Shown here: piece after piece, positions 1-64,000 of the stretch | Numbering within the stretch: position 1 is the first letter of the stretch | Layout: the number at the start of each line of letters is the position of its first letter | NCBI GenBank assembly: GCA_030524205.1 | Contig: JAUNGZ010000011.1 | Coordinates: 1 to 64,000 of the forward strand | Source of the DNA: Eubacteriales bacterium | GTDB lineage: Bacteria; Bacillota; Clostridia; Oscillospirales; Butyricicoccaceae | Length of the DNA stretch: 64,000 bases | Direction: 5' to 3' | Translations under genes and position numbers: made by a program | Notes under the pieces: model-generated | Told to the model about the DNA's origin: nothing | What the model saw: the letters and a program-made list of their open reading frames with translations, nothing else | Database searches by the model: none

Positions 1-333
1 GGAAAGCGCGAAGAACAGGTTCGTTTCGTTGACGCGGCTCAGCCGCAGGGCTTTTTGCGGGTCGCACACGGTTTCCGGCTTAGGCAGCGGTTCGAGCCCT
101 TCCCGCTGAAGAGCTTTACAGTAAGCCTCATAGCCCGGTGCGGTGAGATAAAAGCACTTGATTCGCGGCGCTTTGACGAGGCCGAGCAGGCCTGCGCGGC
201 ACAACCTTTGAAAAGAGTCCTTGACGCTTTCATAACAGTCCGGCATCAGCCGCAGTGCATGATACGGCAACTCGCCGTAAGCCGCGGCGCGAAGCAGCAG
301 GCGGAACGCAATGCTGTTGGCGTGCAGCTTCAT
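1..333 (-). CDS. Partial winged-helix-like protein of a mobile element (C-terminus outside window)
   Basis: An open frame starts with ATG at 333 and runs off the left edge without a stop. Its 111 visible residues begin MKLHANSIAFRLLLRAAAYG and contain short helical stretches followed by a strand-rich segment ending KAPRIKCFYLTAPGYEAY, which resembles a winged helix such as those of replication-relaxation-type proteins on clostridial plasmids and integrative elements. The start overlaps the stop of the upstream gene as ATGA, so the two genes are translationally coupled. The family assignment is inference from the fold pattern and the neighbours (DUF6100-like and excisionase-like genes); I do not recognise a specific family. 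Confidence 0.5.
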   Translation of the reverse strand, partial: MKLHANSIAFRLLLRAAAYGELPYHALRLMPDCYESVKDSFQRLCRAGLLGLVKAPRIKCFYLTAPGYEAYCKALQREGLEPLPKPETVCDPQKALRLSRVNETNLFFALS

Positions 334-935
334 GGCACGGCCTCCATCACCGGGATCTTGCCGGGACGGAGCGTGACGACGGTTCCGTCGTGCGGCGCCC
401 AGCAGGTCGATTGGATATTGGTGCAGTACAGGCCGCTGTCGCTGGTCAGAAGATAACGCTCGATCGTATTCAGCACGGCGCGCGTTTCAAGGTTGTCGTG
501 GTCGCGCACGTCGGCGGGGCGGTGCGAAGCTGCATAACAATGCAGAAATTCGACCGTGCATTCCCGAAAACGCGGCAGGTCAGGTGCGTGCGCAGACAGC
601 AGCGCGTCGAGCGGTTCGCAGATAAACGCGCTGTCGCAGCCGCGCTTGGTCAGCAGCAGCGGCAACCGAATGACAACGGTAGCTCTTGTCATTTGGAGCG
701 AATAACCGTCGGCTATGGGGTTCGCCCGTTCCGGAGATTTCCCGCAGGATCGGAAATCTCCGGAACGGGCTTTTGTTTGTGTGTAAAGCTGTCGGGCGGC
801 GAGCGCCGTTTGCTGCGCCGCGCTTGTCAGGTGGTAAAGGTATTCGTCGTCATATCGGCCGGCTGCAAGACGCGCCGCAATATCATTCGTTTTTTGCAGC
901 GCGGCAGTAAAGTCGCTGGAGAGAGTATCGCTCAT
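330..935 (-). CDS. DUF6100-like mobile-element protein
   Basis: This 201-residue protein starts MSDTLSSDFTAALQKTNDIA. The ATG at 935 is chosen because AAGGAG lies 8 nt upstream; a GTG at 944 sits too close to that site. The N-terminal part is a helical segment with a YDDEYLYHLTSAAQQTALAAR pattern (here split over about residues 28-50), and the C-terminal part is strand-rich with several cysteines. It resembles the DUF6100 proteins found on conjugative and integrative elements of gut Clostridia. No catalytic motif is visible. It is coupled by an ATGA overlap to the partial gene downstream. Function is unknown. Confidence 0.55.
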   Translation of the reverse strand: MSDTLSSDFTAALQKTNDIAARLAAGRYDDEYLYHLTSAAQQTALAARQLYTQTKARSGDFRSCGKSPERANPIADGYSLQMTRATVVIRLPLLLTKRGCDSAFICEPLDALLSAHAPDLPRFRECTVEFLHCYAASHRPADVRDHDNLETRAVLNTIERYLLTSDSGLYCTNIQSTCWAPHDGTVVTLRPGKIPVMEAVP

Positions 936-944
936 CTGTATCAC

Positions 945-1261
945 TCCTTGTCAGATCTATAGGGCAGGCATTGAAAATTTACCGTGTAAACCTTGCCGTC
1001 TAACGGCTCGGTAAAGAGGACGGCCGCGTGGTTTTGCAGGACGCGAAAAGCGGAACGAAAAGAGCGGCCCAAAGCGAAATTCAAATGGTAAGCGCCTCTT
1101 TTCAACCACGCCGTTCACATTTGCAGCAGTTCAATTCCGCACCTTTTTTCGGTTCGTTCCATCGTGCGGAAAAGGTGCGGAAACTTTGAAAAGCACCGCT
1201 CCAAATTGCAAAAAAACACCGCGCGGGCTTGCCTGATTTACCGCCCGGTTTACAGTGGTTT
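945..1261. other. Intergenic stretch without a gene; holds one long inverted repeat
   Basis: I see no coding frame with a ribosome binding site here. The only clear structure is the inverted repeat at 1135-1182, listed separately. Confidence 0.5.
1135..1182. repeat. Perfect 13-bp inverted repeat with 22-bp loop
   Basis: TTCCGCACCTTTT at 1135-1147 is matched by AAAAGGTGCGGAA at 1170-1182. It lies between the DUF6100-like gene and the excisionase-like gene. It lacks a terminal T run, so it is a weak terminator candidate. A recombinase or replication-protein site is an alternative. Confidence 0.6.
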
Positions 1262-1465
1262 TCAGCAAACGCCCTCCCCAGTCTGTCTGTCGATCCAAGC
1301 GATTAGCTTGTCCTTCGGTACAAGCTTTCTCTTTCCGATATGCAGCGTGGGAAAATCCGCACGGCGCAGCAGTTGGTATGCGCCCGCGCGGGAAATGCCC
1401 AGCAGCTCGGCGATCTGCCCCGCGTTCAGCACCTCCGGATAGTCCTCGTATGGCAGCTTGTTCAT
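1262..1465 (-). CDS. Excisionase-like helix-turn-helix protein
   Basis: This 67-residue protein begins MNKLPYEDYPEVLNAGQIAE and continues with LLGISRAGAYQLLRRADFP, a MerR-like/HTH_17 winged helix as in excisionases and helix-turn-helix domain proteins of mobile elements. The segment IGKRKLVPKDKLIAWI is the typical wing and end of this fold. The start at 1465 has AGGAGGA about 8 nt upstream, whereas the longer frame starting at 1513 has no site. The gene is divergent from the XRE repressor. It probably binds an attachment or transfer site of the element to which the flanking genes belong. No integrase is visible in this part of the window. Confidence 0.75.
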   Translation of the reverse strand: MNKLPYEDYPEVLNAGQIAELLGISRAGAYQLLRRADFPTLHIGKRKLVPKDKLIAWIDRQTGEGVC

Positions 1466-1582
1466 TGTGAAAATCCTCCTGTTGTCAAGATGTAAGCAAC
1501 CCGCGCATGGCACAAGTCAGGCGATACGCGCTCTAAGTTGTTGCTCCACAGAAGACAACCATCCCCTTACGTGATATGCCTA

Positions 1583-1680
1583 TTTGGTGACAGTGAGATA
1601 AAGCACATAAAAATATCACCAAACGATCATGCTGACAGTATACACGCAGCAATGCGCGTTGTCAATCGAATGGTGACAAA
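1583..1680. promoter_or_regulatory. Probable operator sites of the XRE repressor
   Basis: TTTGGTGA at 1583-1590 and TCACCAAA at 1616-1623 form an inverted repeat, and a third half-site TGGTGACAAA lies at 1671-1680. They sit just upstream of the XRE gene promoter in the divergent region shared with the excisionase-like gene. Binding by the XRE protein is inference. Confidence 0.5.
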
Positions 1681-1704
1681 AATACATAAATTTTTATTTA
1701 GATA

Positions 1705-1733
1705 TTGAACTGGATGACACGATGTGCTTTAAT
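1705..1733 (+). promoter_or_regulatory. Promoter of the XRE-DRT1 operon
   Basis: TTGAAC at 1705-1710 and TTTAAT at 1728-1733 are separated by 17 bp and lie 36 bp upstream of the XRE start. Confidence 0.55.
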
Positions 1734-1769
1734 AGACATAACAGCACGGAATGACAAGGAGGTATGGAG

Positions 1770-2348
1770 ATGCAGGAGAGCAATCCGGCGTTCGTTTCGT
1801 TCGGCGAGCGGCTGCGCGAGATCCGCAAGGAAAAGGGCATGTCGCAGCAGGCGTTTGCACAGATGCTTGGCACCTCGAAGCAGGTGCTCAGCCGCTACGA
1901 GACTGGACAGCGGTCGCCCAAGATCTCAAAAGTGCAGCAATACGCACAAAAGTTAGGCGTATCCGCGGAATATCTGATGGAGGAAACCGCCGAAGAAGGG
2001 GCGCTGAACGCCTTGTATGAGGGCGGCGGCCAGCCGTTTTACAAGATTTTCATCGACGTGACAGAGAAAATGGGGCTTAACATTCCGGGCATCGTGCGCG
2101 TGACCGGCCTGACGGACAAGCAGGTGCGCACGATCATCATGCACCGCATGAAGGACGCGCCGCTGTCGGTCGCACTGCGCCTTTCGGATACACTGAATGT
2201 CCCGCTGGAGGTGTGGACGGGCGAGCAGCACTATAAGCCAAGGGAGATTTCCATCGAGGCGTACGAGGTCGCCAGAGCCTACGATCGCGCATCTGACAAG
2301 GAGCGGAGTGTTGCGAGACTTGCGCTGGATTTGAAATTAGTGAAATAA
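1770..2348 (+). CDS. XRE-family transcriptional repressor
   Basis: This 192-residue protein has an N-terminal cro/cI helix-turn-helix at about residues 9-63, with the segments LREIRKEKGMSQQAFAQMLG and TSKQVLSRYETGQRSPKIS. A second helical domain, FYKIFIDVTEKMGLNIPGIV onward, looks like a second XRE-like unit (GLTDKQVRTIIM, SVALRLSDTLNVPLEVW). The ATG at 1770 is preferred to the ATG at 1764 because AAGGAGG is 7 nt from it. The gene ends 28 bp before the reverse transcriptase gene, so they probably form one operon. Inverted repeats upstream suggest autoregulation. I infer it controls expression of the defence gene. Confidence 0.8.
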   Translation: MQESNPAFVSFGERLREIRKEKGMSQQAFAQMLGTSKQVLSRYETGQRSPKISKVQQYAQKLGVSAEYLMEETAEEGALNALYEGGGQPFYKIFIDVTEKMGLNIPGIVRVTGLTDKQVRTIIMHRMKDAPLSVALRLSDTLNVPLEVWTGEQHYKPREISIEAYEVARAYDRASDKERSVARLALDLKLVK

Positions 2349-2376
2349 AAGATAGGCAGAGAGGTAGGGAAAAGAT

Positions 2377-5300
2377 ATGGGAATAAAACAGGCACCGGAC
2401 ATTTCCGCTATCCAGCGACTGTTGGAGATTTCCTACAAAAAGCTGAAATCCAGTGTGTTTTTTGACAAAACGCAGCTTGTGCTTCGGGACAAAATTGTAC
2501 AAGAGGAAGACAGGATAGAGGCTGTTATTGACCGATTGACAAAGCAGTTGATAAACGGCGACTTAAGCGATATCACGCCGTCCATTCTGAAAACTATCTC
2601 CATTTTGACGTTTCCGAAAAAGATGGCGGACGAAGAAAGTGAAAAGCCCGACCAATTGATCTCAAACCTCAATGTGCAAAAGCCGCGTGTAAAAGACCTG
2701 CAGTATTTCTGCGATATGAGTGTGGAGGGGTACATCCTCGGCGTGGCATGGCTTTTGGTGGTTGGCCATCGTCTGGATGCAGCCATCTATGAACATTCCT
2801 ATGGTAATCGCCTGCGCAAAAATCTGCTGGATGAGGAAACCGGCCGTCCCACCTATTCGCCTTATTTATTTGAGCCGTATTTTCAGCAATATGAGGGTTG
2901 GCGCGACCGCGCGCTTTCGTTCGCGCAAAAATCGCTGGCGCAGGGGCAAGATGTGGTGCTGCTGACGCTGGATTTCAAGCGTTTTTATTATCAAGTTGAT
3001 TTGACACAGCAGCATTTGCGGAAAATCGTCCGGCAGAGTGTCGCAGATTCGGAGCGGGAAATCCCGGAGGAATACGGTGCGCTGGTCGATCCGCTGACCG
3101 ATTTTGTTTGGCAGGTGATCGAAACCTATAGCCAAAAACTTCGCGAACAAAATCCCACGCTGATTGAAAACCGTAATGTTCTGCCGATCGGCTTTCATCC
3201 GTCGAACGTATTGGCCAACTATTGCCTCAAAAAGTTTGACGACACCTTAATAAATGGCTGGAATCCGCTGTACTACGGGCGCTATGTAGACGACATCATC
3301 ATTGTGGATAAGGTGGAAAAGAACAGCAAAATATATCGTGACGCACAGAATGGCAACTTAACGCCCGACTGTATGATCCAGTATTATTTGAAAAATTGCA
3401 GTGCGTGGCATCGACCGTATAGCTACTGCTCTTGGGAAAAGGACGGTGGATTGTTTATACCGCGCGATGTGACAAATCGAGAGGAAAATGAAATAGATAA
3501 AGAGAAGCAAAAAAAGGATGTTATCTATTCCGTTAACCCTGCGTTTACGGAATTTGAAGGGTCAAAGCTGATCGTTCAAAACCAGAAAATAAAGCTGTTC
3601 TACTTCAACGCGGAGCAGTCGGACGCGCTGCTGACCTGCTTTCAAAAGGGCCTCCGGGAAAACAAAAGCGAGTTTCGTTTTTTGCCGGAGGACGAGCCTG
3701 TGTTCCAGCGCGACGACTATTCTGAAATCTACGAATTCAGCGAGCAAGACGGCCCCAACAAACTTCGCGGCGTTGAAGGTATACGGCTCGACCGCTTCAA
3801 ACTATCTAAATTTTTGGGGAAATATATGCGCATCAGCGGCTTGGTGGAAGACGAAAAAGAATCGCAGTTTGTCGCGGATATTGATAAGATATTCACCCCG
3901 GTCGCTTTGATCGATCAGTATATCAGTTGGGAAAAGGTGCTGAGTATTCTCGCCTATAACGGCAGCTTCGATGCGTACAGCCGCTTTGTCGAAAGAATAT
4001 GGCGCGCTATCCATGAGCTTACCAAATCCGAGAATAACTCGATGGAAGCACAAAGTCTAAAGGACTCGTTGGAAGCGTTTCTCTTTTCTGCCATTCATAA
4101 AACTCTGGCTCTGATTTGGGGCGCGGCCGGGAACAATGCGGTCGAAGCGGTCGCAAAACGGCTCTTTGCAAGAACAAATGACACGCAGATTCTGGCGTGC
4201 TCCTTCATCAATAAAACACGGCTGAAGTACTGTCAAACCCGTATGTGCGACAAGTACGCCCTGCCCATTTTGATAGACGGCTGCCTTGGCAGCCTGTCAG
4301 AACTGCAATACAGTGAAAAAACATTCAATTTAACCATTTTGCAGGATGCGCTGAACGCCGGTTATACCGCCAATCGACTTGAAGAAGAGAAATATAAATA
4401 CTATCCTTATTTGATCACCATGAACGATCTGTCCATCCATCATGTTCTAAACCGACTGCGCCCCCACGAGCGCCATACCGCTTTGTATGGGCGGGACGAT
4501 GTGGAGGAGCAGAAAAAGCTGTACGTTCGTCTGAATTATCTGATCGACCCCGGAGAAAATCATGAAAGCACGCCGGTCGTTACCAAGGTGAGCGGACACC
4601 GCATGGCCATCCGCGTAGGTGATGGAAAACGGGACAGCGTTACCGTTGCGGTGGCCAACACGATCGTACAGCCGAAAACGGTGGAAGCCGTGTTTCTCAG
4701 CTCGCCGGACCGCAGTTACCAGCGGTATCAAAAGGCTGTATGCCTTGTCAATCAGGCGATTGAAAACCGCGCTGATATGCTGGTGCTGCCGGAAAGCTAC
4801 TGGCCTTTCGAGTGGCTGCCCATCCTCGCGCGCACCTGCGCGAAGAATCAGTTGGCTGTCGTCACAGGCGTGGAGCACTTGCGCGTGAAAAACGCTTCCG
4901 GCGACGATCCCGTCTATAATCTGACGGCGGTGATCCTGCCTTACGTAGAAGGGACGCAGAGGTTCAGCTATATCCACTTCCATGAAAAGACGCATTTTGC
5001 GCCAAGTGAACGGCAGATGGTGGAAAGTTACCACTGTAAGGTGAAGGAAGGGAAGCAGTATGAGCTGTATAACTGGAACGATTTCTGGTTTTCCGTGTAC
5101 TGCTGCTATGAATTGACCTCGATCACCGACCGCGCGCTGTTTCAGTCCTATGCGGACGCTTTGATCGCGGTGGAGTGGAACCGCGACGTGAATTATTACA
5201 GCAGCATCGTGGAATCACTGAGCCGCGACCTGCACTGCTATTGCATTCAGGTCAACACGGCGCAGTATGGCGACAGCCGCATCACGCAGCCCTCCAAGAC

Positions 5301-5526
5301 AGAAAAGAAGGACATCTTGAAGGTGAAAGGCGGGAAAAACCCCGCTGTCCTCGTTGATGCGATCGACATTAAGGCGCTGCGGGAATTTCAGCTAAAAGGC
5401 AACGTATTGCAGACAAGCGAGGGCAGGGACGCCCCCTATAAGCCTACACCGCCGGATTTCCACTACAAAATCGTGGAGGACAAGCTATTAGGTAAGCTGT
5501 GGGACAACTTGAAGCTGTCAAACTAA
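2377..5526 (+). CDS. drt1: Defence-associated reverse transcriptase type 1 (RT-nitrilase fusion, UG1 class)
   Basis: This 1049-residue protein has two recognisable domains. The N-terminal third is a reverse transcriptase: motif A VVLLTLDFKRFYY with D199, a motif B-like LPIGFHPSNVLANY at about 269-282, and the catalytic YVDD at 303-306. A middle region of about 400 residues shows no motif I recognise. The C-terminal part (about 745-1010) is a carbon-nitrogen hydrolase (nitrilase) domain with the full triad: E806 in MLVLPESYWP, K871 in HEKTHFAPSE and C910 in VYCCYELTS. RT-nitrilase fusion is the established architecture of DRT type 1 (UG1 group), which protects bacteria against phage. All catalytic residues are intact, so the enzyme is probably active. 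Base composition is AT-richer than the flanking operons, consistent with horizontal transfer. The gene is preceded by an XRE repressor and followed by a strong terminator, so the module appears self-contained. Confidence 0.9.
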   Translation: MGIKQAPDISAIQRLLEISYKKLKSSVFFDKTQLVLRDKIVQEEDRIEAVIDRLTKQLINGDLSDITPSILKTISILTFPKKMADEESEKPDQLISNLNVQKPRVKDLQYFCDMSVEGYILGVAWLLVVGHRLDAAIYEHSYGNRLRKNLLDEETGRPTYSPYLFEPYFQQYEGWRDRALSFAQKSLAQGQDVVLLTLDFKRFYYQVDLTQQHLRKIVRQSVADSEREIPEEYGALVDPLTDFVWQVIETYSQKLREQNPTLIENRNVLPIGFHPSNVLANYCLKKFDDTLINGWNPLYYGRYVDDIIIVDKVEKNSKIYRDAQNGNLTPDCMIQYYLKNCSAWHRPYSYCSWEKDGGLFIPRDVTNREENEIDKEKQKKDVIYSVNPAFTEFEGSKLIVQNQKIKLFYFNAEQSDALLTCFQKGLRENKSEFRFLPEDEPVFQRDDYSEIYEFSEQDGPNKLRGVEGIRLDRFKLSKFLGKYMRISGLVEDEKESQFVADIDKIFTPVALIDQYISWEKVLSILAYNGSFDAYSRFVERIWRAIHELTKSENNSMEAQSLKDSLEAFLFSAIHKTLALIWGAAGNNAVEAVAKRLFARTNDTQILACSFINKTRLKYCQTRMCDKYALPILIDGCLGSLSELQYSEKTFNLTILQDALNAGYTANRLEEEKYKYYPYLITMNDLSIHHVLNRLRPHERHTALYGRDDVEEQKKLYVRLNYLIDPGENHESTPVVTKVSGHRMAIRVGDGKRDSVTVAVANTIVQPKTVEAVFLSSPDRSYQRYQKAVCLVNQAIENRADMLVLPESYWPFEWLPILARTCAKNQLAVVTGVEHLRVKNASGDDPVYNLTAVILPYVEGTQRFSYIHFHEKTHFAPSERQMVESYHCKVKEGKQYELYNWNDFWFSVYCCYELTSITDRALFQSYADALIAVEWNRDVNYYSSIVESLSRDLHCYCIQVNTAQYGDSRITQPSKTEKKDILKVKGGKNPAVLVDAIDIKALREFQLKGNVLQTSEGRDAPYKPTPPDFHYKIVEDKLLGKLWDNLKLSN

Positions 5527-5543
5527 CAGGATATTTAAATTGA

Positions 5544-5590
5544 AAAAAGGTTCGAGTCGACAGCTATTTGCTGTAAACTCGAACCTTTTT
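5544..5590. terminator. Bidirectional terminator between DRT1 and operon A
   Basis: AAAAAGGTTCGAGT at 5544-5557 pairs with ACTCGAACCTTTTT at 5577-5590 (14-bp perfect stem with A and T tracts on both sides). It serves the convergent DRT1 and SLH-protein genes. Confidence 0.9.
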
Positions 5591-5623
5591 ATATTGCTAT
5601 TGGGGTTAAATAACCAGAGGGTC

Positions 5624-6619
5624 TTACCGTACCCGAAAGGTCGCTTCCACACTACCCCGTCCCACGGCGGCGGGTAAACCGGCGGGGGCGTCCAGCGCGC
5701 CCAGACGGGTGTAGCTGTAGCCGCTGTCAAAGGTTTGGTAAAACAGCACCAGACAATCGTCGCCGTACAGCATCAGATCGCCGGCGCGGATGGTGCCCGG
5801 ACGCGCGGCGTTGGCCGGCAGGCTGTCAGGCAGGTAATAATACTTCTCGTTCCCGTTCAGCTCGGACAGCGTCACGGTCAGCGGCAGGCGGTCAAGCAGC
5901 GCGCGCGTCGTTTCGTTGTCCTCCAGCGTGACAGGAAAGGCTTGGTTTCCGATCTCAACGGTTAGCTTGGGCAAAATGGCGGGGTCGTCCTGTCTGTCGG
6001 GTCCTTCGTTCGGCGCGCCGCCGGTCAGCCAGCGGCACAGGATGGCGGCGGTCTCGGCGCGGGTCGCGCGGCCGTTGGGATCGAAGCGGCCCCCATCCTT
6101 TCCGCTCACTATGCCGCCTGCGCACGCCCATGCGGCAGCGTCCGCCGCGTAGGACGGAATGGCAGTTTGATCGGCAAACGGCGTTGTTTCCGCTGCGGTC
6201 GGTCTGCCATCGACCCGCCACAATATTGCGGTCAGCTGGGCGCGGGTGACAGGGTCGTTCGGGCCGAAGCGCCCATCGCCGTAGCCGGTGACGACGCCCT
6301 GTTCATTCGCCCATGCGGCGGCTTCGGCGTAATAGGCCGCGCCGGACACGTCGGCAAACGGTTCGCCGCCTGCCGCCGGACTGCCCGCCTGCCGCCAGAG
6401 CATGGCGGTAAGCTGGGCGCGGAAGGTAGCATCATGCGGGGAAAAAGTGGTGTCTGATGTACCGCTGATCAGTCCGGTATCGCGGCAGTACCGCACAGCC
6501 GCGGCGTAGTAAGCGTCCTGCGGCACGTCTGCAAAGCCGGTATCGACGGCGAGCGCCGGAACGCCTATCTCAAACAGCACAGAAAGCGCCGTTAAGCAGG
6601 AAAGAAGCTTCTTCTTCAT
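5624..6619 (-). CDS. S-layer-homology protein with C-terminal cyclophilin-like domain
   Basis: This 331-residue exported protein has a signal peptide (MKKKLLSCLTALSVLFEIGV). Three S-layer-homology repeats span about residues 25-205, with the hallmarks GFADVPQDAYYAAAVRYC, PFADVSGAAYYAEAAAWA and ATRAETAAILCRWL, and should anchor it to secondary cell-wall polymer. The C-terminal 115 residues (LTVEIGNQAFPVTLEDNETT to RLGALD) match the cyclophilin-like fold family (PF18050-type), whose ligand is unknown. The start is the ATG at 6619, five bases from the stop of the upstream flavodoxin-like gene. It is the last gene of operon A, and the same domain pair recurs at 21985-22995. Confidence 0.85.
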   Translation of the reverse strand: MKKKLLSCLTALSVLFEIGVPALAVDTGFADVPQDAYYAAAVRYCRDTGLISGTSDTTFSPHDATFRAQLTAMLWRQAGSPAAGGEPFADVSGAAYYAEAAAWANEQGVVTGYGDGRFGPNDPVTRAQLTAILWRVDGRPTAAETTPFADQTAIPSYAADAAAWACAGGIVSGKDGGRFDPNGRATRAETAAILCRWLTGGAPNEGPDRQDDPAILPKLTVEIGNQAFPVTLEDNETTRALLDRLPLTVTLSELNGNEKYYYLPDSLPANAARPGTIRAGDLMLYGDDCLVLFYQTFDSGYSYTRLGALDAPAGLPAAVGRGSVEATFRVR

Positions 6620-6623
6620 TGGC

Positions 6624-7166
6624 TCAGGCCTTTCTGCCCATTTCGTAGGCATCCTGCAGCAGATTTGGCAGCGCCGCCATGTCGCCGGGTACTGTCGCGC
6701 CCACGCCGCGCACCACGCCGCAAAGCCGCGTTTTTTCAAAGCACGCGATCCAGCCGTTCAGACCGTTCACCGCGCCGTCCACGGCGCTCTCCTCCGATTC
6801 AGCGGCGGACGCCAGCAGATAGATATCGCGGAAGGCGTAGTCCTGCAGGAACAGCGGATTGGTGCGGTCAAGCAGCGTTTTCATCTGGCCGCTCATCTCG
6901 TAAAAGTAGATCGGGGTGGCGAATACGATCACGTCTGCGTGGAGCATTTTCTCTAAAACAGCGTCCATATCGTCGCGGATCACGCACTTTTGTGTTTGCT
7001 GGCAGGTGAGGCAGCCCTTGCAGAAGCCGATGGTTTTGTCGTGCAGGCTGACGGTCTCCACCCGATGGCCCGCCTCCCGCGCGCCTTCGGCGAACTGCTC
7101 TGCCAGCGCGGCGGAATTGCCCGCCTTGCGGGGGCTGGTGGAAAGGATCAATATTTTCTTACTCAT
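6624..7166 (-). CDS. Flavodoxin-like NAD(P)H-dependent FMN oxidoreductase
   Basis: This 180-residue protein has the FMN phosphate-binding motif STSPRKAGNSAAL at residues 9-21, a two-cysteine motif GFCKGCLTC near residue 50, and the flavodoxin segment VIVFATPIYFYEMSGQMKTL at about 80-100. These are typical of the NADPH-dependent FMN reductase / iron-sulfur flavoprotein-like family. It probably reduces quinones or other electrophiles in the cytosol. The ATG at 7166 is preferred because an upstream extension (to 7211) has no conserved sequence. It is translationally close to the SLH gene downstream. Confidence 0.85.
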   Translation of the reverse strand: MSKKILILSTSPRKAGNSAALAEQFAEGAREAGHRVETVSLHDKTIGFCKGCLTCQQTQKCVIRDDMDAVLEKMLHADVIVFATPIYFYEMSGQMKTLLDRTNPLFLQDYAFRDIYLLASAAESEESAVDGAVNGLNGWIACFEKTRLCGVVRGVGATVPGDMAALPNLLQDAYEMGRKA

Positions 7167-7207
7167 AAGAATTCCTCCTGTTGCGTCACAGCGTTTTTGG
7201 GGAACGG

Positions 7208-8152
7208 TCACTTCAGATTTGCGCGGAAAAAGTCGGTCAGCTTGTCAAAGGGGATGCGGTCGGTGCGGTCGTACAGGTCGATGTGCTCCGCGTCGTCCAC
7301 CACATACAGCTCCTTCGGCGCCTCGGCCTTGGCATAGGCGTTCTCGCTGAAAAATTTGCTGTGCGCCCGGTCGCCCACCACGAACAGGATGGGGCGGGGC
7401 GAAATCTCGTCGATGAAGTCCAGCAAACGGAAGTTCAGCATCGCCAGATCGCTGGTGGCGGTGAAGCCGCCGCGCGCGTTCGGGTGATGGCCGCGCTTCA
7501 CCGCGTAGAACCGCATCCACTCGTCCGTGATGGGATCGAGGCCCTCCGGCACTTCGTCCAGCGGCGTTTCGGGGAACGACGGCGTGTAAGCGGGAAAACC
7601 GTTTTCCGCGTCCGCCCAGCGCTGGCGGGACAGCCGCTCCTTTTCCGCCCGCAGCGCCGCCGCGTCCATGGAATCCCGGCCTGCCGCGCTCATGTCGTAC
7701 ATGCTGCACGCGGCCACGGCCTTGATGCGGGTGTCGCACTGGGCGGCGGACAGCGCGAAGCCGCCCGAACCGCAGATGCCGATCACGCCGATTTTCTCGC
7801 GGTCGACAACCGATTGCAAGCCCAGAAAATCCACGCCCGCGCTGAAATTCTCTGTAAAAATATCGGGGGACGAAACATGACGCGGCGCGCCGGCGGACTC
7901 GCCCATAAAGGACTGGTCGAACGTGAGCACCACAAAGCCTCGCTGCGCCAGCTCGTTCGCGTAAACGCAGGGGCCCTGTTCCTTGACGCCGCCGTAGGGC
8001 GCGCCCACGAGCAGAGCGGGGTGGCGCGCGCTTTGGTCAAGGTCTTTCGCGGTGTAAAACTCGCCCGCGATGTCCATGCCGTAGCGGTTTTGATAACAGA
8101 CGGCCGTTCTCTGTACGCGCTCGCTGAGCGGCGCGATATGATAGTTTCCCAT
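7208..8152 (-). CDS. Alpha/beta hydrolase (YcjY/dienelactone-hydrolase-like)
   Basis: This 314-residue protein has an oxyanion-hole region ALLVGAPYGGVKEQG, a nucleophile elbow GICGSGG with Ser129, and a likely acid and histidine in VVGDRAHSKFF and DDAEHIDLYDR near the C-terminus. It has no signal peptide, so it is cytosolic. The fold and length match the YcjY-type alpha/beta hydrolases, which cleave esters or small amides; the substrate is unknown. A GGAGGA site precedes the ATG at 8152. It sits inside operon A, 41 bp upstream of the flavodoxin-like gene, where it could act on a product imported by the same operon. Confidence 0.8.
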   Translation of the reverse strand: MGNYHIAPLSERVQRTAVCYQNRYGMDIAGEFYTAKDLDQSARHPALLVGAPYGGVKEQGPCVYANELAQRGFVVLTFDQSFMGESAGAPRHVSSPDIFTENFSAGVDFLGLQSVVDREKIGVIGICGSGGFALSAAQCDTRIKAVAACSMYDMSAAGRDSMDAAALRAEKERLSRQRWADAENGFPAYTPSFPETPLDEVPEGLDPITDEWMRFYAVKRGHHPNARGGFTATSDLAMLNFRLLDFIDEISPRPILFVVGDRAHSKFFSENAYAKAEAPKELYVVDDAEHIDLYDRTDRIPFDKLTDFFRANLK

Positions 8153-8187
8153 GATGATTCCTCCTGTTCTGCCGGTGGTTGGTCGTT

Positions 8188-9570
8188 TTATTTGGCGCAG
8201 GCCTGCCGCGCCGGTAAGCCGTGCGGCTCCGCAGTGAAAAAGCCGCGCCCCATGCGTTTGTAAAGCAGTATCCCGACGGGGACGGCAATCGCTTCCGCCG
8301 CCGCGAAGGACAGCCACACCAAGTTAAGACTGCCGAGCTGCGCGCCCAGAAGCAACAACGGCGCCAGCGCGGCCACCTGCCGCACAAACACCAGATACAT
8401 GCTGTAATTCCCATTCCCAAAGCCCTGATATACCGCCGCGAAAATGATGTTCGCCGCGCCCACAAAAAAGCTGAGGGACAGCAGGCGCACCGCCGGTATC
8501 CCGAGCGCCATCATCTGCGGGGAGGCGTCGAACAGCATGAGGATCTGATCGGGGATCAGCTCCATCACGACCAGAATGACCGCCATGACCACGCCGCCCA
8601 TCAGAAAGGCGCAGCGGATGGTCTGCCGAATGCGCTCCCGTTTGCCCGCGCCGTAATTGTACGCGATGATCGGGATCAGGGCGTTGTTCATACCCTGCAC
8701 GGCGATCTGCGCGATGTTCTGCACCTTTTGGCCGATGCCGTAGATCGCGACCGCCGTCGAGGAAAAACCATACAGCACCGTGTTGATGAAAATACCCATA
8801 ACGGACATGATGCCGGACAGCACGGCGGTGGGAACGCCCACCTGCAAAATTTTCCGGACGCTCGCGCCCGAAATGTGCAGCGTAAAGTGGATGGGGATTT
8901 CCTTGTTCCGCTTGATATTGAGAAAAATACCCCAAATGCCGCCCGCAAACTGCCCGATGACGGTAGCCGTCGCCGCGCCTGCCGTGCCCATGGCGGGCAG
9001 GCCGAAATAGCCGAAGATCAAGATGGGATCGAGGATCAGGTTTACCACGGACGCGGTGGAGAGCGTCGCCAGAAAAAGCGAGGAACGTCCCGTCGCGATC
9101 AAAAAGCGGTCAAACACCCACTGGATCATCTGCCCCAGCGAAAACAGCATGCAGATACGGATGTAGGCCTTGCCGTGTGCGGCGATCGCCGCGTTTCCGC
9201 CAGCTTGCCAGTTAAAATACGGCTCGGCGATAACAAGGCAGGCGGCGGCGATCAGCAGGTATGCGCCCACGGCCATCACCATGGCGGCGGAGGCCGTGTT
9301 CCGTACCTCCGCCGCGTTTTTCTCGCCCAGCGCGCGGGAGATGACGGCGTTCAGGCCGACGGCCAGCCCGCTGCCCATCGCGATCATGATCAGCTGGATG
9401 GGCGCGGCGAGCGATAGTCCGGTCAGCGCGTCCTCGCTGATACGCGAAACGAAAATGCTGTCCACCAGATTGTATAGATTGTTGACCAGCAGCGAGACGA
9501 TCAGCGGCAGCGACGTTATAACGATCAGCTTTGGAATGGGCGTCGTGCCCATGCGGTTTGCGTTTTCCAT
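8188..9570 (-). CDS. MATE-family multidrug/metabolite exporter
   Basis: This 460-residue integral membrane protein has 12 predicted hydrophobic segments in two repeats of six, starting with IPKLIVITSLPLIVSLLVNN. The motifs GLSLAAPIQLIMIAMGSGLA and MNNALIPIIAYNYGAGKRER are characteristic of the MATE (MatE PF01554) superfamily, cation-driven exporters of cationic drugs or metabolites. The start at 9570 is chosen over upstream in-frame codons because it begins the conserved region (MENANRMGTTPIPK). It lies in the middle of operon A, 31 bp after the aminotransferase-like gene. Confidence 0.9.
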   Translation of the reverse strand: MENANRMGTTPIPKLIVITSLPLIVSLLVNNLYNLVDSIFVSRISEDALTGLSLAAPIQLIMIAMGSGLAVGLNAVISRALGEKNAAEVRNTASAAMVMAVGAYLLIAAACLVIAEPYFNWQAGGNAAIAAHGKAYIRICMLFSLGQMIQWVFDRFLIATGRSSLFLATLSTASVVNLILDPILIFGYFGLPAMGTAGAATATVIGQFAGGIWGIFLNIKRNKEIPIHFTLHISGASVRKILQVGVPTAVLSGIMSVMGIFINTVLYGFSSTAVAIYGIGQKVQNIAQIAVQGMNNALIPIIAYNYGAGKRERIRQTIRCAFLMGGVVMAVILVVMELIPDQILMLFDASPQMMALGIPAVRLLSLSFFVGAANIIFAAVYQGFGNGNYSMYLVFVRQVAALAPLLLLGAQLGSLNLVWLSFAAAEAIAVPVGILLYKRMGRGFFTAEPHGLPARQACAK

Positions 9571-9601
9571 GTTGTCCCCCGTGTTATCGTTTTGCACGTT
9601 T

Positions 9602-10693
9602 TCAGCAGCGCGCCAGCACAAAGGCTTCGTAAGCGGCAAGCCCGTCCCGCAGCCGGTCGAGGTCGGCACGCAAAGCGTCACGGGAACAGGCGGCGTTCAT
9701 GCACAGAAAAGCCTCGCTGTTCCTTCCGTATCTCCCGCCCGCCGACAGCGAAAGCCCGGTCTTTTCCCGGATGAAATCGGCGGCTTCCTCCGCACAGCCA
9801 AGCAGCCGGCCGCAATCCAGCCATAAACGATCGGCGGCTTCTGACGTCGCTGCCTTAACCGACGGCAGTTCCTTTTCGAGATACGCCGCCGCAAAATCCT
9901 TGTTTGCCCGGATGTGCGCCCTGCGGGCATCGAGCCATGCCGCGCCTTTGGTAAACGCGGCGATAGCGGCGTCCGCCGCGAAAACGCCCGGCTCCGCCGC
10001 CCCGTTGCCCTGCAGCGCGCGCCCCGCCTTGTGACGCATCACGGCGTTTGGTATTACCACCGCCGCTGTTTGCAGTCCCGCTAAATGGAATGCTTCCGCC
10101 GGGCCGACGCAGGTGATGCTGTTTTCGCGGCATTGCGCGGAAACCGAAGCGAACGGGACATACGGCTTGCCCGGGTCGGTCAAATCGCACAGGCTTTCGT
10201 CGGCGATCACCATTACCTGATGCTTCGCCGTGAGCAGTCCGATCCGCTCCAATGCGGCCCGATCCCAAATGCTGCCCGTCGAGCTGTGGGGATTGTTCAG
10301 CAGCATCAGCGTGGTATGCGGATCGGCCAATCTCCGTTCCAGATCGTCAAAATCAATTTCATAGGCCCCGCCGTGATTTTGCAGCGGGCTTTCCGTCACC
10401 TGTCTGCCATTGCCGGTGATGGCGTCAAAATACGCGGGGACGGCCGGGGTCATAAGCAGCACCTGCTCCGCCGGCGCCGTGAACCTGCGCACCATGCAGG
10501 AAATCGCGGCTATCGTGCTTGTGGTAAACAGCAGCCAATCCTTCTCCATGGAAAATCCATGGCGCGTCCGCCACCAGCCCAGATAAGCCTGATACCACTC
10601 CTCTGAGAGATTGGCAGAACAAAACACGCCGCGCGCTGCCCGCGCGGCGACCGCGTCCCTGATCTCGGGTGCGGTTTCCAATTCATATGTCAT
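9602..10693 (-). CDS. MalY/PatB-like aminotransferase fold lacking the PLP lysine (probable pseudoenzyme)
   Basis: This 363-residue protein follows the fold-type I cystathionine-lyase/aminotransferase layout. It has WLLFTTSTIAAIS near 53-65, NNPHSSTGSIWDR at 133-145, VIADESLCDL at 162-171 and CVGPAEAFHLAGLQT at 195-209. In PatB/MalY proteins the last motif reads with Ser-Lys-Thr-Phe and the lysine binds pyridoxal phosphate; here that position is Glu200 (GCG GAA GCA). The PLP-contacting second Asn of the NPHNP motif is replaced by Ser, and the C-terminal Arg-x-Asn that binds the substrate carboxylate reads Cys-Met-Asn. The Asp that pairs with the pyridine nitrogen (D165) is kept. The frame is intact and cotranscribed in operon A, so I infer a retained non-catalytic or repurposed protein, perhaps binding an amino-acid-like ligand. 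Start at 10693. Confidence 0.75.
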   Translation of the reverse strand: MTYELETAPEIRDAVAARAARGVFCSANLSEEWYQAYLGWWRTRHGFSMEKDWLLFTTSTIAAISCMVRRFTAPAEQVLLMTPAVPAYFDAITGNGRQVTESPLQNHGGAYEIDFDDLERRLADPHTTLMLLNNPHSSTGSIWDRAALERIGLLTAKHQVMVIADESLCDLTDPGKPYVPFASVSAQCRENSITCVGPAEAFHLAGLQTAAVVIPNAVMRHKAGRALQGNGAAEPGVFAADAAIAAFTKGAAWLDARRAHIRANKDFAAAYLEKELPSVKAATSEAADRLWLDCGRLLGCAEEAADFIREKTGLSLSAGGRYGRNSEAFLCMNAACSRDALRADLDRLRDGLAAYEAFVLARC

Positions 10694-10723
10694 GTTTTCT
10701 CTCCTAAAATACATGCGGCCCGG

Positions 10724-11191
10724 TCAGTCCATCGAAAAGGTGACGGACACATCGTCGCCGTCCAGCGCGTCTTCCCAGCCGGATAGGTCGTCAACTTTGC
10801 CGAGCCTGGTATAGCTCCAAGAATTGGAGCCGTAAAAAAGCACGATCTGATCGCCGCCGTATAAAACGATGTCTCCCGCGTGCGTCGTCAGTTGGCTGTC
10901 GTCGGCGGGAAGCGTGGCGCCAAGCGCGCCCACCTTTTCAAAACCCGAATAGTCTCGCATTGTTATGATTACGGGCGCGCTTTGCAGCAGCTCCGCAAAA
11001 GCGTCGGCGGCGGGGTTTTCCTCCAAGGTGGCGGTAAAGGCTGCGCCGCCTATTTGCACGTTCAGCTTGGTCACGGTCTGTTCCTCCGTTTCTGCTTCGT
11101 TTGCCGGTTCCGGTATAGCTTGCCCGCCGCCGCAGGCTGTCAGGCAAAATGCCAGCAGCAGCCCTAAAAGAACCCCAAAAACTCGTTTCAT
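10724..11191 (-). CDS. Cyclophilin-like lipoprotein
   Basis: This 155-residue protein has a lipoprotein signal (MKRVFGVLLGLLLAFCLTAC, lipobox LTAC) and a short acidic linker. A cyclophilin-like domain runs from about residue 40 to the end: LNVQIGGAAFTATLEENPAA, HAGDIVLYGGDQIVLFYGSN and SYTRLGKVDD. The GD-I-VLYGGDQIVLFY strand pair is shared with the SLH proteins at both ends of this region and with the lipoprotein at 14503-15087. It is anchored on the outer face of the membrane. The ligand is unknown. Start chosen at the beginning of the signal peptide, 17 bp after the LysE gene. Confidence 0.8.
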   Translation of the reverse strand: MKRVFGVLLGLLLAFCLTACGGGQAIPEPANEAETEEQTVTKLNVQIGGAAFTATLEENPAADAFAELLQSAPVIITMRDYSGFEKVGALGATLPADDSQLTTHAGDIVLYGGDQIVLFYGSNSWSYTRLGKVDDLSGWEDALDGDDVSVTFSMD

Positions 11192-11208
11192 CCGCTTCCT
11201 TCCTTTCG

Positions 11209-11826
11209 TTAGCTGGGTACAAGCGTGCGCAGGAAGATCACCGCGCCGAACGCGGTCAGAAATGCACCAAACACTTTGTTCATGCGGGGAAAGCCGCTTG
11301 CTTTTGCTTTTTTTCGGAGTGTGTGGGTCGCGGCGGCAAGCGTTGTCCACCAGAGATAGGTTCCTATCAATACGCCGCACACCAAGCCCAACCGGTCAAC
11401 CGGCTTCGCAATGCCGGTAACGCCAAAGTAGGAAAAAGCAAACAGAAACGTAAGGATCGCCGCCGGATTGGTGACGCCTATGGCGAAGGAGGACAGGAAC
11501 AGCTTCGCGCCGTGCTTCGCTTGGGGTTCCGCCGCCACCTGTTCCTCTTTTTTCACGATCAGACGAAGGCCTATGAGCAGGATCAGGCTGCCGCCGAGCA
11601 GATGAATGATCGTCTGATACCGCAAAAGGAAATCTGACACCATCGTCATCCCGAACGCGCCGACGATGGCATACAGACAGTCGGCCACGGAGGAGCCGAG
11701 ACCGGTCAGAAGTCCGGCTTTTAAGCCAAACGCCCAAGTGCGCTGCACCGTCATGGCGCCGACAGCGCCCACGGGCAGGCCGAACAGCAGCCCGATCAGC
11801 ACGCCTTTGAACAGATAAGCCGTCAC
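11209..11826 (-). CDS. LysE/RhtB-type amino acid exporter
   Basis: This 205-residue membrane protein has about six hydrophobic segments. The N-terminal LFGLPVGAVGAMTVQRTW corresponds to the LysE-family Gly/Pro-rich first helix, and ITNPAA-like GVTNPAAILTFLFAF is the second conserved block. LysE-family proteins export amino acids or amino-acid-like metabolites. The start is a GTG at 11826 with AAGGAG 8 nt upstream. It lies next to an amino-acid ABC importer in the same operon, which suggests exchange or overflow control of a specific amino compound. Confidence 0.85.
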   Translation of the reverse strand: MTAYLFKGVLIGLLFGLPVGAVGAMTVQRTWAFGLKAGLLTGLGSSVADCLYAIVGAFGMTMVSDFLLRYQTIIHLLGGSLILLIGLRLIVKKEEQVAAEPQAKHGAKLFLSSFAIGVTNPAAILTFLFAFSYFGVTGIAKPVDRLGLVCGVLIGTYLWWTTLAAATHTLRKKAKASGFPRMNKVFGAFLTAFGAVIFLRTLVPS

Positions 11827-11855
11827 GGCGATTTCTCCTTCCTTGGACGATATTC

Positions 11856-12095
11856 TTACCTTTGCAGCATGAAAAGCAGGTAATCCAGACAATCGATGCA
11901 TTTTTGATCCTTGTGCAGATCATCCAGCAGACGGCGGCGATGCGTTTGCAGCAGCCGCGTCCCTTCTCGTATTTTTCCGCGCCGAAAATCATCCATAAAG
12001 GCCCGAATCGTTGCGTTGTCGCAATCCGCGTCCTTCAGGTTTTGAACGATATCCTCCTCGCGGTGATACGCGGCCATGCCGCTTCCTTGTTCCAT
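11856..12095 (-). CDS. Small conserved clostridial protein, function unknown
   Basis: This 79-residue, charged, helical cytosolic protein contains EDIVQNLKDADCDNATIRAF and ends DQKCIDCLDYLLFMLQR. A GGGGGGATGAC site precedes the ATG at 12095. The pattern recalls short helical proteins found beside transporters and regulators in Clostridia, but I know no function. It lies 30 bp upstream of the LysE exporter and 50 bp downstream of the substrate-binding protein. The C-x-x-C near the end is the only notable motif. Confidence 0.7.
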   Translation of the reverse strand: MEQGSGMAAYHREEDIVQNLKDADCDNATIRAFMDDFRRGKIREGTRLLQTHRRRLLDDLHKDQKCIDCLDYLLFMLQR

Positions 12096-12145
12096 TTGTC
12101 ATCCCCCCAAACCTTGTGCTTTCGTGTCGATCTGCCGTCTCGTTT

Positions 12146-12997
12146 TTACGACGCCTGCGAAATATCGCTGCCGAAGTATTTCTCGGAAAGCGCGGTCAGC
12201 ACGCCCTCCTGCGACAGCTCTGCGAGCGCCGCATTGATCGCTTCGCGCAGCGCGGCGGTTTCCTCGCCCTTGCGCATAGGGATGCCGATCTGGTTGGCGT
12301 CCTCGGTCAGCACCGCGATCTTGATATCGGCGTCGGGATGCGCCTTCATGTAGTCGTAATAGGTCATTTCGGCGTTGAGCGTCGCGTCGATGCGGCCGGA
12401 GAGCAGCAGTTCAAAGGTCTGGTTCAGATCGTCAACGCCAGTTACCTCCGCGCCGTACTGCTCCGCCAGCTCCGCGTAGGTGCTCGAAATGGTGTTGGCG
12501 GTGTGCTTGCCCTGCAAATCTTCGAGCGTCTGGATATCCGCGTTGCCGCCCAGCGTGATGACCGCTGTGCGGTTATAGGCGTAGGGGTCGGAAAAATCAT
12601 AGGTCTCCTGCCGCGCGGGGTCGATGTCCACGCCGTTTACCATAATGTCATAGCGGCCCGCCGAAAGCCCGGCCAGCAGGCCGTCCCATTCGCCCTCGAC
12701 GAAGCTCGCCGTAACGCCCAGCTTTTCCGCGATCGCCCGCGCGACCTCAACGTCGTAGCCGACCAGCTCGTCGTTTTCGTCGTGGTAGGTCCAGGGCGCC
12801 CAAGTGCCCTCCATGGCCACGATGATCTCGCCGCGCTCCTGAATCTGTGTGAGCAGATCGGCCGTCTCCGCGTTATCCTGCGGCTGTGCCGCGTCATCGG
12901 GAGCGTTGCTGTCCGCGTTTTGCGAGCAGCCCGTCAGTGCCAGAGTGCCGAGCATAGCGGCGGCTGTCAGCAGCGCCGCGAAACGTTTCTTTTTCAT
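12146..12997 (-). CDS. Amino acid ABC transporter substrate-binding lipoprotein
   Basis: This 283-residue protein begins with a lipoprotein signal (MKKKRFAALLTAAAMLGTLA, lipobox LTGC). The rest is a family 3 solute-binding domain: IQERGEIIVAMEGTWAPWTY, ELVGYDVEVARAIAEKLGV, VEGEWDGLLAGLSAGRYDIM and the later LSGRIDATLNAEMTYYDYMK. Such proteins capture polar amino acids such as cystine, glutamine or histidine outside the cell. It precedes the LysE gene and follows the ATPase and permease of the same transporter in operon A. Confidence 0.9.
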   Translation of the reverse strand: MKKKRFAALLTAAAMLGTLALTGCSQNADSNAPDDAAQPQDNAETADLLTQIQERGEIIVAMEGTWAPWTYHDENDELVGYDVEVARAIAEKLGVTASFVEGEWDGLLAGLSAGRYDIMVNGVDIDPARQETYDFSDPYAYNRTAVITLGGNADIQTLEDLQGKHTANTISSTYAELAEQYGAEVTGVDDLNQTFELLLSGRIDATLNAEMTYYDYMKAHPDADIKIAVLTEDANQIGIPMRKGEETAALREAINAALAELSQEGVLTALSEKYFGSDISQAS

Positions 12998-13031
12998 AGA
13001 TTGATACTCCTTTTTCGTACGTCGTTGATTG

Positions 13032-13784
13032 CTAACTTGCCAAGCCGGCATCCGCGCTGACCGTGCGCAGAAACGCGCGGGTGCGCGCTTCACGCGGATG
13101 ATCGAAAAACGCTTTCGCGTCGCCGGCTTCCACGATCATGCCGTTTTCCATAAACACGACCTTGTTCGATACCGTTTTGGCAAAGCCCATTTCGTGCGTG
13201 ACCACAAGCATGGTCATCCCCTCCTCCGCCAACTGCCGCATAACGGCGAGCACCTCGCTTGTCAGCTCGGGGTCGAGGGCCGAGGTCGGCTCGTCGAAAT
13301 AGATGATCTTCGGCTCGGTGGCGATTGCCCGCGCGATTGCGACCCGCTGCTGCTGGCCGCCGGAAAGCTGGTTTGGAAAATAGTCGTAACGGTCGGACAG
13401 GCCCACCTTGTCGAGCGCCCGCCTGCCGATTTCCACGGCCTGTGTTTTCGGTATCTTACGTGCGACGACCAGCCCCTCCGTCACATTTTGCAGGGCGGTT
13501 TTATTGCGGAACAGGTTATAATTTTGAAAAACAAAAGCGGTTTTACGGCGCAGACGGGCGATATCCCTTTTAGGGACATGGCCGAGCGAAAAGCGCTCCC
13601 CATCGAACATCATGGCGCCGCCGTCCGCCGTTTCTAAGAAATTGACGCAGCGCAGCAGCGTGGTCTTGCCCGAACCGCTGGGGCCGAGGATCGCCACCAC
13701 GTCACCCTGATCGACATGAAGATCGACACCGTTCAGCACCTCGGTACCGCCGAATGATTTTTGAATGTCTGTGATTTCCAGCAT
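13032..13784 (-). CDS. Amino acid ABC transporter ATP-binding protein
   Basis: This 250-residue ATPase has Walker [14 protein letters not shown], a Q-loop near [14 protein letters not shown], signature [14 protein letters not shown], Walker [15 protein letters not shown] and the switch histidine in [10 protein letters not shown]. The NYNLF context and length are typical of polar-amino-acid importers (GlnQ/TcyC-like). The ATG at 13784 has AAGGAGG 8 nt upstream and lies 4 bp from the permease stop. It energises uptake with the neighbouring permease and binding protein. Confidence 0.92.
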
Positions 13785-13788
13785 GGGT

Positions 13789-14463
13789 TCAGCCTCCTTG
13801 CTTGCCATGTGCGTTCATCCTCTTTTCCCCCATGCTTTGCAGCCGGGTCAGCGCGGTCGAGAAAAGCAGGTAAACAAGCCCGACCTCGATATAAAGCGCG
13901 AGCGGCTCATAGGTTCTTGCCACGATGCGCTGCGTCACCATGAACATCTCGGTCACCGTGATGTTGGCGGCGAGCGAGGTGTCCTTCACCATGGCGATCA
14001 GCGAGTTGGACAGGGGCGGGAACGCCGTGCGCAGCGCCTGCGGCAGAATGATGCGCCGCATGGTCTGCAAATAGCTCATCCCGGCGCAGTAGCCCGCTTC
14101 GAGCTGGCCTGCGGGCACCGCTTCCAGCGCCGCGCGGATCGTTTCGGCGCAGTACGCGCCCTCATTGACCGAGAACACGAGAACCGCCGCGGGAAACGGG
14201 TCGATTACCACGCCCAGATTCGGCAGTCCGTAAAAAATCACAAACAGCTGCACCAGAAGCGGCGTGCCGCGGATGACCCAGATATAAAAGCGGGCGAGCT
14301 GCTTCAGCCCCCGCACGTTCGCGAACTGCGTGAGCGCCGCGACGGTGGCAAGGATCAGCGCCAGCGTAAACGAGATCGCGGTCAGCGGGATCGTCATGGT
14401 AAGACCCGGAAGAAGGATCTTCCCAAACGAATCGACCAGAATACCAAGCAGCCTTTCACTCAT
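13789..14463 (-). CDS. Amino acid ABC transporter permease
   Basis: This 224-residue membrane protein begins [20 protein letters not shown] and has about five transmembrane segments. It carries the His/Glu/Gln permease hallmark [20 protein letters not shown] and the EAA loop [20 protein letters not shown]. The ATG at 14463 is preferred over a GTG at 14469 because of the spacing from AAGGAGG. It pairs with the ATPase immediately downstream. Confidence 0.92.
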
Positions 14464-14502
14464 TCTCACGTCGCCTCCTTTCCGACAAATGGTGGAGAGC
14501 GG

Positions 14503-15087
14503 TCAGTCCTCGGCGCTGATATGGACGAGCTTGTTGCTCCAGCCCTCGACCACCGGGTTATCCTCCACCGCGCTTACAAAATCATCGGTTGCGTCAAAGT
14601 AGCCGACCGGCGTGTACGCGCCGGAGATATTCGCGTCCCCATAAAACAGGACGATACGGTTCGGTTCCGAATAGTAGACGGTTCCGGCCTGCTCCACCGA
14701 AACCGTTTCGGAGTCGGAGGGGATCTCGTACCGGCTCGGGATGTCGTAATACTGCATGACCTCCCAGCCCTCATAATCGTCGTAGTGGTAGATGGGCAGC
14801 CGCCAGTCCGCCGTGCCCACATACCCGGCGATGGCCGCGGCGGTGGCATTGTCGTACAGGTGCATCGGAAATGCCTCGCTGTCGCCAAAGCGCACATACA
14901 GCTCGGTGACGGGCGCGCTTTCTGTGGGAGGCGCCGCCTCGCCATCGGCGTTTTGCGCCGCGCCGTTTGTGACGGGCGCGGAACTATTCCCGTTCGCGCC
15001 GTCGCTTTGAGAGCCGCAGCCGGTCAGCAGTCCGGTGCACAGAGCGGTCAGGGCGAGAAGCAGGTAGGCTTTTCTAAAGGTGTTCAT
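14503..15087 (-). CDS. Cyclophilin-like lipoprotein, first gene of operon A
   Basis: This 194-residue protein has a lipoprotein signal with lipobox LTGC and a Ser/Ala/Asn-rich linker to about residue 60. The cyclophilin-like domain that follows reads LYVRFGDSEAFPMHLYDNAT, YYDIPSRYEI, EPNRIVLFYGDANISGAYTP and VGYFD. The YYDIPS segment recurs almost unchanged as KYYDIPMSYHDA in the SLH protein at 21985, which links the two operons. It is exposed outside the membrane. Its promoter carries the shared decamer described at 15138-15175. Confidence 0.8.
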   Translation of the reverse strand: MNTFRKAYLLLALTALCTGLLTGCGSQSDGANGNSSAPVTNGAAQNADGEAAPPTESAPVTELYVRFGDSEAFPMHLYDNATAAAIAGYVGTADWRLPIYHYDDYEGWEVMQYYDIPSRYEIPSDSETVSVEQAGTVYYSEPNRIVLFYGDANISGAYTPVGYFDATDDFVSAVEDNPVVEGWSNKLVHISAED

Positions 15088-15137
15088 ATTTATCGGAAAT
15101 CCTTTCCTGTGTTTGATCTCTTCTTGCTTCTGTATTT

Positions 15138-15175
15138 ATTATAGCGGCATACCGATAACATAGCAAATACTTATA
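15138..15175 (-). promoter_or_regulatory. Operon A promoter with TATAAGTATT box
   Basis: Read on the minus strand, TATAAGTATT (15166-15175) overlaps by one base a -35 box TTGCTA (15161-15166). After a 17-bp spacer comes a -10 box TATAAT (15138-15143). The same layout occurs upstream of operons B and C. Confidence 0.75.
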
Positions 15176-15220
15176 TTAAATAGTTAATTATAGCTATAAA
15201 GCATATAAAGTGCATTGTCT

Positions 15221-17572
15221 TTACACAGCGATCAACACGGCCAAATCCACCCGTTTCATTTTCCCTGCCGCCAAATAGGCAAAGCCCGTAAACAGCAGCG
15301 TGACCAGCAGGGCGGGGAAAAGCATCTGGTAAACCGTTGGATGGGAGGCGAAGTTGCTGATACCGGCCAGCTTTATCATGGAGGAGACCAGCGGGTCGGT
15401 CAGCGCTGCCGCCAGCGCCGCGCCCAGCGTGGAACCAAGAGCAGCCACCATGCCGAAGCGCAGCGCAAAGGAGAAGCGAAGTCGCCTGTCCGTAAAGCCC
15501 AGTGCCTTATAGATGCCGATATCCCGCCGCTCCGTAGCAAGGAGCTTGTCGCCGGTCATGATGGTGACGATCAGAATAAACAGCGCGGCCATCGCGTACA
15601 GGAAGGCAATCAGCGCCCGCATGGCCGCGATGATGCCGAACAGACCCGGCCACGTGTTTTCATGCACATGCACGTCGCCGCCGAACGCGGCGCTCAGCGC
15701 CTCGGTGACCGCCGCTTTCTGCGATGGGTCGCGGAGGAAATAGTGGTGGCACCATAGGCGCGGGTCGTCCCGCCCGATTTTCAGGTAGCCCTCCCGGCTC
15801 ATGCCGAGATTCGCGCCCATGTCGTTGGCGCAGGCGTAAATGCCGGAAACCGTATATTGCCCGCTGCCTACGTCGCCCGTTACCGTAAGCGTATCACCGA
15901 TGGAAACGCCCAGATCGGCGGCGGCTGATTCCGTCACGACGATCTCGCTCGCCGCCGCGCAGGTCTTTCCCTCCAACAGGTGAAAGCGCGCCGGTTCGGA
16001 AATAACATTGGCGGTGTAGTCGATGCCGCTCACCGCCACGCCGGGCATGGCGAGCAGGTAGGAATCTGTGATATCCGTATAAGAAAGGATGATTTCCCGC
16101 GCTTCCTCGTCCGTATGCGTGCCGAACATCTGCACGCCGATGTCGTGATCGGCAGGGTTGAAAGCGTCCATCATGCCCTTGCCGTCCGCGCCGAGCCAGA
16201 CGTTCATCCGCCCGATCACAGAAGCAAAAAACACCAGCAGCAGCGCCACTAGACAGGCGCTCATATATTTTTTCTTTCCTGTGAGCAACTGTCGCACGGC
16301 AAGGGAAACGCCTATACGGCTTCCGCGAATGGCAGGCAGGCCCTTCATGTTTGGAACACCGCCCTGCGCCTCGCCTCGCAGCGCCATCATGGGCGTGACA
16401 CGCCCGATTTTTGCCGTTTTTAAGTGAATAAAAGCCGTAAGCAGCACAAGGATGAGCGCATAGGCCGCGATACAGGATACCCACGGCAGGTTCGACGGCG
16501 TCAAGATCCCCGTGACGGTAAGCGTCATACGCCCGGCCAATCGACTGACGGGCATCGAAAGGGCAAGTCCCAGTGCCATTCCCGGCAAAAGCCCGGCCGC
16601 ATACTGCAAAAGCTGCACCCCGCGCAGCTTGGCGCTGGTAAAGCCGACCGTTTTAAGGCTGCCCATGTTGCTGTAGTCGGCCTCGATCGTGCCGCCGATG
16701 CTGTGTCCCAGCACCACGAGCACGATGCCGAGCAGCACCAGCACAAAGGCGAGCAGCAGGCCGCTGAAGGCATTTTGCAGGATCAGCATAAAACCGGCGA
16801 TCGCATCCGCGCTGTGGACAAATTCGGTATACCGCGGCAGAGCGGTGTTTTGATTCAGCAGGCTGTTCATCTCGGAAACGGACGCGTTGGCGGTATCCGC
16901 CCCAAAGATATGGAGCATGGCGCCCTCGCGGGCAAGGGCGTCGATGCCCGCGCCGCCGATCATCCGCGTTATCGCCGCATAGTCCTCGCCGCTGATGAGA
17001 AAGCCCTTCATGCCGATCATAGAGCTGCCCATAAATGGGTCTTCATAAAAACCCGCGACGGTTAGCGTGACCGTGCCTCCGTTCCGCGCGGCGGCGAATT
17101 CGATGGGGTCGCCGGTCTGGACCCCCATCGTCGAGATCAGCGAGGGCGAAGCATAGGTTTCGCCGGGCGCGATTTTCGGCGTGTTTGGCCGGTAACCGGC
17201 CAGATCATCGGTAAAAAACCGGTAACGGGTGTCCTCGGGCGAAAAGCGGATCAGCTGTCCCTCGCTGTCGGAGTCCTGCCCGTTCGCGGTGTAGTTTGCA
17301 AAAATCAGCGGCTGGGTTTCCGTCCGCGCCACCTCGTCCAGTCCCGCGATCTCATCGGACAGCGCGGCGACGTCGGGTACGCCGGACACCCACGCGGTAA
17401 GCGTGCCGAAACCCGCGCGCTCCAGCTCCGCGCGCACATAGCGCCCGGCATTCGTCCAAACCGTAAGCACCGTGCCAAGAGAAAGGGATACCAGCAGCGT
17501 CAGCAGGAATATTCCTGTCAAAACGCCCCTGTGCTTTTTCACCCCGGCTTTCAGCAGGGTTCTGTACTCCAT
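15221..17572 (-). CDS. MacB/FtsX-type ABC transporter permease
   Basis: This 783-residue protein has an N-terminal transmembrane segment (GVLTGIFLLTLLVSLSLGTV), a large extracytoplasmic domain and then three helices. A second helix-domain-three-helix unit follows. The two FtsX-like blocks are near LLLAFVLVLLGIVLVVLGHS and LYAMAALFILIVTIMTGDKL, the second followed by ERRDIGIYKALGFTDRRL. This is the layout of FtsX/MacB-family exporters that move lipids, lipoproteins or peptides or transmit force. The start at 17572 opens the hydrophobic N-terminus, and the gene begins 13 bp after the ATPase stop. It is the last gene of operon B. Confidence 0.88.
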   Translation of the reverse strand: MEYRTLLKAGVKKHRGVLTGIFLLTLLVSLSLGTVLTVWTNAGRYVRAELERAGFGTLTAWVSGVPDVAALSDEIAGLDEVARTETQPLIFANYTANGQDSDSEGQLIRFSPEDTRYRFFTDDLAGYRPNTPKIAPGETYASPSLISTMGVQTGDPIEFAAARNGGTVTLTVAGFYEDPFMGSSMIGMKGFLISGEDYAAITRMIGGAGIDALAREGAMLHIFGADTANASVSEMNSLLNQNTALPRYTEFVHSADAIAGFMLILQNAFSGLLLAFVLVLLGIVLVVLGHSIGGTIEADYSNMGSLKTVGFTSAKLRGVQLLQYAAGLLPGMALGLALSMPVSRLAGRMTLTVTGILTPSNLPWVSCIAAYALILVLLTAFIHLKTAKIGRVTPMMALRGEAQGGVPNMKGLPAIRGSRIGVSLAVRQLLTGKKKYMSACLVALLLVFFASVIGRMNVWLGADGKGMMDAFNPADHDIGVQMFGTHTDEEAREIILSYTDITDSYLLAMPGVAVSGIDYTANVISEPARFHLLEGKTCAAASEIVVTESAAADLGVSIGDTLTVTGDVGSGQYTVSGIYACANDMGANLGMSREGYLKIGRDDPRLWCHHYFLRDPSQKAAVTEALSAAFGGDVHVHENTWPGLFGIIAAMRALIAFLYAMAALFILIVTIMTGDKLLATERRDIGIYKALGFTDRRLRFSFALRFGMVAALGSTLGAALAAALTDPLVSSMIKLAGISNFASHPTVYQMLFPALLVTLLFTGFAYLAAGKMKRVDLAVLIAV

Positions 17573-17585
17573 ATATGCACCCTCC

Positions 17586-18347
17586 TTACCAGCGCAGGGC
17601 GGTAAGCCATTCGCCGAGCGCTGTTTCCCGCTCGCGCGCGTCCCGCTTGCGGAAAACCGGCAGCGGCAGCTCATCGAGCAGCTTGCCGTCCTCCAGATAT
17701 AAAATGCGGTTGCCGCGGATGGCCGCGCGCATATCGTGCGTCACCATCAATATGCTCTGCCCTGCCTCGTTCAGGGCGGACAGCAGATCTAAAACCTGCT
17801 CGCTGTTCGCTTTGTTCAGCGCGCCGGTCGGCTCGTCGGCAAAGAGCAGGCCGGGGTCGTTTATCATCGCCCTTGCGATCGCCGCGCGCTGTGCCTCTCC
17901 GCCCGAAACCTGCGCGGGCAGGCGGTTTCTCGCACCTTGTAAATGCATCGCTTCCAGCACGGCGGCCGCGGTTTGCTCCACCTCTTTCGGAGAATGCGCC
18001 TTGCCCGCATAACCGGCCACAGCCACGTTTTCAAACAGCGTCAGGTTGCTGACAAGATGTGTCTGCTGAAAGACAAAGCCGAATTCATTGGCGCGAAGAA
18101 ACGCCATTTCTTTTTCGGAAAGCCCGTTGATTTTGCGCCCTTTGTATGTAAGCTCGCCGCCGGTCACGCTGTCCATCCCGCTGAGCGCGTACAGCAGCGT
18201 GGATTTGCCCGCGCCGGACGCGCCCATGATGACGGTAAAATCGTTTTCGTAGAGTTCGATATCGATTTTGTCCAGCACCCGCGCGTTCCCGCCGGTTTGG
18301 GAAAACGTCTTGCAAAGCGCCCGCCCCCCGAGCAGTACGTTTTTCAT
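17586..18347 (-). CDS. MacB/LolD-type ABC transporter ATP-binding protein
   Basis: This 253-residue ATPase has Walker A GASGAGKSTLLYALSGMD, signature VSGGEAQRAAIARAM, Walker B LLFADEPTGALNKANSEQV and the switch histidine in LMVTHDM. The DEPTGALN Walker B extension is typical of the MacB/LolD group that partners FtsX-like permeases. The ATG at 18347 overlaps the stop of the upstream adenylate-forming enzyme gene as ATGA and has AAGGAGG upstream, so a start at 18356 is less likely. Confidence 0.92.
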   Translation of the reverse strand: MKNVLLGGRALCKTFSQTGGNARVLDKIDIELYENDFTVIMGASGAGKSTLLYALSGMDSVTGGELTYKGRKINGLSEKEMAFLRANEFGFVFQQTHLVSNLTLFENVAVAGYAGKAHSPKEVEQTAAAVLEAMHLQGARNRLPAQVSGGEAQRAAIARAMINDPGLLFADEPTGALNKANSEQVLDLLSALNEAGQSILMVTHDMRAAIRGNRILYLEDGKLLDELPLPVFRKRDARERETALGEWLTALRW

Positions 18348-19714
18348 TCGGTGCATCCCTCCTTTGCCGCCGCCGGTACGATCAGCCGCTTTTTGCCCGT
18401 CCGTGGATCGGGCAGGATCTCATCGACAAACCGAATGTCAAACCGCACGTAAGAGAGCCGTTTCTCTGCCAGAATAGTGTTCATTTCCCCCAGCATCTGG
18501 CTGCGGATAAACTCTTTCGACGCGGTTTCCGCCGCTTCCGCCAGCATTTCAAAGGCGTCCGCGCCGGTCTGCCGGAATTGATAGTCCAGCAGGCCCTCGA
18601 TGCAGAACCCCTCGACGGCGAGCGGGTGCAGAAATTCGCGCTTTCCGGCGGCGTCGGTAAACCAGAGGATATCCTCATTCCGGCCCAGCAGGCCGACCGC
18701 TTTCGTAAAGGGGTAACGGCTGTCCGCATCCGGCTTTTGCAGCGTCAGCTTATCGGAAATACGGTAACGGATCAGCGGCTGCGCGAAATTGTACAGGCAG
18801 GTCAGGTACAGCCCGTCCTCCGCCGCTTCGATCACGTTCATATCGTCGAACAAAACCATGCCGTCCTTCGGATCGGCCTCCGCGCCCATGGCGAGCGATT
18901 CGCTCGCGCCGTAGAAGTTGACCACCCGCGTGTGAAAGACCGATTCCAGATACTGCCGCAGGCTGCTCCCCAGCGGTTCGCCGCAGGAGACGACGCGGAG
19001 AACGTCCAGCTCCACCTCGCCGCGCGCCGTGAGCTCTGCGAGTATTTTGATGGCCGACGGATAGCCGATCAGCATGTTTGGCCGAAAGGTACGGATCTGC
19101 CTGACCCACTCGGCCAGCGGCGTCTTGATGTCCAGATAGAGCTGGCTGGCGTGCACGCCGTCGATACCGTCGCCCACCGCCATCGCGCCGCCGTAGCGCC
19201 CGTCCGTCGCCGCCAGATAGACGATGCGCGGGCCGCGCGCCAAAAACCTCAAAATCTGCGGCATGGACATGCCCCACAGCGCCCCGCGCAGGATACCCAG
19301 CAGCATATTACCCCACGCGGCTTCGTCATAAAGAAAGTAGCCGGGCGTTCCCGTGCTGCCGGAGGAGTGCACGACATGGTACTTGCCCCCAAAGGGCCTG
19401 CGGTCTGCCTCCGTCTCCGCGTCAAACTGCCGGAGCGCCGCCTGCGTTACGTCCGGTACGGTGATCAGCTCGTCAAAGTGCGTCAGAAGCTGCGACTTGC
19501 TGAGCGTGGGGAACTGCGACAGCGGGGCTGTGCCGATACTCCTTTCGTCGATGCCCGCCGTGGCAAAGGTGCGGCGGTAATAGCTGGATTTCTCATAGGC
19601 ATAAGCAAGCAGCTTGCGCAGCTTCTTTTCCTGAAGCCGCCGTATCTCCGTGGGGGCTTTCTTTTCGTTGCGTTTGAGCGCGTACAGCGCCCACAAAAGC
19701 TTTCCATAATTCAT
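18344..19714 (-). CDS. PaaK/CapK-like adenylate-forming enzyme
   Basis: This 456-residue protein has the AMP-binding P-loop VVHSSGSTGTPGYFLYDE near residues 114-131 and an adenylation-core strand VVNFYGASESLAMG near 260. It also has the mid-domain aspartate segment PLIRYRISDKLTL and a small C-terminal domain that ends RLIVPAA. This matches phenylacetate-CoA ligase-like (PaaK/CapK/F390-synthetase-related) proteins, which activate a carboxylic acid as an acyl-AMP. The acceptor (CoA, amine or carrier) cannot be told. It sits between an amide hydrolase and an ABC exporter in operon B, so it may re-activate a carboxylic acid released by, or destined for, amide-bond chemistry. Coupled by ATGA to the ATPase gene. 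Confidence 0.8.
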   Translation of the reverse strand: MNYGKLLWALYALKRNEKKAPTEIRRLQEKKLRKLLAYAYEKSSYYRRTFATAGIDERSIGTAPLSQFPTLSKSQLLTHFDELITVPDVTQAALRQFDAETEADRRPFGGKYHVVHSSGSTGTPGYFLYDEAAWGNMLLGILRGALWGMSMPQILRFLARGPRIVYLAATDGRYGGAMAVGDGIDGVHASQLYLDIKTPLAEWVRQIRTFRPNMLIGYPSAIKILAELTARGEVELDVLRVVSCGEPLGSSLRQYLESVFHTRVVNFYGASESLAMGAEADPKDGMVLFDDMNVIEAAEDGLYLTCLYNFAQPLIRYRISDKLTLQKPDADSRYPFTKAVGLLGRNEDILWFTDAAGKREFLHPLAVEGFCIEGLLDYQFRQTGADAFEMLAEAAETASKEFIRSQMLGEMNTILAEKRLSYVRFDIRFVDEILPDPRTGKKRLIVPAAAKEGCTE

Positions 19715-19726
19715 CGGTGCACCGCC

Positions 19727-20806
19727 TTACGAAAGTTGGAAGAGATAGCTGTTTTGATAGTTTTCGCGGTGGTAATAGCGCGCCGTACCGCCGCCGAGGT
19801 CAAATACAATGCTCCATTCGGTGGATTCAAATTCCCCGAAATTGCGCTTGCTGACCCCGCTCAGCGCGTCGCGCACGGCGTCCGCGTCCATGGTGGGCTG
19901 TTCGCGAAGCAGCCGCGTCAAAATGTCGTACCGTTCATGCGATTGCGACGTGCCGACGCCGTTCTTTTCGCCCTCTGCCAGATAAAAGTTGGTCACCACC
20001 GGCGTTTCGGTCACCACCATTTCGTTGTCCACATACTCGACGGCAACGCTGCGCCCGCTCGTATCCGCCAGCGCGAAATGCACCATCATGCCCATGGAAG
20101 CATGCATATCATATTGACCGAGCAGGTCGAGCGCCTCGTCAACGTCGGCGGCCTTGTTCAGCAGCAAACGGATGGCTGTGGTCGTGGTGAGGTCGGGCTT
20201 GTCCGTATTTTGGTCTATGGTATCCGCGTCCTCGATCATGTTGACCGACACGGCAAGCCCCTTCTCGTTCATGCCGTCCAGCGGGGCGTACAGCGCCGCC
20301 ATGGTGCGGACCTCGTCCAGCCGCAGCGCCGCGCGGATCGCGCCGCCGCTTTGGCTGATAAAGTCCATGTTCACGGTGGAGATCGAAGCGTAGCCCTTCT
20401 CCGGTTTGGAGGCCACGACCAACGCTTCGCAGTTTTGCCAGTCGAAGTTCCGGCCAAACAGCCGCGCGCCCATCGGATCGCTCACCGCAATGGTGCTGCA
20501 TCCGAACAGGCCGCCCAAAATGTCAAGCTCTGTTCCCAAACGGTTCGAGAGGAACGAGACGACCTCGCGGTCGGAGGATGCGCCTCCGGCGGTGAGAAAC
20601 GTGTCAAAGCCGTCGTCGCCCTCATACTTTACCACAGAAAAGCCTTCTTCTAATTCCGTGATCGCGGAGGTGAGCACAACGGCTTGCTCTTGCCGCGCCG
20701 CCTCGCTGCTCGGCGGCTGCATCGCTTCGTTTGCTTTACCGCAGCCGATGATCCACAAGGTCAGGGATAAGCCTGCCAAGGCAAGGGCGAAAAATCGTCT
20801 ATTCAT
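19727..20806 (-). CDS. Lipoprotein linear-amide C-N hydrolase (choloylglycine hydrolase/NAAA-like)
   Basis: This 359-residue protein starts MNRRFFALALAGLSLTLWII with a lipobox cysteine at 22. After a propeptide-like region comes LGGLFGCSTIAVSDPMGARL, then FGRNFDWQN. The cysteine at 103 and the downstream Arg-Asn-x-Asp are the signature of cysteine N-terminal-nucleophile hydrolases of the linear amide C-N hydrolase family (choloylglycine hydrolase, penicillin acylase, acid ceramidase-like). Later motifs PLDGMNEKGLAVSVNMIEDA and TTTTAIRLLLNKAADVDEA also fit. Because the cysteine is internal, maturation should require cleavage just before it. It is membrane-anchored outside the cell and is the first gene of operon B. 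Confidence 0.85.
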   Translation of the reverse strand: MNRRFFALALAGLSLTLWIIGCGKANEAMQPPSSEAARQEQAVVLTSAITELEEGFSVVKYEGDDGFDTFLTAGGASSDREVVSFLSNRLGTELDILGGLFGCSTIAVSDPMGARLFGRNFDWQNCEALVVASKPEKGYASISTVNMDFISQSGGAIRAALRLDEVRTMAALYAPLDGMNEKGLAVSVNMIEDADTIDQNTDKPDLTTTTAIRLLLNKAADVDEALDLLGQYDMHASMGMMVHFALADTSGRSVAVEYVDNEMVVTETPVVTNFYLAEGEKNGVGTSQSHERYDILTRLLREQPTMDADAVRDALSGVSKRNFGEFESTEWSIVFDLGGGTARYYHRENYQNSYLFQLS

Positions 20807-20844
20807 TCTACGCACTCCTTATGCTGATATTTGGATTCGGCTTT

Positions 20845-20882
20845 ATTGTAACAGCGCACACATACGATAACAAATACTTATA
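20845..20882 (-). promoter_or_regulatory. Operon B promoter with TATAAGTATT box
   Basis: On the minus strand TATAAGTATT (20873-20882) overlaps by one base the -35 box TTGTTA (20868-20873); a 17-bp spacer leads to the -10 box TACAAT (20845-20850). It is back to back with the lysR promoter. Confidence 0.75.
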
Positions 20883-20900
20883 TTGAATGGCGTTCTCTGC

Positions 20901-20929
20901 TTTACAGGCATGAAAAAAGGTGGTATACT
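20901..20929 (+). promoter_or_regulatory. lysR promoter
   Basis: TTTACA at 20901-20906 and TATACT at 20924-20929 with a 17-bp spacer, 26 bp upstream of the regulator start. Confidence 0.65.
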
Positions 20930-20954
20930 ACATCCATTAGAAAGGGGTGTACGG

Positions 20955-21836
20955 ATGGAATTTCGTGTTTTACAGTATTTTCTGGCCGTGACGAGGGAGC
21001 AGAGCATATCCGGTGCGGCGGAGGCGCTACACCTCTCCCAGCCTACGCTTTCCAGACAACTGAGGGACATGGAGGAGGAGCTGGGCAAACAGCTTTTCAT
21101 CCGCAGCAACCGCAAGATCACGCTCACGGAGGAGGGCATGCTCCTGCGCAAACGCGCGGAAGAGATCACCGAGCTCGTCAAAAAAGCGCGGGAAGAGATC
21201 GCCCTGTCGGACGAAGTGCTCGCCGGCGATATCTCGATCGGCGCGGGAGAAACAGACGGCATCCGCCATGTCGTAAGGGCGGCGCAGGACATGCAGAAGG
21301 ATTATCCGCTGGTGCATTTTCACATCGTCAGCGGAGACAAGAGGACCGTTATGGACGACCTCGGCCGCGGGCTGATCGATTTTGCGCTTGTATTTGGCGA
21401 CGTGGATCTTTCCCGGTATGAGTATCTGCCGCTTCATTCCTGCGATCGATTTGGCGTTCTGATGCGCAGAGACGCCCCCCTTGCAGAAAAGGATGTCATT
21501 GCCCCTGAGGACCTCTATGACAAACCCCTGATCGTTTCACGCCAATCCTTTTCCGATGCAAATTTATCAACCATGCTGCGGCGCGATTATGACAAGCTGA
21601 ATATCATTGCGACCTATAACCTCTTATTTAACGGCTCCATCATGGTGGACGAGGGCATGGGCTACGCGATCTGCTTTGACGGTATTATCAATACATCCGG
21701 AAAGAGCAATCTCTGTTTCAAGCCGTTTCCTCCCCATGATCTCATAAAAATGGGCCTTGCATGGAAAAAATATCAGGTTTTCACGAAAGCTGCGATGATG
21801 TTCCTGCAAAAAATGCGGGAGTCTGCCGGGTCTTAA
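20955..21836 (+). CDS. LysR-family transcriptional regulator
   Basis: This 293-residue protein has the N-terminal winged helix MEFRVLQYFLAVTREQSISG followed by AAEALHLSQPTLSRQLRDME, then a linker helix and a periplasmic-binding-like effector domain (LAGDISIGAGETDGIRHVVR, YEYLPLHSCDRFGVLMRRDA). It is divergent from operon B, as is usual for LysR regulators of an adjacent target. The three promoters with a shared decamer at 15.1, 20.9 and 21.9 kb surround it, so I infer it is their common regulator. The start at 20955 begins the conserved HTH, and an AAAGGGG-type site precedes it. Its effector is not visible from sequence. Confidence 0.9.
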   Translation: MEFRVLQYFLAVTREQSISGAAEALHLSQPTLSRQLRDMEEELGKQLFIRSNRKITLTEEGMLLRKRAEEITELVKKAREEIALSDEVLAGDISIGAGETDGIRHVVRAAQDMQKDYPLVHFHIVSGDKRTVMDDLGRGLIDFALVFGDVDLSRYEYLPLHSCDRFGVLMRRDAPLAEKDVIAPEDLYDKPLIVSRQSFSDANLSTMLRRDYDKLNIIATYNLLFNGSIMVDEGMGYAICFDGIINTSGKSNLCFKPFPPHDLIKMGLAWKKYQVFTKAAMMFLQKMRESAGS

Positions 21837-21841
21837 GCGCG

Positions 21842-21883
21842 AAAACGCCCCTGTTTTTCACCATGGAAAAGCAGGGGCGTTTT
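21842..21883 (+). terminator. lysR terminator
   Basis: AAAACGCCCCTG (21842-21853) pairs with CAGGGGCGTTTT (21872-21883), a 12-bp stem with flanking A and T tracts. Confidence 0.85.
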
Positions 21884-21914
21884 ATATGCCTTTTTGTTAT
21901 GAGTAAATATCCAC

Positions 21915-21952
21915 TATAAGTATTAGACATTCGCAAGGCTGCATGTTACGAT
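21915..21952 (+). promoter_or_regulatory. Operon C promoter with TATAAGTATT box
   Basis: TATAAGTATT (21915-21924) overlaps by one base the -35 box TAGACA (21924-21929). A 17-bp spacer leads to -10 TACGAT (21947-21952). This is the same geometry as in operons A and B, on the opposite strand. Confidence 0.7.
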
Positions 21953-21984
21953 TTCTTTATCAACAAAATACAGGAGTGATTCAT

Positions 21985-22995
21985 ATGAAAAAAAGGCTAT
22001 TTGCAATTTTGACCGTGCTGACGCTTGCGGTTTCCAGCACTGCATACGCGGCGGATCCGCTGACCGGGTTTTCCGATATTCCCGAGGGCGCGCCCTATGC
22101 GCAGGCGGTGAAATACTGCCGGGATAACGGACTGATGAACGGCACGTCCGCAACCGAGTTCTCACCGGAGGAAAGCACTTCGCGAGCAATGCTGGTCACC
22201 ATTTTGTACCGCCAGCAAACCGCTTCGGTCTCGGATACCGCCGCGAACGCCTTTGCGGATGTCGCGTCGAACGCATGGTATTACGACGCCGTGCGCTGGG
22301 GCGCGGCGAACGGACTTGTCAGCGGGATCGATGCGACGCATTTCGCACCGGAGGATTTGCTCACCCGCGAGCAGATCTTGACCATTCTCTGGCGTGCCGC
22401 CGAAAGCCCAGCAGCCGATGTTGCCGCCCTGCCTTATACAGATGCGAACGCGATCTCTTCTTATGCCCGGACCGCGGCCGCATGGGCTTATGAAAACGGC
22501 ATCGTCGGCACGGAGACCGGCACGGCGCTCTGGCCGAAGGCTCCTGTCACGCGCGCGGAGCTGGCGCAAACCTTGTACAATTTCCTGAACGCCCCTACCG
22601 CGCAGCCTGCGCCGGATGGAACGCCGGATATCCATGTGACCGTCGGCGACGTGTCGTTCGATGTGGTGCTCTACGATTCCGCTACCACCCGGCTGCTGAT
22701 GACGCAGGTTCCCGAAACCGATATGATGCTCCCGACAAGCTATGACCTGAACGGCGTTTGCAAATACTATGACATCCCCATGTCCTATCATGACGCGCTG
22801 CAGATCGCGGCCGAGCCGGTCACCTCCGTCAAGGCGGGCGATCTGCTGCTCGACGATAGCAACCGGCTGTATCTGTACTATCAGGACAGCGCGGTTTCCG
22901 GTGATTATTTACGGGTCGGTTATGTCGCGGACACGACGGATCTGCAAACAAAGCTCGGCAGCGGTTCCGTTACGTTTTATGTGACGCAGTATTAA
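21985..22995 (+). CDS. S-layer-homology protein with C-terminal cyclophilin-like domain (operon C)
   Basis: This 336-residue exported protein has a signal peptide (MKKRLFAILTVLTLAVSSTA) ending near AYA. Three SLH repeats follow: GFSDIPEGAPYAQAVKYC, AFADVASNAWYYDAVRWGAA and YTDANAISSYARTAAAWAYE, each with its TR-hallmark segment (STSRAMLVTILYR, LLTREQILTILWR, PVTRAELAQTLYN). The C-terminal 120 residues are the cyclophilin-like domain (IHVTVGDVSFDVVLYDSATT, LLLDDSNRLYLYYQDSAVSG). The layout matches the SLH protein at 5624-6619 but sequence has diverged. The start at 21985 opens the signal peptide. It precedes the amide hydrolase gene by 13 bp. Confidence 0.88.
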   Translation: MKKRLFAILTVLTLAVSSTAYAADPLTGFSDIPEGAPYAQAVKYCRDNGLMNGTSATEFSPEESTSRAMLVTILYRQQTASVSDTAANAFADVASNAWYYDAVRWGAANGLVSGIDATHFAPEDLLTREQILTILWRAAESPAADVAALPYTDANAISSYARTAAAWAYENGIVGTETGTALWPKAPVTRAELAQTLYNFLNAPTAQPAPDGTPDIHVTVGDVSFDVVLYDSATTRLLMTQVPETDMMLPTSYDLNGVCKYYDIPMSYHDALQIAAEPVTSVKAGDLLLDDSNRLYLYYQDSAVSGDYLRVGYVADTTDLQTKLGSGSVTFYVTQY

Positions 22996-23008
22996 GGAGC
23001 GCCCGCGT

Positions 23009-24460
23009 ATGAAAAAAACAGTCTCCGCGCTCCTTTGCGCCTTGCTGCTGTGCGCGTCCGGCGCTTTCCCCGCGGGCGCGGCCGACGCATGGACGGTCAC
23101 CATGCGGGTCGGCGATCCGCTCATGACGGTAAACGGTATGGAAACCGAGATCGACCCCGGGTTGGAGACGGTTCCGATCGTTGTCCATGACAGGACCCTG
23201 CTGCCGGTTCGCGCCTTGATCGAATCGGCCGGCGGCACAGCCTCTTGGGACGGCCCGCGCCAGCGGGTTACCCTGACGCTGGGCGAAGATTCCATCGTTC
23301 TCACCATCGGCAGCGATACGGCCTACTGGAACGATGCGCCGCGCACGCTGGACACAGCGCCGGAAATCAGGAACGGCTGCACCATGCTGCCCATCCGTTT
23401 TATCGCCGAGAGCTTCGGATTTCATGTTGATTGGGACGGCGCCCAACAGCTCATTACGATCACCGCTCCGACGGCCCCTCAAACCGAGCCTTATGAAAAT
23501 GTGATAAACCTTTCGGAACAGACGACCCAGTTGGAAAGCGGTCTTTCCGCCGTAAGCTACAGCGGGGAAACCCTGTTCGATGAATTTTTAGCGCAGGGCG
23601 GCGCCGCAACGGATGCGGAGCTGGTACGTTTTTTGCAAAGCCATATCGTACAGAACGCCGGAGAACTGCGCCTCGCGTCGAACACTTTCGGCTGTTCCGC
23701 GATCGCCGTCAAAAACGACGCGGGCGAAGCGCTGTTCGGCCGGAACTTCGATTGGTACAGCAGCGACGCGCTCATTGTCCGGAGCAAGCCCGAAAACGGG
23801 TACGCTTCCATCTCCACGGTCAACACAAATTTTATCAGGACCGCCTACGGCGACTTTATGAGCCTGCCCGAAAAAGCGCGCACGCTTGTTTCGTTGTATG
23901 CCCCGCTGGATGGCATGAATGAAAAGGGGCTGGCCGCAGCGGTGCTGTATATCGAGGACGCGGCCGCGATCAACCAGAACACGGGCAAGCCCGATCTCAC
24001 CACGACAACAGCCATTCGCCTGCTTTTGGATCAAGCCGCCGACGTTGATGAGGCGGTCGCGCTTTTAAAGCAGTATGATATGCACGACTCCCTTGGCATG
24101 ATGGTACATTTCGCGCTGGCCGACGCAAGCGGCAGAAGCGTCGCGGTCGAATATATCGGCGGCGAGATGGTCGTGACCGAAACGCCGGTTATCACCAATT
24201 TTTATCTGGCAGACGGAAGCAAGCAGGGCCTCGGCTCTTCGCAGTCGCACACTCGGTTCAATACCCTGACCGCGCTGCTGGCGGAATCACCGACGATGCA
24301 AATGGCCGACGTCAGGGATGCCCTGAGCAGCGTAAGCAAGCGTCATTTTAACGATGGCGAAACGACCGAATGGAGCATCGTCTATAATCAGGCTCAACGC
24401 GTCGCGCAGTATTATCACCGAGAAAATTACGATAAGGTCTATACTTTTCGCGTTGGCTAA
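23009..24460 (+). CDS. Exported amide C-N hydrolase with copper-amine-oxidase-N-type stalk
   Basis: This 483-residue protein has a signal peptide ending near AGAADA (about residue 26). Two stalk repeats of the copper amine oxidase N-terminal type follow (IVVHDRTLLPVRALIESAGG and IRNGCTMLPIRFIAESFGF), and from about residue 165 a cysteine amide hydrolase domain. The catalytic region reads NTFGCSAIAVKNDAGEALFG with Cys229, then RNFDWYS. PLDGMNEKGLAAAVLYIEDA and TTTTAIRLLLDQAADVDEA are nearly the same as in the lipoprotein hydrolase at 19727-20806, so the two are paralogues with different surface anchors. The stalk domain probably binds cell-wall material. Substrate unknown. Last gene of operon C. 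Confidence 0.88.
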   Translation: MKKTVSALLCALLLCASGAFPAGAADAWTVTMRVGDPLMTVNGMETEIDPGLETVPIVVHDRTLLPVRALIESAGGTASWDGPRQRVTLTLGEDSIVLTIGSDTAYWNDAPRTLDTAPEIRNGCTMLPIRFIAESFGFHVDWDGAQQLITITAPTAPQTEPYENVINLSEQTTQLESGLSAVSYSGETLFDEFLAQGGAATDAELVRFLQSHIVQNAGELRLASNTFGCSAIAVKNDAGEALFGRNFDWYSSDALIVRSKPENGYASISTVNTNFIRTAYGDFMSLPEKARTLVSLYAPLDGMNEKGLAAAVLYIEDAAAINQNTGKPDLTTTTAIRLLLDQAADVDEAVALLKQYDMHDSLGMMVHFALADASGRSVAVEYIGGEMVVTETPVITNFYLADGSKQGLGSSQSHTRFNTLTALLAESPTMQMADVRDALSSVSKRHFNDGETTEWSIVYNQAQRVAQYYHRENYDKVYTFRVG

Positions 24461-25056
24461 GCAGCAGCAGCTTTCTTAATGCGTGCGAGGTTGCATTTGG
24501 GTATTGGAACAGAAAAACTTGCCGGCACGGACATGCCGAAAAGGCGTTTGGAAATCGGCGTGATATGTGACGCCTCCATGGACATATTATGAAATCCAAC
24601 CCGATACCGTACCCCAATTCGTACCCCAACAGCAAATGCAGCAACGCAGATCATATGCTTTAAATGTTTATTCAAATTGAGGCTTTGAAACGAATCGCCA
24701 TAATATGCACACAAATGGAGACTATACACGGGCATCCCCGACTTCAAATCCCTCCTTCTCCGCCAAACAAAGAGTGGTTGCATTTAGCAACCACTCTTTT
24801 GTTTTGTTGTGAAATGCATCGTTTTTATCAATTACATGCAGCTTTATTGCCGAATTATCATTTGATTTTTGAGAATACTCGTTGTCTATAATCGGCGGGT
24901 TTTGGCTATTATCGCTACATTGGAACGCAAGGCGGTACACAGTAAATCACGCTCGTTCAGGATGTTCCGGTTTTTTCGCGCATAACTTCCCGGTGTCTTT
25001 GACATTGCGTTTCAGTCGGAGACGTCTTACCTCCGTCGTTTGAGGATAGGTAACCA
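24461..25056. other. Gene-poor stretch after operon C
   Basis: No frame here looks like a real gene. A short minus-strand frame around 24457-24783 has no family resemblance I trust. The only firm structure is the hairpin at 24769-24799. Together with the remnants that follow, this stretch looks like the scar of a lost mobile element. Confidence 0.4.
24769..24799. terminator. Bidirectional hairpin terminator
   Basis: AAAGAGTGGTTGC (24769-24781) pairs with GCAACCACTCTTT (24787-24799), followed by T-rich sequence on the plus strand. It may end operon C transcription 300 bp after the last gene. Confidence 0.8.
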
Positions 25057-25251
25057 TTATAGGTGCTTGAGAAGCTGTGGCCGCAGTCTGTCCGGTATGG
25101 GCGCCTTTCGGGTGCCGCTGTCTGTTTTAGGAGCCGTTATGCGCGGCTGATTGTTATCGCAGTAAACGTCTTTGCTAACGATGCTCCATCCAGCCTTGAA
25201 ATCCTTATCGGTTAGCGCCAGAGCCTTCCCAGCGGTTGCTGCTTTTAGGAT
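25057..25251 (-). pseudogene. Tyrosine integrase remnant
   Basis: The minus strand encodes about 64 residues resembling the middle of a phage-type tyrosine recombinase: LALTDKDFKAGWSIVSKDVY, then NNQPRITAPKTDSGTRKAPI and PDRLRPQLLKHL. In intact integrases this region follows a Gly-Met-Arg-Arg segment that carries the first catalytic arginine; it is absent here, as is the C-terminal His-x-x-Arg and Tyr part. I read it as a decayed fragment of an element that once sat here. No attachment sites are identifiable. Confidence 0.6.
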
Positions 25252-25257
25252 CAGGAC

Positions 25258-25389
25258 GGCGTTACCATTGGGAACGGAGCCATTATGGCGGCCGACGCGG
25301 TTGGAACGAAAGATATTCCGCCGAACGTCATTGCGGGCGGCGCGCCGGCTTCGACCATCCGGCCCATTGAAGCGGCGCAGGCTGTCTGA
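25258..25389 (+). pseudogene. Fragment of a hexapeptide-repeat O-acetyltransferase
   Basis: The plus strand reads GVTIGNGAIMAADAVGTKDI and then PPNVIAGGAPASTIRPI, ending at TGA 25387-25389. This is the C-terminal end of a left-handed beta-helix (hexapeptide) acetyltransferase of the sugar or xenobiotic type. No start or upstream coils are present. It is a different relative from the intact acetyltransferase at 26098-26661, which ends in VPDHCVVAGVPAKIIKW. Confidence 0.75.
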
Positions 25390-25450
25390 TACGGACAAAT
25401 TGGGGATGGAGAAAGCGAATTGCCCCATTCATCGCTCAAACCGTTGGGGC

Positions 25451-25957
25451 TTATGATTTTCGGGTCAAGAAAACGCCAATTATTGCCCCGATAAGGACAA
25501 CAGGTGATGATCTGACAAATATCCATTCAAATGTATGAAAAGCCGCTCCGAAAACGGCGGTTTCGGGGTCGCTATAATTCCAGCCCAAGTAAGGGCTCTT
25601 TAATGCGCACAAGACCGCCCAAATGATCACGATACCTGCGCACAAAAAGATTAACAACCAATGAAACATTTTCCTTCTCGTGGTTTTTCTTTGCGCGAGC
25701 TGTAAGTTTATAACCTCCAGCTTCTCGGAAATGGCTTTTAGGTCATCAGCCTCTGGCTCGATAACCGTTTCTCCAAGCAAAGTGCTTACGGGTGTTTCAA
25801 ATACTTCTGAGATGGCAATCAACATATCGGAATCGGGAACTGACAAGCCCTGCTCCCATTTAGAGATGGTTTGCCGCACCACATTCAGTTTGACAGCAAG
25901 CTCTTGCTGTGATAGTCCTTTGGATTTCCTGATGGCTTTTATGTTTTCGTTTAACAT
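25451..25957 (-). CDS. Membrane-anchored XRE-family regulator
   Basis: This 168-residue protein has an N-terminal helix-turn-helix MLNENIKAIRKSKGLSQQEL followed by AVKLNVVRQTISKWEQGLSV, a typical clostridial XRE domain. A helical linker and two hydrophobic segments near the C-terminus follow (WLLIFLCAGIVIIWAVLCAL and VVLIGAIIGVFL). XRE proteins with membrane tails are common single-gene regulators in Clostridia; the signal is unknown. The start at 25957 begins the HTH. It lies close to mobile-element remnants and has no obvious partner gene. Confidence 0.8.
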   Translation of the reverse strand: MLNENIKAIRKSKGLSQQELAVKLNVVRQTISKWEQGLSVPDSDMLIAISEVFETPVSTLLGETVIEPEADDLKAISEKLEVINLQLAQRKTTRRKMFHWLLIFLCAGIVIIWAVLCALKSPYLGWNYSDPETAVFGAAFHTFEWIFVRSSPVVLIGAIIGVFLTRKS

Positions 25958-26097
25958 AAAGATAACCGCCTTTCTGTTTGTTGTTGCTACTATTGTAGGC
26001 GGAACTGCCCGTTGCCGCAAGCAACGCATTTTAACAATCATACAGAACCCTGTTTTTTATGTACCATAAACTGTAGAAAGAAAAGGTGTTTTCTAGT

Positions 26098-26661
26098 CTA
26101 TTCGGCGACCTTTAGCCACTTGATGATTTTGGCTGGGACGCCCGCTACCACGCAGTGATCCGGCACGTCCTTTGTCACCACCGCACCGGCTGCCACCACC
26201 ACATCGCTGCCAATGGTCACGCCGGGCAGAATGGTACAGTTGCCTCCGATCCACACGTTGTCCCCGATTGTGACCGGCTTTCCGCAGGCCAGCTTGGCCT
26301 GCCGTCCTGCCGGCGTTAAGGGATGCCCCACCGTGGTAATGAGGGTGTTGGGGCCGATCATGCAAAAATCGCCGATGTGAACCGGGGCGATGTCCAAAAT
26401 CGTTACATTGTAATTGGTCAAAAAATCTTCGCCCACATGAATGTTCTTTCCATAGTCACAATGAAAGTTAGGCTGAAGATACACATTTTTTCCCGTTGAG
26501 CCGAACAGCTCTTTAATGGCCGTGAGCTGGGCTTCATAGTCGCTCTCGTCAATCGCATTGAATCTCTTGCACAGGCGCAGCGCGTTTTCCTTACGGGCAA
26601 CTACTTCTTCATCGAAAAAGCAGTATTCAAGCCCGGTGTCCAGCTTCTCCAGCTCTGTCAT
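26098..26661 (-). CDS. Sugar O-acetyltransferase (maltose acetyltransferase family)
   Basis: This 187-residue protein has an N-terminal MAC-type helical segment (MTELEKLDTGLEYCFFDEEV) and then hexapeptide repeats forming a left-handed beta-helix: IHVGEDFLTNYNVTILD, IGDFCMIGPNTLITTVGHPL and VTIGDNVWIGGNCTILPG. The histidine in TTVGHPL is the catalytic base of this family, which transfers acetyl from acetyl-CoA to sugars or similar alcohols. Length is normal and all repeats are intact. It stands alone between the XRE gene and a terminator. Confidence 0.9.
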   Translation of the reverse strand: MTELEKLDTGLEYCFFDEEVVARKENALRLCKRFNAIDESDYEAQLTAIKELFGSTGKNVYLQPNFHCDYGKNIHVGEDFLTNYNVTILDIAPVHIGDFCMIGPNTLITTVGHPLTPAGRQAKLACGKPVTIGDNVWIGGNCTILPGVTIGSDVVVAAGAVVTKDVPDHCVVAGVPAKIIKWLKVAE

Positions 26662-26754
26662 GTCAACCTCTCCTTATGCCGTTCTTGCAGCGGTTTTTTT
26701 AATTCGAAACGCCTCGATAATGGTTTGTTCATGCAAAGTCTCCTTCTGTTATAG

Positions 26755-26796
26755 AAAATAGTGGATGAAAGCCCCCTTGCTTTCATCCACTATTTT
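26755..26796. terminator. Bidirectional terminator
   Basis: AAAATAGTGGATGAAAGC (26755-26772) pairs with GCTTTCATCCACTATTTT (26779-26796), an 18-bp perfect stem. It lies downstream of the MATE gene on the minus strand. Confidence 0.9.
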
Positions 26797-26871
26797 AGCG
26801 GCGGCACGCTGAAAAATCAGCGCCGAATCTTAACTTGATATGTGGCTTATCCTCATGCTTTGTGCTATCAT

Positions 26872-28227
26872 CTAAGTGCGGGTCAGGTTTTTCAGCCAGC
26901 CGAATTTCCTGTAATGCCGGATCACCACGGGCAGCTTTACGATTTCATCCAGATTGATGACCAGGAACACGGCCACTACCGGCAGCTTCAGTACAAAGGC
27001 GGCCAGCAGACCGGCGGGCACGGCGAATACCCACATGGTCACGGCGTCGCAGAGCAGGCCGAATTTGGCGTCGCCTCCCGCCGGGAATATCCCGGCCACC
27101 GTGGTCATGTTGAAGGACTTGCCGACCATATAACAGGCGCACAGCACCAGCATCCATTTCAGATGCTCCACCGCCCGGGGCGTCAGTACCGCCGCCCGCA
27201 GGATCAAGGGGCTGAGTGCAAGCAGCACCAGACCCGAAAGCACGCCGCTGACGATGGAAAGCTTGCACAGCTGCCTGCCATATTCCTTGGCCTGCTCCAT
27301 ATTGCCTTGCCCCAGCTCGTTGCCCACGATGATGCCGCCGCCGTTGCCAAGTCCGGTGCAGAAGCAGACGATCAGGTTTTTCACGATGTTAGTAATGGAA
27401 TTTGCCGCCACAGCGTCGCTGCCCAAATGGCCCATGATGACCGAGTACATGGTGAAGCCGCAGCCCCAGACCAGATAATCCCCCAGCATAGGGAGCGTGT
27501 TGCTCCAGTAGTCTCCGTAGAGCTGCCGCTCCGACCGGAACAGGTATTTTGCCCTAAGCCGGACGCGGTTTTCCCGCAGGGATTCGGCGCAGGCCCAGAC
27601 GGCTTCCACTACCTTGGAGATCGAGGTGGCCAGCGCGGCCCCGGCAATGCCCAGTGCCGGAGCGCCCAGCAGGCCGAAAATCAATACGGCGTTGAGCAGA
27701 ATGTTCATCACCACGGTGGTAGAGCTGATGACGGTGCTTTTCAGGGCGTAGCCGGTATTCTTGAGCACGCAGAGGTAGATTTGAGAGATGCCGGTGAGCA
27801 GATAAGAAATTGCCGCGATCCGCAGATAACCGACGCCGTTTTCAATCAGAATCGCTTCCGGGGTAAAAATCCGCATCAGCCCGCGCGGGAAAAACAGCGC
27901 CGCGAAAAAGAACACGGCGGAGATGGCGGCGGAAATCTTGATGACGTAGGCAAATATTTTTTCGATTGAGGTCGTATCGCCCTTCCCGTAATACTGGGCC
28001 GCCAGAATGCTGGTTCCTACGGTCAGCCCGCCCATGAACAGGTTGAACACGAACTGCACCTGTCCGGCCAGAGACACGGCGGAAAGGGCGTCCTGATTGA
28101 GCCGCCCCAGCATCAGTGCGTCCGAAGCGTTGACCGCCGCCAGCATGAACTGCTGAAAGGCGATGGGAAATACCAGAGTGACTAACTTGTGATAAAATGC
28201 GGCGTCCTTGCCGGCCGGCTGCTGCAT
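26872..28227 (-). CDS. MATE-family exporter
   Basis: This 451-residue membrane protein begins MQQPAGKDAAFYHKLVTLVF and has about 12 hydrophobic segments. The first helix FPIAFQQFMLAAVNASDALM, the repeated motif LSAVSLAGQVQFVFNLFMGG and GLGNGGGIIVGNELGQGNME are MATE-type. It belongs to the same superfamily as the protein at 8188-9570 but is not a close copy. It is divergent from the SDR gene, and the 120-bp gap between them probably carries both promoters. The substrate cannot be inferred. Confidence 0.9.
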   Translation of the reverse strand: MQQPAGKDAAFYHKLVTLVFPIAFQQFMLAAVNASDALMLGRLNQDALSAVSLAGQVQFVFNLFMGGLTVGTSILAAQYYGKGDTTSIEKIFAYVIKISAAISAVFFFAALFFPRGLMRIFTPEAILIENGVGYLRIAAISYLLTGISQIYLCVLKNTGYALKSTVISSTTVVMNILLNAVLIFGLLGAPALGIAGAALATSISKVVEAVWACAESLRENRVRLRAKYLFRSERQLYGDYWSNTLPMLGDYLVWGCGFTMYSVIMGHLGSDAVAANSITNIVKNLIVCFCTGLGNGGGIIVGNELGQGNMEQAKEYGRQLCKLSIVSGVLSGLVLLALSPLILRAAVLTPRAVEHLKWMLVLCACYMVGKSFNMTTVAGIFPAGGDAKFGLLCDAVTMWVFAVPAGLLAAFVLKLPVVAVFLVINLDEIVKLPVVIRHYRKFGWLKNLTRT

Positions 28228-28348
28228 AAGAAAAGCCTCCTGTTAATTCGGGTCTTTTCAGTATAAAGCATCTTGCCCGGCTTGGCAGTATCAAAAGTTC
28301 AGATGTAGTGTGGTGTTTGTTCACCTGTTTGCGAAAGGAGCATCTCTT

Positions 28349-29068
28349 TTGGAATTTGATAGAAAAGTCGTCATCGTCACCGGCGGCGCACAAGGGATCG
28401 GCCGCTGTATCGCGGAAGAATTTACAAAGCGGGGCGCGGCCGTCTGCGTCATCGACAAGCAGCCGGGCGGGTGCTTCACCGGCGATCTGGCTAACCCGGA
28501 GACGTTGGAGCAGTTTGCCCAGCAAGTGATTGCCGGCCACGGCCATGTGGACTATCTCATCAACAACGCGCTGCCGCTGATGAAGGGCATTGACGCGTGT
28601 TCTTACGAGGAGTTTAACTATGCCCTGCGGGTGGGCGTGTCCGCCCCCTTTTATCTGTCCAAGCTGTTTGCGCCCCACTTCGCGCCCGGCGCGGCCATTG
28701 TTAATATTTCCTCCTCCCGCGACCGCATGAGCCAGCCCCAGACCGAAAGCTATACGGCGGCCAAGGGCGGAATTGCCGCCCTGACCCATGCCCTTGCCGT
28801 CAGCTTTGCCGGGAAGGTTCGCGTCAACGCCATTTCTCCGGGCTGGATCGACACGAGCTTCACGACGTATGAAGGGCCGGACGCCCTGCAGCACCCGGCA
28901 GGCAGGGTAGGAAACCCGCTGGATATCGCGAATATGGCGTTGTTCCTTTGCTCGGACAAGGCGGGCTTTATCACGGGGGAGAATATTTGTATCGACGGCG
29001 GCATGACCCGGCAGATGATCTATCATGGTGATCATCATTGGGCGATGGAAATAGACAAGGAGGTATGA
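28349..29068 (+). CDS. Short-chain dehydrogenase/reductase
   Basis: This 239-residue protein starts at a TTG (28349) with AAAGGAG at the right distance; upstream codons lack a site. The Rossmann motif is VTGGAQGIGRC, followed by INNALPL (NNAG-like) and the catalytic Ser-Tyr-Lys in NISSSRDRMSQPQTESYTAA and KGG. The C-terminus GFITGENICIDGGMTRQMIY is typical of classical SDRs. It probably reduces or oxidises a small alcohol or keto group with NAD(P)H. It overlaps or abuts the AraC regulator that follows, suggesting one operon. Confidence 0.88.
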   Translation: MEFDRKVVIVTGGAQGIGRCIAEEFTKRGAAVCVIDKQPGGCFTGDLANPETLEQFAQQVIAGHGHVDYLINNALPLMKGIDACSYEEFNYALRVGVSAPFYLSKLFAPHFAPGAAIVNISSSRDRMSQPQTESYTAAKGGIAALTHALAVSFAGKVRVNAISPGWIDTSFTTYEGPDALQHPAGRVGNPLDIANMALFLCSDKAGFITGENICIDGGMTRQMIYHGDHHWAMEIDKEV

Positions 29069-29070
29069 GC

Positions 29071-30024
29071 ATGGGGCAGGACTTGCGGGCAGGCGCGATC
29101 GAAAAGCTGCAGGACCAGTTCTCCGAATTGAATTGGACGTATCATGATTTTCCGGTTGGGAGCCAAAACGAAAAAATGTACAAGTGGCCGGGACGCCCGG
29201 AGGAAGAGATCCTGATCTGCGTACACAAAAGCGATGGCGTGCAGGAGCTGTTTCACCGCCACGATTTTTTCTATTTCAACTATACGTATAAGGGGCAATA
29301 CGATTGCCTCAGCTATAAGTACGACAACAAAATCACCATACGCGAGGGCGAATTATATGCCGGACAGCCCTTTGCGGGCCATGCGCTTTGCGTCCACGAT
29401 AATCAGGAAACCACGATTATCGGCCTGCTGATTCAGAAGGAAACCTTTTTCCGCGCTTTTCTCCCGATGCTCTCCGCGAACTCAAAGTTGTTTCACTTTT
29501 TCCTTGATCCAGCGACCAATCAATTTTCCGATGAGTTTATCCATTTTAAAATCGAGGACGACTGCAGCATCCGGGCTTTGCTGGAAATGATGCTGGTGGA
29601 ATATGCCTATCCCAAAGAGGATACACAGGATATTTTAAAGCCGTTGGCGCTTTCTTTTTTATTGCAGGTCGCGCGGCAATACGTTGGCAGCCAAAGGGAA
29701 CCGGATTCCAATCGACTGTCGGAGAGAATCGTGCAGTTCATGGGGGAGCATTTCGATACGGTAACGCTCAAGGACATTGCCAAGCGGTTTTCCTATCATC
29801 CAAACTACATTTCAACATTGCTCCACAGGGAATTGGGGAAATCCTTTTCTGAAATTCTTCTGGAACAGCGCATGGAGCGGGCGGTGGTCCTTTTACGCGG
29901 AACAAATCTCCTGATCAATGAAATTGCCCTCATGCTGGGGTATAACAACAGTAGTAACTTCTATAAGGCGTTTCGGGAGTGTTATCAGCTATCTCCGAGA
30001 GAATACGCGGAAGCGATGGAGTAA
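29071..30024 (+). CDS. AraC-family transcriptional regulator
   Basis: This 317-residue protein has an N-terminal cupin-like sensor domain (ELFHRHDFFYFNYTYKGQYD, EGELYAGQPFAGHALCVHDN) and a C-terminal pair of helix-turn-helix motifs: VTLKDIAKRFSYHPNYISTL and LLINEIALMLGYNNSSNFYK. The Gly-Tyr-x-x-x-Ser-x-Phe segment is the AraC hallmark. The ATG at 29071 has AAGGAGG 7 nt upstream, better placed than the ATG at 29065. It lies 3 bp after the SDR stop and probably regulates that gene and perhaps the divergent MATE exporter. Confidence 0.9.
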   Translation: MGQDLRAGAIEKLQDQFSELNWTYHDFPVGSQNEKMYKWPGRPEEEILICVHKSDGVQELFHRHDFFYFNYTYKGQYDCLSYKYDNKITIREGELYAGQPFAGHALCVHDNQETTIIGLLIQKETFFRAFLPMLSANSKLFHFFLDPATNQFSDEFIHFKIEDDCSIRALLEMMLVEYAYPKEDTQDILKPLALSFLLQVARQYVGSQREPDSNRLSERIVQFMGEHFDTVTLKDIAKRFSYHPNYISTLLHRELGKSFSEILLEQRMERAVVLLRGTNLLINEIALMLGYNNSSNFYKAFRECYQLSPREYAEAME

Positions 30025-30039
30025 GCATACCGGCAAATA

Positions 30040-30098
30040 AGGCCTGTGTGGATCCACACAGGCCTCTCGCCCGGTTTCCGCTGACGCGAAACCGGGCG
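30040..30098 (+). terminator. Tandem hairpins after the AraC gene
   Basis: A 26-bp perfect palindrome (AGGCCTGTGTGG arm, 30040-30065) is followed by a second stem CGCCCGGTTTC (30068-30078) with GAAACCGGGCG (30088-30098). The T runs are short, so termination strength is uncertain. The pair separates the AraC gene from the trailer end of the CRISPR array. Confidence 0.6.
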
Positions 30099-30191
30099 AT
30101 TGCTTATTGAGAGCGGCGCTACAAAGCCCTTATGTATGTTTCTGTTTGATATTGCCGTCGGTCCGTAGGGAAAGCACTGCAAACACGTGAC

Positions 30192-30214
30192 GCGGGTTGG
30201 GCAGAGGGAGCGAC
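30192..30214 (-). repeat. Decayed CRISPR repeat beyond the trailer end
   Basis: GCAGAGGGAGCGAC near 30201-30214 resembles the repeat end, and it is followed by a 36-bp spacer-sized gap to the first clear repeat at 30251. I infer a degenerated oldest repeat. Confidence 0.45.
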
Positions 30215-30250
30215 CCGCCTTTCGGTCAGTCAGCGAAACACGGCGTACCG

Positions 30251-33200
30251 ATTACAATCCCCGCTCCCCGCAAAGGGAGCGACAATCTTCGGCATAATCG
30301 TCCATAAGGCGCTGGAAATTTCAATCCCCGCTCCCCGCAAAGGGAGCGACCGATGCTGGGGATAGCTGCCCGTGCTGGGAGAAACATTTCAATCCCCGCT
30401 CCCCGCAAAGGGAGCGACCAAGTGCAACGCGGACAGCAGTTTTTCTGATTGCATTTCAATCCCCGCTCCCCGCAAAGGGAGCGACGTTACGCGTGCCGTC
30501 CGTGCAGCAGCGGTTTACTTCATTTCAATCCCCGCTCCCCGCAAAGGGAGCGACGTGGAGGATGCGCAGATGCGTACCATCCTGTCCATATTTCAATCCC
30601 CGCTCTTCGACAGCATTCCCCATTATTTTCACTGATCCAATTTCAATCCCCGCACCCCGCAAAGGGAGCGACGCCACCGATCCGGTATCGAACGCCTACA
30701 AATATTATTTCAATCCCCGCTCCCCGCAAAGGGAGCGACCCAAGCGGTCAAGCGCTTTCGCGAGCTGCTGCTCATTTCAATCCCCGCTCCCGCAAAGGGA
30801 GCGACGTCGACCAACCCGGGGAATCAGGGGCACGCATTCTTCATTTCAATCCCCGCTCCCGCAAAGGGAGCGACCGGACTTTTGCTGCTCCTTGTCCTCC
30901 TTCTCCCAATTTCAATCCCCGCTCCCGCAAAGGGAGCGACACCATGCAGTCGCGCCGGTTGTTTTTGCCGCCGCCGATTTCAATCCCCGCTCCCGCAAAG
31001 GGAGCGACCGACCGAACAAGGGACATTTGCAGTTAAAGGAAATTTCAATCCCCGCTCCCGCAAAGGGAGCGACCATCCCCCGCACTTAGCGTACTGCAAA
31101 CACAGTCATTTCAATCCCCGCTCCCGCAAAGGGAGCGACCGCGTTCCGCATTTTCAAACCATCGTTTGGCTGCATATTTCAATCCCCGCTCCCGCAAAGG
31201 GAGCGACGCAGTCGCGCCGGTTGTTTTTGCCGCCGCCGCCGATTTCAATCCCCGCTCCCGCAAAGGGAGCGACCCCGCCCGGTTTGGGGGAAACGGGTCA
31301 ACAGTTAATTTCAATCCCCGCTCCCGCAAAGGGAGCGACGCTACCCCTTCTATGGAAACTATGATGAATCGGATTTCAATCCCCGCTCCCGCAAAGGGAG
31401 CGACACAGGAACGCACCCGCGCCCGGACAGCGCCGGGGATTTCAATCCCCGCTCCCGCAAAGGGAGCGACTGAATTTAGGCCGCGCACTGGGGGTGAATC
31501 ATTTATTTCAATCCCCGCTCCCGCAAAGGGAGCGACGTCACGCGCCTGCGGGCGCTCTAGCCGGCCTGCATTTCAATCCCCGCTCCCGCAAAGGGAGCGA
31601 CCAGACCATGCAGTCGCGCCGGTTGTTTTTGCCGCCGATTTCAATCCCCGCTCCCGCAAAGGGAGCGACGACTGGTCGCTGTTCACCGACCGCGATAACC
31701 TGCAATTTCAATCCCCGCTCCCGCAAAGGGAGCGACACGTTCTGTGTCGGTCCCTTGGTCGGTGCATATGAGCATTTCAATCCCCGCTCCCGCAAAGGGA
31801 GCGACGCGGCGGCGGGGGGCGAGCGCGCCCGTAGCGGCAATTTCAATCCCCGCTCCCGCAAAGGGAGCGACCGCGGCGGGGCCCCGCGACGGCCCGCCCC
31901 AGCTGGATTTCAATCCCCGCTCCCGCAAAGGGAGCGACGCTGCTTGCTGCCCGCGTATTTCAGCGCGAACAAATTTCAATCCCCGCTCCCGCAAAGGGAG
32001 CGACTTGGCCTTTTCGGTGCTTTGGGCGGTGAGCGTGCGATTTCAATCCCCGCTCCCGCAAAGGGAGCGACGGTGTAGGTTTCGTTGTGCTGCTCCGGCT
32101 CGGGATTTCAATCCCCGCTCCCGCAAAGGGAGCGACGTCGACCGCACCTTCGCCGCCGTGTCGGACAACGTGATTTCAATCCCCGCTCCCGCAAAGGGAG
32201 CGACTACAGAAACGGTCATGTTCTCGCCAACCAGCGTCGATTTCAATCCCCGCTCCCGCAAAGGGAGCGACACAGCGGGGTACGGGGGCGGGAGACCGCC
32301 CCCGATATTTCAATCCCCGCTCCCGCAAAGGGAGCGACCGCCCAAAGGGCGCAGGGGCGCGCGGCGGCGGAATTTCAATCCCCGCTCCCGCAAAGGGAGC
32401 GACCGGCGAAGCCGCGTAGTGGCGCAAAAGGGGCGGCAATTTCAATCCCCGCTCCCGCAAAGGGAGCGACCTTGCGGCCTCCCAATCTGCCAGCGTCAGA
32501 TCGTCAATTTCAATCCCCGCTCCCGCAAAGGGAGCGACGCGTGGGTATAGTCGACAAGCTCCGGCGTTTGAATTTCAATCCCCGCTCCCGCAAAGGGAGC
32601 GACGGACGGCGGCGGCGGGGCCCCGCGCGCGCGGGGCCATTTCAATCCCCGCTCCCGCAAAGGGAGCGACATCGGGGGCGGTCTCCCGCCCCCGTACCCC
32701 GCTGTGTATTTCAATCCCCGCTCCCGCAAAGGGAGCGACCCCGGAAGCTCGACCACGCCGCGGGTTTTCAGGTCATTTCAATCCCCGCTCCCGCAAAGGG
32801 AGCGACAGCGTTGGCACGGAATACTACACGACGAATGCCGATTTCAATCCCCGCTCCCGCAAAGGGAGCGACGTCAAGATTCTTGAAATGATGGATCAGA
32901 TGACGCCGATTTCAATCCCCGCTCCCGCAAAGGGAGCGACGCCGGAGGATAACCCGCGTATCCGCTCCCTGCGCATTTCAATCCCCGCTCCCGCAAAGGG
33001 AGCGACCCCGCCCCAGCTGGGAGCCAGCCGCCCGGAGGGCATTTCAATCCCCGCTCCCGCAAAGGGAGCGACGCAGACCGGTTGCAAACGTGGCCTCGTG
33101 CCGCAGTATTTCAATCCCCGCTCCCGCAAAGGGAGCGACATCAAACGCAACGATGGTGAAACGGACAGAGGTGAATTTCAATCCCCGCTCCCGCAAAGGG

Positions 33201-33867
33201 AGCGACCGGCGCCAAGGCTGAACACGCCGGCCCACGGACTGATATTTCAATCCCCGCTCCCGCAAAGGGAGCGACCTGTGCGCGTGAGAGGTCGCTATTG
33301 CATTGTGACGATTTCAATCCCCGCTCCCGCAAAGGGAGCGACGTTGCACCGGCGGATTTCGCCGGCGTAACTGGTGATTTCAATCCCCGCTCCCGCAAAG
33401 GGAGCGACTCAATCTAATTATCAGCACACTTTCGACGAAAAATTTCAATCCCCGCTCCCGCAAAGGGAGCGACCTCCTGCGAGGCGAAATACTTAAGGGC
33501 GTCGGCATTTCAATCCCCGCTCCCGCAAAGGGAGCGACGCATAGAAGTGACCAGTCAATGCTATTGGCGAAATTTCAATCCCCGCTCCCGCAAAGGGAGC
33601 GACTAATTTTTCGTAAGCCGCCCGCGCTGCGCGGTGATTTCAATCCCCGCTCCCGCAAAGGGAGCGACGCTGTCCACGGCCACACGCCGGAACGTCAAAA
33701 AATTTCAATCCCCGCTCCCGCAAAGGGAGCGACTGCCCGTTCCATCGCCCCCGTTTTCCCGCGCGAAAATTTCAATCCCCGCTCCCGCAAAGGGAGCGAC
33801 GGTTTAATCGTCCGCGAATCACCGTGCAGCAGTGGATTTCAATCCCCGCTCCCGCAAAGGGAGCGAC
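30251..33867 (-). CRISPR. Type I-C CRISPR array, 55 repeats, transcribed on the minus strand
   Basis: I count 55 repeat units from 30251 to 33867, separated by spacers of about 33-37 bp. The repeat, read in the crRNA direction, starts GTCGCTCCCTTTGCGGG and ends GGGGATTGAAAT, with a 7-bp CGCTCCC/GGGAGCG stem, typical of type I-C. The leader-proximal end is at 33867, next to cas2. The 47 younger units (30774 onward) are 32 bp. The full-length trailer-side units (30251, 30318, 30386, 30453, 30522, 30640, 30707) are 33 bp with one more G in the stem-loop. The unit at 30590 is truncated after 16 bp, the one at 30640 has a C-to-A-type change in the stem region, and the one at 30251 has an altered end. 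Apparent protein-coding frames across the array are artefacts of its period. Confidence 0.97.
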
Positions 33868-34040
33868 GGCAAAAACGCATAAAATTTGCGAGGCGTTTTT
33901 GTCAAAATTGCTGCTTAAACGCCCACATAAAGATGAGCGCTGTTGATATGAGGTTTCATACAGCAAAAAATGATCCTATTCAGCACACAAAAGCGGTGCG
34001 AACCCGCCCGGCATTCGGTGTGCGCTGCCGCTTCGCACCG
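33868..34040 (-). promoter_or_regulatory. CRISPR leader
   Basis: This AT-rich stretch lies between cas2 and the first repeat. Right at the repeat boundary, GGCAAAAACGC (33868-33878) is matched by GCGTTTTTGTC (33893-33903), an imperfect inverted repeat spanning exactly one spacer length. It should hold the array promoter and the integration-anchoring sequence. Confidence 0.7.
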
Positions 34041-34331
34041 CTATATCAGCAGCGTATCCTCGGGCAGATAGGCAGGTTTACAGCCAAAGTGCTCGATTTT
34101 GTTTTCGTACCGCTTGCCCAAATAATAAAACCGCAGGCTGTCCTTTTCCGGGTCCATGATACCGCACAGCTTGGCTTGCAGGCTGCGGCACTGCGCCGGA
34201 TCGAGCAGGCATTCAAATACCGAGCATTGCACCCTTTGTCCATAATTGACGCATTGCTTGGCGATTTGGCGCAGACGCTTGCGCCCGGCGGCGTCCCCTG
34301 TGTTGACGTCGTATGTGATCAAAACCAACAT
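34041..34331 (-). CDS. cas2: CRISPR-associated endonuclease Cas2
   Basis: This 96-residue protein has the Cas2 N-terminus MLVLITYDVNTGDAAGRKRL with the conserved Asp after the first beta strand, and the segment GQRVQCSVFECLLDPAQ. It forms the Cas1-Cas2 integrase that inserts spacers. It is last in the cas operon, 4 bp after cas1, next to the leader. Confidence 0.95.
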   Translation of the reverse strand: MLVLITYDVNTGDAAGRKRLRQIAKQCVNYGQRVQCSVFECLLDPAQCRSLQAKLCGIMDPEKDSLRFYYLGKRYENKIEHFGCKPAYLPEDTLLI

Positions 34332-34335
34332 TTTT

Positions 34336-35367
34336 TCACTTCCACAGAAACGGCGGATACGCGTCCAGATCGCCGCGCAGATACCGGGCGAGCAGCAGCG
34401 CCTGTATGTAGGGCACCACGCCCCATTGCAGCTTTTCCCCTAAATAGGGGTGCGTCAGCGTATCCCTTTTCTTTTCCTGCCAGCTTTTCAAGAATGTTTT
34501 CCGGGCGGCGTCGGTCATCAGCACGGCGCCGCTTTCGCGCGTCTCGAAATCGTCCGGCCCGACCATGCGGTTGTTGACAAGCGTCAGCACGAACCGGTCG
34601 GCCATACATGGCCGCAGCTCCTCCATCAAATCGAGCGCGAGCGACGCCCGCCCCGGCCGGTCCCGATGGAGAAAACCGACATACGCATCCAGCCCGACGC
34701 TTTCCAGCGCGGACGCGCAGTCGTGCGCGAGCAGGCTGTACGCGAACGATAGCATGGCGTTTACGGGGTCGAGCGGCGGCCTGCGGTTGCGCCCATGGTA
34801 ATAAAAGGTCTGCTTTTCGTTTAAGATCATGTCGTCAAAGACGCTGAAATACGCGGTGGCGCCCGTCCCCTCCAAGCCGCGCAGGCTGTCGAGCGAGATT
34901 TCCTCCTTGACGAGCGGGAGCAGCTCCTTGATTTTGGCGGACGCCGCCGCGAGTTTTTCACCGTCCAGCCGCAGGCCGTGGTCGCGCCGGGTACGTTCGA
35001 TGCTCCAGCGCGTGTTGTACAGCTTGCCGAAAATCATCGTCCGTGCGGCGCGGCAGCTTTGCAGCGGATCGTCGGCCACGCGGTATTGCGCACGGCGCAG
35101 CAGCACGTTGCCGCTGCTCTCTCCGCAGACCCGTGCCAGAAACCGTCCCCTCGGCGTGCAGAGCGCAAAGCCGATGCCGCGCTGGGCGCACGCCCCCATC
35201 AGCGCGGGGGACGCGCCCGCATAGGAAAAGGACACGATATCGCGCAGCGTGTGGAGCGGATATCGCGCGACCACCTGTTTTTCCCGGTTTGCCACTACGT
35301 TTTCGCCGTCCAGCGACAGATAGATGTCCTCCGAGGTCACAAAAAGCGTGTTCAGCAGTTGTTTCAC
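34336..35367 (-). CDS. cas1: CRISPR-associated integrase Cas1 (type I-C)
   Basis: This 343-residue protein begins at GTG 35367 (MKQLLNTLFVTSEDIYLSLD) with GGAGGA upstream; the start overlaps the cas4 stop as GTGA. Metal-binding residues are visible in LRGLEGTGATAYFSVFDDMI (Glu) and in VGFLHRDRPGRASLALDLME (His, then Asp and Glu). Length fits type I-C Cas1. It acts with Cas2 and Cas4 in spacer acquisition. A longer frame extending upstream is only the cas4 region read out of frame. Confidence 0.95.
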   Translation of the reverse strand: MKQLLNTLFVTSEDIYLSLDGENVVANREKQVVARYPLHTLRDIVSFSYAGASPALMGACAQRGIGFALCTPRGRFLARVCGESSGNVLLRRAQYRVADDPLQSCRAARTMIFGKLYNTRWSIERTRRDHGLRLDGEKLAAASAKIKELLPLVKEEISLDSLRGLEGTGATAYFSVFDDMILNEKQTFYYHGRNRRPPLDPVNAMLSFAYSLLAHDCASALESVGLDAYVGFLHRDRPGRASLALDLMEELRPCMADRFVLTLVNNRMVGPDDFETRESGAVLMTDAARKTFLKSWQEKKRDTLTHPYLGEKLQWGVVPYIQALLLARYLRGDLDAYPPFLWK

Positions 35368-36026
35368 GGCACATCCTCCATAGCTTCCGACAAGTACTGG
35401 GCGACCGGCCGCGTGCGCAGCAGCTTCGGCAGGCACAGCTCTTTCAGCGAGCACGCGCCGCAGGCCTTGGTCGGCTTGACCTTGGGCGTATAGCCGCGCC
35501 GGTATAGCTGGTGCATTTCTTCGAGCTGATCGCGCACGGTCTGGCGCAGTTCCCCGGTGAACGGAACCGCGGCGCGGCGGCGCGTTTCGCCGAAATAGAG
35601 CGCGCCCTCCGGGATGGAACAGCAGAGCATTTGCTCCAGACACATCGCCTGTCCGCAGAGCTGCAGCGCGTCGCCGCTGCGGTCGTTCGGCGCGCCGCGC
35701 TTGTACTCCACGGGATACGGCTGCCAAAGCCCGTCCCGTCCGGGCAGGGCAATGCCCGTATCCCCGCGGCGGAACTCGACCACGTCGCACTCGCCGGACA
35801 CGCCGAGCGAGGCGGAGAACACGTTCATGCCGCGCGTGACGAGCTTGTCGCCGCGGCTTTCGCGGAAGCCTTTGTCGTGGGCGTTTTGGTGCAGCAGCGT
35901 CCCGTCCACGGTGCGGTAATTTTCCGCCCACTGGTTTTCGATATAGATGAGCGCCCAGCGCCGGCGGCAAAATTTAAAGTGCTGCAAGCCGGAGAGCGGG
36001 AGGAAATCCTCCTCCTTATAGTCCAT
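35364..36026 (-). CDS. cas4: CRISPR-associated exonuclease Cas4
   Basis: This 220-residue protein starts MDYKEEDFLPLSGLQHFKFC and has the RecB-like nuclease motif PYPVEYKRGAPN. Four iron-sulfur cysteines are C20 in HFKFCRRRW plus the C-terminal cluster KACGACSLKELCLPK. Cas4 trims and orients prespacers according to the PAM. The start lies within the last 11 bp of cas7 (ATGGACTATAA), showing tight translational coupling. Confidence 0.95.
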   Translation of the reverse strand: MDYKEEDFLPLSGLQHFKFCRRRWALIYIENQWAENYRTVDGTLLHQNAHDKGFRESRGDKLVTRGMNVFSASLGVSGECDVVEFRRGDTGIALPGRDGLWQPYPVEYKRGAPNDRSGDALQLCGQAMCLEQMLCCSIPEGALYFGETRRRAAVPFTGELRQTVRDQLEEMHQLYRRGYTPKVKPTKACGACSLKELCLPKLLRTRPVAQYLSEAMEDVP

Positions 36027-36858
36027 CGATGATCTCGCAGTGCAGGCCGGGCAGCTCGTCGAGCGTAATGTCATAATCGTCCGCGCAGGTGGGCGCGGAA
36101 ATGCCCGGCTTCAGTTTGCAGTGTACGGAATGATGTACTTTCGCGGAGGAATACTGGCCGGAGGCGCAGTTGTGCTCCCACCAGTAGAGCTTAACGACCT
36201 CTATCGAGCCCTCGGGGCGCGCCGCGGAGGCGTCGTTCTCAAACAGCGTGCGCAGGCACTCCTTGACAATTTGCGCGTCCTCCGCGCTGAAGCCGGTCTT
36301 TTCGGCGAGCTGCACGTTGATCGCGCCCTTGACCTGATATAAGCCGAAGCGGACAAAGTGCTTGGAGCCCATCGTGTCCGAGCTGCGCTTTTCGCCCGGC
36401 TCGCCGTTGACGCTCTTGGTGATCTGCATTGACCGGACCTCGACGGGCGAGATGCTGACCGCCTGATGGACGGAAACCGGTCCGCGCACGCCGACCGACA
36501 CGCCGCCCTTATCCGCTTTAAACGCGAATACCTGCCCGAAAGAGCGCACATCCAGCCATTTTTCGCAGGCGATACGGGCGTATTCGCCCGCGTCCTTGAC
36601 CGCGCCCACCTCTTTGGAGGCGCGCTCGCTCAGGCTCTTGTAGCCGTCGTCGCAGCGGTCGTTCGACTGGACGAAGATTTTTTCGCCCAAATCCTGCATC
36701 CGGTTGCGGAGCTTGCGCTTGATGCACACGTCCGAGATCTCGCCGAAGCCCTCGTAATCCGAGCGGGGGCGGTTGCCGTTCAGCGGGTCGCCGTTGGAGT
36801 TGGCCATGGTCACGCTGACCAGTGCGACAAAGTCGATCTTGTTCTGCAAATTACTCAT
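36016..36858 (-). CDS. cas7: Cascade backbone protein Cas7 (Csd2)
   Basis: This 280-residue protein begins MSNLQNKIDFVALVSVTMAN and has NGDPLNGNRPRSDYEGFGEI, the type I-C Csd2 N-terminal region, with GPVSVHQAVSISPVEVRSMQ in the middle. It binds the crRNA spacer as a helical backbone of the type I-C Cascade. It overlaps cas8c by 8 bp. Confidence 0.95.
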   Translation of the reverse strand: MSNLQNKIDFVALVSVTMANSNGDPLNGNRPRSDYEGFGEISDVCIKRKLRNRMQDLGEKIFVQSNDRCDDGYKSLSERASKEVGAVKDAGEYARIACEKWLDVRSFGQVFAFKADKGGVSVGVRGPVSVHQAVSISPVEVRSMQITKSVNGEPGEKRSSDTMGSKHFVRFGLYQVKGAINVQLAEKTGFSAEDAQIVKECLRTLFENDASAARPEGSIEVVKLYWWEHNCASGQYSSAKVHHSVHCKLKPGISAPTCADDYDITLDELPGLHCEIIDGL

Positions 36859-38620
36859 GTTGTTTACCCTCCGTCTCAGATGTTTCTTTTTTTGTGAAAA
36901 GCGCGGTGCGTTGTTGATAGTAGCCGAGCAGATAAATGTCGTCCAGCGGACTGTTCAGCGCGGGGTCGTTCCAGTCGAGGTTTTCCGCGATCCCGCCGAT
37001 GAGGTTTTTGTAATACCCGCGCAGGCTGGGCGTCAAACGCGCAAAATAGGGGTTCAGCCGCTCTTCGATGATGCGCCACGCATACAGAGGCCTCTGTGCG
37101 AAAACCGTTTGCATGCGTATGGCGTTGGTCTCGCGGCTTTCGTTTTTATCGTAGGTGCTGCGCTCGACGTGCTCCGCGACGGCCAGCAGCCGGCCGAACA
37201 GGTAGCTGCGCTCTTTACAGGATGTATCCAGTGCCAAGTTCCATTCCTCCTTTTTGTCGGTGCGGTATTTTCGGATGACTGCGCACGCCGTTTCGAGCAG
37301 CGTCTCGCGGTTTGCGCGTGTGTACGCCTGCGGCATGCCCGCCCGCGTCGTCAGCGCGCGAATGATATCTGCCGGTATGGGCTTTCGGTCAAGGATACAG
37401 GGGAGCATCTGCTGCACATGCTCCCGCAGCACCCGGTCGTCCGCCTTGACGCGCTCGCCCTGCTCGGTGCCGAACGCGCAGCTGACGATCCGCCGCAGGG
37501 ACGGCGACTGCACGCCGTACCGGTTGGAATGCCAGCAGCAGGTGTTATACCAGCGTTCGATGCGGTCGAGAAAGTCCGAGCCGCGCAGCTCATTGTAGTA
37601 GGTGACGCTCAGCCGTCCGGTCGTGGCCGCGTCGAGCGCGGCGACGACAACGTCGTCCTCCGGCCGCAGCTTCTGCCGGTAGCCGCCGAGCGTTTCGAGT
37701 AAGCTTTTCCGGTAGCTGACAAGATCCGGCTTTTCCGCCGCCGCCGGCAGGCCGAACAGCGCGAACGACGGCACCGGCCGTCCCTCCGGGTTCCAGCACA
37801 GGAACATGCGGCTGCCCATCATCACGCCGTGGTTGGCGGCGACCCAGCGCAGCGCGCTGTGCGCCATCTGTGAGGACGTGTAGCCGACGTTGAACGCCTC
37901 GCTCGCCTTGGTGAAGCGCCCGTGATAGGCAAAGCCCGCGCTGTCCTTGGAGGAGATCAGCTTGGCGTTGCCGTGCAGAGCGACCACGCCCTTTTGGTGC
38001 GTTTCGCAGAAGATATCGGGCTGCCCGGAGAGCATGCAGACGTCCCGGGGACGCTTTTCGCATGCGTCAGCGTAATAGCGGGCAAAGCTGTCGAACAGGG
38101 TCTGGTCGCGCCAGCATTCGGCGGAGGCGTTCTCCGGTTTTGGCAGGACGCGCCAGCGCACCAGCAGCTTGCCGTACTTTTCGGGCTTGTCCTCCGGTTC
38201 GATCAGCCCGGCGGCGGTCAGGTCGGCAAGGATGGAGCCGCCTTTCACATAGGCCAGCACGGCCCGCACCTTGATGTGCGTGAACGCCGAGCCCGCCCAC
38301 GCGGCAAGCTGGTCGACATAGGCCTCGTGCGCCTCGCCGCCGTCCGGCAGCAGGTAGGCGAGCTGGTCGCACAGCGGATGGGGACAGGGCGCGGTACGGT
38401 TCGCGGACTCGATCGTCGCCGGGATGATGGTTTTCACATCCTCCTTAGGCACGGGCTGGGCGCTCAGAAACGCGCCCTCGTCCGAAATTGTGATTTCAAG
38501 CTGCGCGTTCTGCACGATGTGCGAAACGGGCGTCAGCGGTTCCCTTTCGCCCTCGGCCGCCACGCCCGCGCGGTGCGCCTGCGTTTGATAGGTGCGGTAT
38601 GCCGCCCCAAGCAGTCCCAT
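36851..38620 (-). CDS. cas8c: Cascade large subunit Cas8c (Csd1)
   Basis: This 589-residue protein is the expected length for type I-C Csd1, which recognises the PAM and unwinds target DNA. Recognisable stretches are GRFTKASEAFNVGYTSSQMA, HSALRWVAANHGVMMGSRMF and the C-terminal RLTPSLRGYYKNLIGGIAE. In type I-C an internal start within this gene encodes the small Cas11 subunit; I did not map that start here. The gene starts directly at the cas5 stop. Confidence 0.93.
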   Translation of the reverse strand: MGLLGAAYRTYQTQAHRAGVAAEGEREPLTPVSHIVQNAQLEITISDEGAFLSAQPVPKEDVKTIIPATIESANRTAPCPHPLCDQLAYLLPDGGEAHEAYVDQLAAWAGSAFTHIKVRAVLAYVKGGSILADLTAAGLIEPEDKPEKYGKLLVRWRVLPKPENASAECWRDQTLFDSFARYYADACEKRPRDVCMLSGQPDIFCETHQKGVVALHGNAKLISSKDSAGFAYHGRFTKASEAFNVGYTSSQMAHSALRWVAANHGVMMGSRMFLCWNPEGRPVPSFALFGLPAAAEKPDLVSYRKSLLETLGGYRQKLRPEDDVVVAALDAATTGRLSVTYYNELRGSDFLDRIERWYNTCCWHSNRYGVQSPSLRRIVSCAFGTEQGERVKADDRVLREHVQQMLPCILDRKPIPADIIRALTTRAGMPQAYTRANRETLLETACAVIRKYRTDKKEEWNLALDTSCKERSYLFGRLLAVAEHVERSTYDKNESRETNAIRMQTVFAQRPLYAWRIIEERLNPYFARLTPSLRGYYKNLIGGIAENLDWNDPALNSPLDDIYLLGYYQQRTALFTKKETSETEGKQHE

Positions 38621-39346
38621 TCACTCCGCCTCCTTTTCGTTCGCGCCGCTGAAGTTGCCGAACGCCTCGCCAAACGATTTGCACGCCATCTCCCGCACGG
38701 GACGGGCGACCGGGCAGTCCTCCGGCCGGGCGAACTCGATTACGCCCCGGCGCATCACCGGATACCAGAAGCGGACGGTCATTTTGCCCGCTGTTTCCGG
38801 GGAATAGGCTTCGTCCGCGTAGGTCACGCCGTGATAGGTCAGGCCGAAGGCCAGCTCGGGCGTGCCGTCGTAAAAGCTTTCGCCCTCGCCGAACGCGCAG
38901 GGCGACACATAGCCCTGACATTCGCGCACGCCGAGGAAAACGTCGCGCCGCCCGCCGCGCTCGATCATGCGTTTAGCGATGTTGTGGTGCTTGTTTTCGT
39001 TGCGGTCGCCCGCGAGCTCGGGCCGGTTTTCGTTCCATTCAAAGTGCGCGCGCACCTGATAGCGGCAGTCTTTCAAATAGGTATAATAGGAGAGGTCGTT
39101 CCCTTTGTCGCCATAATGGATGGGACGGACGCCCTTGACCTCGGTTTGAATGGGGTTCATCACGCGCACCGCGTCGATAATCCAAATGATGGTCGGCTTC
39201 CAATAGACCGAGCTGAGGATTCCCTTGAGCGCCTCGTAGGTGGGAACCTGCATCGAGCACTTTTCCCCGCCGACGCGCAGAACAGGGTCGGAGAACAGCG
39301 CGTAATCGCCGGTCACCTCAAACTCCACCGTGTTGCGATAGGCCAT
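38621..39346 (-). CDS. cas5: Cas5d pre-crRNA processing protein
   Basis: This 241-residue protein begins [20 protein letters not shown] and contains [20 protein letters not shown] and [20 protein letters not shown], as in the type I-C Cas5d. In I-C systems, which lack Cas6, Cas5d cuts pre-crRNA at the base of the repeat stem, and it then caps the 5' handle. The absence of a cas6 gene is therefore expected. Confidence 0.95.
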
Positions 39347-39347
39347 G

Positions 39348-41747
39348 CTACACCTCCAAAAATGTATTGACGTCCCCGTCGGGGATAAAGCCCGTCTGCT
39401 CGGAATAGCATTCCTCCCGCAGCGCGAGCGCCGCGCCGCCGCAGACGGGATACACGCCGCCGCGTTTCAGCAGGCGGTCGAGCTCGTATTGATACAGCGA
39501 GACGGAAAACTGTCCGGTCTGCCGGAACAGCGTAAGCCGGTAGGCGAGATCGTACTGCGCCCGCTCCGACCCGAGCGCCTCGATCAGCGCCGCGCCCGCG
39601 CCGAACGGAACCAGCACGTCGGTCGTACAATCGTCGAACACGTGGAACGCCTGTCCGGCGGAGGCGAACGCCTGCCCGAGCAGATAATCGCCCTGCGCCG
39701 CGCAGTGGCCGCGCCCCGTTTGGTTGACGGATAGATAATCGAGCAGCGTTTGCCCGTCCGGCAGCGGATAATCCTGCGCGCCCCGCTTCATTTCGGCGTA
39801 GAGCGTGCGGTAATAGGCGCGCACGGCGGCTTCGTCCGCGAGGTCGCGCGCAAAGGAAGCGGGGTTTCGCTCAAATTCCAGCAAAACCGAGGCCATCGCC
39901 TGCTGGGACTGGGCGATTTCCCTCAGATGCGAAAGGTTTTCGCCGCGCAGCCGGACGAGATAGACCGGACACAGTTCGCCGCGCTCGCCGCTGCGGTTGC
40001 AGCGCCCGGCGGCCTGGATGGCGTTGTCCAGCCCGGCGAGCACACGGACGACGCAGCCGAAGGAAAAATCGACCCCGGCCTCGACCAGCTGCGTGGACAC
40101 GCAGATCAGCGGCGCGCAGGCGTCCGGCGGCGCTTTCTGAAGCTCGTCCAGCAGGGCGGTGATTTGGTTCAGCGTACCGATGCGGTGCGCCATGCACATC
40201 GCGTTTGATAAATGGAACAGCCGCCCGCTCCATTGCTTCCGCAGCGCGGCATAGAGCGCCCGCGCCTGCGCGCGGGTGTTGCAGATCAGCAGCAGGCTGC
40301 CGCGCTCGTCCGCGCGCGCCGCCGCGAAGTCCGCCAGCCCATCCACGGTAAAGCCCGGCGGATCGGCACGGCTGATCAACTCCGTGCGGCGGAACGCCTG
40401 CCGCCACGCGCTGTCCAGCGGCACAAGCTCGGGCGCGTCCGCGAACCGCAGGCGGTGCTCGGCGTATTCGAGACAGGGCTGCGTGGCCGAGCAGAGCACG
40501 ACCGACGCGCCGCAAAAGCCGGAAAGATAGCCAAGCGCCAAATTAAATTGGGATAACAGGTTCCGCGGGACCTGCTGCACCTCGTCGATAATGATCACGC
40601 TGCCGCGCAGCGCGCCCATGCGCCGGATGCAGGAGGTCTGCCCGGCGAACAGCGTGTTCAGCAGCTGAACGAGCGTAGTGATCACAATGGGCGAGCGCCA
40701 GGTTTCGAGCAGCAGTTCGTTTTCGTCCAGCTCATCGCCGCCGGGATTTTCCCGCACGGCGTTCGAGTGGTGCTCCAAAATCAGACCGTCGCCGCCGACC
40801 CAGTTCCGAATGACCTTGGCGTTCTGTTCCAGCACGCTGAGCAAAGGGATAACAAAGAAGATCCGCGTTTTTCCCCTTGCGGCGGCGGCCAGCGCGTAGC
40901 GCAGCGTCGCGAGCGTTTTGCCGCCGCCGGTGGGCACGGTCAGCCGGTACACGCCGCTGCCCCGGTCCGCCGCCGCGCGGCAGCAGTCGGAAATGGCTTT
41001 CCTCGCCCGGTCGATGTCCGACGCGCCGGAAAACGCCGCGAGCCGCGTTTCAAACGCAGTAAGCAGACCGTCCCAGTCGACGGCTGCGTCCTCCGCCGGA
41101 ACGGCTGCGCGCGCGTATTCGGCGGTGTCCCGCCGGTCGCCCTCGATGACCGCGGCCAGCGTCTGCCGGGCGAGCAGACCCAGATAAAACAGCATCTCCC
41201 CATCGTCGCCGGCCAGCGGCCGCAAACGGCCGGCCGCCTCCGTTACCTCGGCCGCCGCTTCGTCAAACAGGCGGTCCAGCGTTTGCGTGTCCTCGCAGTC
41301 CCGCAGGAAAGCCGCGCGCGCCTGCGCATAGCCGATGCCCTCGGCGTCCAGCCGGTGCCGGTACCCGTCCGCCCCGTCCGGCGCGATGCAGTCGAACTGG
41401 CCGTGGTGCGCCCCGGAGGCAAAGGCGATCAGCTCGCTCGTCAGGTTGCGAAAGGACTGCCCTTTGTCCGTGTGCCACCGCTCGAGCGCGTAGCGCGCGC
41501 CCGCGAACGTGTGGTTGACGCTGCCGCGCCGCATGTCCTCCCCGTCCGCCAGACGGCGGATGTACCGCTGAAACGCCTCGGAATATTTGCCCATATCGTG
41601 CAGCAGACCGGCGAGAAAGGCCGTTTTTTCCAGTCCCGGCGGCGCGGCGCGGCACGCGTAGGCCGCGCATTGGCGGCAGTGCTCCGCCACCGTCTGGAAT
41701 TCCAATGCACCGGACGCATCCCTGCGAAAGTGTGCGATGCAGCACAA
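39348..41747 (-). CDS. cas3: Cas3 nuclease-helicase (type I-C)
   Basis: This 799-residue protein has an N-terminal HD nuclease ([19 protein letters not shown] and the later GAHHGQFD) and a superfamily 2 helicase. Its helicase motifs are Walker [18 protein letters not shown], a DEVQ-type box [25 protein letters not shown] (motif III) and [14 protein letters not shown] (motif VI). It degrades DNA bound by Cascade. It is the first cas gene; all later genes are 1-4 bp away or overlap, so the locus is one operon. Confidence 0.95.
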
Positions 41748-41791
41748 AACAAATCGCCTCCCGTCAACCGCTCCGGTGGTTTATTGCTTTC

Positions 41792-41818
41792 AGTATAGCA
41801 AAAGGGAAGTCCCATAAA
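41792..41818 (-). promoter_or_regulatory. Possible cas operon promoter
   Basis: On the minus strand a TATACT (41792-41797) lies 45 bp upstream of cas3, with a weak TTTATG (41813-41818) 15 bp further upstream. The -35 fit is poor. Confidence 0.35.
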
Positions 41819-42181
41819 CCGGACTTTGGGAGCGGCCATATTTTTTTGGAAGAATATGCCGTGCATATTAGGTAAATCTTGTAAGTTCAGTATAGCACGG
41901 GCGCCGCTTCATTACCATTTAAATTTCTTCCATGTGCGGTTCGACTCGCGCTGTATTTGAAGAATAAAAACGGGGGAGCGCGGTACGCGGCATAGATGAC
42001 ATATATCAGCGAAAATGCTGTGCGGATCATAAAACAGCCCGCCTTCGCTGGGTTCGTGCAGCCGGCGAAGGCGGGCCTTGTGTGCGCTTGATGGCTCCTG
42101 CCCCTGCGCTATGGTGATATCATCACAGAGACGGAGCAACGCATATGATACAGTATTTTCAAATAGTTATGGAGGTTGGGT
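41819..42181. other. Divergent intergenic region between cas3 and the ferredoxin gene
   Basis: No gene is visible. GCCCGCCTTCGC (42037-42048) pairs with GCGAAGGCGGGC (42065-42076), a 12-bp hairpin with a run of T on the minus strand, so it could stop plus-to-minus read-through. A TTGTAA...TATAGC-like stretch near 41879-41898 may be a promoter. Confidence 0.4.
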
Positions 42182-42394
42182 ATGGAAGTGAAGGCAAGAA
42201 AGCGGCGAAAAGCCTTTGTGGACACGGAACTCTGTGTTGCCTGCGGCTGCTGCCAAAAGACGTGCCCCCTAGGGGCCATTGAAATATGGAAGGGGATTAT
42301 GGCGCGGATAGACCATGAGAAATGCGTCGGCTGCGGCAAATGCGCCGGAGAGTGCCCTGCAACGGTGATTGCGATTCGGGAGGTTGACGGATGA
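42182..42394 (+). CDS. 2[4Fe-4S] ferredoxin
   Basis: This 70-residue protein has two ferredoxin motifs, CVACGCCQKTCP and CVGCGKCAGECP, each of the C-x2-C-x2-C-x3-C-P form for a [4Fe-4S] cluster. A GGAGG is 6 nt upstream of the ATG at 42182. It overlaps the next gene by 4 bp, so electrons are probably passed to or from that membrane protein. Confidence 0.93.
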   Translation: MEVKARKRRKAFVDTELCVACGCCQKTCPLGAIEIWKGIMARIDHEKCVGCGKCAGECPATVIAIREVDG

Positions 42395-42984
42395 AAAAGC
42401 ATTGGTACGACTATCTCTGGATCGTGTCCCTGACCTATCTGGCGCTGGGATTTTTCAATATTCTGTTTGCGTGGCTCGGCCTGCTGTGCTTTTTTATTCC
42501 GCTGCTTATCTCCGCGGCAGCGGGAACGAAGGGATACTGCAACCGGTACTGCGGCCGGGGACAGCTTTTCAGCCTGCTGGGCGGCCGGTTCGGCCTGTCC
42601 CGAAAAAGGGATGTGCCCGGGTGGATGAAAAGCAAGTGGTTCCGCTATGGCTTTTTGGTGTTCTTTTTCGCCATGTTTTTTCTCATGCTGTGGAATACCT
42701 ACCTTGTGTTCGCCGGCGCGCAAAGCCTGAAACAGGCGGTGACGCTGCTGTGGACCTTTAAGCTGCCGTGGCACTGGGCCTACCACGGCACGCTGTTCCA
42801 CCCGGGCGTTGCGCAGTTCGCCTTTGGATTTTACAGCGTTATGCTGACGTCCACCGTTTTGGGCCTTGTTACCATGGTGCTGTTCAAGCCGCGCAGCTGG
42901 TGCGTCTACTGCCCGATGGGAACGATGACGCAGCTGATCTGCAAGGCAAAATGCGGCAAGCGGGAGCGCGGAGGCGTATTGTGA
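42391..42984 (+). CDS. NapH/NosR-like membrane protein
   Basis: This 197-residue membrane protein has about four transmembrane segments (WIVSLTYLALGFFNILFAWL and GFLVFFFAMFFLMLWNTYLV are two). The cysteine motifs are KGYCNRYCGRGQLF and WCVYCPMGTMTQ. Such pairs match the NapH/NosR/RnfB-like membrane ferredoxin-interacting family, often with quinol or FMN links. It overlaps the ferredoxin gene by ATGA. I infer membrane electron transfer that could feed the downstream thioredoxin and DsrE-like proteins. Confidence 0.7.
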   Translation: MKKHWYDYLWIVSLTYLALGFFNILFAWLGLLCFFIPLLISAAAGTKGYCNRYCGRGQLFSLLGGRFGLSRKRDVPGWMKSKWFRYGFLVFFFAMFFLMLWNTYLVFAGAQSLKQAVTLLWTFKLPWHWAYHGTLFHPGVAQFAFGFYSVMLTSTVLGLVTMVLFKPRSWCVYCPMGTMTQLICKAKCGKRERGGVL

Positions 42985-43057
42985 CAACATCACGGAAAAG
43001 TGGAGGAAAGCCGGGTATAATAGACCCATAAAACAAAAGAAACAGGAGGGCAAGCAA

Positions 43058-43363
43058 ATGTCTGCGATAAATGTCAACAAAAACAATTTCCAAGCCGAGG
43101 TCGTTCATTCGGATAAACCCGTTTTGCTGGATTTCTGGGCGCCCTGGTGCGGCCCCTGCCGCATGGTGGTGCCGCTGGTGGAGGAAATCGCGGAAGAGCG
43201 TTCCGACATCAAGGTATGCAAGGTCAACGTGGATGAGGAACAGGAGCTGGCCGCGCAGTATCAGATCATGAGCATCCCGACGCTGATGGTGTTCAAGGAT
43301 GGCGTGGTGGTCAATCGGGCCATGGGAGCAAGACCCAAGCAGCAGATCCTCGCCATGCTGTAA
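43058..43363 (+). CDS. trx: Thioredoxin
   Basis: This 101-residue protein has FWAPWCGPCRM with the Cys-Gly-Pro-Cys active site near residue 30 and the cis-proline MSIPTLMVF. It reduces disulfides in the cytosol. It follows the ferredoxin/NapH-like pair by 73 bp and precedes a DsrE-like gene by 34 bp. Confidence 0.95.
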   Translation: MSAINVNKNNFQAEVVHSDKPVLLDFWAPWCGPCRMVVPLVEEIAEERSDIKVCKVNVDEEQELAAQYQIMSIPTLMVFKDGVVVNRAMGARPKQQILAML

Positions 43364-43397
43364 CAATCGCTGAGAATAGAGTAAGGAGCCGCACAAA

Positions 43398-43769
43398 ATG
43401 AAACAAACAGATTTTGTCGTTACCCTGTTTGAAGGGAAAGAAAACCCTAACAACTTGACTGTGGCGGTGGTCATGGGGGTCAATGCGCTGAAGCAGGGAC
43501 ATAGCGCCAGCATTATCCTCATGGTTCACGCGGTGGCGCTCGGTCAGCCGGACGCCGCCAAGGGCGTGGATATTGGAGCGCCGTTCCCGGAGGCGGGAGG
43601 CCAGCTGGAGGAATTCCTGCGGCTGGGTGGTCAGGTGTGCATTTGCAGCGCCTGCATGGAGCACAACGGCTTTCAGGCCGAACAGATGGATAAGCGGTAC
43701 GTGCTAATCAACGCACCCGATGTGGTAAGCCTGTTGATGGGAGCCAAGGGTTCTTTGCAGATTACATAA
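43398..43769 (+). CDS. DsrE-like sulfur-relay protein
   Basis: This 123-residue protein reads MKQTDFVVTLFEGKENPNNL with a strand-helix DsrE/DsrF-like fold, and a cysteine motif GGQVCICSACMEHNG in the second half that fits persulfide carriers. It lies right after thioredoxin, which suggests a persulfide or thiol relay. Function is inferred from family fold. Confidence 0.75.
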   Translation: MKQTDFVVTLFEGKENPNNLTVAVVMGVNALKQGHSASIILMVHAVALGQPDAAKGVDIGAPFPEAGGQLEEFLRLGGQVCICSACMEHNGFQAEQMDKRYVLINAPDVVSLLMGAKGSLQIT

Positions 43770-43907
43770 AAAGGAACGACGCCGCAAAAGAATTCCGGCC
43801 GGAGCCGGCCTTGCAAAAGCGCCGCATGGATGGCCGTCTGCCTGCGGCTTACCGCACGCGGTAAAAACAGAATACAGGGAGCCTGCAAGAAGTTCCCCAA
43901 GCTGTAC

Positions 43908-43944
43908 GCCCCGCGCTCTTGACCGAGAGCGCGGGGCGCTTTTT
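43908..43944 (+). terminator. Terminator of the redox operon
   Basis: GCCCCGCGCTCT (43908-43919) pairs with AGAGCGCGGGGC (43926-43937), followed by GCTTTTTG. Confidence 0.9.
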
Positions 43945-44019
43945 GCCGCGCGCAGGTCACAGCGATGCGGCATGGGCGCGGCAGGCAGGAGGCGCTTTAA
44001 AAGAAACAGAATTTTGTGC

Positions 44020-44050
44020 TTGACATGGAGTGCACTTCAAGGTGTACACT
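44020..44050 (+). promoter_or_regulatory. MerR-type promoter with 19-bp spacer (AdhR/NmlR-like)
   Basis: TTGACA (44020-44025) and TACACT (44045-44050) are 19 bp apart, with an imperfect dyad centred on GTGCAC between them. Long spacers with a central dyad are the mark of MerR-family activators. A MerR gene is not in the window. Confidence 0.7.
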
Positions 44051-44081
44051 GCTTGTAAATCAATTTCAGGAGGTCTTTCAA

Positions 44082-45254
44082 ATGGGTTATATGATGTACG
44101 CGCCGACCCGCGTGCTGTTCGGCGCGGGGCAGCTTTCGCACCTGCACGAGCAGGCGATGCCCGGCAAAAAAGCAATGCTGGTGATTTCGGCGGGAAAATC
44201 CGTCCGGGAAAACGGCGCTCTGGCGCGCACCGAGGAACAGCTCCGCATGGCCGGGGTGGAGGTGGAGGTATTCAGCGGCGTGCGGGCCAATCCGCTGAAA
44301 TCGACCGTTATGGACGGCGCGGCCTTCGCCCGCGCCCGCGGCTGCGATTTTGTCGTCGCGCTGGGCGGCGGCAGCGTGATGGACGCGGCCAAGATCATGG
44401 CGATGATGGCGGTCAACGAGGGCGATCTGTGGGACTACGTCAGCGGCGGCACGGGCAAGGGGCGGCCCTTGACGAAAACGCCTCTGCCGGTAATCTGCAT
44501 TACCACCACCGCGGGCACCGGCTCCGAGGTGGATCAATGGGGCGTGGTCAACAACGAGGATACGCGCGAGAAGATCGGCTGCGGCGGGTACGACAGCCTG
44601 TTCCCCGTGCTGGCGGTCGTCGATCCGGAGCTGATGGCCAGCGTGCCGCCCGCGTTCACGGCCTATCAGGGGTTTGACGCGCTGTTCCACTCCACCGAGG
44701 TCTATATCGGCAAAATGGCAAACCTGATGAGCGATATGGCCGCGCTCACCGCCATTGAAAACGTGGGCGCGTACCTGCCCCGCGCCGTCCGCGACGGCGG
44801 CGACGCGGAGGCGCGGGAGCGCGTGGCGTTTGCCAACACCATGTCCGGCTACTCCATGGTCACCGGCTGCTGCACCAGCGAGCACTCCTTAGAGCACGCG
44901 ATGAGCGCATATCATCCCAACCTGCCGCATGGCGCGGGGCTGATCATGCTTTCCAAGGCGTACTACCAGCATTTTGTCGATCAGGGCTGCTGCCCGGAGC
45001 GGTTTGTCCGCATGGCGCGGGCGCTGGGCATGGCGGACGCGAAAGCGCCGCAGGACTTCGTCACCGCGCTGGAGCGGTTACAGCGGGACTGCGGTGTGGA
45101 CGGGCTGAAAATGTCCGATTACGGCTTTACGCCGGACGAACTGGACGGCATTGCCCGCAACGCCCGCGAGACCATGGGCGGCTTGTTCGCCGCCGATCCC
45201 TGCGCGCTGACCCACGCCGACTGCGTCGACATCCTGCAAAAGTCCTTCCGGTGA
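44082..45254 (+). CDS. Iron-containing alcohol dehydrogenase
   Basis: This 390-residue protein begins MGYMMYAPTRVLFGAGQLSH and has the NAD-binding GGGSVMDAAKIMA near residue 100 and the metal-site histidines in MSAYHPNLPHGAGLIML. It belongs to group III iron-dependent dehydrogenases (BDH/YqhD-like), which reduce aldehydes or oxidise alcohols. AGGAGG is 8 nt before the ATG at 44082. It heads an operon with a cupin and a CMD-family protein, the gene grouping seen in AdhR regulons. Confidence 0.93.
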   Translation: MGYMMYAPTRVLFGAGQLSHLHEQAMPGKKAMLVISAGKSVRENGALARTEEQLRMAGVEVEVFSGVRANPLKSTVMDGAAFARARGCDFVVALGGGSVMDAAKIMAMMAVNEGDLWDYVSGGTGKGRPLTKTPLPVICITTTAGTGSEVDQWGVVNNEDTREKIGCGGYDSLFPVLAVVDPELMASVPPAFTAYQGFDALFHSTEVYIGKMANLMSDMAALTAIENVGAYLPRAVRDGGDAEARERVAFANTMSGYSMVTGCCTSEHSLEHAMSAYHPNLPHGAGLIMLSKAYYQHFVDQGCCPERFVRMARALGMADAKAPQDFVTALERLQRDCGVDGLKMSDYGFTPDELDGIARNARETMGGLFAADPCALTHADCVDILQKSFR

Positions 45255-45312
45255 GCGCGGCGGGATAAAAAAGCGATAATTTATAGATAAATACAGAAAA
45301 GAGGGCGTTTCT

Positions 45313-45720
45313 ATGGCGGAATTTCACGATCTTTTCCCGCGCGGCGGAGAAAACAGCGCGTTCGCGCAGTATTTTATCGGGCGAAGCTATCTGAATATGC
45401 TGACCACGGGCGGCGTTGCCGTCGCCAACGTGACCTTTGAGCCGGGCTGCCGCAACAACTGGCACATCCATCATGCAAAGCAGGGCGGCGGCCAGCTGCT
45501 GCTGTGCACGGCGGGCCGGGGCTGGTATCAGGAATGGGGAAAAGCGGCGCGCGAGCTGCGCCCCGGCGACGTGGTGGAGATCCTGCCGGAGGTCAAGCAC
45601 TGGCACGGCGCGGCGAAGGACGGCTGGTTTTCGCACCTCGCCATAGAGGTGCCGGGAGAAGGGACTGCCAACGAGTGGCTGGAACCGGTAGACGACGCGC
45701 AGTACGATGCGTTAGCATAA
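45313..45720 (+). CDS. Cupin-domain protein
   Basis: This 135-residue single-cupin protein has the metal-binding motif CRNNWHIHHAKQGGGQ (His-x-His-His ... ) and the second cupin motif PGDVVEILPEVKHWHG. It resembles the small cupins that sit next to carboxymuconolactone decarboxylase-like proteins. The exact reaction is unknown. Confidence 0.85.
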   Translation: MAEFHDLFPRGGENSAFAQYFIGRSYLNMLTTGGVAVANVTFEPGCRNNWHIHHAKQGGGQLLLCTAGRGWYQEWGKAARELRPGDVVEILPEVKHWHGAAKDGWFSHLAIEVPGEGTANEWLEPVDDAQYDALA

Positions 45721-45733
45721 GGGAGGCGGTAAA

Positions 45734-46057
45734 GTGAGCGGTAAAATAACAGCCGGGCAGGACGAGCTTGGCGCGTTCGCGCCCCAGTTCGCGGCGCTGA
45801 ACGACGAGGTGCTGTTTGGGCAGGTATGGTCGCGCGAGGAGCAGCTTTCCCCCAGAGACCGCAGCCTTGTCACAGTGTCCGCGCTGATGGCAGGCGGCGT
45901 GCTGGACGGCTCGCTGCGATTTCATATCCAAAAGGCAAAGGAAAACGGCGTAACCGGACAGGAAATGGCCGAGGCCCTGACCCAGCTTGCGTTTTACGCG
46001 GGCTGGCCCAAGGCGTGGGCGGCGTTCCGCATGGCCAAGGAGGTTTATTCCGGCTGA
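45734..46057 (+). CDS. Carboxymuconolactone decarboxylase (CMD) family protein
   Basis: This 107-residue protein starts at a GTG (45734) and reads SPRDRSLVTVSALMAGGVLD with a later EALTQLAFYAGWPKAWAAFR, the CMD-family helical signature. It lacks the Cys-x-x-Cys of AhpD peroxidases, so a decarboxylase or non-redox role is more likely. It follows the cupin by 13 bp. Confidence 0.88.
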   Translation: MSGKITAGQDELGAFAPQFAALNDEVLFGQVWSREEQLSPRDRSLVTVSALMAGGVLDGSLRFHIQKAKENGVTGQEMAEALTQLAFYAGWPKAWAAFRMAKEVYSG

Positions 46058-46196
46058 GCCTCGTTTATGAGGCGAAGCAGGTGCGGCGTCAACGCAATAC
46101 GGATAATTCATATTGCCGCGCGGCGCCGAAAGCGTCTTGCGGCGGGAAACAACATTGCCGTACGGCGGAAAGCGTGCGGAATGCTCAAAGGAAAAG

Positions 46197-46228
46197 AAGA
46201 AGGCTGCCTGCGGGCAGCCTTCTTTTTT
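46197..46228 (+). terminator. Terminator of the adh-cupin-CMD operon
   Basis: AAGAAGGCTGCC (46197-46208) pairs with GGCAGCCTTCTT (46213-46224), followed by TTTTT. It also separates the convergent AraC gene. Confidence 0.9.
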
Positions 46229-46302
46229 ATTGATTTGCTGGGGGTGAAAACGCCATTTCTGCCGCAAAATAGAGGCTTTATTGGGAGGGGCGTGTGAAAA
46301 AG

Positions 46303-47157
46303 TCACGATTCAGCCAGCTCGGGGACCTTTTCGCTGCGGTATTTGCGGTATTCGCTCGGGCTCATGCCGACGTATTTGACAAACAGCTTGCTGAAATGGC
46401 TGGTGTCGGCAAAGCCGGTTCGGGCCGCCACAGCGGTGATGCTGGCGCGCGTGCTCATCAGCAGCGACTGCGCCTCGCCGATGCGCCGCCGGATGACATA
46501 CTGCATGAGCGGATATTCGAAATGCTTTTTGAACAGATGGGACAGGTGGTAGGGGCTGATGTAAAACAGCGTGCTGAGCTGCGCGAGCGAGAGGTCGTCT
46601 GCATAGTGCTCGTCGATATAGGCCTTGATCTGCCGGACGAGCGGCTCGTCCCGCTGCGGCAGACGGCGCGGCCAGAGCGTGATCATCTGCGTGACCTGCT
46701 CGAGCAGGCAGATGGTCAGATGGTCGGTCAAGAGCCGGTCAGACTCGCTGTAACACGCGTTTTTCACATGGCTGCGGATCAGCGCGGTCAGCGCGCAGAG
46801 CTCCTGAAACTGCGCCGGATGGTGGAACAGCGAGGGCGAATGCGGCGCGATCAGGCAGTTCGGCGGCAGGCCGGGCAGCTGCAAGTCTGTCAGGCCGATG
46901 CACGAGGTGATGTATGGCTCCTCCTCGGAGGGGATCTGGTCGTGGATGCTGCCGGCGTTGCAGATGATGATATCGCCGCTCTCGATCAGATAGCGCTCGT
47001 CCTCAACGCAGTACACGCCATGGCCCTTCTGGATCAACAGGATTTCCAGGATGCGGTTGTGCTTATGCATGCAGTGGATATGGTGTGCGGCGGTCGTATC
47101 GTCGATATACAGCAATTGGGGAGGCGCGATGCCGTCGCGCCAGCTAAGGGACGCCAT
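46303..47157 (-). CDS. AraC-family regulator (likely of the inositol operon)
   Basis: This 284-residue protein has an N-terminal cupin-like sensor domain (HHIHCMHKHNRILEILLIQK, ESGDIIICNAGSIHDQIPSE) and C-terminal AraC helix-turn-helix motifs LSLAQLSTLFYISPYHLSHL and ASITAVAARTGFADTSHFSK. It is divergent from the iol operon across a 362-bp region that carries one of the two GATTTTCCTTTCGGA promoters. Control of that operon is inference from position. Confidence 0.85.
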   Translation of the reverse strand: MASLSWRDGIAPPQLLYIDDTTAAHHIHCMHKHNRILEILLIQKGHGVYCVEDERYLIESGDIIICNAGSIHDQIPSEEEPYITSCIGLTDLQLPGLPPNCLIAPHSPSLFHHPAQFQELCALTALIRSHVKNACYSESDRLLTDHLTICLLEQVTQMITLWPRRLPQRDEPLVRQIKAYIDEHYADDLSLAQLSTLFYISPYHLSHLFKKHFEYPLMQYVIRRRIGEAQSLLMSTRASITAVAARTGFADTSHFSKLFVKYVGMSPSEYRKYRSEKVPELAES

Positions 47158-47377
47158 AATAACACCTCCTGTTCGGTTAGTTATCAGTATATGCCGAAAT
47201 CAGCCATTGTCAAGACGAAAACGCAGAAATGCTCAATAAAAATCAACAAACGGCAAAATGGAGGGCGAAAATAAAAAGAGCGCTCGGAATAACGGAAGCG
47301 CCTGCGCAGATGAGTGGAACACAGCGCAATAAAATACAAACTGAGGCGCAAAGCCACTGAAATTCATGAAAAATAGA
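47158..47377. other. Upstream part of the araC-iol divergent region
   Basis: A gene-free 220-bp stretch. It holds the YCAACAA-type box AATAAAAATCAACAAA at 47235-47250 and several G/C-rich repeated words (GCGC near 47283, 47312 and 47333) but no clear dyad. Confidence 0.4.
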
Positions 47378-47418
47378 GCAGGATTTTCCTTTCGGATTCC
47401 ATGGACAGTCGATATAAT
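47378..47418 (+). promoter_or_regulatory. iol operon promoter with GATTTTCCTTTCGGA block
   Basis: GCAGGATTTTCCTTTCGGA (47378-47396) ends in a TTCGGA (-35, 47391-47396); 16 bp later comes TATAAT (47413-47418). Nearly the same block and spacing occur at 55374-55414. Confidence 0.75.
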
Positions 47419-47519
47419 TTGAACCATAGAAAGCGAGAAAGCAAAGAACGGCAGACAAACAACAAAACTAATCAATCTGGCGAGATGGACGCTTGACCGC
47501 AAAAGAAAGGTGATGACAG

Positions 47520-48536
47520 ATGAAAAAGGTGAAGGTCGGCATCGTTGGGCTGGGCAGGCTGGGTATGCGCCATGCTTCCAATCTGATGTTCCGCATTCCG
47601 AACGCCGAATTGGTGGCGGCGTGCAGCGTCAAGCAGGACGAGGTGGACTATGTCCGGGAAAGCTGGGGCGTAGCCGCCGGATATACCGATTTCGACGAAT
47701 TTCTGAAGAATGAGGACATGGAGGCGGTCGTGATCGTATCGCCGTCGGGCCAGCACTGCGAGCAGATCGGCAAGGCCATGGCCCGCGGGCTGCACGTTTT
47801 CTCGGAAAAGCCGCTCGGCGTCGACGTCGCGCAATGCAGGCAGGCGGAGCGGGCGGTCGAGGCGCACCCGGAGCTGGTGTTCCAGCTCGGCTTCATGAGA
47901 CGGTTCGACCCGTCCTATGCCGCGGCCAAGCAGATGATCCGCGAGGGCAGGATCGGAAAGCCGTTTCTGGTCAAATGCACAAGTCTGGACCCGGATTCGC
48001 GCATCGACAGCTTTCTGCCCTTTGCGCCGACCAGCGGCGGCATTTTCCGCGACCTGACCGTGCACGATATCGACCTCGCGCGCTGGCTGCTCGAAAGCGA
48101 CGTGACGCGCATCACCGCGGCGGGCGGCTGCTATAAATACGACGAGCTTGCAAAATGCGACGACGTGGACAACGCGGTCGCGCTGATGGAATTCAAAAAC
48201 GGCACGGTGGCGCTGTTTGATTCGGGCCGTATCGCGCCGCATGGCTCGCATGTGGAAACCGAGATCCAAGGCACGGAGGGGATGCTGCGCATCGCGGTCG
48301 TGCCCGAGAAAAACCGCGTGCTGATCTATGACCAGACGGGAGCCGTGCAGCAGTGCGCCGAGGACTTTCTGGAGCGCTGGGCCGAGGCGTTCCAGCTCGA
48401 AATGCAGGAGTTTATCGACTGCATCAGCGAGGGACGGCGGCCCGAGGTCACGGTATACGACGGCACCAAATGCACCGAGATCACCTATGCGGCGACCGAG
48501 GCGCTGCACACGCACAAGACGGTCGAACTGGACTAA
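47520..48536 (+). CDS. iolG: Inositol 2-dehydrogenase (Gfo/Idh/MocA family)
   Basis: This 338-residue protein has the N-terminal Rossmann motif VGIVGLGRLGMRHASNL, the EKP motif in FSEKPLGVDV that carries the catalytic lysine, and FRDLTVHDIDLARWLL with Asp and His that complete the active site of inositol dehydrogenases. It oxidises myo-inositol (or scyllo-inositol) to the inosose with NAD. As first gene of a run containing iolC, aldolase, iolD, iolE and iolB, it most likely encodes IolG. Confidence 0.9.
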   Translation: MKKVKVGIVGLGRLGMRHASNLMFRIPNAELVAACSVKQDEVDYVRESWGVAAGYTDFDEFLKNEDMEAVVIVSPSGQHCEQIGKAMARGLHVFSEKPLGVDVAQCRQAERAVEAHPELVFQLGFMRRFDPSYAAAKQMIREGRIGKPFLVKCTSLDPDSRIDSFLPFAPTSGGIFRDLTVHDIDLARWLLESDVTRITAAGGCYKYDELAKCDDVDNAVALMEFKNGTVALFDSGRIAPHGSHVETEIQGTEGMLRIAVVPEKNRVLIYDQTGAVQQCAEDFLERWAEAFQLEMQEFIDCISEGRRPEVTVYDGTKCTEITYAATEALHTHKTVELD

Positions 48537-48548
48537 AAGGAGCGGAGC

Positions 48549-49547
48549 ATGAAACTGGAATTTGCGGAAAACCGGCCGTTTGACGTGATTGCGCTCGGCC
48601 GGGTCGGCGTGGACATGTACGCCAACGATCTCAACTGCCCGATGGAGGAGATCAAAAGCTTTTCGAAATACATCGGCGGCTCGCCCGCCAACATCGCGAT
48701 GGGTACCGCCAAGCTCGGGCTCAAAACCGGGTTTATCGGCAAAATCGCGCCCGACAGCTTCGGACGCTACATCATCCAGCATTTTCAGCAGCAGGACATC
48801 GATACCCGCGGCATCGTCTACGATAAGACGGGCGCCAACACACAGATCGCGGTGTCGGAGATCCTGAGCCCGGAGAAAAGCAATGTGATTTTTTACCGCG
48901 ACAATGTGGCCGACCTCAATCTGGAGCCGTGCGATATCAGCGAGGGATATGTCGCCTCGGCCAAGATCCTGATGCTCTCGGGCACCGCGCTTTCGGGCAG
49001 CCCGTCGCGCGAGGCGGTCTTTGTCGCAATCGAGTACGCGCTCAAGCATGATGTGCGCATCATGATGGATATTGACTACCGCCCGTTCACCTGGAAGAGC
49101 AAGGAGGAGATGGCGGTCTATTACAACCTTGCCTGCGAAAAATGCGATATCATCCTCGGCACGCGCGAGGAGTTCGATGTGATCGAGGGCATCGTTTCTC
49201 CCGGCAACAAGGATGACCAAAAGAGCGCCGACCGCCTGTTTGGCAAAGCCGCCAAGGTGATCGTGGTCAAGCACGGCAAGGAGGGCTCGTACGGCTTTTC
49301 GGCGGACGGCGGGCGCTATGAGGGCGTGATCTACCCGGCCAAGGTGGTCAACACGTTCGGCGCGGGCGATTCGTACGCGGCTTCGTTCATCAGCGGCCTG
49401 CTCGACGGCTGCCGCGTTGACGAGTGCATGAAGCGCGGCGCGGCGGCGTCCTCGATCGTCATTTCCAAAAACGACTGTTCGGACGCGATGCCGACCCGCG
49501 CGGAGCGCGACGATTATATGGCCACCCATGAGGCGGTGCGCGGATAA
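48549..49547 (+). CDS. iolC: 5-dehydro-2-deoxygluconokinase
   Basis: This 332-residue protein has the PfkB family N-terminal motif YIGGSPANIAMGTAKLGLKT and the C-terminal ATP/catalytic motif VNTFGAGDSYAASFISGLLD with the catalytic aspartate. It phosphorylates 5-dehydro-2-deoxygluconate. It starts 12 bp after iolG. Confidence 0.92.
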   Translation: MKLEFAENRPFDVIALGRVGVDMYANDLNCPMEEIKSFSKYIGGSPANIAMGTAKLGLKTGFIGKIAPDSFGRYIIQHFQQQDIDTRGIVYDKTGANTQIAVSEILSPEKSNVIFYRDNVADLNLEPCDISEGYVASAKILMLSGTALSGSPSREAVFVAIEYALKHDVRIMMDIDYRPFTWKSKEEMAVYYNLACEKCDIILGTREEFDVIEGIVSPGNKDDQKSADRLFGKAAKVIVVKHGKEGSYGFSADGGRYEGVIYPAKVVNTFGAGDSYAASFISGLLDGCRVDECMKRGAAASSIVISKNDCSDAMPTRAERDDYMATHEAVRG

Positions 49548-49561
49548 AAGGAGGAAAAACT

Positions 49562-50437
49562 ATGCTTACGTTACCCAAAAACAAATTCCAGCCGTTTTTC
49601 ACCGACCTGATGGTCAAGGCGGTGCATGAAAACCATGTGTTCGCAGGCTTCAACGTCTTTTCGCTTGACGATGCGTATGAGATCGTCAAGGCCGCGGAGC
49701 AGATCGGCGCGCCCGTGATGCTGATGGTCAATAAGCTGGCGGTCGGCCTGTATCCGATCGAGATCTGGGCGGATACGCTCAACATGCTGACCCGCCACGC
49801 GTCGGTGCCCGTATGCGCGCATCTGGACCACACGACCGATATCGGCGTGATCGAGCGGGCGTGCAAGGCCGGGTTTGACTCTGTCATGTTCGACGGCTCG
49901 CAGCTGCCGCTCGAGGAAAACATTGCGCAGACCAGACAGGTGGTCGCGCTGGCGCATGGGCTGGGCGTTGCGGTCGAGGCCGAGATCGGCGCGGTCGGCT
50001 ATTCGGACGGCGCGGGCGGCAAGGACTACAAGGCCGCGATGACCGATCCCAAGGAGGCCGGCCGGTTCGCGCGCGAGACCGGCGTAGACTGGATGGCGGT
50101 TTCGGTCGGCAATGTGCACCGCATGGAAACGCAGGACGCGGTGATCGATTTCGACCTGCTTTGCCGGATCGAAAGGGAGACCGACGTGCCGCTCGTGCTG
50201 CACGGCTCGACCGGCATCAAGGACGCGGATATGGAAAAGCTGCTGCCGACGCACGTCTGCAAGGTCAACATCGGCACGGCGCTGCGCATGGCGTTCGGCA
50301 ACACGCTGCGCGGCGAGTTTGAGAAGAACCCCAAGGCGTTCGACCGCACCGAGCTGTTTGCCAAGCCGCTGCAGATGGTGCGCGAGGAGGCCGAAAAGAA
50401 GATGACCATGCTGGGCTGCAAGGGCCTGATCGGGTGA
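49562..50437 (+). CDS. iolJ: Class II aldolase of the fructose-bisphosphate type (IolJ-like)
   Basis: This 291-residue protein reads VCAHLDHTTDIGVIERACKA with the zinc-binding His and the catalytic Asp, plus a GAVGYSDGAGGKDYKAAMTD loop region and VNIGTALRMAFG near the C-terminus. It matches class II ketose-bisphosphate aldolases. In inositol operons this enzyme splits 2-deoxy-5-keto-gluconate 6-phosphate into DHAP and malonic semialdehyde. Position between iolC and iolD supports that role. Confidence 0.9.
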   Translation: MLTLPKNKFQPFFTDLMVKAVHENHVFAGFNVFSLDDAYEIVKAAEQIGAPVMLMVNKLAVGLYPIEIWADTLNMLTRHASVPVCAHLDHTTDIGVIERACKAGFDSVMFDGSQLPLEENIAQTRQVVALAHGLGVAVEAEIGAVGYSDGAGGKDYKAAMTDPKEAGRFARETGVDWMAVSVGNVHRMETQDAVIDFDLLCRIERETDVPLVLHGSTGIKDADMEKLLPTHVCKVNIGTALRMAFGNTLRGEFEKNPKAFDRTELFAKPLQMVREEAEKKMTMLGCKGLIG

Positions 50438-50453
50438 AAGGACGGGATTTTTG

Positions 50454-52316
50454 ATGAAAACAATCCGGCTGACCGTTGGCCAGGCGCTGGTTCGCTTTCT
50501 CGACCAGCAATACATTGAGCGCGACGGACGGGAAAACAAGTTTGTCACCGGTGTGATCGGCATTTTCGGGCACGGCAACGTGCTCGGCCTTGGCGAAGCG
50601 CTCGCAAACTATGACAACCCCGATTTCGCGTTTATCGGCGGCAAGAACGAGCAGGACATGTCGCACATCGCGACCGGCTACGCCAAGCAGATGGGCCGCA
50701 TGAAGATTTACGCCTGCACCTCGTCCATCGGCCCGGGCGCGGCCAACATGGTGACCGCGGCGGCGACCGCGACGGTCAACCGCATCCCCGCGCTGTATCT
50801 GCCGAGCGACGTGTACGCGACCCGCCAGCCCGATCCGGTGCTGCAGCAGGTCGAAACCGCGGGCAACTATTCGGTCACGACCAACGACGCGTTCAAGGCG
50901 GTCTGCAAATACTGGGACCGCGTGGAACGCCCCGAGCAGCTTATGACCGCGTGCATCAACGCGTTCCGCGTGCTGACCGACCCGGCGGAGACCGGCGCGT
51001 GCTGCATCGCGTTGCCGCAGGACGTGCAGGGCGAGGCTTATGATTTCCCGGAATATTTCCTGCAAAAGCGCGTCTGGACGGTCGAGCGCCGCCCCGTGAC
51101 CGACGAGGTGATGGATAAGCTCATACTGCTGATCGCGTCCAAGCGCCGTCCGGTCGTCATCTGCGGCGGCGGCGTGGGCTATTCGGACGCGGCGGACGAG
51201 CTGATGCGGTTCTGCGAGGAGTTCCATGTGCCGATGGCCGAAACGGCCGCGGGCAAGGGACTTGTGCCGTGGGATAAGCCGTACAACATGGGCGGCGGCG
51301 GCACGACCGGCAACGCCGCGGCAAACCGGATGATCCAGAACGCCGATCTGGTGCTTTCGGTCGGCGCGCGCCTCAACGACTTTATCACCTGTTCCAAGGG
51401 CGGCTTCCGCGAGGACGCGGCGCTGGTTTCCATCAATCTGAACCGCTTCGATTCGTGCAAGATGGACGGCCTTTCGGTCGTCGCGGACGCGAAAAAGGCG
51501 CTGGAACAGCTTTCGGCCGCCCTGCGCCAGCTCAACTGGTGCTCGGGCTATACGGACGAATATAAACAAGAAAAGCAGCGCTGGATGGAGGAGACGGCGG
51601 CGCAAGAGGCGCTGCGCGATCCGAACGGCCTGCGCGAAACCGAGGTGCTCGCCGCGCTTAACCGCGAGATCGAGGACGACGCGGTGATCGTCGCGGCTTC
51701 GGGCAGCCTGCCGGGCGAGCTGCAGAAGGCGTGGAAGGTCAAGGGGCCGCACACCTATCATCTCGAATACGGATATTCCTGCATGGGCTATGAGATATCG
51801 GGCGCGCTGGGCGCCAAAATCGCCGAGCCGGACCGTCCGGTGTACGCCCTGCTGGGCGACGGCGTGTTCTTCATGGCGCACTCGGATCTTCACACCAGCC
51901 TGCAGGAGCACAAGAAGATCACCATTATCGTGCTGGACAACATGGGGCATCAGTGCATCCATGAGCTGCAGACCTCGAACGGGATCGATTCGTTCGGCAC
52001 GGATTTCCGCTTCCGAAATGATAAGCCAAAGGGCTGGGTGGAGGACAAGGTGCCGGTCGATTTTGCGATGATCGCGCGCGGCTACGGCGCCAAGGGCTAC
52101 ACCGCCCGCACGATGGACGAATTCCTGGATGCGCTCGAACAGGCGCGGCACGAGGACGTGACCACGCTGATCGACGTCAAGGTTGAGCCGTTCACCTGGC
52201 TGCCGCGCTATGAAAGCTGGTGGCGCGTCGGTCTGGCCGAGGTTTCGGACAAGGAAAGCGTCCGGGAGGCGCGGCGCGACATCGACGAGCACCTGAAGCG
52301 CATCCGCCAATATTGA
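50454..52316 (+). CDS. iolD: 3D-(3,5/4)-trihydroxycyclohexane-1,2-dione acylhydrolase
   Basis: This 620-residue protein is a thiamine-diphosphate enzyme: N-terminal GIFGHGNVLGLGEALANYDN, the activating Glu in IGGKNEQDMSHIATGYAK, and the C-terminal TPP motif ALLGDGVFFMAHSDLHTSLQ. Its length and N-terminal sequence are typical of IolD, which opens the inositol ring. The ATG at 50454 follows a GGACGGG-like site. Confidence 0.95.
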   Translation: MKTIRLTVGQALVRFLDQQYIERDGRENKFVTGVIGIFGHGNVLGLGEALANYDNPDFAFIGGKNEQDMSHIATGYAKQMGRMKIYACTSSIGPGAANMVTAAATATVNRIPALYLPSDVYATRQPDPVLQQVETAGNYSVTTNDAFKAVCKYWDRVERPEQLMTACINAFRVLTDPAETGACCIALPQDVQGEAYDFPEYFLQKRVWTVERRPVTDEVMDKLILLIASKRRPVVICGGGVGYSDAADELMRFCEEFHVPMAETAAGKGLVPWDKPYNMGGGGTTGNAAANRMIQNADLVLSVGARLNDFITCSKGGFREDAALVSINLNRFDSCKMDGLSVVADAKKALEQLSAALRQLNWCSGYTDEYKQEKQRWMEETAAQEALRDPNGLRETEVLAALNREIEDDAVIVAASGSLPGELQKAWKVKGPHTYHLEYGYSCMGYEISGALGAKIAEPDRPVYALLGDGVFFMAHSDLHTSLQEHKKITIIVLDNMGHQCIHELQTSNGIDSFGTDFRFRNDKPKGWVEDKVPVDFAMIARGYGAKGYTARTMDEFLDALEQARHEDVTTLIDVKVEPFTWLPRYESWWRVGLAEVSDKESVREARRDIDEHLKRIRQY

Positions 52317-52334
52317 GGAAAGGGAGATACGATT

Positions 52335-53234
52335 ATGCTGGATCCGAAAAAAGTACATATCGGCTGCTCACCGATTTCATGGATGAGCGACGACGAGCCC
52401 GAGCTTGCGGGCGATATCACCTGGCAGCAGACGGCGAGCGAAATCGCGCTCGGCGGCTATGAGGGGCTGGAGCTTGGCAGCGCCTATCCGGCCGATGCCA
52501 AGCTGCTGAAATACGAGCTTGACCTGCGCGGCCTTAAGCTGGCGAACGCCTGGTTCTCCATGCGGTTCACCCAGCGCCCGATGCAGGAGACCATCGACCG
52601 CTTCAAGCAGCACCTCGCGTTTATGTCCGCCATGGAAGCGCCGGTCATCGGCGCGGGCGAATGCGGCGTGACCATCCACCTGTCGGGCGATGTGCCGCTG
52701 TATCCCGCCCCTCCGAAGCTGACCGACGCGCAGTTTGACGCGCTGGCGGAGGGACTGAACGAATGCGGCAGGCTGGCCAAGGAAAAGGGGATCAAGTTCG
52801 GCATCCATCCGCACATGGGCACGGGCGTGCAGACCGCCGCGGATATCGCGCGCGTCATGGACAGCACCGACCCCGCGCTCGTCCACCTGATTCTGGACGC
52901 AGGCCACACCGCCGCCGCGGGCGAGGACCCGTGCGCGCTGCTGGAAAAATATATCGACCGCATCCCGCTGGTGCACGTCAAGGACGGCCGCCGCGCGGTG
53001 ATGCAACGCGTCAAGGACGAAAACATGAGCTTCCTCAAGGGCGTTACCGCCGGCATGTTCACCACGCCGGGCGATGGCGACGCGGTCGACTGGGATACGT
53101 TCTTCGGCATTCTCGACAAGCATGATTTCGAGGGCTGGATCGTTGTCGAGGCCGAGCAGGACCCGAGCAAGGCCCACCCGTTGACCTATACGATGAACGC
53201 GCGCAAATTCCTGCGCGAAAAGCTCGGTTTCTAA
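52335..53234 (+). CDS. iolE: Inosose dehydratase
   Basis: This 299-residue TIM-barrel protein has VHIGCSPISWMSDDEPELAG at the N-terminus and the metal-site segments GIHPHMGTGVQTAADIARVM and LILDAGHTAAAGEDPCALLE, as in IolE xylose-isomerase-like barrels. It dehydrates 2-keto-myo-inositol to the trihydroxycyclohexanedione. It starts 18 bp after iolD. Confidence 0.95.
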   Translation: MLDPKKVHIGCSPISWMSDDEPELAGDITWQQTASEIALGGYEGLELGSAYPADAKLLKYELDLRGLKLANAWFSMRFTQRPMQETIDRFKQHLAFMSAMEAPVIGAGECGVTIHLSGDVPLYPAPPKLTDAQFDALAEGLNECGRLAKEKGIKFGIHPHMGTGVQTAADIARVMDSTDPALVHLILDAGHTAAAGEDPCALLEKYIDRIPLVHVKDGRRAVMQRVKDENMSFLKGVTAGMFTTPGDGDAVDWDTFFGILDKHDFEGWIVVEAEQDPSKAHPLTYTMNARKFLREKLGF

Positions 53235-53262
53235 GTGAAATTTCGGAAAGAAGGCTGAAAAT

Positions 53263-54066
53263 ATGAAAGTACCCGGCACGCGCCCGTATCACAAGGGCTA
53301 TAACAATATTGTCGAGATGGATAACCCGGATAAATACCCGGAAATGCTGATGGATTTCGGCATCCTGATGATGAATCAGGGCCTTGTCTATGAGAACGGC
53401 GATCAAAAGGAACGCGCTTACCTGCTGATCGGCGGCGTGGTCGATTTCGAGTGGGAGGGCCAGTGCGTGCGCGCGTCGCGCGGCATGTGGCGCGATGAAA
53501 ACCCGTGGTGCCTGAGCATGCCCGCCGGCGTGCCCGTCAAGATCACCGGCCGGTCGGACACTGTGCAGATCGCGTGTCACGCGACCGACAACGACAGGAT
53601 CTTCCCGTCCAAGCTGTATACGCCGCTCGACGTGGTGACCAAGGTGCGCGGCAAGAACGTGAGCGACGATACGGCCATGCGCGTCTGGCGCACGATCATC
53701 GACCGCTCGATCAACCCGGATTCCAATTTCGTGCTGGGCGAGGACGTGCACGCGCCGGGACGCTGGTCGGGCTATCCCAACCACTATCACCCGCAGCCCG
53801 AGATCTACTATTTCAAGTTCTATCCGTCGAACGGCTTCGGCCTGCAGCGGCTGGGCGACGACGCGATCTACCTCGAAGAGGACGAGACCGTCACCATCTA
53901 TCCGAACGAGGTGCATCCCTGCGTCGGCGCGCCGGGCTACAACCTGTATTACATCTGGTGCATCCGCGACGACCGCGACAACCCGTACATCCCGCTGTTT
54001 GAGATGCAGCATACCTGGCTGCCCGGCATTTGGGTGCCCGAAGATGAGAAATACCTGCTGCCGTAA
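53263..54066 (+). CDS. iolB: 5-deoxy-glucuronate isomerase
   Basis: This 267-residue bicupin protein starts MKVPGTRPYHKGYNNIVEMD and has the metal-binding motif GYPNHYHPQPEIYYFKFYPS and VHPCVGAPGYNLYYIWCIRD. IolB converts 5-deoxy-glucuronate to 5-dehydro-2-deoxygluconate. It is the first of two IolB copies in tandem. Confidence 0.93.
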   Translation: MKVPGTRPYHKGYNNIVEMDNPDKYPEMLMDFGILMMNQGLVYENGDQKERAYLLIGGVVDFEWEGQCVRASRGMWRDENPWCLSMPAGVPVKITGRSDTVQIACHATDNDRIFPSKLYTPLDVVTKVRGKNVSDDTAMRVWRTIIDRSINPDSNFVLGEDVHAPGRWSGYPNHYHPQPEIYYFKFYPSNGFGLQRLGDDAIYLEEDETVTIYPNEVHPCVGAPGYNLYYIWCIRDDRDNPYIPLFEMQHTWLPGIWVPEDEKYLLP

Positions 54067-54093
54067 GCCAGTCTCGCACGATGGGGGTGCGCT

Positions 54094-54864
54094 ATGAAAA
54101 AATGCAACGTAACGCCGTTCCGGCGCGGATATAACACGGTCGCCGGGCCGTCCATAGGCGACGGCGAGCTGCTGATGGAGTTCGGCTTTCTGGCGCTTTC
54201 GGGAAAGACGGTGTATGAAAGCGCGGAGCCGTGCGAGCGGGCGTTCCTGCTCATCCGCGGCGATGTGACCTTTTCGTGGGAGGGACACACCGAACGGGTG
54301 CGCCGCGGCCTGTGGCGCGACTGCGGGCCGTACTGCCTGCACGTGCCGGCCGGGATCGCGGTGCGCATCGAGGGGCACGCGGACCACAGCGAGCTTTCCG
54401 TGCACCAGACCGAAAACGAAAACACCTTCCCGGCCCGCCTGCTCACGCCGGCGGACGCCAAGGACGTCCGCCGCGGCAAGGACACGCTGGACGGCAGCAC
54501 CGAGCGCATCGTGCGCGATATCATCAGCCAGCAAAGCTGCCCGGCCTCCAATCTGGTGCTGGGCGAGGTCATCCTGAAGCCCGGGCGGTGGGGCGGCTAT
54601 CCCAACCACTACCATCCGCAGCCCGAGGTGTTCTTCTTTAAGTATTATCCGGAAAACGGCTTTGGCATTGCAAATGTGGGGGATAGGGCGTACCTGACCA
54701 CGAACAACACGGCGGTCAAGATCACCGCAAACTGCGACCACCCCTGCGTTTGCGCACCGGGCTACTGGCAATACAGCATCTGGTGCATCCGAAACCTGCC
54801 GGGCGATCCGTATCTCAAGCCGACGTTCAACGAGCGCTTCAAAGCGCTGAACGCGGGCTGGTAA
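54094..54864 (+). CDS. Second 5-deoxy-glucuronate isomerase paralogue
   Basis: This 256-residue protein is an IolB paralogue. It keeps GGYPNHYHPQPEVFFFKYYP and CDHPCVCAPGYWQYSIWCIR, so the metal ligands are conserved, but it differs in most of the rest and lacks the ATG-adjacent MKVPGTR motif (starts MKKCNVTPFRRGYNTVAGPS). Tandem IolB copies that diverge this much may act on different inositol isomers' intermediates. Starts 27 bp after iolB. Confidence 0.88.
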   Translation: MKKCNVTPFRRGYNTVAGPSIGDGELLMEFGFLALSGKTVYESAEPCERAFLLIRGDVTFSWEGHTERVRRGLWRDCGPYCLHVPAGIAVRIEGHADHSELSVHQTENENTFPARLLTPADAKDVRRGKDTLDGSTERIVRDIISQQSCPASNLVLGEVILKPGRWGGYPNHYHPQPEVFFFKYYPENGFGIANVGDRAYLTTNNTAVKITANCDHPCVCAPGYWQYSIWCIRNLPGDPYLKPTFNERFKALNAGW

Positions 54865-54888
54865 CCGACCATTTGGAGGCGTATAACC

Positions 54889-55407
54889 ATGGCAAACGTC
54901 AGCATTTTCCCCGGCAAATATGTGCAGGGCAGAAAGGCGCTGGAGCAGATCGGCGAGCATCTGGCGGCGTTCGGCACGCGCTATCTCGCGCTCGTTAACC
55001 CGACGATCGGGCAAGCCTGCATGGATCAGGTCACCAGCGCGCTGCGCCGCGGCTTGCGCGAGGAGCAGCTCGTGCTGGCCGAGGGCGGCGTCGAGTGCTG
55101 TATGCGTGAGATCCGCCGAGTGGAGGCCCTGATTTCGGAAAACCACTGCGACGCGGTGATCGGCGTCGGCGGCGGCAAAACGCTGGATACCGCCAAGGCC
55201 GCCGCTTACTATGCCGGCGTGCCGGTCGCCATCGTGCCGACCGCCGCCTCGTCGGACGCGCCGTGCTCGGCGCTTGCGGTCATCTATACCGAGCAGGTTT
55301 GCCGCTGCCAATTGAAAATGCACAAGAAAAGACAAACCTGTAAGAAAGCGCTGGCAAATTCCTGTGGAACAGCGCAAGATTTTCCTTTCGGAACCTGCAA
55401 ACTTTAG
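54889..55407 (+). pseudogene. Truncated glycerol-dehydrogenase-like gene
   Basis: The first about 136 residues read as a GldA-type iron-containing dehydrogenase (GVGGGKTLDTAKAAAYYAGV and IVPTAASSDAPCSALAVIYT). Then a cysteine- and lysine-rich unrelated tail runs to the stop at 55407. Normal GldA is about 365 residues, so the second half with the metal site is missing. The break falls just before the second GATTTTCCTTTCGGA promoter, which indicates that a deletion or fusion created this end. The visible NAD-binding half alone is not a functional dehydrogenase. Confidence 0.8.
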
Positions 55408-55414
55408 ATATAAT
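55374..55414 (+). promoter_or_regulatory. Promoter of the inositol ABC transporter genes
   Basis: GCAAGATTTTCCTTTCGGA (55374-55392) includes TTCGGA (55387-55392); 16 bp later TATAAT (55409-55414). The layout is identical to the iolG promoter at 47378-47418. Confidence 0.75.
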
Positions 55415-55547
55415 CACAACATAAAATAGAAAGACTCAAAGAAGTTATAATAAAACGACAATAAACATCAACAACTTGACAGCCTAGGAGAAGAGTGCAC
55501 GCTTTTCTTTTAGATAAAACCGCAAAGATAGAAAGGAGCAAAAGAGG

Positions 55548-56561
55548 ATGAAAAAGGCATTGGCATTGTTGATGGCACTGATGATGGGGCTGGCAACCGG
55601 CTGCTCAAACGGCGGGACGGATACGCCAAGCGAGCCCGACCCGGGCGCGGCCGATCCGGGCGCGCAGACCAGCGAGCCGGTTAAGGACGACTATAAGCTC
55701 TGTGTGATCCTGAAAACGCTGGCAACCGAATACTGGGGCTACATCGGCGCGGGCGCCGAGGCGGCCGGCAAGGAGCTGGGGATCGACGTGGAGGTGATCG
55801 GCGCGGCGAGCGAGACCGCGTACGACGAGCAGATCAGCATGATTGAGACAAAGATCAGCTCGGGCGAGTATGACGGCTTTGTTATCGCGCCGCTGCAGGC
55901 CGACATGGTCTCGACGATGATCGAGGGGATAGACGTTCCGGTCGTGTCGGTCGATACCAAAATTGACTCTCCCGCGTGCCTGTCCTTTGTAGGCACCGGC
56001 AACGAGCCGGCCGGCGAGGTCGGCGGCAAGGCGGCGGCTGAGGCGTGCAAGCAAGCCGGCCTGCCGATGACGGCGGTATGCATCATGGGCGTGCAGGGCG
56101 ATACGACGACCGAGACCCGCCTCGCGGGCTATAAAAAGGGCTTTGAGGACGCGGGCGGCGAGATCATCGCCGTGCAGTACTGCGATTCCGACCCGAACAA
56201 GGCAGCCGCCATCATGGAATCGGTCATGCAGAACTATCCGGACGGCGTAGGCGCCGTGCTGGTCAGCGGCGATGACTACTGCATCGCGGCCAACCGCGTC
56301 ACTAAGGGCAACGCGGCGTTTGAAAAGACGGTGTTCGTCGGCTTCGACGGCATCCAGTCCGCCTGCGAGGCCATTTTGGACGGCCGTGAGACGCTGTCGG
56401 TCGCGCAGGACCCGTACGGCATGGGCTTCACCTCGGTCGAGGCGCTGCTCCGCGCGGTCAAGGGCGAAAAGCTGGACGAGTTTATCGATACCGGCGCTTC
56501 GATCGTCAATCCGGAAAATGCCGCGGAGCGTCTGGAGCTGCTGAAGAGCTACACCAAGTAA
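55548..56561 (+). CDS. Sugar (inositol-type) ABC transporter substrate-binding lipoprotein
   Basis: This 337-residue lipoprotein (lipobox TGCS near residue 19) has a type 1 periplasmic-binding fold: LATEYWGYIGAGAEAAGKEL, IETKISSGEYDGFVIAPLQA, VMQNYPDGVGAVLVSGDDYC and DGRETLSVAQDPYGMGFTSV. It binds a sugar or polyol, most likely myo-inositol from its place in the iol locus. Confidence 0.92.
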   Translation: MKKALALLMALMMGLATGCSNGGTDTPSEPDPGAADPGAQTSEPVKDDYKLCVILKTLATEYWGYIGAGAEAAGKELGIDVEVIGAASETAYDEQISMIETKISSGEYDGFVIAPLQADMVSTMIEGIDVPVVSVDTKIDSPACLSFVGTGNEPAGEVGGKAAAEACKQAGLPMTAVCIMGVQGDTTTETRLAGYKKGFEDAGGEIIAVQYCDSDPNKAAAIMESVMQNYPDGVGAVLVSGDDYCIAANRVTKGNAAFEKTVFVGFDGIQSACEAILDGRETLSVAQDPYGMGFTSVEALLRAVKGEKLDEFIDTGASIVNPENAAERLELLKSYTK

Positions 56562-56674
56562 ACATCCGGAATGGGGTATGCTGCGCAACCCATGAACCAG
56601 CCTGCCCCGCATGACCCAAAAGGTATGCGGGGCAGCGTTATAAACGGCTTTTCTGGAGCGTGAAGGAGACCGAA

Positions 56675-58186
56675 ATGAGTGAGTATGTAGTTGAAATCAA
56701 GAATATGACCAAGCGATTTCCCGGCGTCGTTGCACTGCGCGATATGTCGCTCCAGATAAAGCCCGGCGAGATTCACGGTCTGATCGGAGAAAACGGCGCG
56801 GGCAAGTCGACGCTCATCAAAGCGCTGACCGGCGTGCACCGCGCGGACGAGGGACAGATCTTTGTCGACGGCAGGGAGTGCAAATTCGCAAACCCGAACC
56901 AGTCCAAGGCGGCGGGCATCGCGTGCGTGTATCAGGAGCTGAACATCGTCAAGCTGCTGAGCGTGACCGACAATATCTTTATCAACAACCATCTGAAAAA
57001 CAAGGGCTGCTTTCTCGATTACCGTTCGATGAAGCAGAAAGCCCGCGAGATCATGCATTTCCTTGGGCAGGATCTGGATATCAACAAGCCTGCGGGCACG
57101 TTCGGCATGGGCGTGCAGCAGATGATCGAGATTGCGAAAGCCGTGCTGCTCGACGCAAAGCTCATTATTATGGATGAACCGACCTCCTCTCTCGGTGAAA
57201 AGGAGGTCGACCAGCTGATGAAAACCTGCCGCGACCTGAAAAACCGCGGCATCGCCATCCTGTTCGTGTCGCACAAGCTGGAAGAGCTGTTTCTGCTTTG
57301 CGACCGCGTGACCGTCATGCGCGACGGCGAGCACATCGCGACCGACGAGATTGGCAGCTGGACCAATGAAACGCTTATCACCGCGATGGTCGGCCGTTCG
57401 CTCGACAACATGTACCCGAAGGTGGTGTGCGAAAAGGGAGCGTGCGCGCTGAAGGCCGAGCACCTGACCGAATACGGCGTTATCCGCGACGTATCGTTCG
57501 AGGCGTACCGCGGGCAGATCCTCGGCTTTGCTGGACTGGTGGGCGCGGGGCGCACCGAAACCATGCGCGCCATCTTCGGCGCCGACCCGCTGGACGAGGG
57601 CCAGCTCTGGATCGACGGCAAGCCGGTGCACCTCAAAAGCCCGCGTCAGGCCATCCGGTCGGGCGTTGCGTTCCTCACCGAGGACCGCAAGGGGCAGGGG
57701 CTGGTGCTCGCGCAGCCGGTGCGCACCAACCTGATTCTGGCGAACATGAAAGGCTTTTGCAGGAAAGGCTGCTTTTTGGACGAAAAGCGCATCCGGGAAA
57801 GCGGAGAAAAGAATGTTTCGGCGCTGCGGATCAAAACGCCGTCCATCAATGAGATCGTCGGCCAGCTTTCCGGCGGCAACCAGCAAAAGGTGGTCATCGG
57901 AAAATGGATCAACACCGACGCCGAGGTTTACATATTCGACGAGCCGACGCGCGGCATCGACGTCGGCGCAAAAGTCGAGGTTTACCATGTGATGAACGAT
58001 CTGGCCAAGCAGGGCAAATGCGTGATCATGGTCTCGTCCGAGATGCCCGAGATCCTCGGGATGAGCGACCGGGTGGTCGTCATGCGCGAGGGGCGCGTCA
58101 TGGCCACGGTCGACCGCGACAGCAGGCACTTTAACCAGGAATCGCTGATGAAAGCCGCATGGGGAGGAAGCTTAGATGACGAATGA
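56675..58186 (+). CDS. Sugar ABC transporter ATP-binding protein (RbsA-like)
   Basis: This 503-residue protein has two ATPase modules. The first has Walker A GENGAGKSTLIKAL, Walker B LIIMDEPTSSLGE and VSHKLEELF. The second has the degenerate Walker A GLVGAGRTETMRAIFG but retains LSGGNQQKVVIGKW and FDEPTRGIDVGAK. This double layout is that of RbsA-type carbohydrate importers. The ATG at 56675 has AAGGAG 7 nt upstream. Confidence 0.95.
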   Translation: MSEYVVEIKNMTKRFPGVVALRDMSLQIKPGEIHGLIGENGAGKSTLIKALTGVHRADEGQIFVDGRECKFANPNQSKAAGIACVYQELNIVKLLSVTDNIFINNHLKNKGCFLDYRSMKQKAREIMHFLGQDLDINKPAGTFGMGVQQMIEIAKAVLLDAKLIIMDEPTSSLGEKEVDQLMKTCRDLKNRGIAILFVSHKLEELFLLCDRVTVMRDGEHIATDEIGSWTNETLITAMVGRSLDNMYPKVVCEKGACALKAEHLTEYGVIRDVSFEAYRGQILGFAGLVGAGRTETMRAIFGADPLDEGQLWIDGKPVHLKSPRQAIRSGVAFLTEDRKGQGLVLAQPVRTNLILANMKGFCRKGCFLDEKRIRESGEKNVSALRIKTPSINEIVGQLSGGNQQKVVIGKWINTDAEVYIFDEPTRGIDVGAKVEVYHVMNDLAKQGKCVIMVSSEMPEILGMSDRVVVMREGRVMATVDRDSRHFNQESLMKAAWGGSLDDE

Positions 58187-59183
58187 GAATAAGATTACGG
58201 TGAAGGACGTTGTGTCCAAACTCGGTACGCTGATCGCACTGTTTATCCTGTGCGTGATCCTCGCCTTTGCGACGCCGAATTTCCTGAAACAGAGCAACCT
58301 GATGGCCGTGCTCAAACAGACCACGAGCAACGCGCTCATCTGCGTCGGCATGCTGATGTGCCTGATCACCGCCGGCATCGACCTTTCGGTTGGCGCGAAC
58401 GCCATCACGGTCGGCTGTGTGATGGGCATGATGCTCAAGCATGGCGTCACGAACCCGGTCGTACTGCTTGCCGCCGGCTTGGGCTTCGGCACGCTGATCG
58501 GCTGGATCAACGGCACGCTGCTGACCCGGCTCCACCTGCCGCACCCGTTCGTATCCACGCTCGGCATGAAAAACGTGCTGTGCGGCTTTGCGCTGCTGAT
58601 CGTCGACTCCAAAATGGTTTCGGGCTTCCCCGACGGGGTCACCTGGCTGGGCTCGGCAACGCTGCCCAAGGGCATTCCGGTCATCGGCGGTTTTCCGATC
58701 TGCTTTTTGGTCGTTATTCTGATCTATGTCGTGATGCATATTTTCCTGACGCATACGTCGCTCGGCCGCGCCATCTACTGTGTCGGCGGCAATCCGGATG
58801 CGGCGCGCATGTCCGGCATCAATTCAGCCAATGTCCTGACCTTCTGCTACACGCTTTCCGGATTTATGTGTGCGGTAGCGGGCATTGTGCTGGTCGGCCG
58901 CACGGGTGTTGCAAACGGCGCGAATGCGCTGCAGCCGTACGATACCGACGCGATCGCGTCCTGCATCATCGGCGGCGCGTCGTTCATGGGCGGCAAGGGA
59001 ACCATGGTCGGCACGATGATCGGCGCGCTCACCATCGCCATCCTCCGCAATGGCCTGACGCTCCTGAACGCCCAGTCGGACATTCAGTACATCGTCATTG
59101 GATTTGTGATTATCTTTGCGGTGCTGATCGACGTGATTCGCGGACAGATGGAAGCGCGTGCGCGGCGGCTGGCGGCCAAATAA
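58176..59183 (+). CDS. Sugar ABC transporter permease (RbsC-like)
   Basis: This 335-residue membrane protein has about ten transmembrane segments and the typical region GMLMCLITAGIDLSVGANAI near residue 66, plus AVGGNPDAARM-like YCVGGNPDAARMSGINSANV. It belongs to the branched BPD_transp_2 group (RbsC/AraH). The start overlaps the ATPase gene by 11 bp. Confidence 0.95.
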   Translation: MTNENKITVKDVVSKLGTLIALFILCVILAFATPNFLKQSNLMAVLKQTTSNALICVGMLMCLITAGIDLSVGANAITVGCVMGMMLKHGVTNPVVLLAAGLGFGTLIGWINGTLLTRLHLPHPFVSTLGMKNVLCGFALLIVDSKMVSGFPDGVTWLGSATLPKGIPVIGGFPICFLVVILIYVVMHIFLTHTSLGRAIYCVGGNPDAARMSGINSANVLTFCYTLSGFMCAVAGIVLVGRTGVANGANALQPYDTDAIASCIIGGASFMGGKGTMVGTMIGALTIAILRNGLTLLNAQSDIQYIVIGFVIIFAVLIDVIRGQMEARARRLAAK

Positions 59184-59338
59184 GCAAAAGTTCTTACGTT
59201 TTCTGTGCAAAATTGATGAAGAATTAGAAATTATGTATACATTTGGAAAGAATCTCTTGTATTTATCGTACAAGTTCAGTAAGATGTTGATAGGGAATGA
59301 GTATGCGCTGACAGTATGAATTGAACTGCGCAGAAAAC

Positions 59339-59357
59339 GATAAAATTCAACAAAGGC
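59339..59357 (+). promoter_or_regulatory. YCAACAA-type box upstream of the DeoR gene
   Basis: GATAAAATTCAACAAAGG at 59339-59356 resembles AATAAAAATCAACAAA (47235-47250) and AATAAACATCAACAA (55460-55474). The three lie upstream of the iol operon, the transporter and the regulator itself. They resemble the direct-repeat motif of IolR/DeoR regulators, but the match is short. Confidence 0.4.
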
Positions 59358-59366
59358 GGCGAGGCT

Positions 59367-60140
59367 ATGGCACTTCCGGCAGAACGCAGACAACAAATTG
59401 CGAATATCGTCAAAGAGCGCAAGGGCGTGACCTGTGTCGAGCTGTGCAGGCATTTCAACGTATCGCCCGGCACGGTTCGCAAGGATCTGGAAACGCTTGA
59501 GGAGCAGGGATGCCTGCAGCGAACCTACGGCGGCGCGGTGCTCACCGAGCCTGTACGGGAAAAGACGGTGCGGTTTGCCGAACGGGAGGTGATCAACGCC
59601 GAAATCAAGGATCGGATCGGTGCGCGCGCCGCGGAAATGGTTTGTGACGGCGAAACCGTGTTTATTGACGCGAGCACGACCTCGCTGTTTGTCGCCAAGC
59701 ATCTCAGGGGACGGCGCGGCCTAACGGTAATCACCAATGCGGAACGCGTGGTCTCCACGCTCTGCGACGAAGCGGATATCCGCGTGATCTGCACGGGCGG
59801 GGAGCTGCGCAAAAGCAACCTTTCTTACGTGGGAGAAACGGCGGAGGCGTTGATCCGCAATGGGTTTTATGCGGATAAAATGTTTTTTTCCTGCTGCGGC
59901 ATTTCCAAGAAATTCGGAATTTTTGACGCGGTCGAATCTGAAGCCAATATTAAAAAGGCAATGTTTGCTTCGGCCGAGTCGGTGATCCTGCTGTGCGACA
60001 GTTCAAAATTTGAAAAGCTGGGTTTTCCCAAGCTGGCAGATTTTGATATGGTGCAGACGGTCGTCACCGAACGGCAGATTAACGGCGCTTGGGCCGAGGT
60101 GTTCGGGGAACGTGGGATTGAAGTACTGACGGCACGGTAA
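59367..60140 (+). CDS. iolR: DeoR-family regulator (IolR-like)
   Basis: This 257-residue protein has the DeoR winged helix RKGVTCVELCRHFNVSPGTV and RKDLETLEEQGCLQRTYGGA, and a sugar-phosphate-binding domain with the motif ETVFIDASTTSLFVAKHLRG. It lies directly downstream of the inositol transporter on the same strand. By position and family it probably represses the iol genes and responds to an inositol-derived phosphate. Confidence 0.85.
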   Translation: MALPAERRQQIANIVKERKGVTCVELCRHFNVSPGTVRKDLETLEEQGCLQRTYGGAVLTEPVREKTVRFAEREVINAEIKDRIGARAAEMVCDGETVFIDASTTSLFVAKHLRGRRGLTVITNAERVVSTLCDEADIRVICTGGELRKSNLSYVGETAEALIRNGFYADKMFFSCCGISKKFGIFDAVESEANIKKAMFASAESVILLCDSSKFEKLGFPKLADFDMVQTVVTERQINGAWAEVFGERGIEVLTAR

Positions 60141-60159
60141 CAGAAAATATGGCATGGCA

Positions 60160-60193
60160 AAAGCCGCGTTTCCTAGGGGATACGCGGCTTTTC
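60160..60193 (+). terminator. DeoR gene terminator
   Basis: AAAAGCCGCGT (60160-60170) pairs with ACGCGGCTTTT (60183-60193), followed by TTCC. Confidence 0.85.
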
Positions 60194-60399
60194 CTTGTTA
60201 CGCCAGAAGGGACTCGAACTTCCGGCCTTTTGGTTCGCAGTGCGTGTTTGTCACCGTATTTTGTGTCTTGCAGTAGGCATGAAACGCCGAATATTGCGCT
60301 TTGTGGCAAGTATAGCGGACTTTTACGACAGCTTAAAATCTGCCCAAGACAAGGGCATATAAGGAAAAAACAAGAAAACGGAGTGCCACCGTTACGCAC

Positions 60400-60430
60400 A
60401 ACGCCGCCCAAACTTACGGGCGGCGTTTTT
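60400..60430 (+). terminator. Hairpin terminator
   Basis: AACGCCGCCC (60400-60409) pairs with GGGCGGCGTT (60418-60427), followed by TTT. Confidence 0.8.
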
Positions 60431-60453
60431 GCGCGTATGGCGAGATCCGAAGT

Positions 60454-60480
60454 CGCCTCTGGTTACGGTGACCAGAGGCG
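60454..60480. repeat. 10-bp perfect inverted repeat
   Basis: CGCCTCTGGT (60454-60463) and ACCAGAGGCG (60471-60480) with a 7-bp loop. It is not followed by a T run; role unknown. Confidence 0.6.
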
Positions 60481-61063
60481 CTCCCGCCCTAGGCTTTTGG
60501 GTGGGCAATACGATCCCCCCAAAACCCTGATTTTTGAAAATACCTTCAACATCTTGCGCCTATGAAATATGAGGTAAAAGAATGATGATTTCCCCAGCGC
60601 CCGGTTACGGGTGGACGTATAAATAAGGATCCGGAGCGGTCGCGCCGGGCCGCAGACAATAGGGCGCAGCGCGCCCCGCTTCTGGCATTTAGGGCCCCCA
60701 TAAAATCGCAGGTTTATGGGGAGAGGAGGCGCAACGAAATGAACGAGCTTTGCCGCTTGCGTCCAAGGGCGTGATAGGGAGCCTGTGCCGACGAGTCCGG
60801 AAGCGGCCGGGTTTGGGGGCTCCCGCAAGCGTTATACGCTTGCCCAGCTTGCCGGTTTGTGCAACGGTTTTTACTCTTTTTTTCATTTTACGGTATCGAA
60901 TATTGGAAGCCCAAACGGAGTATTGACTTGTTGTGGGATGCGCACTAAAATTAAAATCAAAATTGGATTTTAAATAAATTTTTGAATGATGGAATGGATA
61001 GGCTTTTTTGAATCGTGTTAAGTATGAAGCCGGAAACGGCTATCAAAAAATGGAGGGCTTCTT

Positions 61064-61399
61064 ATGAAAAAGATGTTGACAGGTTTTTGGGCTATTGCGT
61101 TGTTTTTAAGCATTACCACGACTACCGCATTTGCCGCAGGACAAGGGTTGAGGCGTAATTATGTAGATGCAAACGGTGACGGTACCTGTGACCGGGCTGA
61201 TGGCGTCTGCAATTTCGTGGACGCAGATGGCGATGGTGTCTGCGATTACTGTGCTGATGGAGCTGGAGCAACTACCCCCCGAAAGTATTTTGTGGATGCT
61301 GACAATGACGGGGTTTGTGATAACTATACTTCCAAAACGCCCCTTCGAGATGGCACAGGCTGTGGCTGGGGCCAAGGCCGGGGAGGCCGCGGAAGATAA
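61064..61399 (+). CDS. Secreted protein with calcium-binding-type repeats
   Basis: This 111-residue protein has a signal peptide (MKKMLTGFWAIALFLSITTT, cleaved near AFAA) and three short repeats of the Asp-rich type: NYVDANGDGTCD, NFVDADGDGVCDYC and YFVDADNDGVCDNY. They look like dockerin/EF-hand-type calcium loops, each followed by cysteines. The tail GWGQGRGGRGR is basic and glycine-rich. It is the first gene of an operon with an ECF sigma factor and an anti-sigma-like protein. Confidence 0.7.
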   Translation: MKKMLTGFWAIALFLSITTTTAFAAGQGLRRNYVDANGDGTCDRADGVCNFVDADGDGVCDYCADGAGATTPRKYFVDADNDGVCDNYTSKTPLRDGTGCGWGQGRGGRGR

Positions 61400-61414
61400 G
61401 AACGGAGCATTGGG

Positions 61415-61900
61415 ATGCGCAGCGAGAGAGAGGCAGAAAGAGCTATAGCACAATATGCCGATACGATTCGGCGGCTGTGCATGGTTTATCTGAAAAATCA
61501 AGCTGACACAGAGGACATATTTCAAACGGTGTTTATGAAATATGTCCTTTATTCCCATGCCTTTGAAAGCGCAGAACACGAAAAAGCGTGGTTTATTCGG
61601 GTCACGATCAACGTTTGTAAGGATTTCCTGAGAAACGCTTTTCGCCGGCGGACTGTGCCGTTGGAAGAGCTGCTCGAACGACCCGCAGAAATACCGCCGG
61701 ATCACCGCGATGTTTTAGAAGCCATCCTCTCCCTCCCACAAAAATATCGGGATGTTGTATATTTGCACTATTACGAAGATTACACCGCCCCGCAAATCAG
61801 CCGGATCTTGAGCAAAAACGTCAATACCATTTACACGCTGTTACATCGTTCCAGGCAGATGCTTCGGGAGAAATTGGGGGGTGATGAACATGGATGGTAA
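61415..61900 (+). CDS. ECF-type RNA polymerase sigma factor
   Basis: This 161-residue protein has a region 2 core (CMVYLKNQADTEDIFQTVFM) and a region 4 helix-turn-helix (YRDVVYLHYYEDYTAPQISR, ILSKNVNTIYTLLHRSRQML). It belongs to the ECF sigma-70 group. Its gene overlaps the anti-sigma gene by 11 bp, so the pair is stoichiometrically produced. Confidence 0.92.
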   Translation: MRSEREAERAIAQYADTIRRLCMVYLKNQADTEDIFQTVFMKYVLYSHAFESAEHEKAWFIRVTINVCKDFLRNAFRRRTVPLEELLERPAEIPPDHRDVLEAILSLPQKYRDVVYLHYYEDYTAPQISRILSKNVNTIYTLLHRSRQMLREKLGGDEHGW

Positions 61901-62651
61901 AATCAAGGCTTCTTTTGACAATGTGCTGGCCGGGGATGAATTAAAAGAAAAAACCCTCGCTTTTGTTAAGGAGCAAACAAGCGGCTTTGTCAAAAAGAAA
62001 CGCGTCAGCTATCGCTATGCGATTGCCGCTGTCTGTGTTTTCTTGCTGTTCATCGGCGGAAACTGGTTTTATTTCTCCCCGACTGCACAGATCAGCATCG
62101 ACATTAACCCCTCTGTCGAATTGGGCATCAACCGCTTTGACAAGATAATTTCCGTGGTCGGCTATAATGAAGATGGCCGGACCTTGGCAGAAGCACTTGA
62201 TATTAGATTTCAGAACTACGATGATGCTGTTATCAAACTGCTGGCAGAAGAACGCATTGTAACCCTGCTGTCCAATGACGCCGTTCTGACCGTAACCGTT
62301 GTGGGGCGAAATGAAGCGCAAGCAGATAGAATTCTTTTAGATTTAAAGGCTTGCACGATGGGATATCAAAACACCTATTGCTACCGTGCGGATTCAGAAA
62401 CAATGAGCCGCGCCCATGAGACAGGACTGTCTTACGGTAAATATCGTGCGTTTTTAGAACTGTCCTCACTTGATCCCAATATTACTCCGGAACAAATACA
62501 AGGAATGACCATGCGGGAAATTCGAGATCTGCTTCAGGATTTGTCAAAGGACGACGAGCTGTCGCCAAATGAAGATAACGGACAAGGAAATCATGGTCAA
62601 GGAAAAGGCCGAGGTAATGGCGATGGCGGCAGATGGAATAGAGGAAAATAA
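61890..62651 (+). CDS. RsgI-like anti-sigma factor
   Basis: This 253-residue protein has a cytosolic N-terminal part, one transmembrane segment (VSYRYAIAAVCVFLLFIGGN), and an extracellular region that starts with ISIDINPSVELGINRFDKII. The Asn-Pro in DINPS sits in the position of the autocleavage site known for RsgI-type anti-sigma factors. It ends in a Gly/Arg-rich tail (GQGKGRGNGDGGRW) and lacks a carbohydrate-binding module. The SD GGGGGTGAT favours the ATG at 61890 over 61884. It probably restrains the ECF sigma factor encoded upstream. Confidence 0.8.
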   Translation: MDGKIKASFDNVLAGDELKEKTLAFVKEQTSGFVKKKRVSYRYAIAAVCVFLLFIGGNWFYFSPTAQISIDINPSVELGINRFDKIISVVGYNEDGRTLAEALDIRFQNYDDAVIKLLAEERIVTLLSNDAVLTVTVVGRNEAQADRILLDLKACTMGYQNTYCYRADSETMSRAHETGLSYGKYRAFLELSSLDPNITPEQIQGMTMREIRDLLQDLSKDDELSPNEDNGQGNHGQGKGRGNGDGGRWNRGK

Positions 62652-62714
62652 GCATATCAATCACAAGCCCGATCAATTATGCCATTCATAGAGTATCTGA
62701 TTTCTTGCTTCTGG

Positions 62715-62915
62715 TCATGGTGGCCAGAGGTGGTCATCGCCTGACAGCTTTGCAGGGCGGACGTCAGGGTTTATGCGAGGCTTCGTTTCCGTTCCTGCGG
62801 AATAGCTTTCAAACACATCAGCTGCCAAAGCCTTTCCCAAAGCCTCGGCAATCTGACTGCGGCAAGAGTTGTGGACGCATATAAATGCCACCTTCGGCCG
62901 TTGCCTCATGCTCAT
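62715..62915 (-). pseudogene. Truncated arsenate reductase (ArsC, thioredoxin-linked type)
   Basis: The 66-residue frame starts MSMRQRPKVAFICVHNSCRS, carrying the P-loop catalytic motif C-x5-R of low-molecular-weight phosphatase-type arsenate reductases. It then reads YSAGTETKPRINPDVRPAKL before ending after 12 further residues. The normal protein is about 130-140 residues, so the C-terminal half with the second redox cysteines is missing. It overlaps the end of the redox-disulfide gene by 4 bp. Confidence 0.8.
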
Positions 62916-63250
62916 GCTCTTTCTTTCTGTATGAATGCGATTGCCTCATCTTTTTTCAGCACTTTGCCATATGAAACCACTTTCCCATTCACGACAAGCG
63001 CTGGGGTTGTCATTACCCCATAAGACGCGATTTGAGTAAAATCAGTAACATGCTCAATCGCCGTATCCATACCAAGCTCAGTAAGAGCTTCTTTTACCGC
63101 GACCTCCAGCGCATTGCATTTCGCGCATCCGGTGCCCAATACTTTTACCTCCACGCTCGCGTCGTTTGCTTTCCCGTGCTTTATCGTATCGCCATTATTC
63201 GTTGCGCTGTGGCAGCTGCTCTTATCCTTTTTCAATCCAAACAGTGTCAT
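62912..63250 (-). CDS. Small thioredoxin-like redox-disulfide protein
   Basis: This 112-residue protein has VEVKVLGTGCAKCNALEVAV with the C-x-x-C active site near residue 45, as in the TM0996/MTH895-type thioredoxin-like family (often found with arsenic or DUF318 permeases). The N-terminal 35 residues are Lys/Ser/His-rich. The ATG at 63250 has GGAGG upstream; the longer frame to 63364 has none. Confidence 0.85.
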   Translation of the reverse strand: MTLFGLKKDKSSCHSATNNGDTIKHGKANDASVEVKVLGTGCAKCNALEVAVKEALTELGMDTAIEHVTDFTQIASYGVMTTPALVVNGKVVSYGKVLKKDEAIAFIQKERA

Positions 63251-63300
63251 AATATGGCCTCCTATTGGGTTGTTATTGTAATGATTGTCACGATTCATGC

Positions 63301-64000
63301 CTAAACCAGAAAGGGCTGGAAGGCATTGAACAGGTAGCCTACTATTACAATGCCAACCATACAAACAGCAACGAACAAAGCAAGCAGCTTTGGTTTTACC
63401 GCCTTGCGCAGCATAATCAAGGAGGGTAGACTTAACGTTGTTACCGCCATCATAAAAGCGAGAATCGTGCCCAACTGCGCGCCCTTGAACAGCAGCGCTT
63501 CGGCAATGGGTATGGTACCAAAAATATCAGCGTACATCGGAATACCCACTAGAACTGCCATCAATACCCCGAATGGGCTATTACCGCCAAGCACAGCCTT
63601 TATCCAATGTTCAGGTATCCAGTTATGAATGACTGCGCCAATGCCTACGCCCACCAAGATATAAGGGAACACCTTTCTAAACGTAGAACCAACCTGCTCT
63701 TTTGCATATTGCACCCGGTCGCGTTTGGTGAGTGTGGGTAATTCGATATCTACACTGCCCGTGCTGTGAATAAAATCCTCCACATATGGTTCCATATGCA
63801 GCTTTTCAATAATTGTGCCTCCTATTACGGCAATCAGCAGACCGACGATCACATAAATTACCGCTATTTTTGCACCAAAAATGCTTATCAGCAGGACTAG
63901 GCTCCCCAGATCAACCATGGGGGAAGAAATGAGAAAGGAAAAGGTCACGCCTAGAGGCAACCCCGCACTGGTAAACCCAATAAAAAGCGGGATGGAGGAA
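63301..64000 (-). CDS. ArsP/DUF318-type permease, partial (N-terminus outside window)
   Basis: The minus-strand frame ends at 63301 and remains open to the right edge (233 residues visible). It has multiple hydrophobic helices and GVGIGAVIHNWIPEHWIKAV, PMYADIFGTIPIAEALLFKG and SLPSLIMLRKAVKPKLLALF, which fit the PF03773 permease family (ArsP, methylarsenite or other organic-arsenic efflux). The context of an ArsC fragment and redox-disulfide protein supports this. The true start is upstream of the window edge. Confidence 0.85.
   Translation of the reverse strand, partial: SSIPLFIGFTSAGLPLGVTFSFLISSPMVDLGSLVLLISIFGAKIAVIYVIVGLLIAVIGGTIIEKLHMEPYVEDFIHSTGSVDIELPTLTKRDRVQYAKEQVGSTFRKVFPYILVGVGIGAVIHNWIPEHWIKAVLGGNSPFGVLMAVLVGIPMYADIFGTIPIAEALLFKGAQLGTILAFMMAVTTLSLPSLIMLRKAVKPKLLALFVAVCMVGIVIVGYLFNAFQPFLV

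Follow-up and report, generated by a model that had tools for sequence, protein, structure and literature searches.

A gene cluster with a predicted switch of its own, in which a surface amide hydrolase is combined with an ABC system and a cyclophilin-like lipoprotein, is found in many Clostridia, most of them apparently gut dwellers. The example described here occupies 18.8 kb of the window, the whole stretch of 64,000 nucleotides that was analyzed, and comprises four transcription units as judged by spacing, with the LysR gene divergent from CGH1 (Table 1). We regard it as a serious possibility, somewhat short of an even chance, that the cluster forms a single-locus regulon of Clostridia, controlled by LysR and dedicated to handling one amide-linked compound or class of compounds at the cell surface.

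Table 1. Predicted genes and promoters of the cluster, in positions of the window
Feature	Position	Strand	Evidence
SLH-anchored Cyclophil_like2, redox-module type, last gene of long operon	5624..6619	-	PF18050 109.9 bits, SLH x3
NADPH-dependent FMN reductase/flavodoxin-like	6624..7166	-	PF03358 85.1 bits
Alpha/beta hydrolase	7208..8152	-	PF01738 22.3 bits, cut-off 21
MATE exporter	8188..9570	-	TIGR00797 187.8 bits, over cut-off
PatB/MalY-like, presumed pseudoenzyme or decaying gene	9602..10714	-	TIGR04350 263.4 bits, cut-off 340
Cyclophil_like2 lipoprotein, redox-module type	10724..11191	-	PF18050 89.2 bits
LysE-type amino-acid exporter, GTG start	11209..11826	-	PF01810 56.2 bits
79-aa conserved small protein	11856..12095	-	no Pfam family
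Solute-binding protein, amino-acid importer	12146..12997	-	PF00497 130.7 bits; best NCBIfam model cystine type, below cut-off
Importer ATPase	13032..13784	-	best model L-cystine TcyN, below cut-off
Importer permease	13789..14463	-	best model cystine permease, below cut-off
Cyp-A, Cyclophil_like2 lipoprotein of FtsX-following subtype	14503..15087	-	PF18050 42.8 bits
Predicted promoter of 12-gene operon 15087-5624	15138..15175	-	box TATAAGTATTTGCT (15162-15175)
FtsX-type ABC permease, 783 aa	15221..17572	-	PF02687; hydropathy
LolD/YbbA-like ABC ATPase	17586..18347	-	TIGR02211 210.5 bits, below cut-off 307.75
PaaK-like adenylate-forming ligase	18344..19714	-	PF00501 32.5 bits, cut-off 29.9
CGH1, lipoprotein-type Ntn (C45/CBAH) amide hydrolase	19727..20806	-	NF040521 96.5 bits, cut-off 85
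Predicted promoter of CGH1-ligase-LolD-FtsX	20845..20882	-	box TATAAGTATTTGTT (20869-20882)
LysR-type regulator	20955..21836	+	PF00126 and PF03466
Predicted promoter of SLH-Cyp/CGH2	21915..21952	+	partial box TATAAGTATTAGAC
SLH-anchored Cyclophil_like2, just before CGH2	21985..22995	+	PF18050 46.0 bits, SLH x3; ORF 21943-22995, likely start 21985
CGH2, secreted Ntn amide hydrolase with Cu_amine_oxidN1 domain	23009..24460	+	NF040521 91.8 bits, cut-off 85

The preliminary description had recognized a LysR-linked, surface-directed cluster, and this proved to be both real and conserved. The four proteins that it called cyclophilin-like, two SLH-anchored and two lipoproteins, all score over the curated cut-off of PF18050 (Cyclophil_like2; 22.7 bits), and a six-frame search (E ≤ 0.001) of the organism's own 2.2-Mb assembly, which is 82% complete, found only these four PF18050 genes, all inside the cluster. 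Both amide C–N hydrolases belong to the CBAH/AAT family and exceed the NF040521 cut-off, and the adenylate-forming enzyme, the FtsX permease with its ATPase, the importer, LysE, MATE, the FMN reductase and the alpha/beta hydrolase are likewise as first described. It had also been said that no described pathway with this set of genes was known, and we found no such description in the open-access literature searched. Two genes had gone unmentioned, those for the PatB-like protein and the 79-aa conserved protein; the family of the latter occurs in 34 fetched loci and has two near-invariant cysteines. No RNA elements were found at the Rfam gathering thresholds, and the terminator scan as a whole showed no enrichment (25 against 23.5 expected).

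Conservation in related loci

The cluster was compared across 59 loci related by descent and, because these were picked by similarity to CGH1, the co-occurrence counts are conditional on CGH1. Presence was scored with bit-score thresholds of our own choosing, and since a greedy choice of ORFs in some locus maps misses genes under long antisense ORFs, absences there are to be read as lower bounds; other comparisons of the loci took in every ORF of at least 60 aa. The core partners are Cyp (50 loci), the ligase (47), LolD (45), FtsX (44) and LysR (39), usually in the order LysR<->CGH1-ligase-LolD-FtsX-Cyp-A, an order retained in loci from different named groups. Rather than being scattered and not co-regulated, as might have been the case, the genes of relatives stay together under one promoter box. 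Recurrence in most of the 59 loci together with this common box is more than chance would give, and chance co-location was therefore rejected.

The composition of the loci does vary. Two loci have CGH-ligase-Cyp without LolD-FtsX (L087, L095), three otherwise typical operons have no ligase (L064, L065, L067) and two lack both ligase and LolD-FtsX (L069, L103), so these parts are not strictly obligate. CGH adjoins another Cyp type in one genome (G033) and is found without Cyp-A in another (G028). The importer, PatB and MATE are rare, with strong matches to the importer ATPase in 5/59 loci, to the solute-binding protein in 3/59 and to MATE in 2/59, and with PatB in 6/59, while relatives of the alpha/beta hydrolase scoring at least 150 bits occur in 15/59.

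These counts bear on the chain of capture, cleavage, amine uptake and acid reworking by which the preliminary description had interpreted the genes. The conserved surface cluster stands, but the chain is not established: the amino-acid importer is not part of the core, LysE and MATE point outwards, and some otherwise typical operons have no ligase. Nothing positive was found for the other option raised, quorum-type signalling.

A common promoter box

The box (TATAAGTATTTGYTA), which is of LysR type, overlaps the predicted −35, and the motif probably includes some of the −35 proper. At the 12-gene operon TATAAGTATTTGCT overlaps a predicted −35 of TTGCTA, separated by 17 nt from a −10 of TATAAT, and at the CGH1 operon TATAAGTATTTGTT overlaps TTGTTA, again with 17 nt to a predicted −10 of TACAAT. 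The SLH-Cyp/CGH2 promoter has a partial box, TATAAGTATTAGAC, with three mismatches, and its predicted elements are TAGACA and TACGAT, also 17 nt apart. In 1,006,467 bases of CGH loci the 12-base core of the box matched 70 times in one orientation, compared with 0 for the reversed control; it is present in 44/59 loci and had no match in the other 15. Outside the search pattern, an A at 7 nt and a T at 6 nt before the core are invariant (70/70), and a TATAAT-like −10 (at least 4 of 6 bases) stands at one fixed distance from the core in 66/70, against a mean of 9.0 and a largest value of 20 after shuffling of these stretches.

The exact 15-mer matched 33 times in 28 whole genomes, as opposed to 2 times when reversed, with none in 7 of the 28. 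Thirty of these matches are in known loci (29 of the 30 fetched sites being matched by sequence and one by coordinates), and three adjoin second copies of the cluster or an orthologue of LysR. In the window's own assembly both perfect 14-mer matches are inside the cluster (reversed control 1), while the box at up to two mismatches showed no enrichment there (21 against 26 in the control). The overall promoter scan was not enriched (10 against 7.4 expected). Over 99 genomes the exact 14-mer gave 14 matches and 18 reversed, which is no excess outside the CGH set. Twelve of the 14 are outside the own genome, six of them beside LysR, Cyp, FMN reductase, importer or DUF3737 genes (G015, G017, G056, G066, G069, G089) and six chance-like (G054, G058, G061, G065, G070, G092; G065 was judged on 1.8 kb). 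A genome-wide LysR regulon is not supported, as the genomes searched had exact boxes only at this locus. The regulator itself has CidR as its best NCBIfam match, well below cut-off (NF047520 131.4 bits, cut-off 415), and its cysteine 254 is near-invariant (40/42).

The box also argues against two unrelated modules, one for redox or thiol stress and one of CGH and ABC genes, being merely neighbors under one regulator. Redox, Cyp and DUF3737 genes do occur with a related LysR and box where there is no CGH, and one genome (G001) keeps the redox genes while its CGH and ligase are broken. Nevertheless, box and promoter geometry are common to both sets in many loci and the gene order is held across differently named groups, and we consider such an accidental pairing very improbable.

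The surface hydrolases

By sequence, CGH1 is a lipoprotein-type Ntn amide hydrolase with intact catalytic residues. Alignment identifies its nucleophile as Cys103, and C103, R119, D122, N273 and R292 are invariant in 65/65 CGH sequences. The first four align with C2, R18, D21 and N175 of CpBSH, given as catalytic for that enzyme (PMC8066178), and we infer that R292 is the counterpart of CpBSH R228. CGH proteins share family and catalytic Cys/Arg/Asp/Asn with the Pfam CBAH and NCBIfam C45 proenzymes, but unlike these they are lipoproteins or membrane-anchored, with approximately 80 residues from anchor to nucleophile, have ABC and ligase neighbors and score under the NCBIfam bile-salt-hydrolase cut-off. 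The bile salt hydrolase label was accordingly rejected (NF038245 29.9 and 37.7 bits, cut-off 350). NCBIfam names the NF040521 family, whose cut-off CGH exceeds, acyltransferase/hydrolase, and the closest hydrolases in the PDB are CGH-family enzymes that include an exported choloylglycine hydrolase and penicillin acylases.

These structural neighbors would also suit detoxification, in which a MacB/Bce-like LolD-FtsX and MATE would expel an amphipathic antimicrobial or bile-type amide, CGH1 and CGH2 would inactivate it extracellularly, with repair of damage left to the redox module. The cluster does encode two exporters (LysE and MATE) in addition to the FtsX-type ABC, its redox enzymes are under the common regulator and box, and in one locus (L098) the box is followed, 62 bp on, by a MATE homologue. 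Detoxification would have no need of a CoA-type ligase or an amino-acid importer, however, and the scarcity of MATE and the very low bile-salt-hydrolase scores make it, in our view, an unlikely though not negligible explanation.

Cyclophilin-like proteins

The four proteins had been said to have the same cyclophilin-like domain, which is correct in so far as all match PF18050, but they are divergent subtypes and not copies of one part: alignment A2 splits the two lipoproteins, which are 28% identical, into separate subtypes. In 36/44 loci, counting all ORFs of at least 60 aa, the first labelled gene behind FtsX is of the Cyp-A subtype, and this subtype occurs in only three of 60 genomes searched, each with a CGH operon. 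The other subtypes belong to the redox/thiol module and are found also without the hydrolase. In hydrolase-free relatives Cyp accompanies flavin reductase, acetyltransferase, CMD-cupin, DUF3737 or importer genes, in some cases adjoining the same LysR and box, so the domain is not tied to amide chemistry. The same domain is found beside or fused with flavodoxins (a fusion occurs in L051); in contrast, the cluster has Cyp-A usually behind FtsX, plus SLH-anchored forms. Searched as a profile, the Cyp alignment matched no solved structure at E ≤ 0.01.

The ABC system and the ligase

E. coli YbbAP-TesA was described in 2025 as a Type VII ABC that acts together with an extracytoplasmic hydrolase (PMC12646458). 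Both systems pair a LolD/YbbA-like ATPase with an adjoining single-chain FtsX permease that has, by hydropathy, two large segments between hydrophobic stretches, as in YbbP/MacB; in both an extracytoplasmic hydrolase neighbors the ABC genes and a short-chain dehydrogenase is nearby (YbbO in E. coli; an SDR in L054, L061 and L063). The candidate partner in the cluster is an Ntn amide hydrolase whereas TesA is a GDSL esterase, and the cluster has in addition a cyclophilin-like lipoprotein, a ligase and LysR linkage. The ATPase scores 160.2 bits against the YbbA model, under its equivalog cut-off as with the LolD model (Table 1). YbbP (9ge6) is the best PDB match of the FtsX profile, weakly (E 0.001 over 50 columns, with no single stretch passing), and the permease scores 35.7 bits against NF041854 (cut-off 999).

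By this analogy the best reading, not a proven one, is that the ABC system passes a membrane-partitioning amide to the surface hydrolase. LysR would bind the box, sense the compound or its product and activate. LolD-FtsX, as a Type VII (mechanotransmission) ABC most like YbbP, would extract the amide and present it to CGH1, with Cyp-A as the extracytoplasmic adaptor, and CGH1 would cleave it to an acid and an amine. The freed acid could be activated by the PaaK-like ligase in the cytosol, LysE and MATE could export products that are toxic or in surplus, and the redox/thiol module, induced together with them (flavin reductase, alpha/beta hydrolase, SLH- and lipo-Cyp), could handle reactive by-products; SLH-Cyp/CGH2 would be a second hydrolase unit in the same regulon. 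In relatives this module also includes AKR, SDR, Fe-ADH, DUF3737 and PatB. Only tentatively, at about one chance in three, do we propose a new Type VII ABC machine that hydrolyses amides, built from LolD-FtsX, the surface Ntn hydrolase and, as its extracytoplasmic adaptor, Cyp-A, with exact LysR sites confined to one locus.

The ligase has conserved SSGSTG and YGASES stretches (alignment A3) and is related to the phenylacetate-CoA ligase 2y4o (E 1.1e-11); it scores far below the cut-off for PaaK itself (TIGR02155 45.8 bits, cut-off 646.3). An adenylating enzyme adjoining a C45-family enzyme with an acyltransferase/hydrolase name could also serve biosynthesis or signalling: the ligase would activate an acid, and a conjugate would be formed and leave through LolD-FtsX or MATE, its maturation falling to the surface hydrolase, which might instead act as an acyltransferase, with LysR answering to the product. 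PvdQ and ClbP follow such a prodrug-maturation logic. Exporters are present and, within the genomes searched, the exact box occurs only at the cluster, but there is no carrier, condensing or amide-forming enzyme among 14 recurrent neighbor families (10 of them Pfam-scanned) and some operons have no ligase, and we think a biosynthetic or signalling role improbable.

PatB, the importer and thiol chemistry

The PatB-like protein has lost the PLP lysine (replaced by Glu207), the DEIH motif and the substrate arginine, all kept by 11/11 relatives compared, and the gene is presumed to encode a pseudoenzyme or to be decaying. By this loss and by its TIGR04350 score (Table 1) it does not qualify as a PatB C–S lyase. 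A conserved PLP-free subfamily is not supported, since among the 12 close matches that 61 genomes gave, the lysine is missing from the window's copy alone. The best NCBIfam models of the importer are all of cystine type and all under cut-off (173.2, 309.2 and 217.2 bits, equivalog cut-offs 312, 406 and 300).

The YtmI/tcy system of B. subtilis is a LysR regulon with a cystine-type importer. Regulons of that type share with the cluster a LysR, a cystine-like importer, a flavin reductase and a deacylase-type enzyme; in the cluster, unlike these, the importer is non-core, the hydrolase is extracellular and the families identified include no monooxygenase. Another explanation is the salvage or clearance of cysteine S-conjugates, which CGH would de-N-acylate outside, the cystine-like importer take up and PatB cleave at the C–S bond before export by LysE or MATE. 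The importer's nearest models, the FMN reductase and the near-invariant LysR cysteine are consistent with it, and one genome (G017) has a lysine-bearing PatB beside importer, SLH-Cyp, AKR, a LysR relative and the box, although no CGH was found there. However, the window's PatB has no PLP lysine, PatB and the importer ATPase are rare, and LolD-FtsX and the ligase are left unexplained, which makes S-conjugate salvage a decidedly long shot.

Implications

The cluster gives a regulatory and operon context to PF18050 and to DUF3737, on which we found no paper in the open-access literature searched. As the predicted promoter code of the regulon is precise, a simple reporter screen could reveal its inducer. 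If the machine proposed above is correct, the idea of a hydrolase-coupled Type VII ABC would extend to Gram-positive commensals and to amide bonds. Cleavage of amides at the surface of gut Clostridia could affect host or dietary amides, conjugates or drugs.

Gene content and predicted transcription units

Pfam and NCBIfam scans bore out the preliminary description of the cluster at 5624-24460, with small corrections. Cyclophil_like2 (PF18050) was found in four window proteins, each above the curated cut-off and two with three SLH stretches; a six-frame search of the organism's own assembly (2.2 Mb, 82% complete) gave no further PF18050 genes. Both Ntn amide hydrolases, CGH1 and CGH2, have CBAH and AAT matches in Pfam and pass the NCBIfam C45 proenzyme cut-off. 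A bile salt hydrolase label was rejected, both proteins falling far under the NCBIfam model. Gene starts were assigned by upstream sequence and frame, and transcription units were predicted by gene spacing, giving four units in the cluster, the longest being a run of twelve genes spaced no more than about 50 bases apart.

Predicted transcription units, promoters and other features of the window (promoters as hexamer-spacing-hexamer)
Feature	Position	Strand	Promoter	Basis
CGH1-ligase-LolD-FtsX unit	20806 to 15221	minus		spacing
Cyp-A-permease-ATPase-SBP-small protein-LysE-Cyp-PatB-MATE-alpha/beta hydrolase-FMN reductase-SLH-Cyp unit (long operon)	15087 to 5624	minus		spacing
LysR unit, divergent from CGH1	20955-21836	plus		spacing
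SLH-Cyp-CGH2 unit	21985-24460	plus		spacing
Predicted promoter of long operon			TTGCTA-17-TATAAT	promoter scan
Predicted promoter of CGH1			TTGTTA-17-TACAAT	promoter scan
Predicted promoter of SLH-Cyp/CGH2			TAGACA-17-TACGAT	promoter scan
Cyp-A, PF18050 lipoprotein	14503-15087	minus		
PatB-like frame	9602-10714	minus		
Small protein	11856-12095	minus		
HTH protein	1764-2348			
Reverse transcriptase-nitrilase fusion	2377-5526	plus		PADLOC
Second MATE-like protein	26872-28227	minus		translation judged by eye

The PatB-like frame is without an N-terminal part, the PLP lysine, DEIH and the arginine, and is presumed from its sequence to be a pseudoenzyme or a product of decay; the runner-up match within the same assembly is just 25% identical. 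The small protein matched no Pfam family. It and its relatives have two near-invariant cysteines (33/35 and 32/35), and Cys254 of the LysR protein is kept in 40 of 42, so that thiol or redox sensing is possible. Adjoining the cluster, and accompanied by an HTH protein, is a reverse transcriptase-nitrilase fusion (RT_UG5-nitrilase (DRT), 786 bits), a candidate anti-phage reverse transcriptase. The second MATE-like protein lies outside the regulon units.

Conservation across Clostridia

With CGH1 as the query, 59 loci were recovered from the GTDB genome collection, labelled mainly as Lachnospiraceae, Oscillospiraceae and other Clostridia. They include Clostridium methylpentosum (L056), Schaedlerella arabinosiphila (L097) and Longibaculum muris (L111), as well as 'uncultured Bacilli' (L103) and some plain 'uncultured bacterium' entries; judged by these names, the majority appear to come from gut organisms. 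The preliminary description had proposed a neighbourhood survey, and when the window proteins were mapped on the 59 loci the order LysR, divergent from CGH-ligase-LolD-FtsX-Cyp, was found to recur, the ligase being a PaaK-like adenylate-forming enzyme and LolD-FtsX an ABC ATPase and permease. This core is frequently followed by the small protein, DUF3737, LysE and another Cyp (PF18050) protein.

By bit-score thresholds that we set, Cyp is present in 50 of the 59 loci, the ligase in 47, LolD in 45, FtsX in 44 and LysR in 39. For the 42 loci of at least 15 kb the corresponding numbers are 40, 37, 37, 36 and 30, and those of the accessories are small protein 23, DUF3737 22, LysE 21, aldo/keto reductase 15, alpha/beta hydrolase 13, FMN reductase 9, PatB 5, importer ATPase 4, SBP 3 and MATE 2. 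Among the recurrent unlabelled neighbour families, the ones put through Pfam were identified as DUF3737, three oxidoreductase types (aldo/keto reductase, SDR and Fe-ADH), CMD-cupin, DUF362, an ArsP-type permease, a hexapeptide transferase and a fusion of flavodoxin with Cyp.

A shared promoter box

The sequence AAATACTTATATTRAAT is common, without mismatch, to two intergenic regions of the window, with boxes at 15162 and 20869, and a copy with 3 mismatches, the partial box at 21915, precedes SLH-Cyp/CGH2 in a third. At up to 3 mismatches the window holds 4 matches versus 0.10 expected, the fourth falling within the gene for the reverse transcriptase-nitrilase fusion. Of 26 intergenic regions between LysR and CGH, counting that of the window, 22 contain CAAATACTTA and 13 contain ATAA-N7-TTAT, versus 0.84 expected for the latter. 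In the 1,006,467 bases of the 59 loci RCAAATACTTAT gave 70 matches spread over 44 loci, with an orientation of 70 versus 0 and none for the reversed-pattern control. Of these, 62 are no more than 350 bases from the start of a labelled cluster gene or of LysR; 6 have no called start nearby and 2 an unlabelled start only. An A and a T, 7 and 6 bases upstream and outside the search pattern, are invariant in 70/70.

The organism's own genome contains two perfect 14-mers in total, both of them cluster boxes, and one perfect match to the reversed pattern. When 28 of the 59 genomes were searched whole, the 15-mer gave 33 exact matches in 21 genomes versus 2 for the control. Thirty fall in known loci (29 of 30 retrieved sites agree in sequence, and one site outside that set was placed by its coordinates). 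Of the remaining three, the one in G113 adjoins a second CGH-ligase-LolD-FtsX-Cyp copy, the one in G108 a second copy of CGH/LysR/ligase and the one in G101 a LysR orthologue. Genome G113 has two CGH-ligase-LolD-FtsX-Cyp copies in all (L176, G113:C31, and L085), with the box at each. The exact 14-mer is not enriched over the reversed control in 99 relatives (14 versus 18), where the telling feature of the box is its position and not its frequency.

In the direction of transcription the box reads TATAAGTATTTGYTA, its final six bases resembling a -35 element, and a TATAAT-like hexamer (at least 4/6) follows at a fixed 17-base spacing in 66 of the 70 boxes. Shuffled stretches gave a mean of 9.0 and a maximum of 20, and random positions in the loci 3.5. 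The window promoter scan found this geometry at the long operon, at CGH1 and at SLH-Cyp/CGH2, although the scan as a whole was not enriched (10 versus 7.4 expected). It is near certain that the operons have a common regulatory site, and since the LysR gene is divergently placed and its product belongs to the LysR family, we infer that this is the protein that binds it.

The hydrolase, the permease and a possible mechanism

Residues C103, R119, D122, N273 and R292 of CGH1 are invariant in 65/65 aligned proteins, the first four aligning with C2, R18, D21 and N175 of the choloylglycine hydrolase in PDB entry 2bjf, which we take to be the Clostridium perfringens bile salt hydrolase. The catalytic residues described for that enzyme include C2, R18, D21 and N175 (PMC8066178). 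A lipobox was recognised in 44 of 63 relatives and several others start with a hydrophobic segment, so CGH1 probably acts at the outer face. The lipid anchor and the nucleophile are about 80 residues apart, comparable to the stretch ahead of the nucleophile in pro-segment Ntn enzymes, and a lipid-held pro-segment is therefore possible by analogy. In the FtsX permease two large segments (36-270 and 455-653) are flanked by hydrophobic stretches, and the profile of this protein ranks YbbP first among solved structures, as a weak match (E 0.001, 50 columns).

YbbAP-TesA belongs to the Type VII ABC systems and is proposed to draw out hydrophobic molecules and pass them on to a hydrolase (PMC12646458). 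By analogy LolD-FtsX would feed CGH1, with Cyp-A, usually encoded right behind FtsX, as its outer partner; the ligase would use the acid released by CGH1, and LysE and MATE would serve as exits. We hold this reading as a whole to be tentative, falling somewhat short of probable, and keep as rivals biosynthesis, in which the direction is reversed, resistance, the salvage of cysteine conjugates, and two modules independent of each other. The likeness to YbbAP-TesA lies in a putative hydrolase-coupled ABC system; the difference is that the partner enzyme is not of the TesA type. Because of this, and because the complex is putative, we file the cluster as akin to hydrolase-coupled ABC systems and not as a YbbAP-TesA member.

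The view that no described pathway has this gene set agrees with searches of one open-access library, in which no description of the cluster was found among the titles and the starts of abstracts listed, long result lists being covered in part. The same library had no paper on DUF3737, and choloylglycine hydrolase, cyclophilin and operon together returned two Brucella proteome papers.

Cyp subtypes and the redox/thiol module

The four Cyp proteins of the window had been described as sharing one domain. All do carry PF18050, but they are not equivalent, an alignment of 44 Cyp proteins separating them into subtypes. The Cyp-A subtype, with about 47-58% identity to the window protein across loci and the stretches YYDIPSRYEIP and NRIVLFY, occurs in 43 of the 59 loci and is the next labelled gene behind FtsX in 36 of the 44 loci that have FtsX; the 8 exceptions comprise six without a labelled gene in reach, one other Cyp and one LysE. 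Among 60 genomes, the organism's own included, it was found in G000, G010 and G024, each with a CGH operon, and was absent from G001, G028 and G033 despite a CGH match. In G024 (C45) about 70 kb separates the two parts of the gene (L036 9609-9890, L037 80528-80803), which looks like a large insertion; in G010 the gene is unbroken.

The other Cyp proteins are of the kind that goes with flavin reductases. A Flavodoxin_4-Cyclophil_like2 fusion (L051:10224-11171) ties the domain to flavin redox chemistry. The box also occurs in four relatives that gave no CGH match. In G056 it accompanies LysR, FMN reductase, Cyp, acetyltransferase and CMD; in G066 it accompanies LysR, the importer and the small protein; in G069, LysR, DUF3737 and the small protein; and in G017, the importer, SLH-Cyp, PatB, AKR and a relative of LysR. 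In G001 (L044, C58) CGH and the ligase are in broken pieces and the neighbouring redox genes look intact. The redox/thiol module, having the box beside it in relatives without CGH, is therefore the more general companion of such a LysR regulator, and the CGH-ABC unit, given its broken state in G001, looks like an addition able to decay separately.
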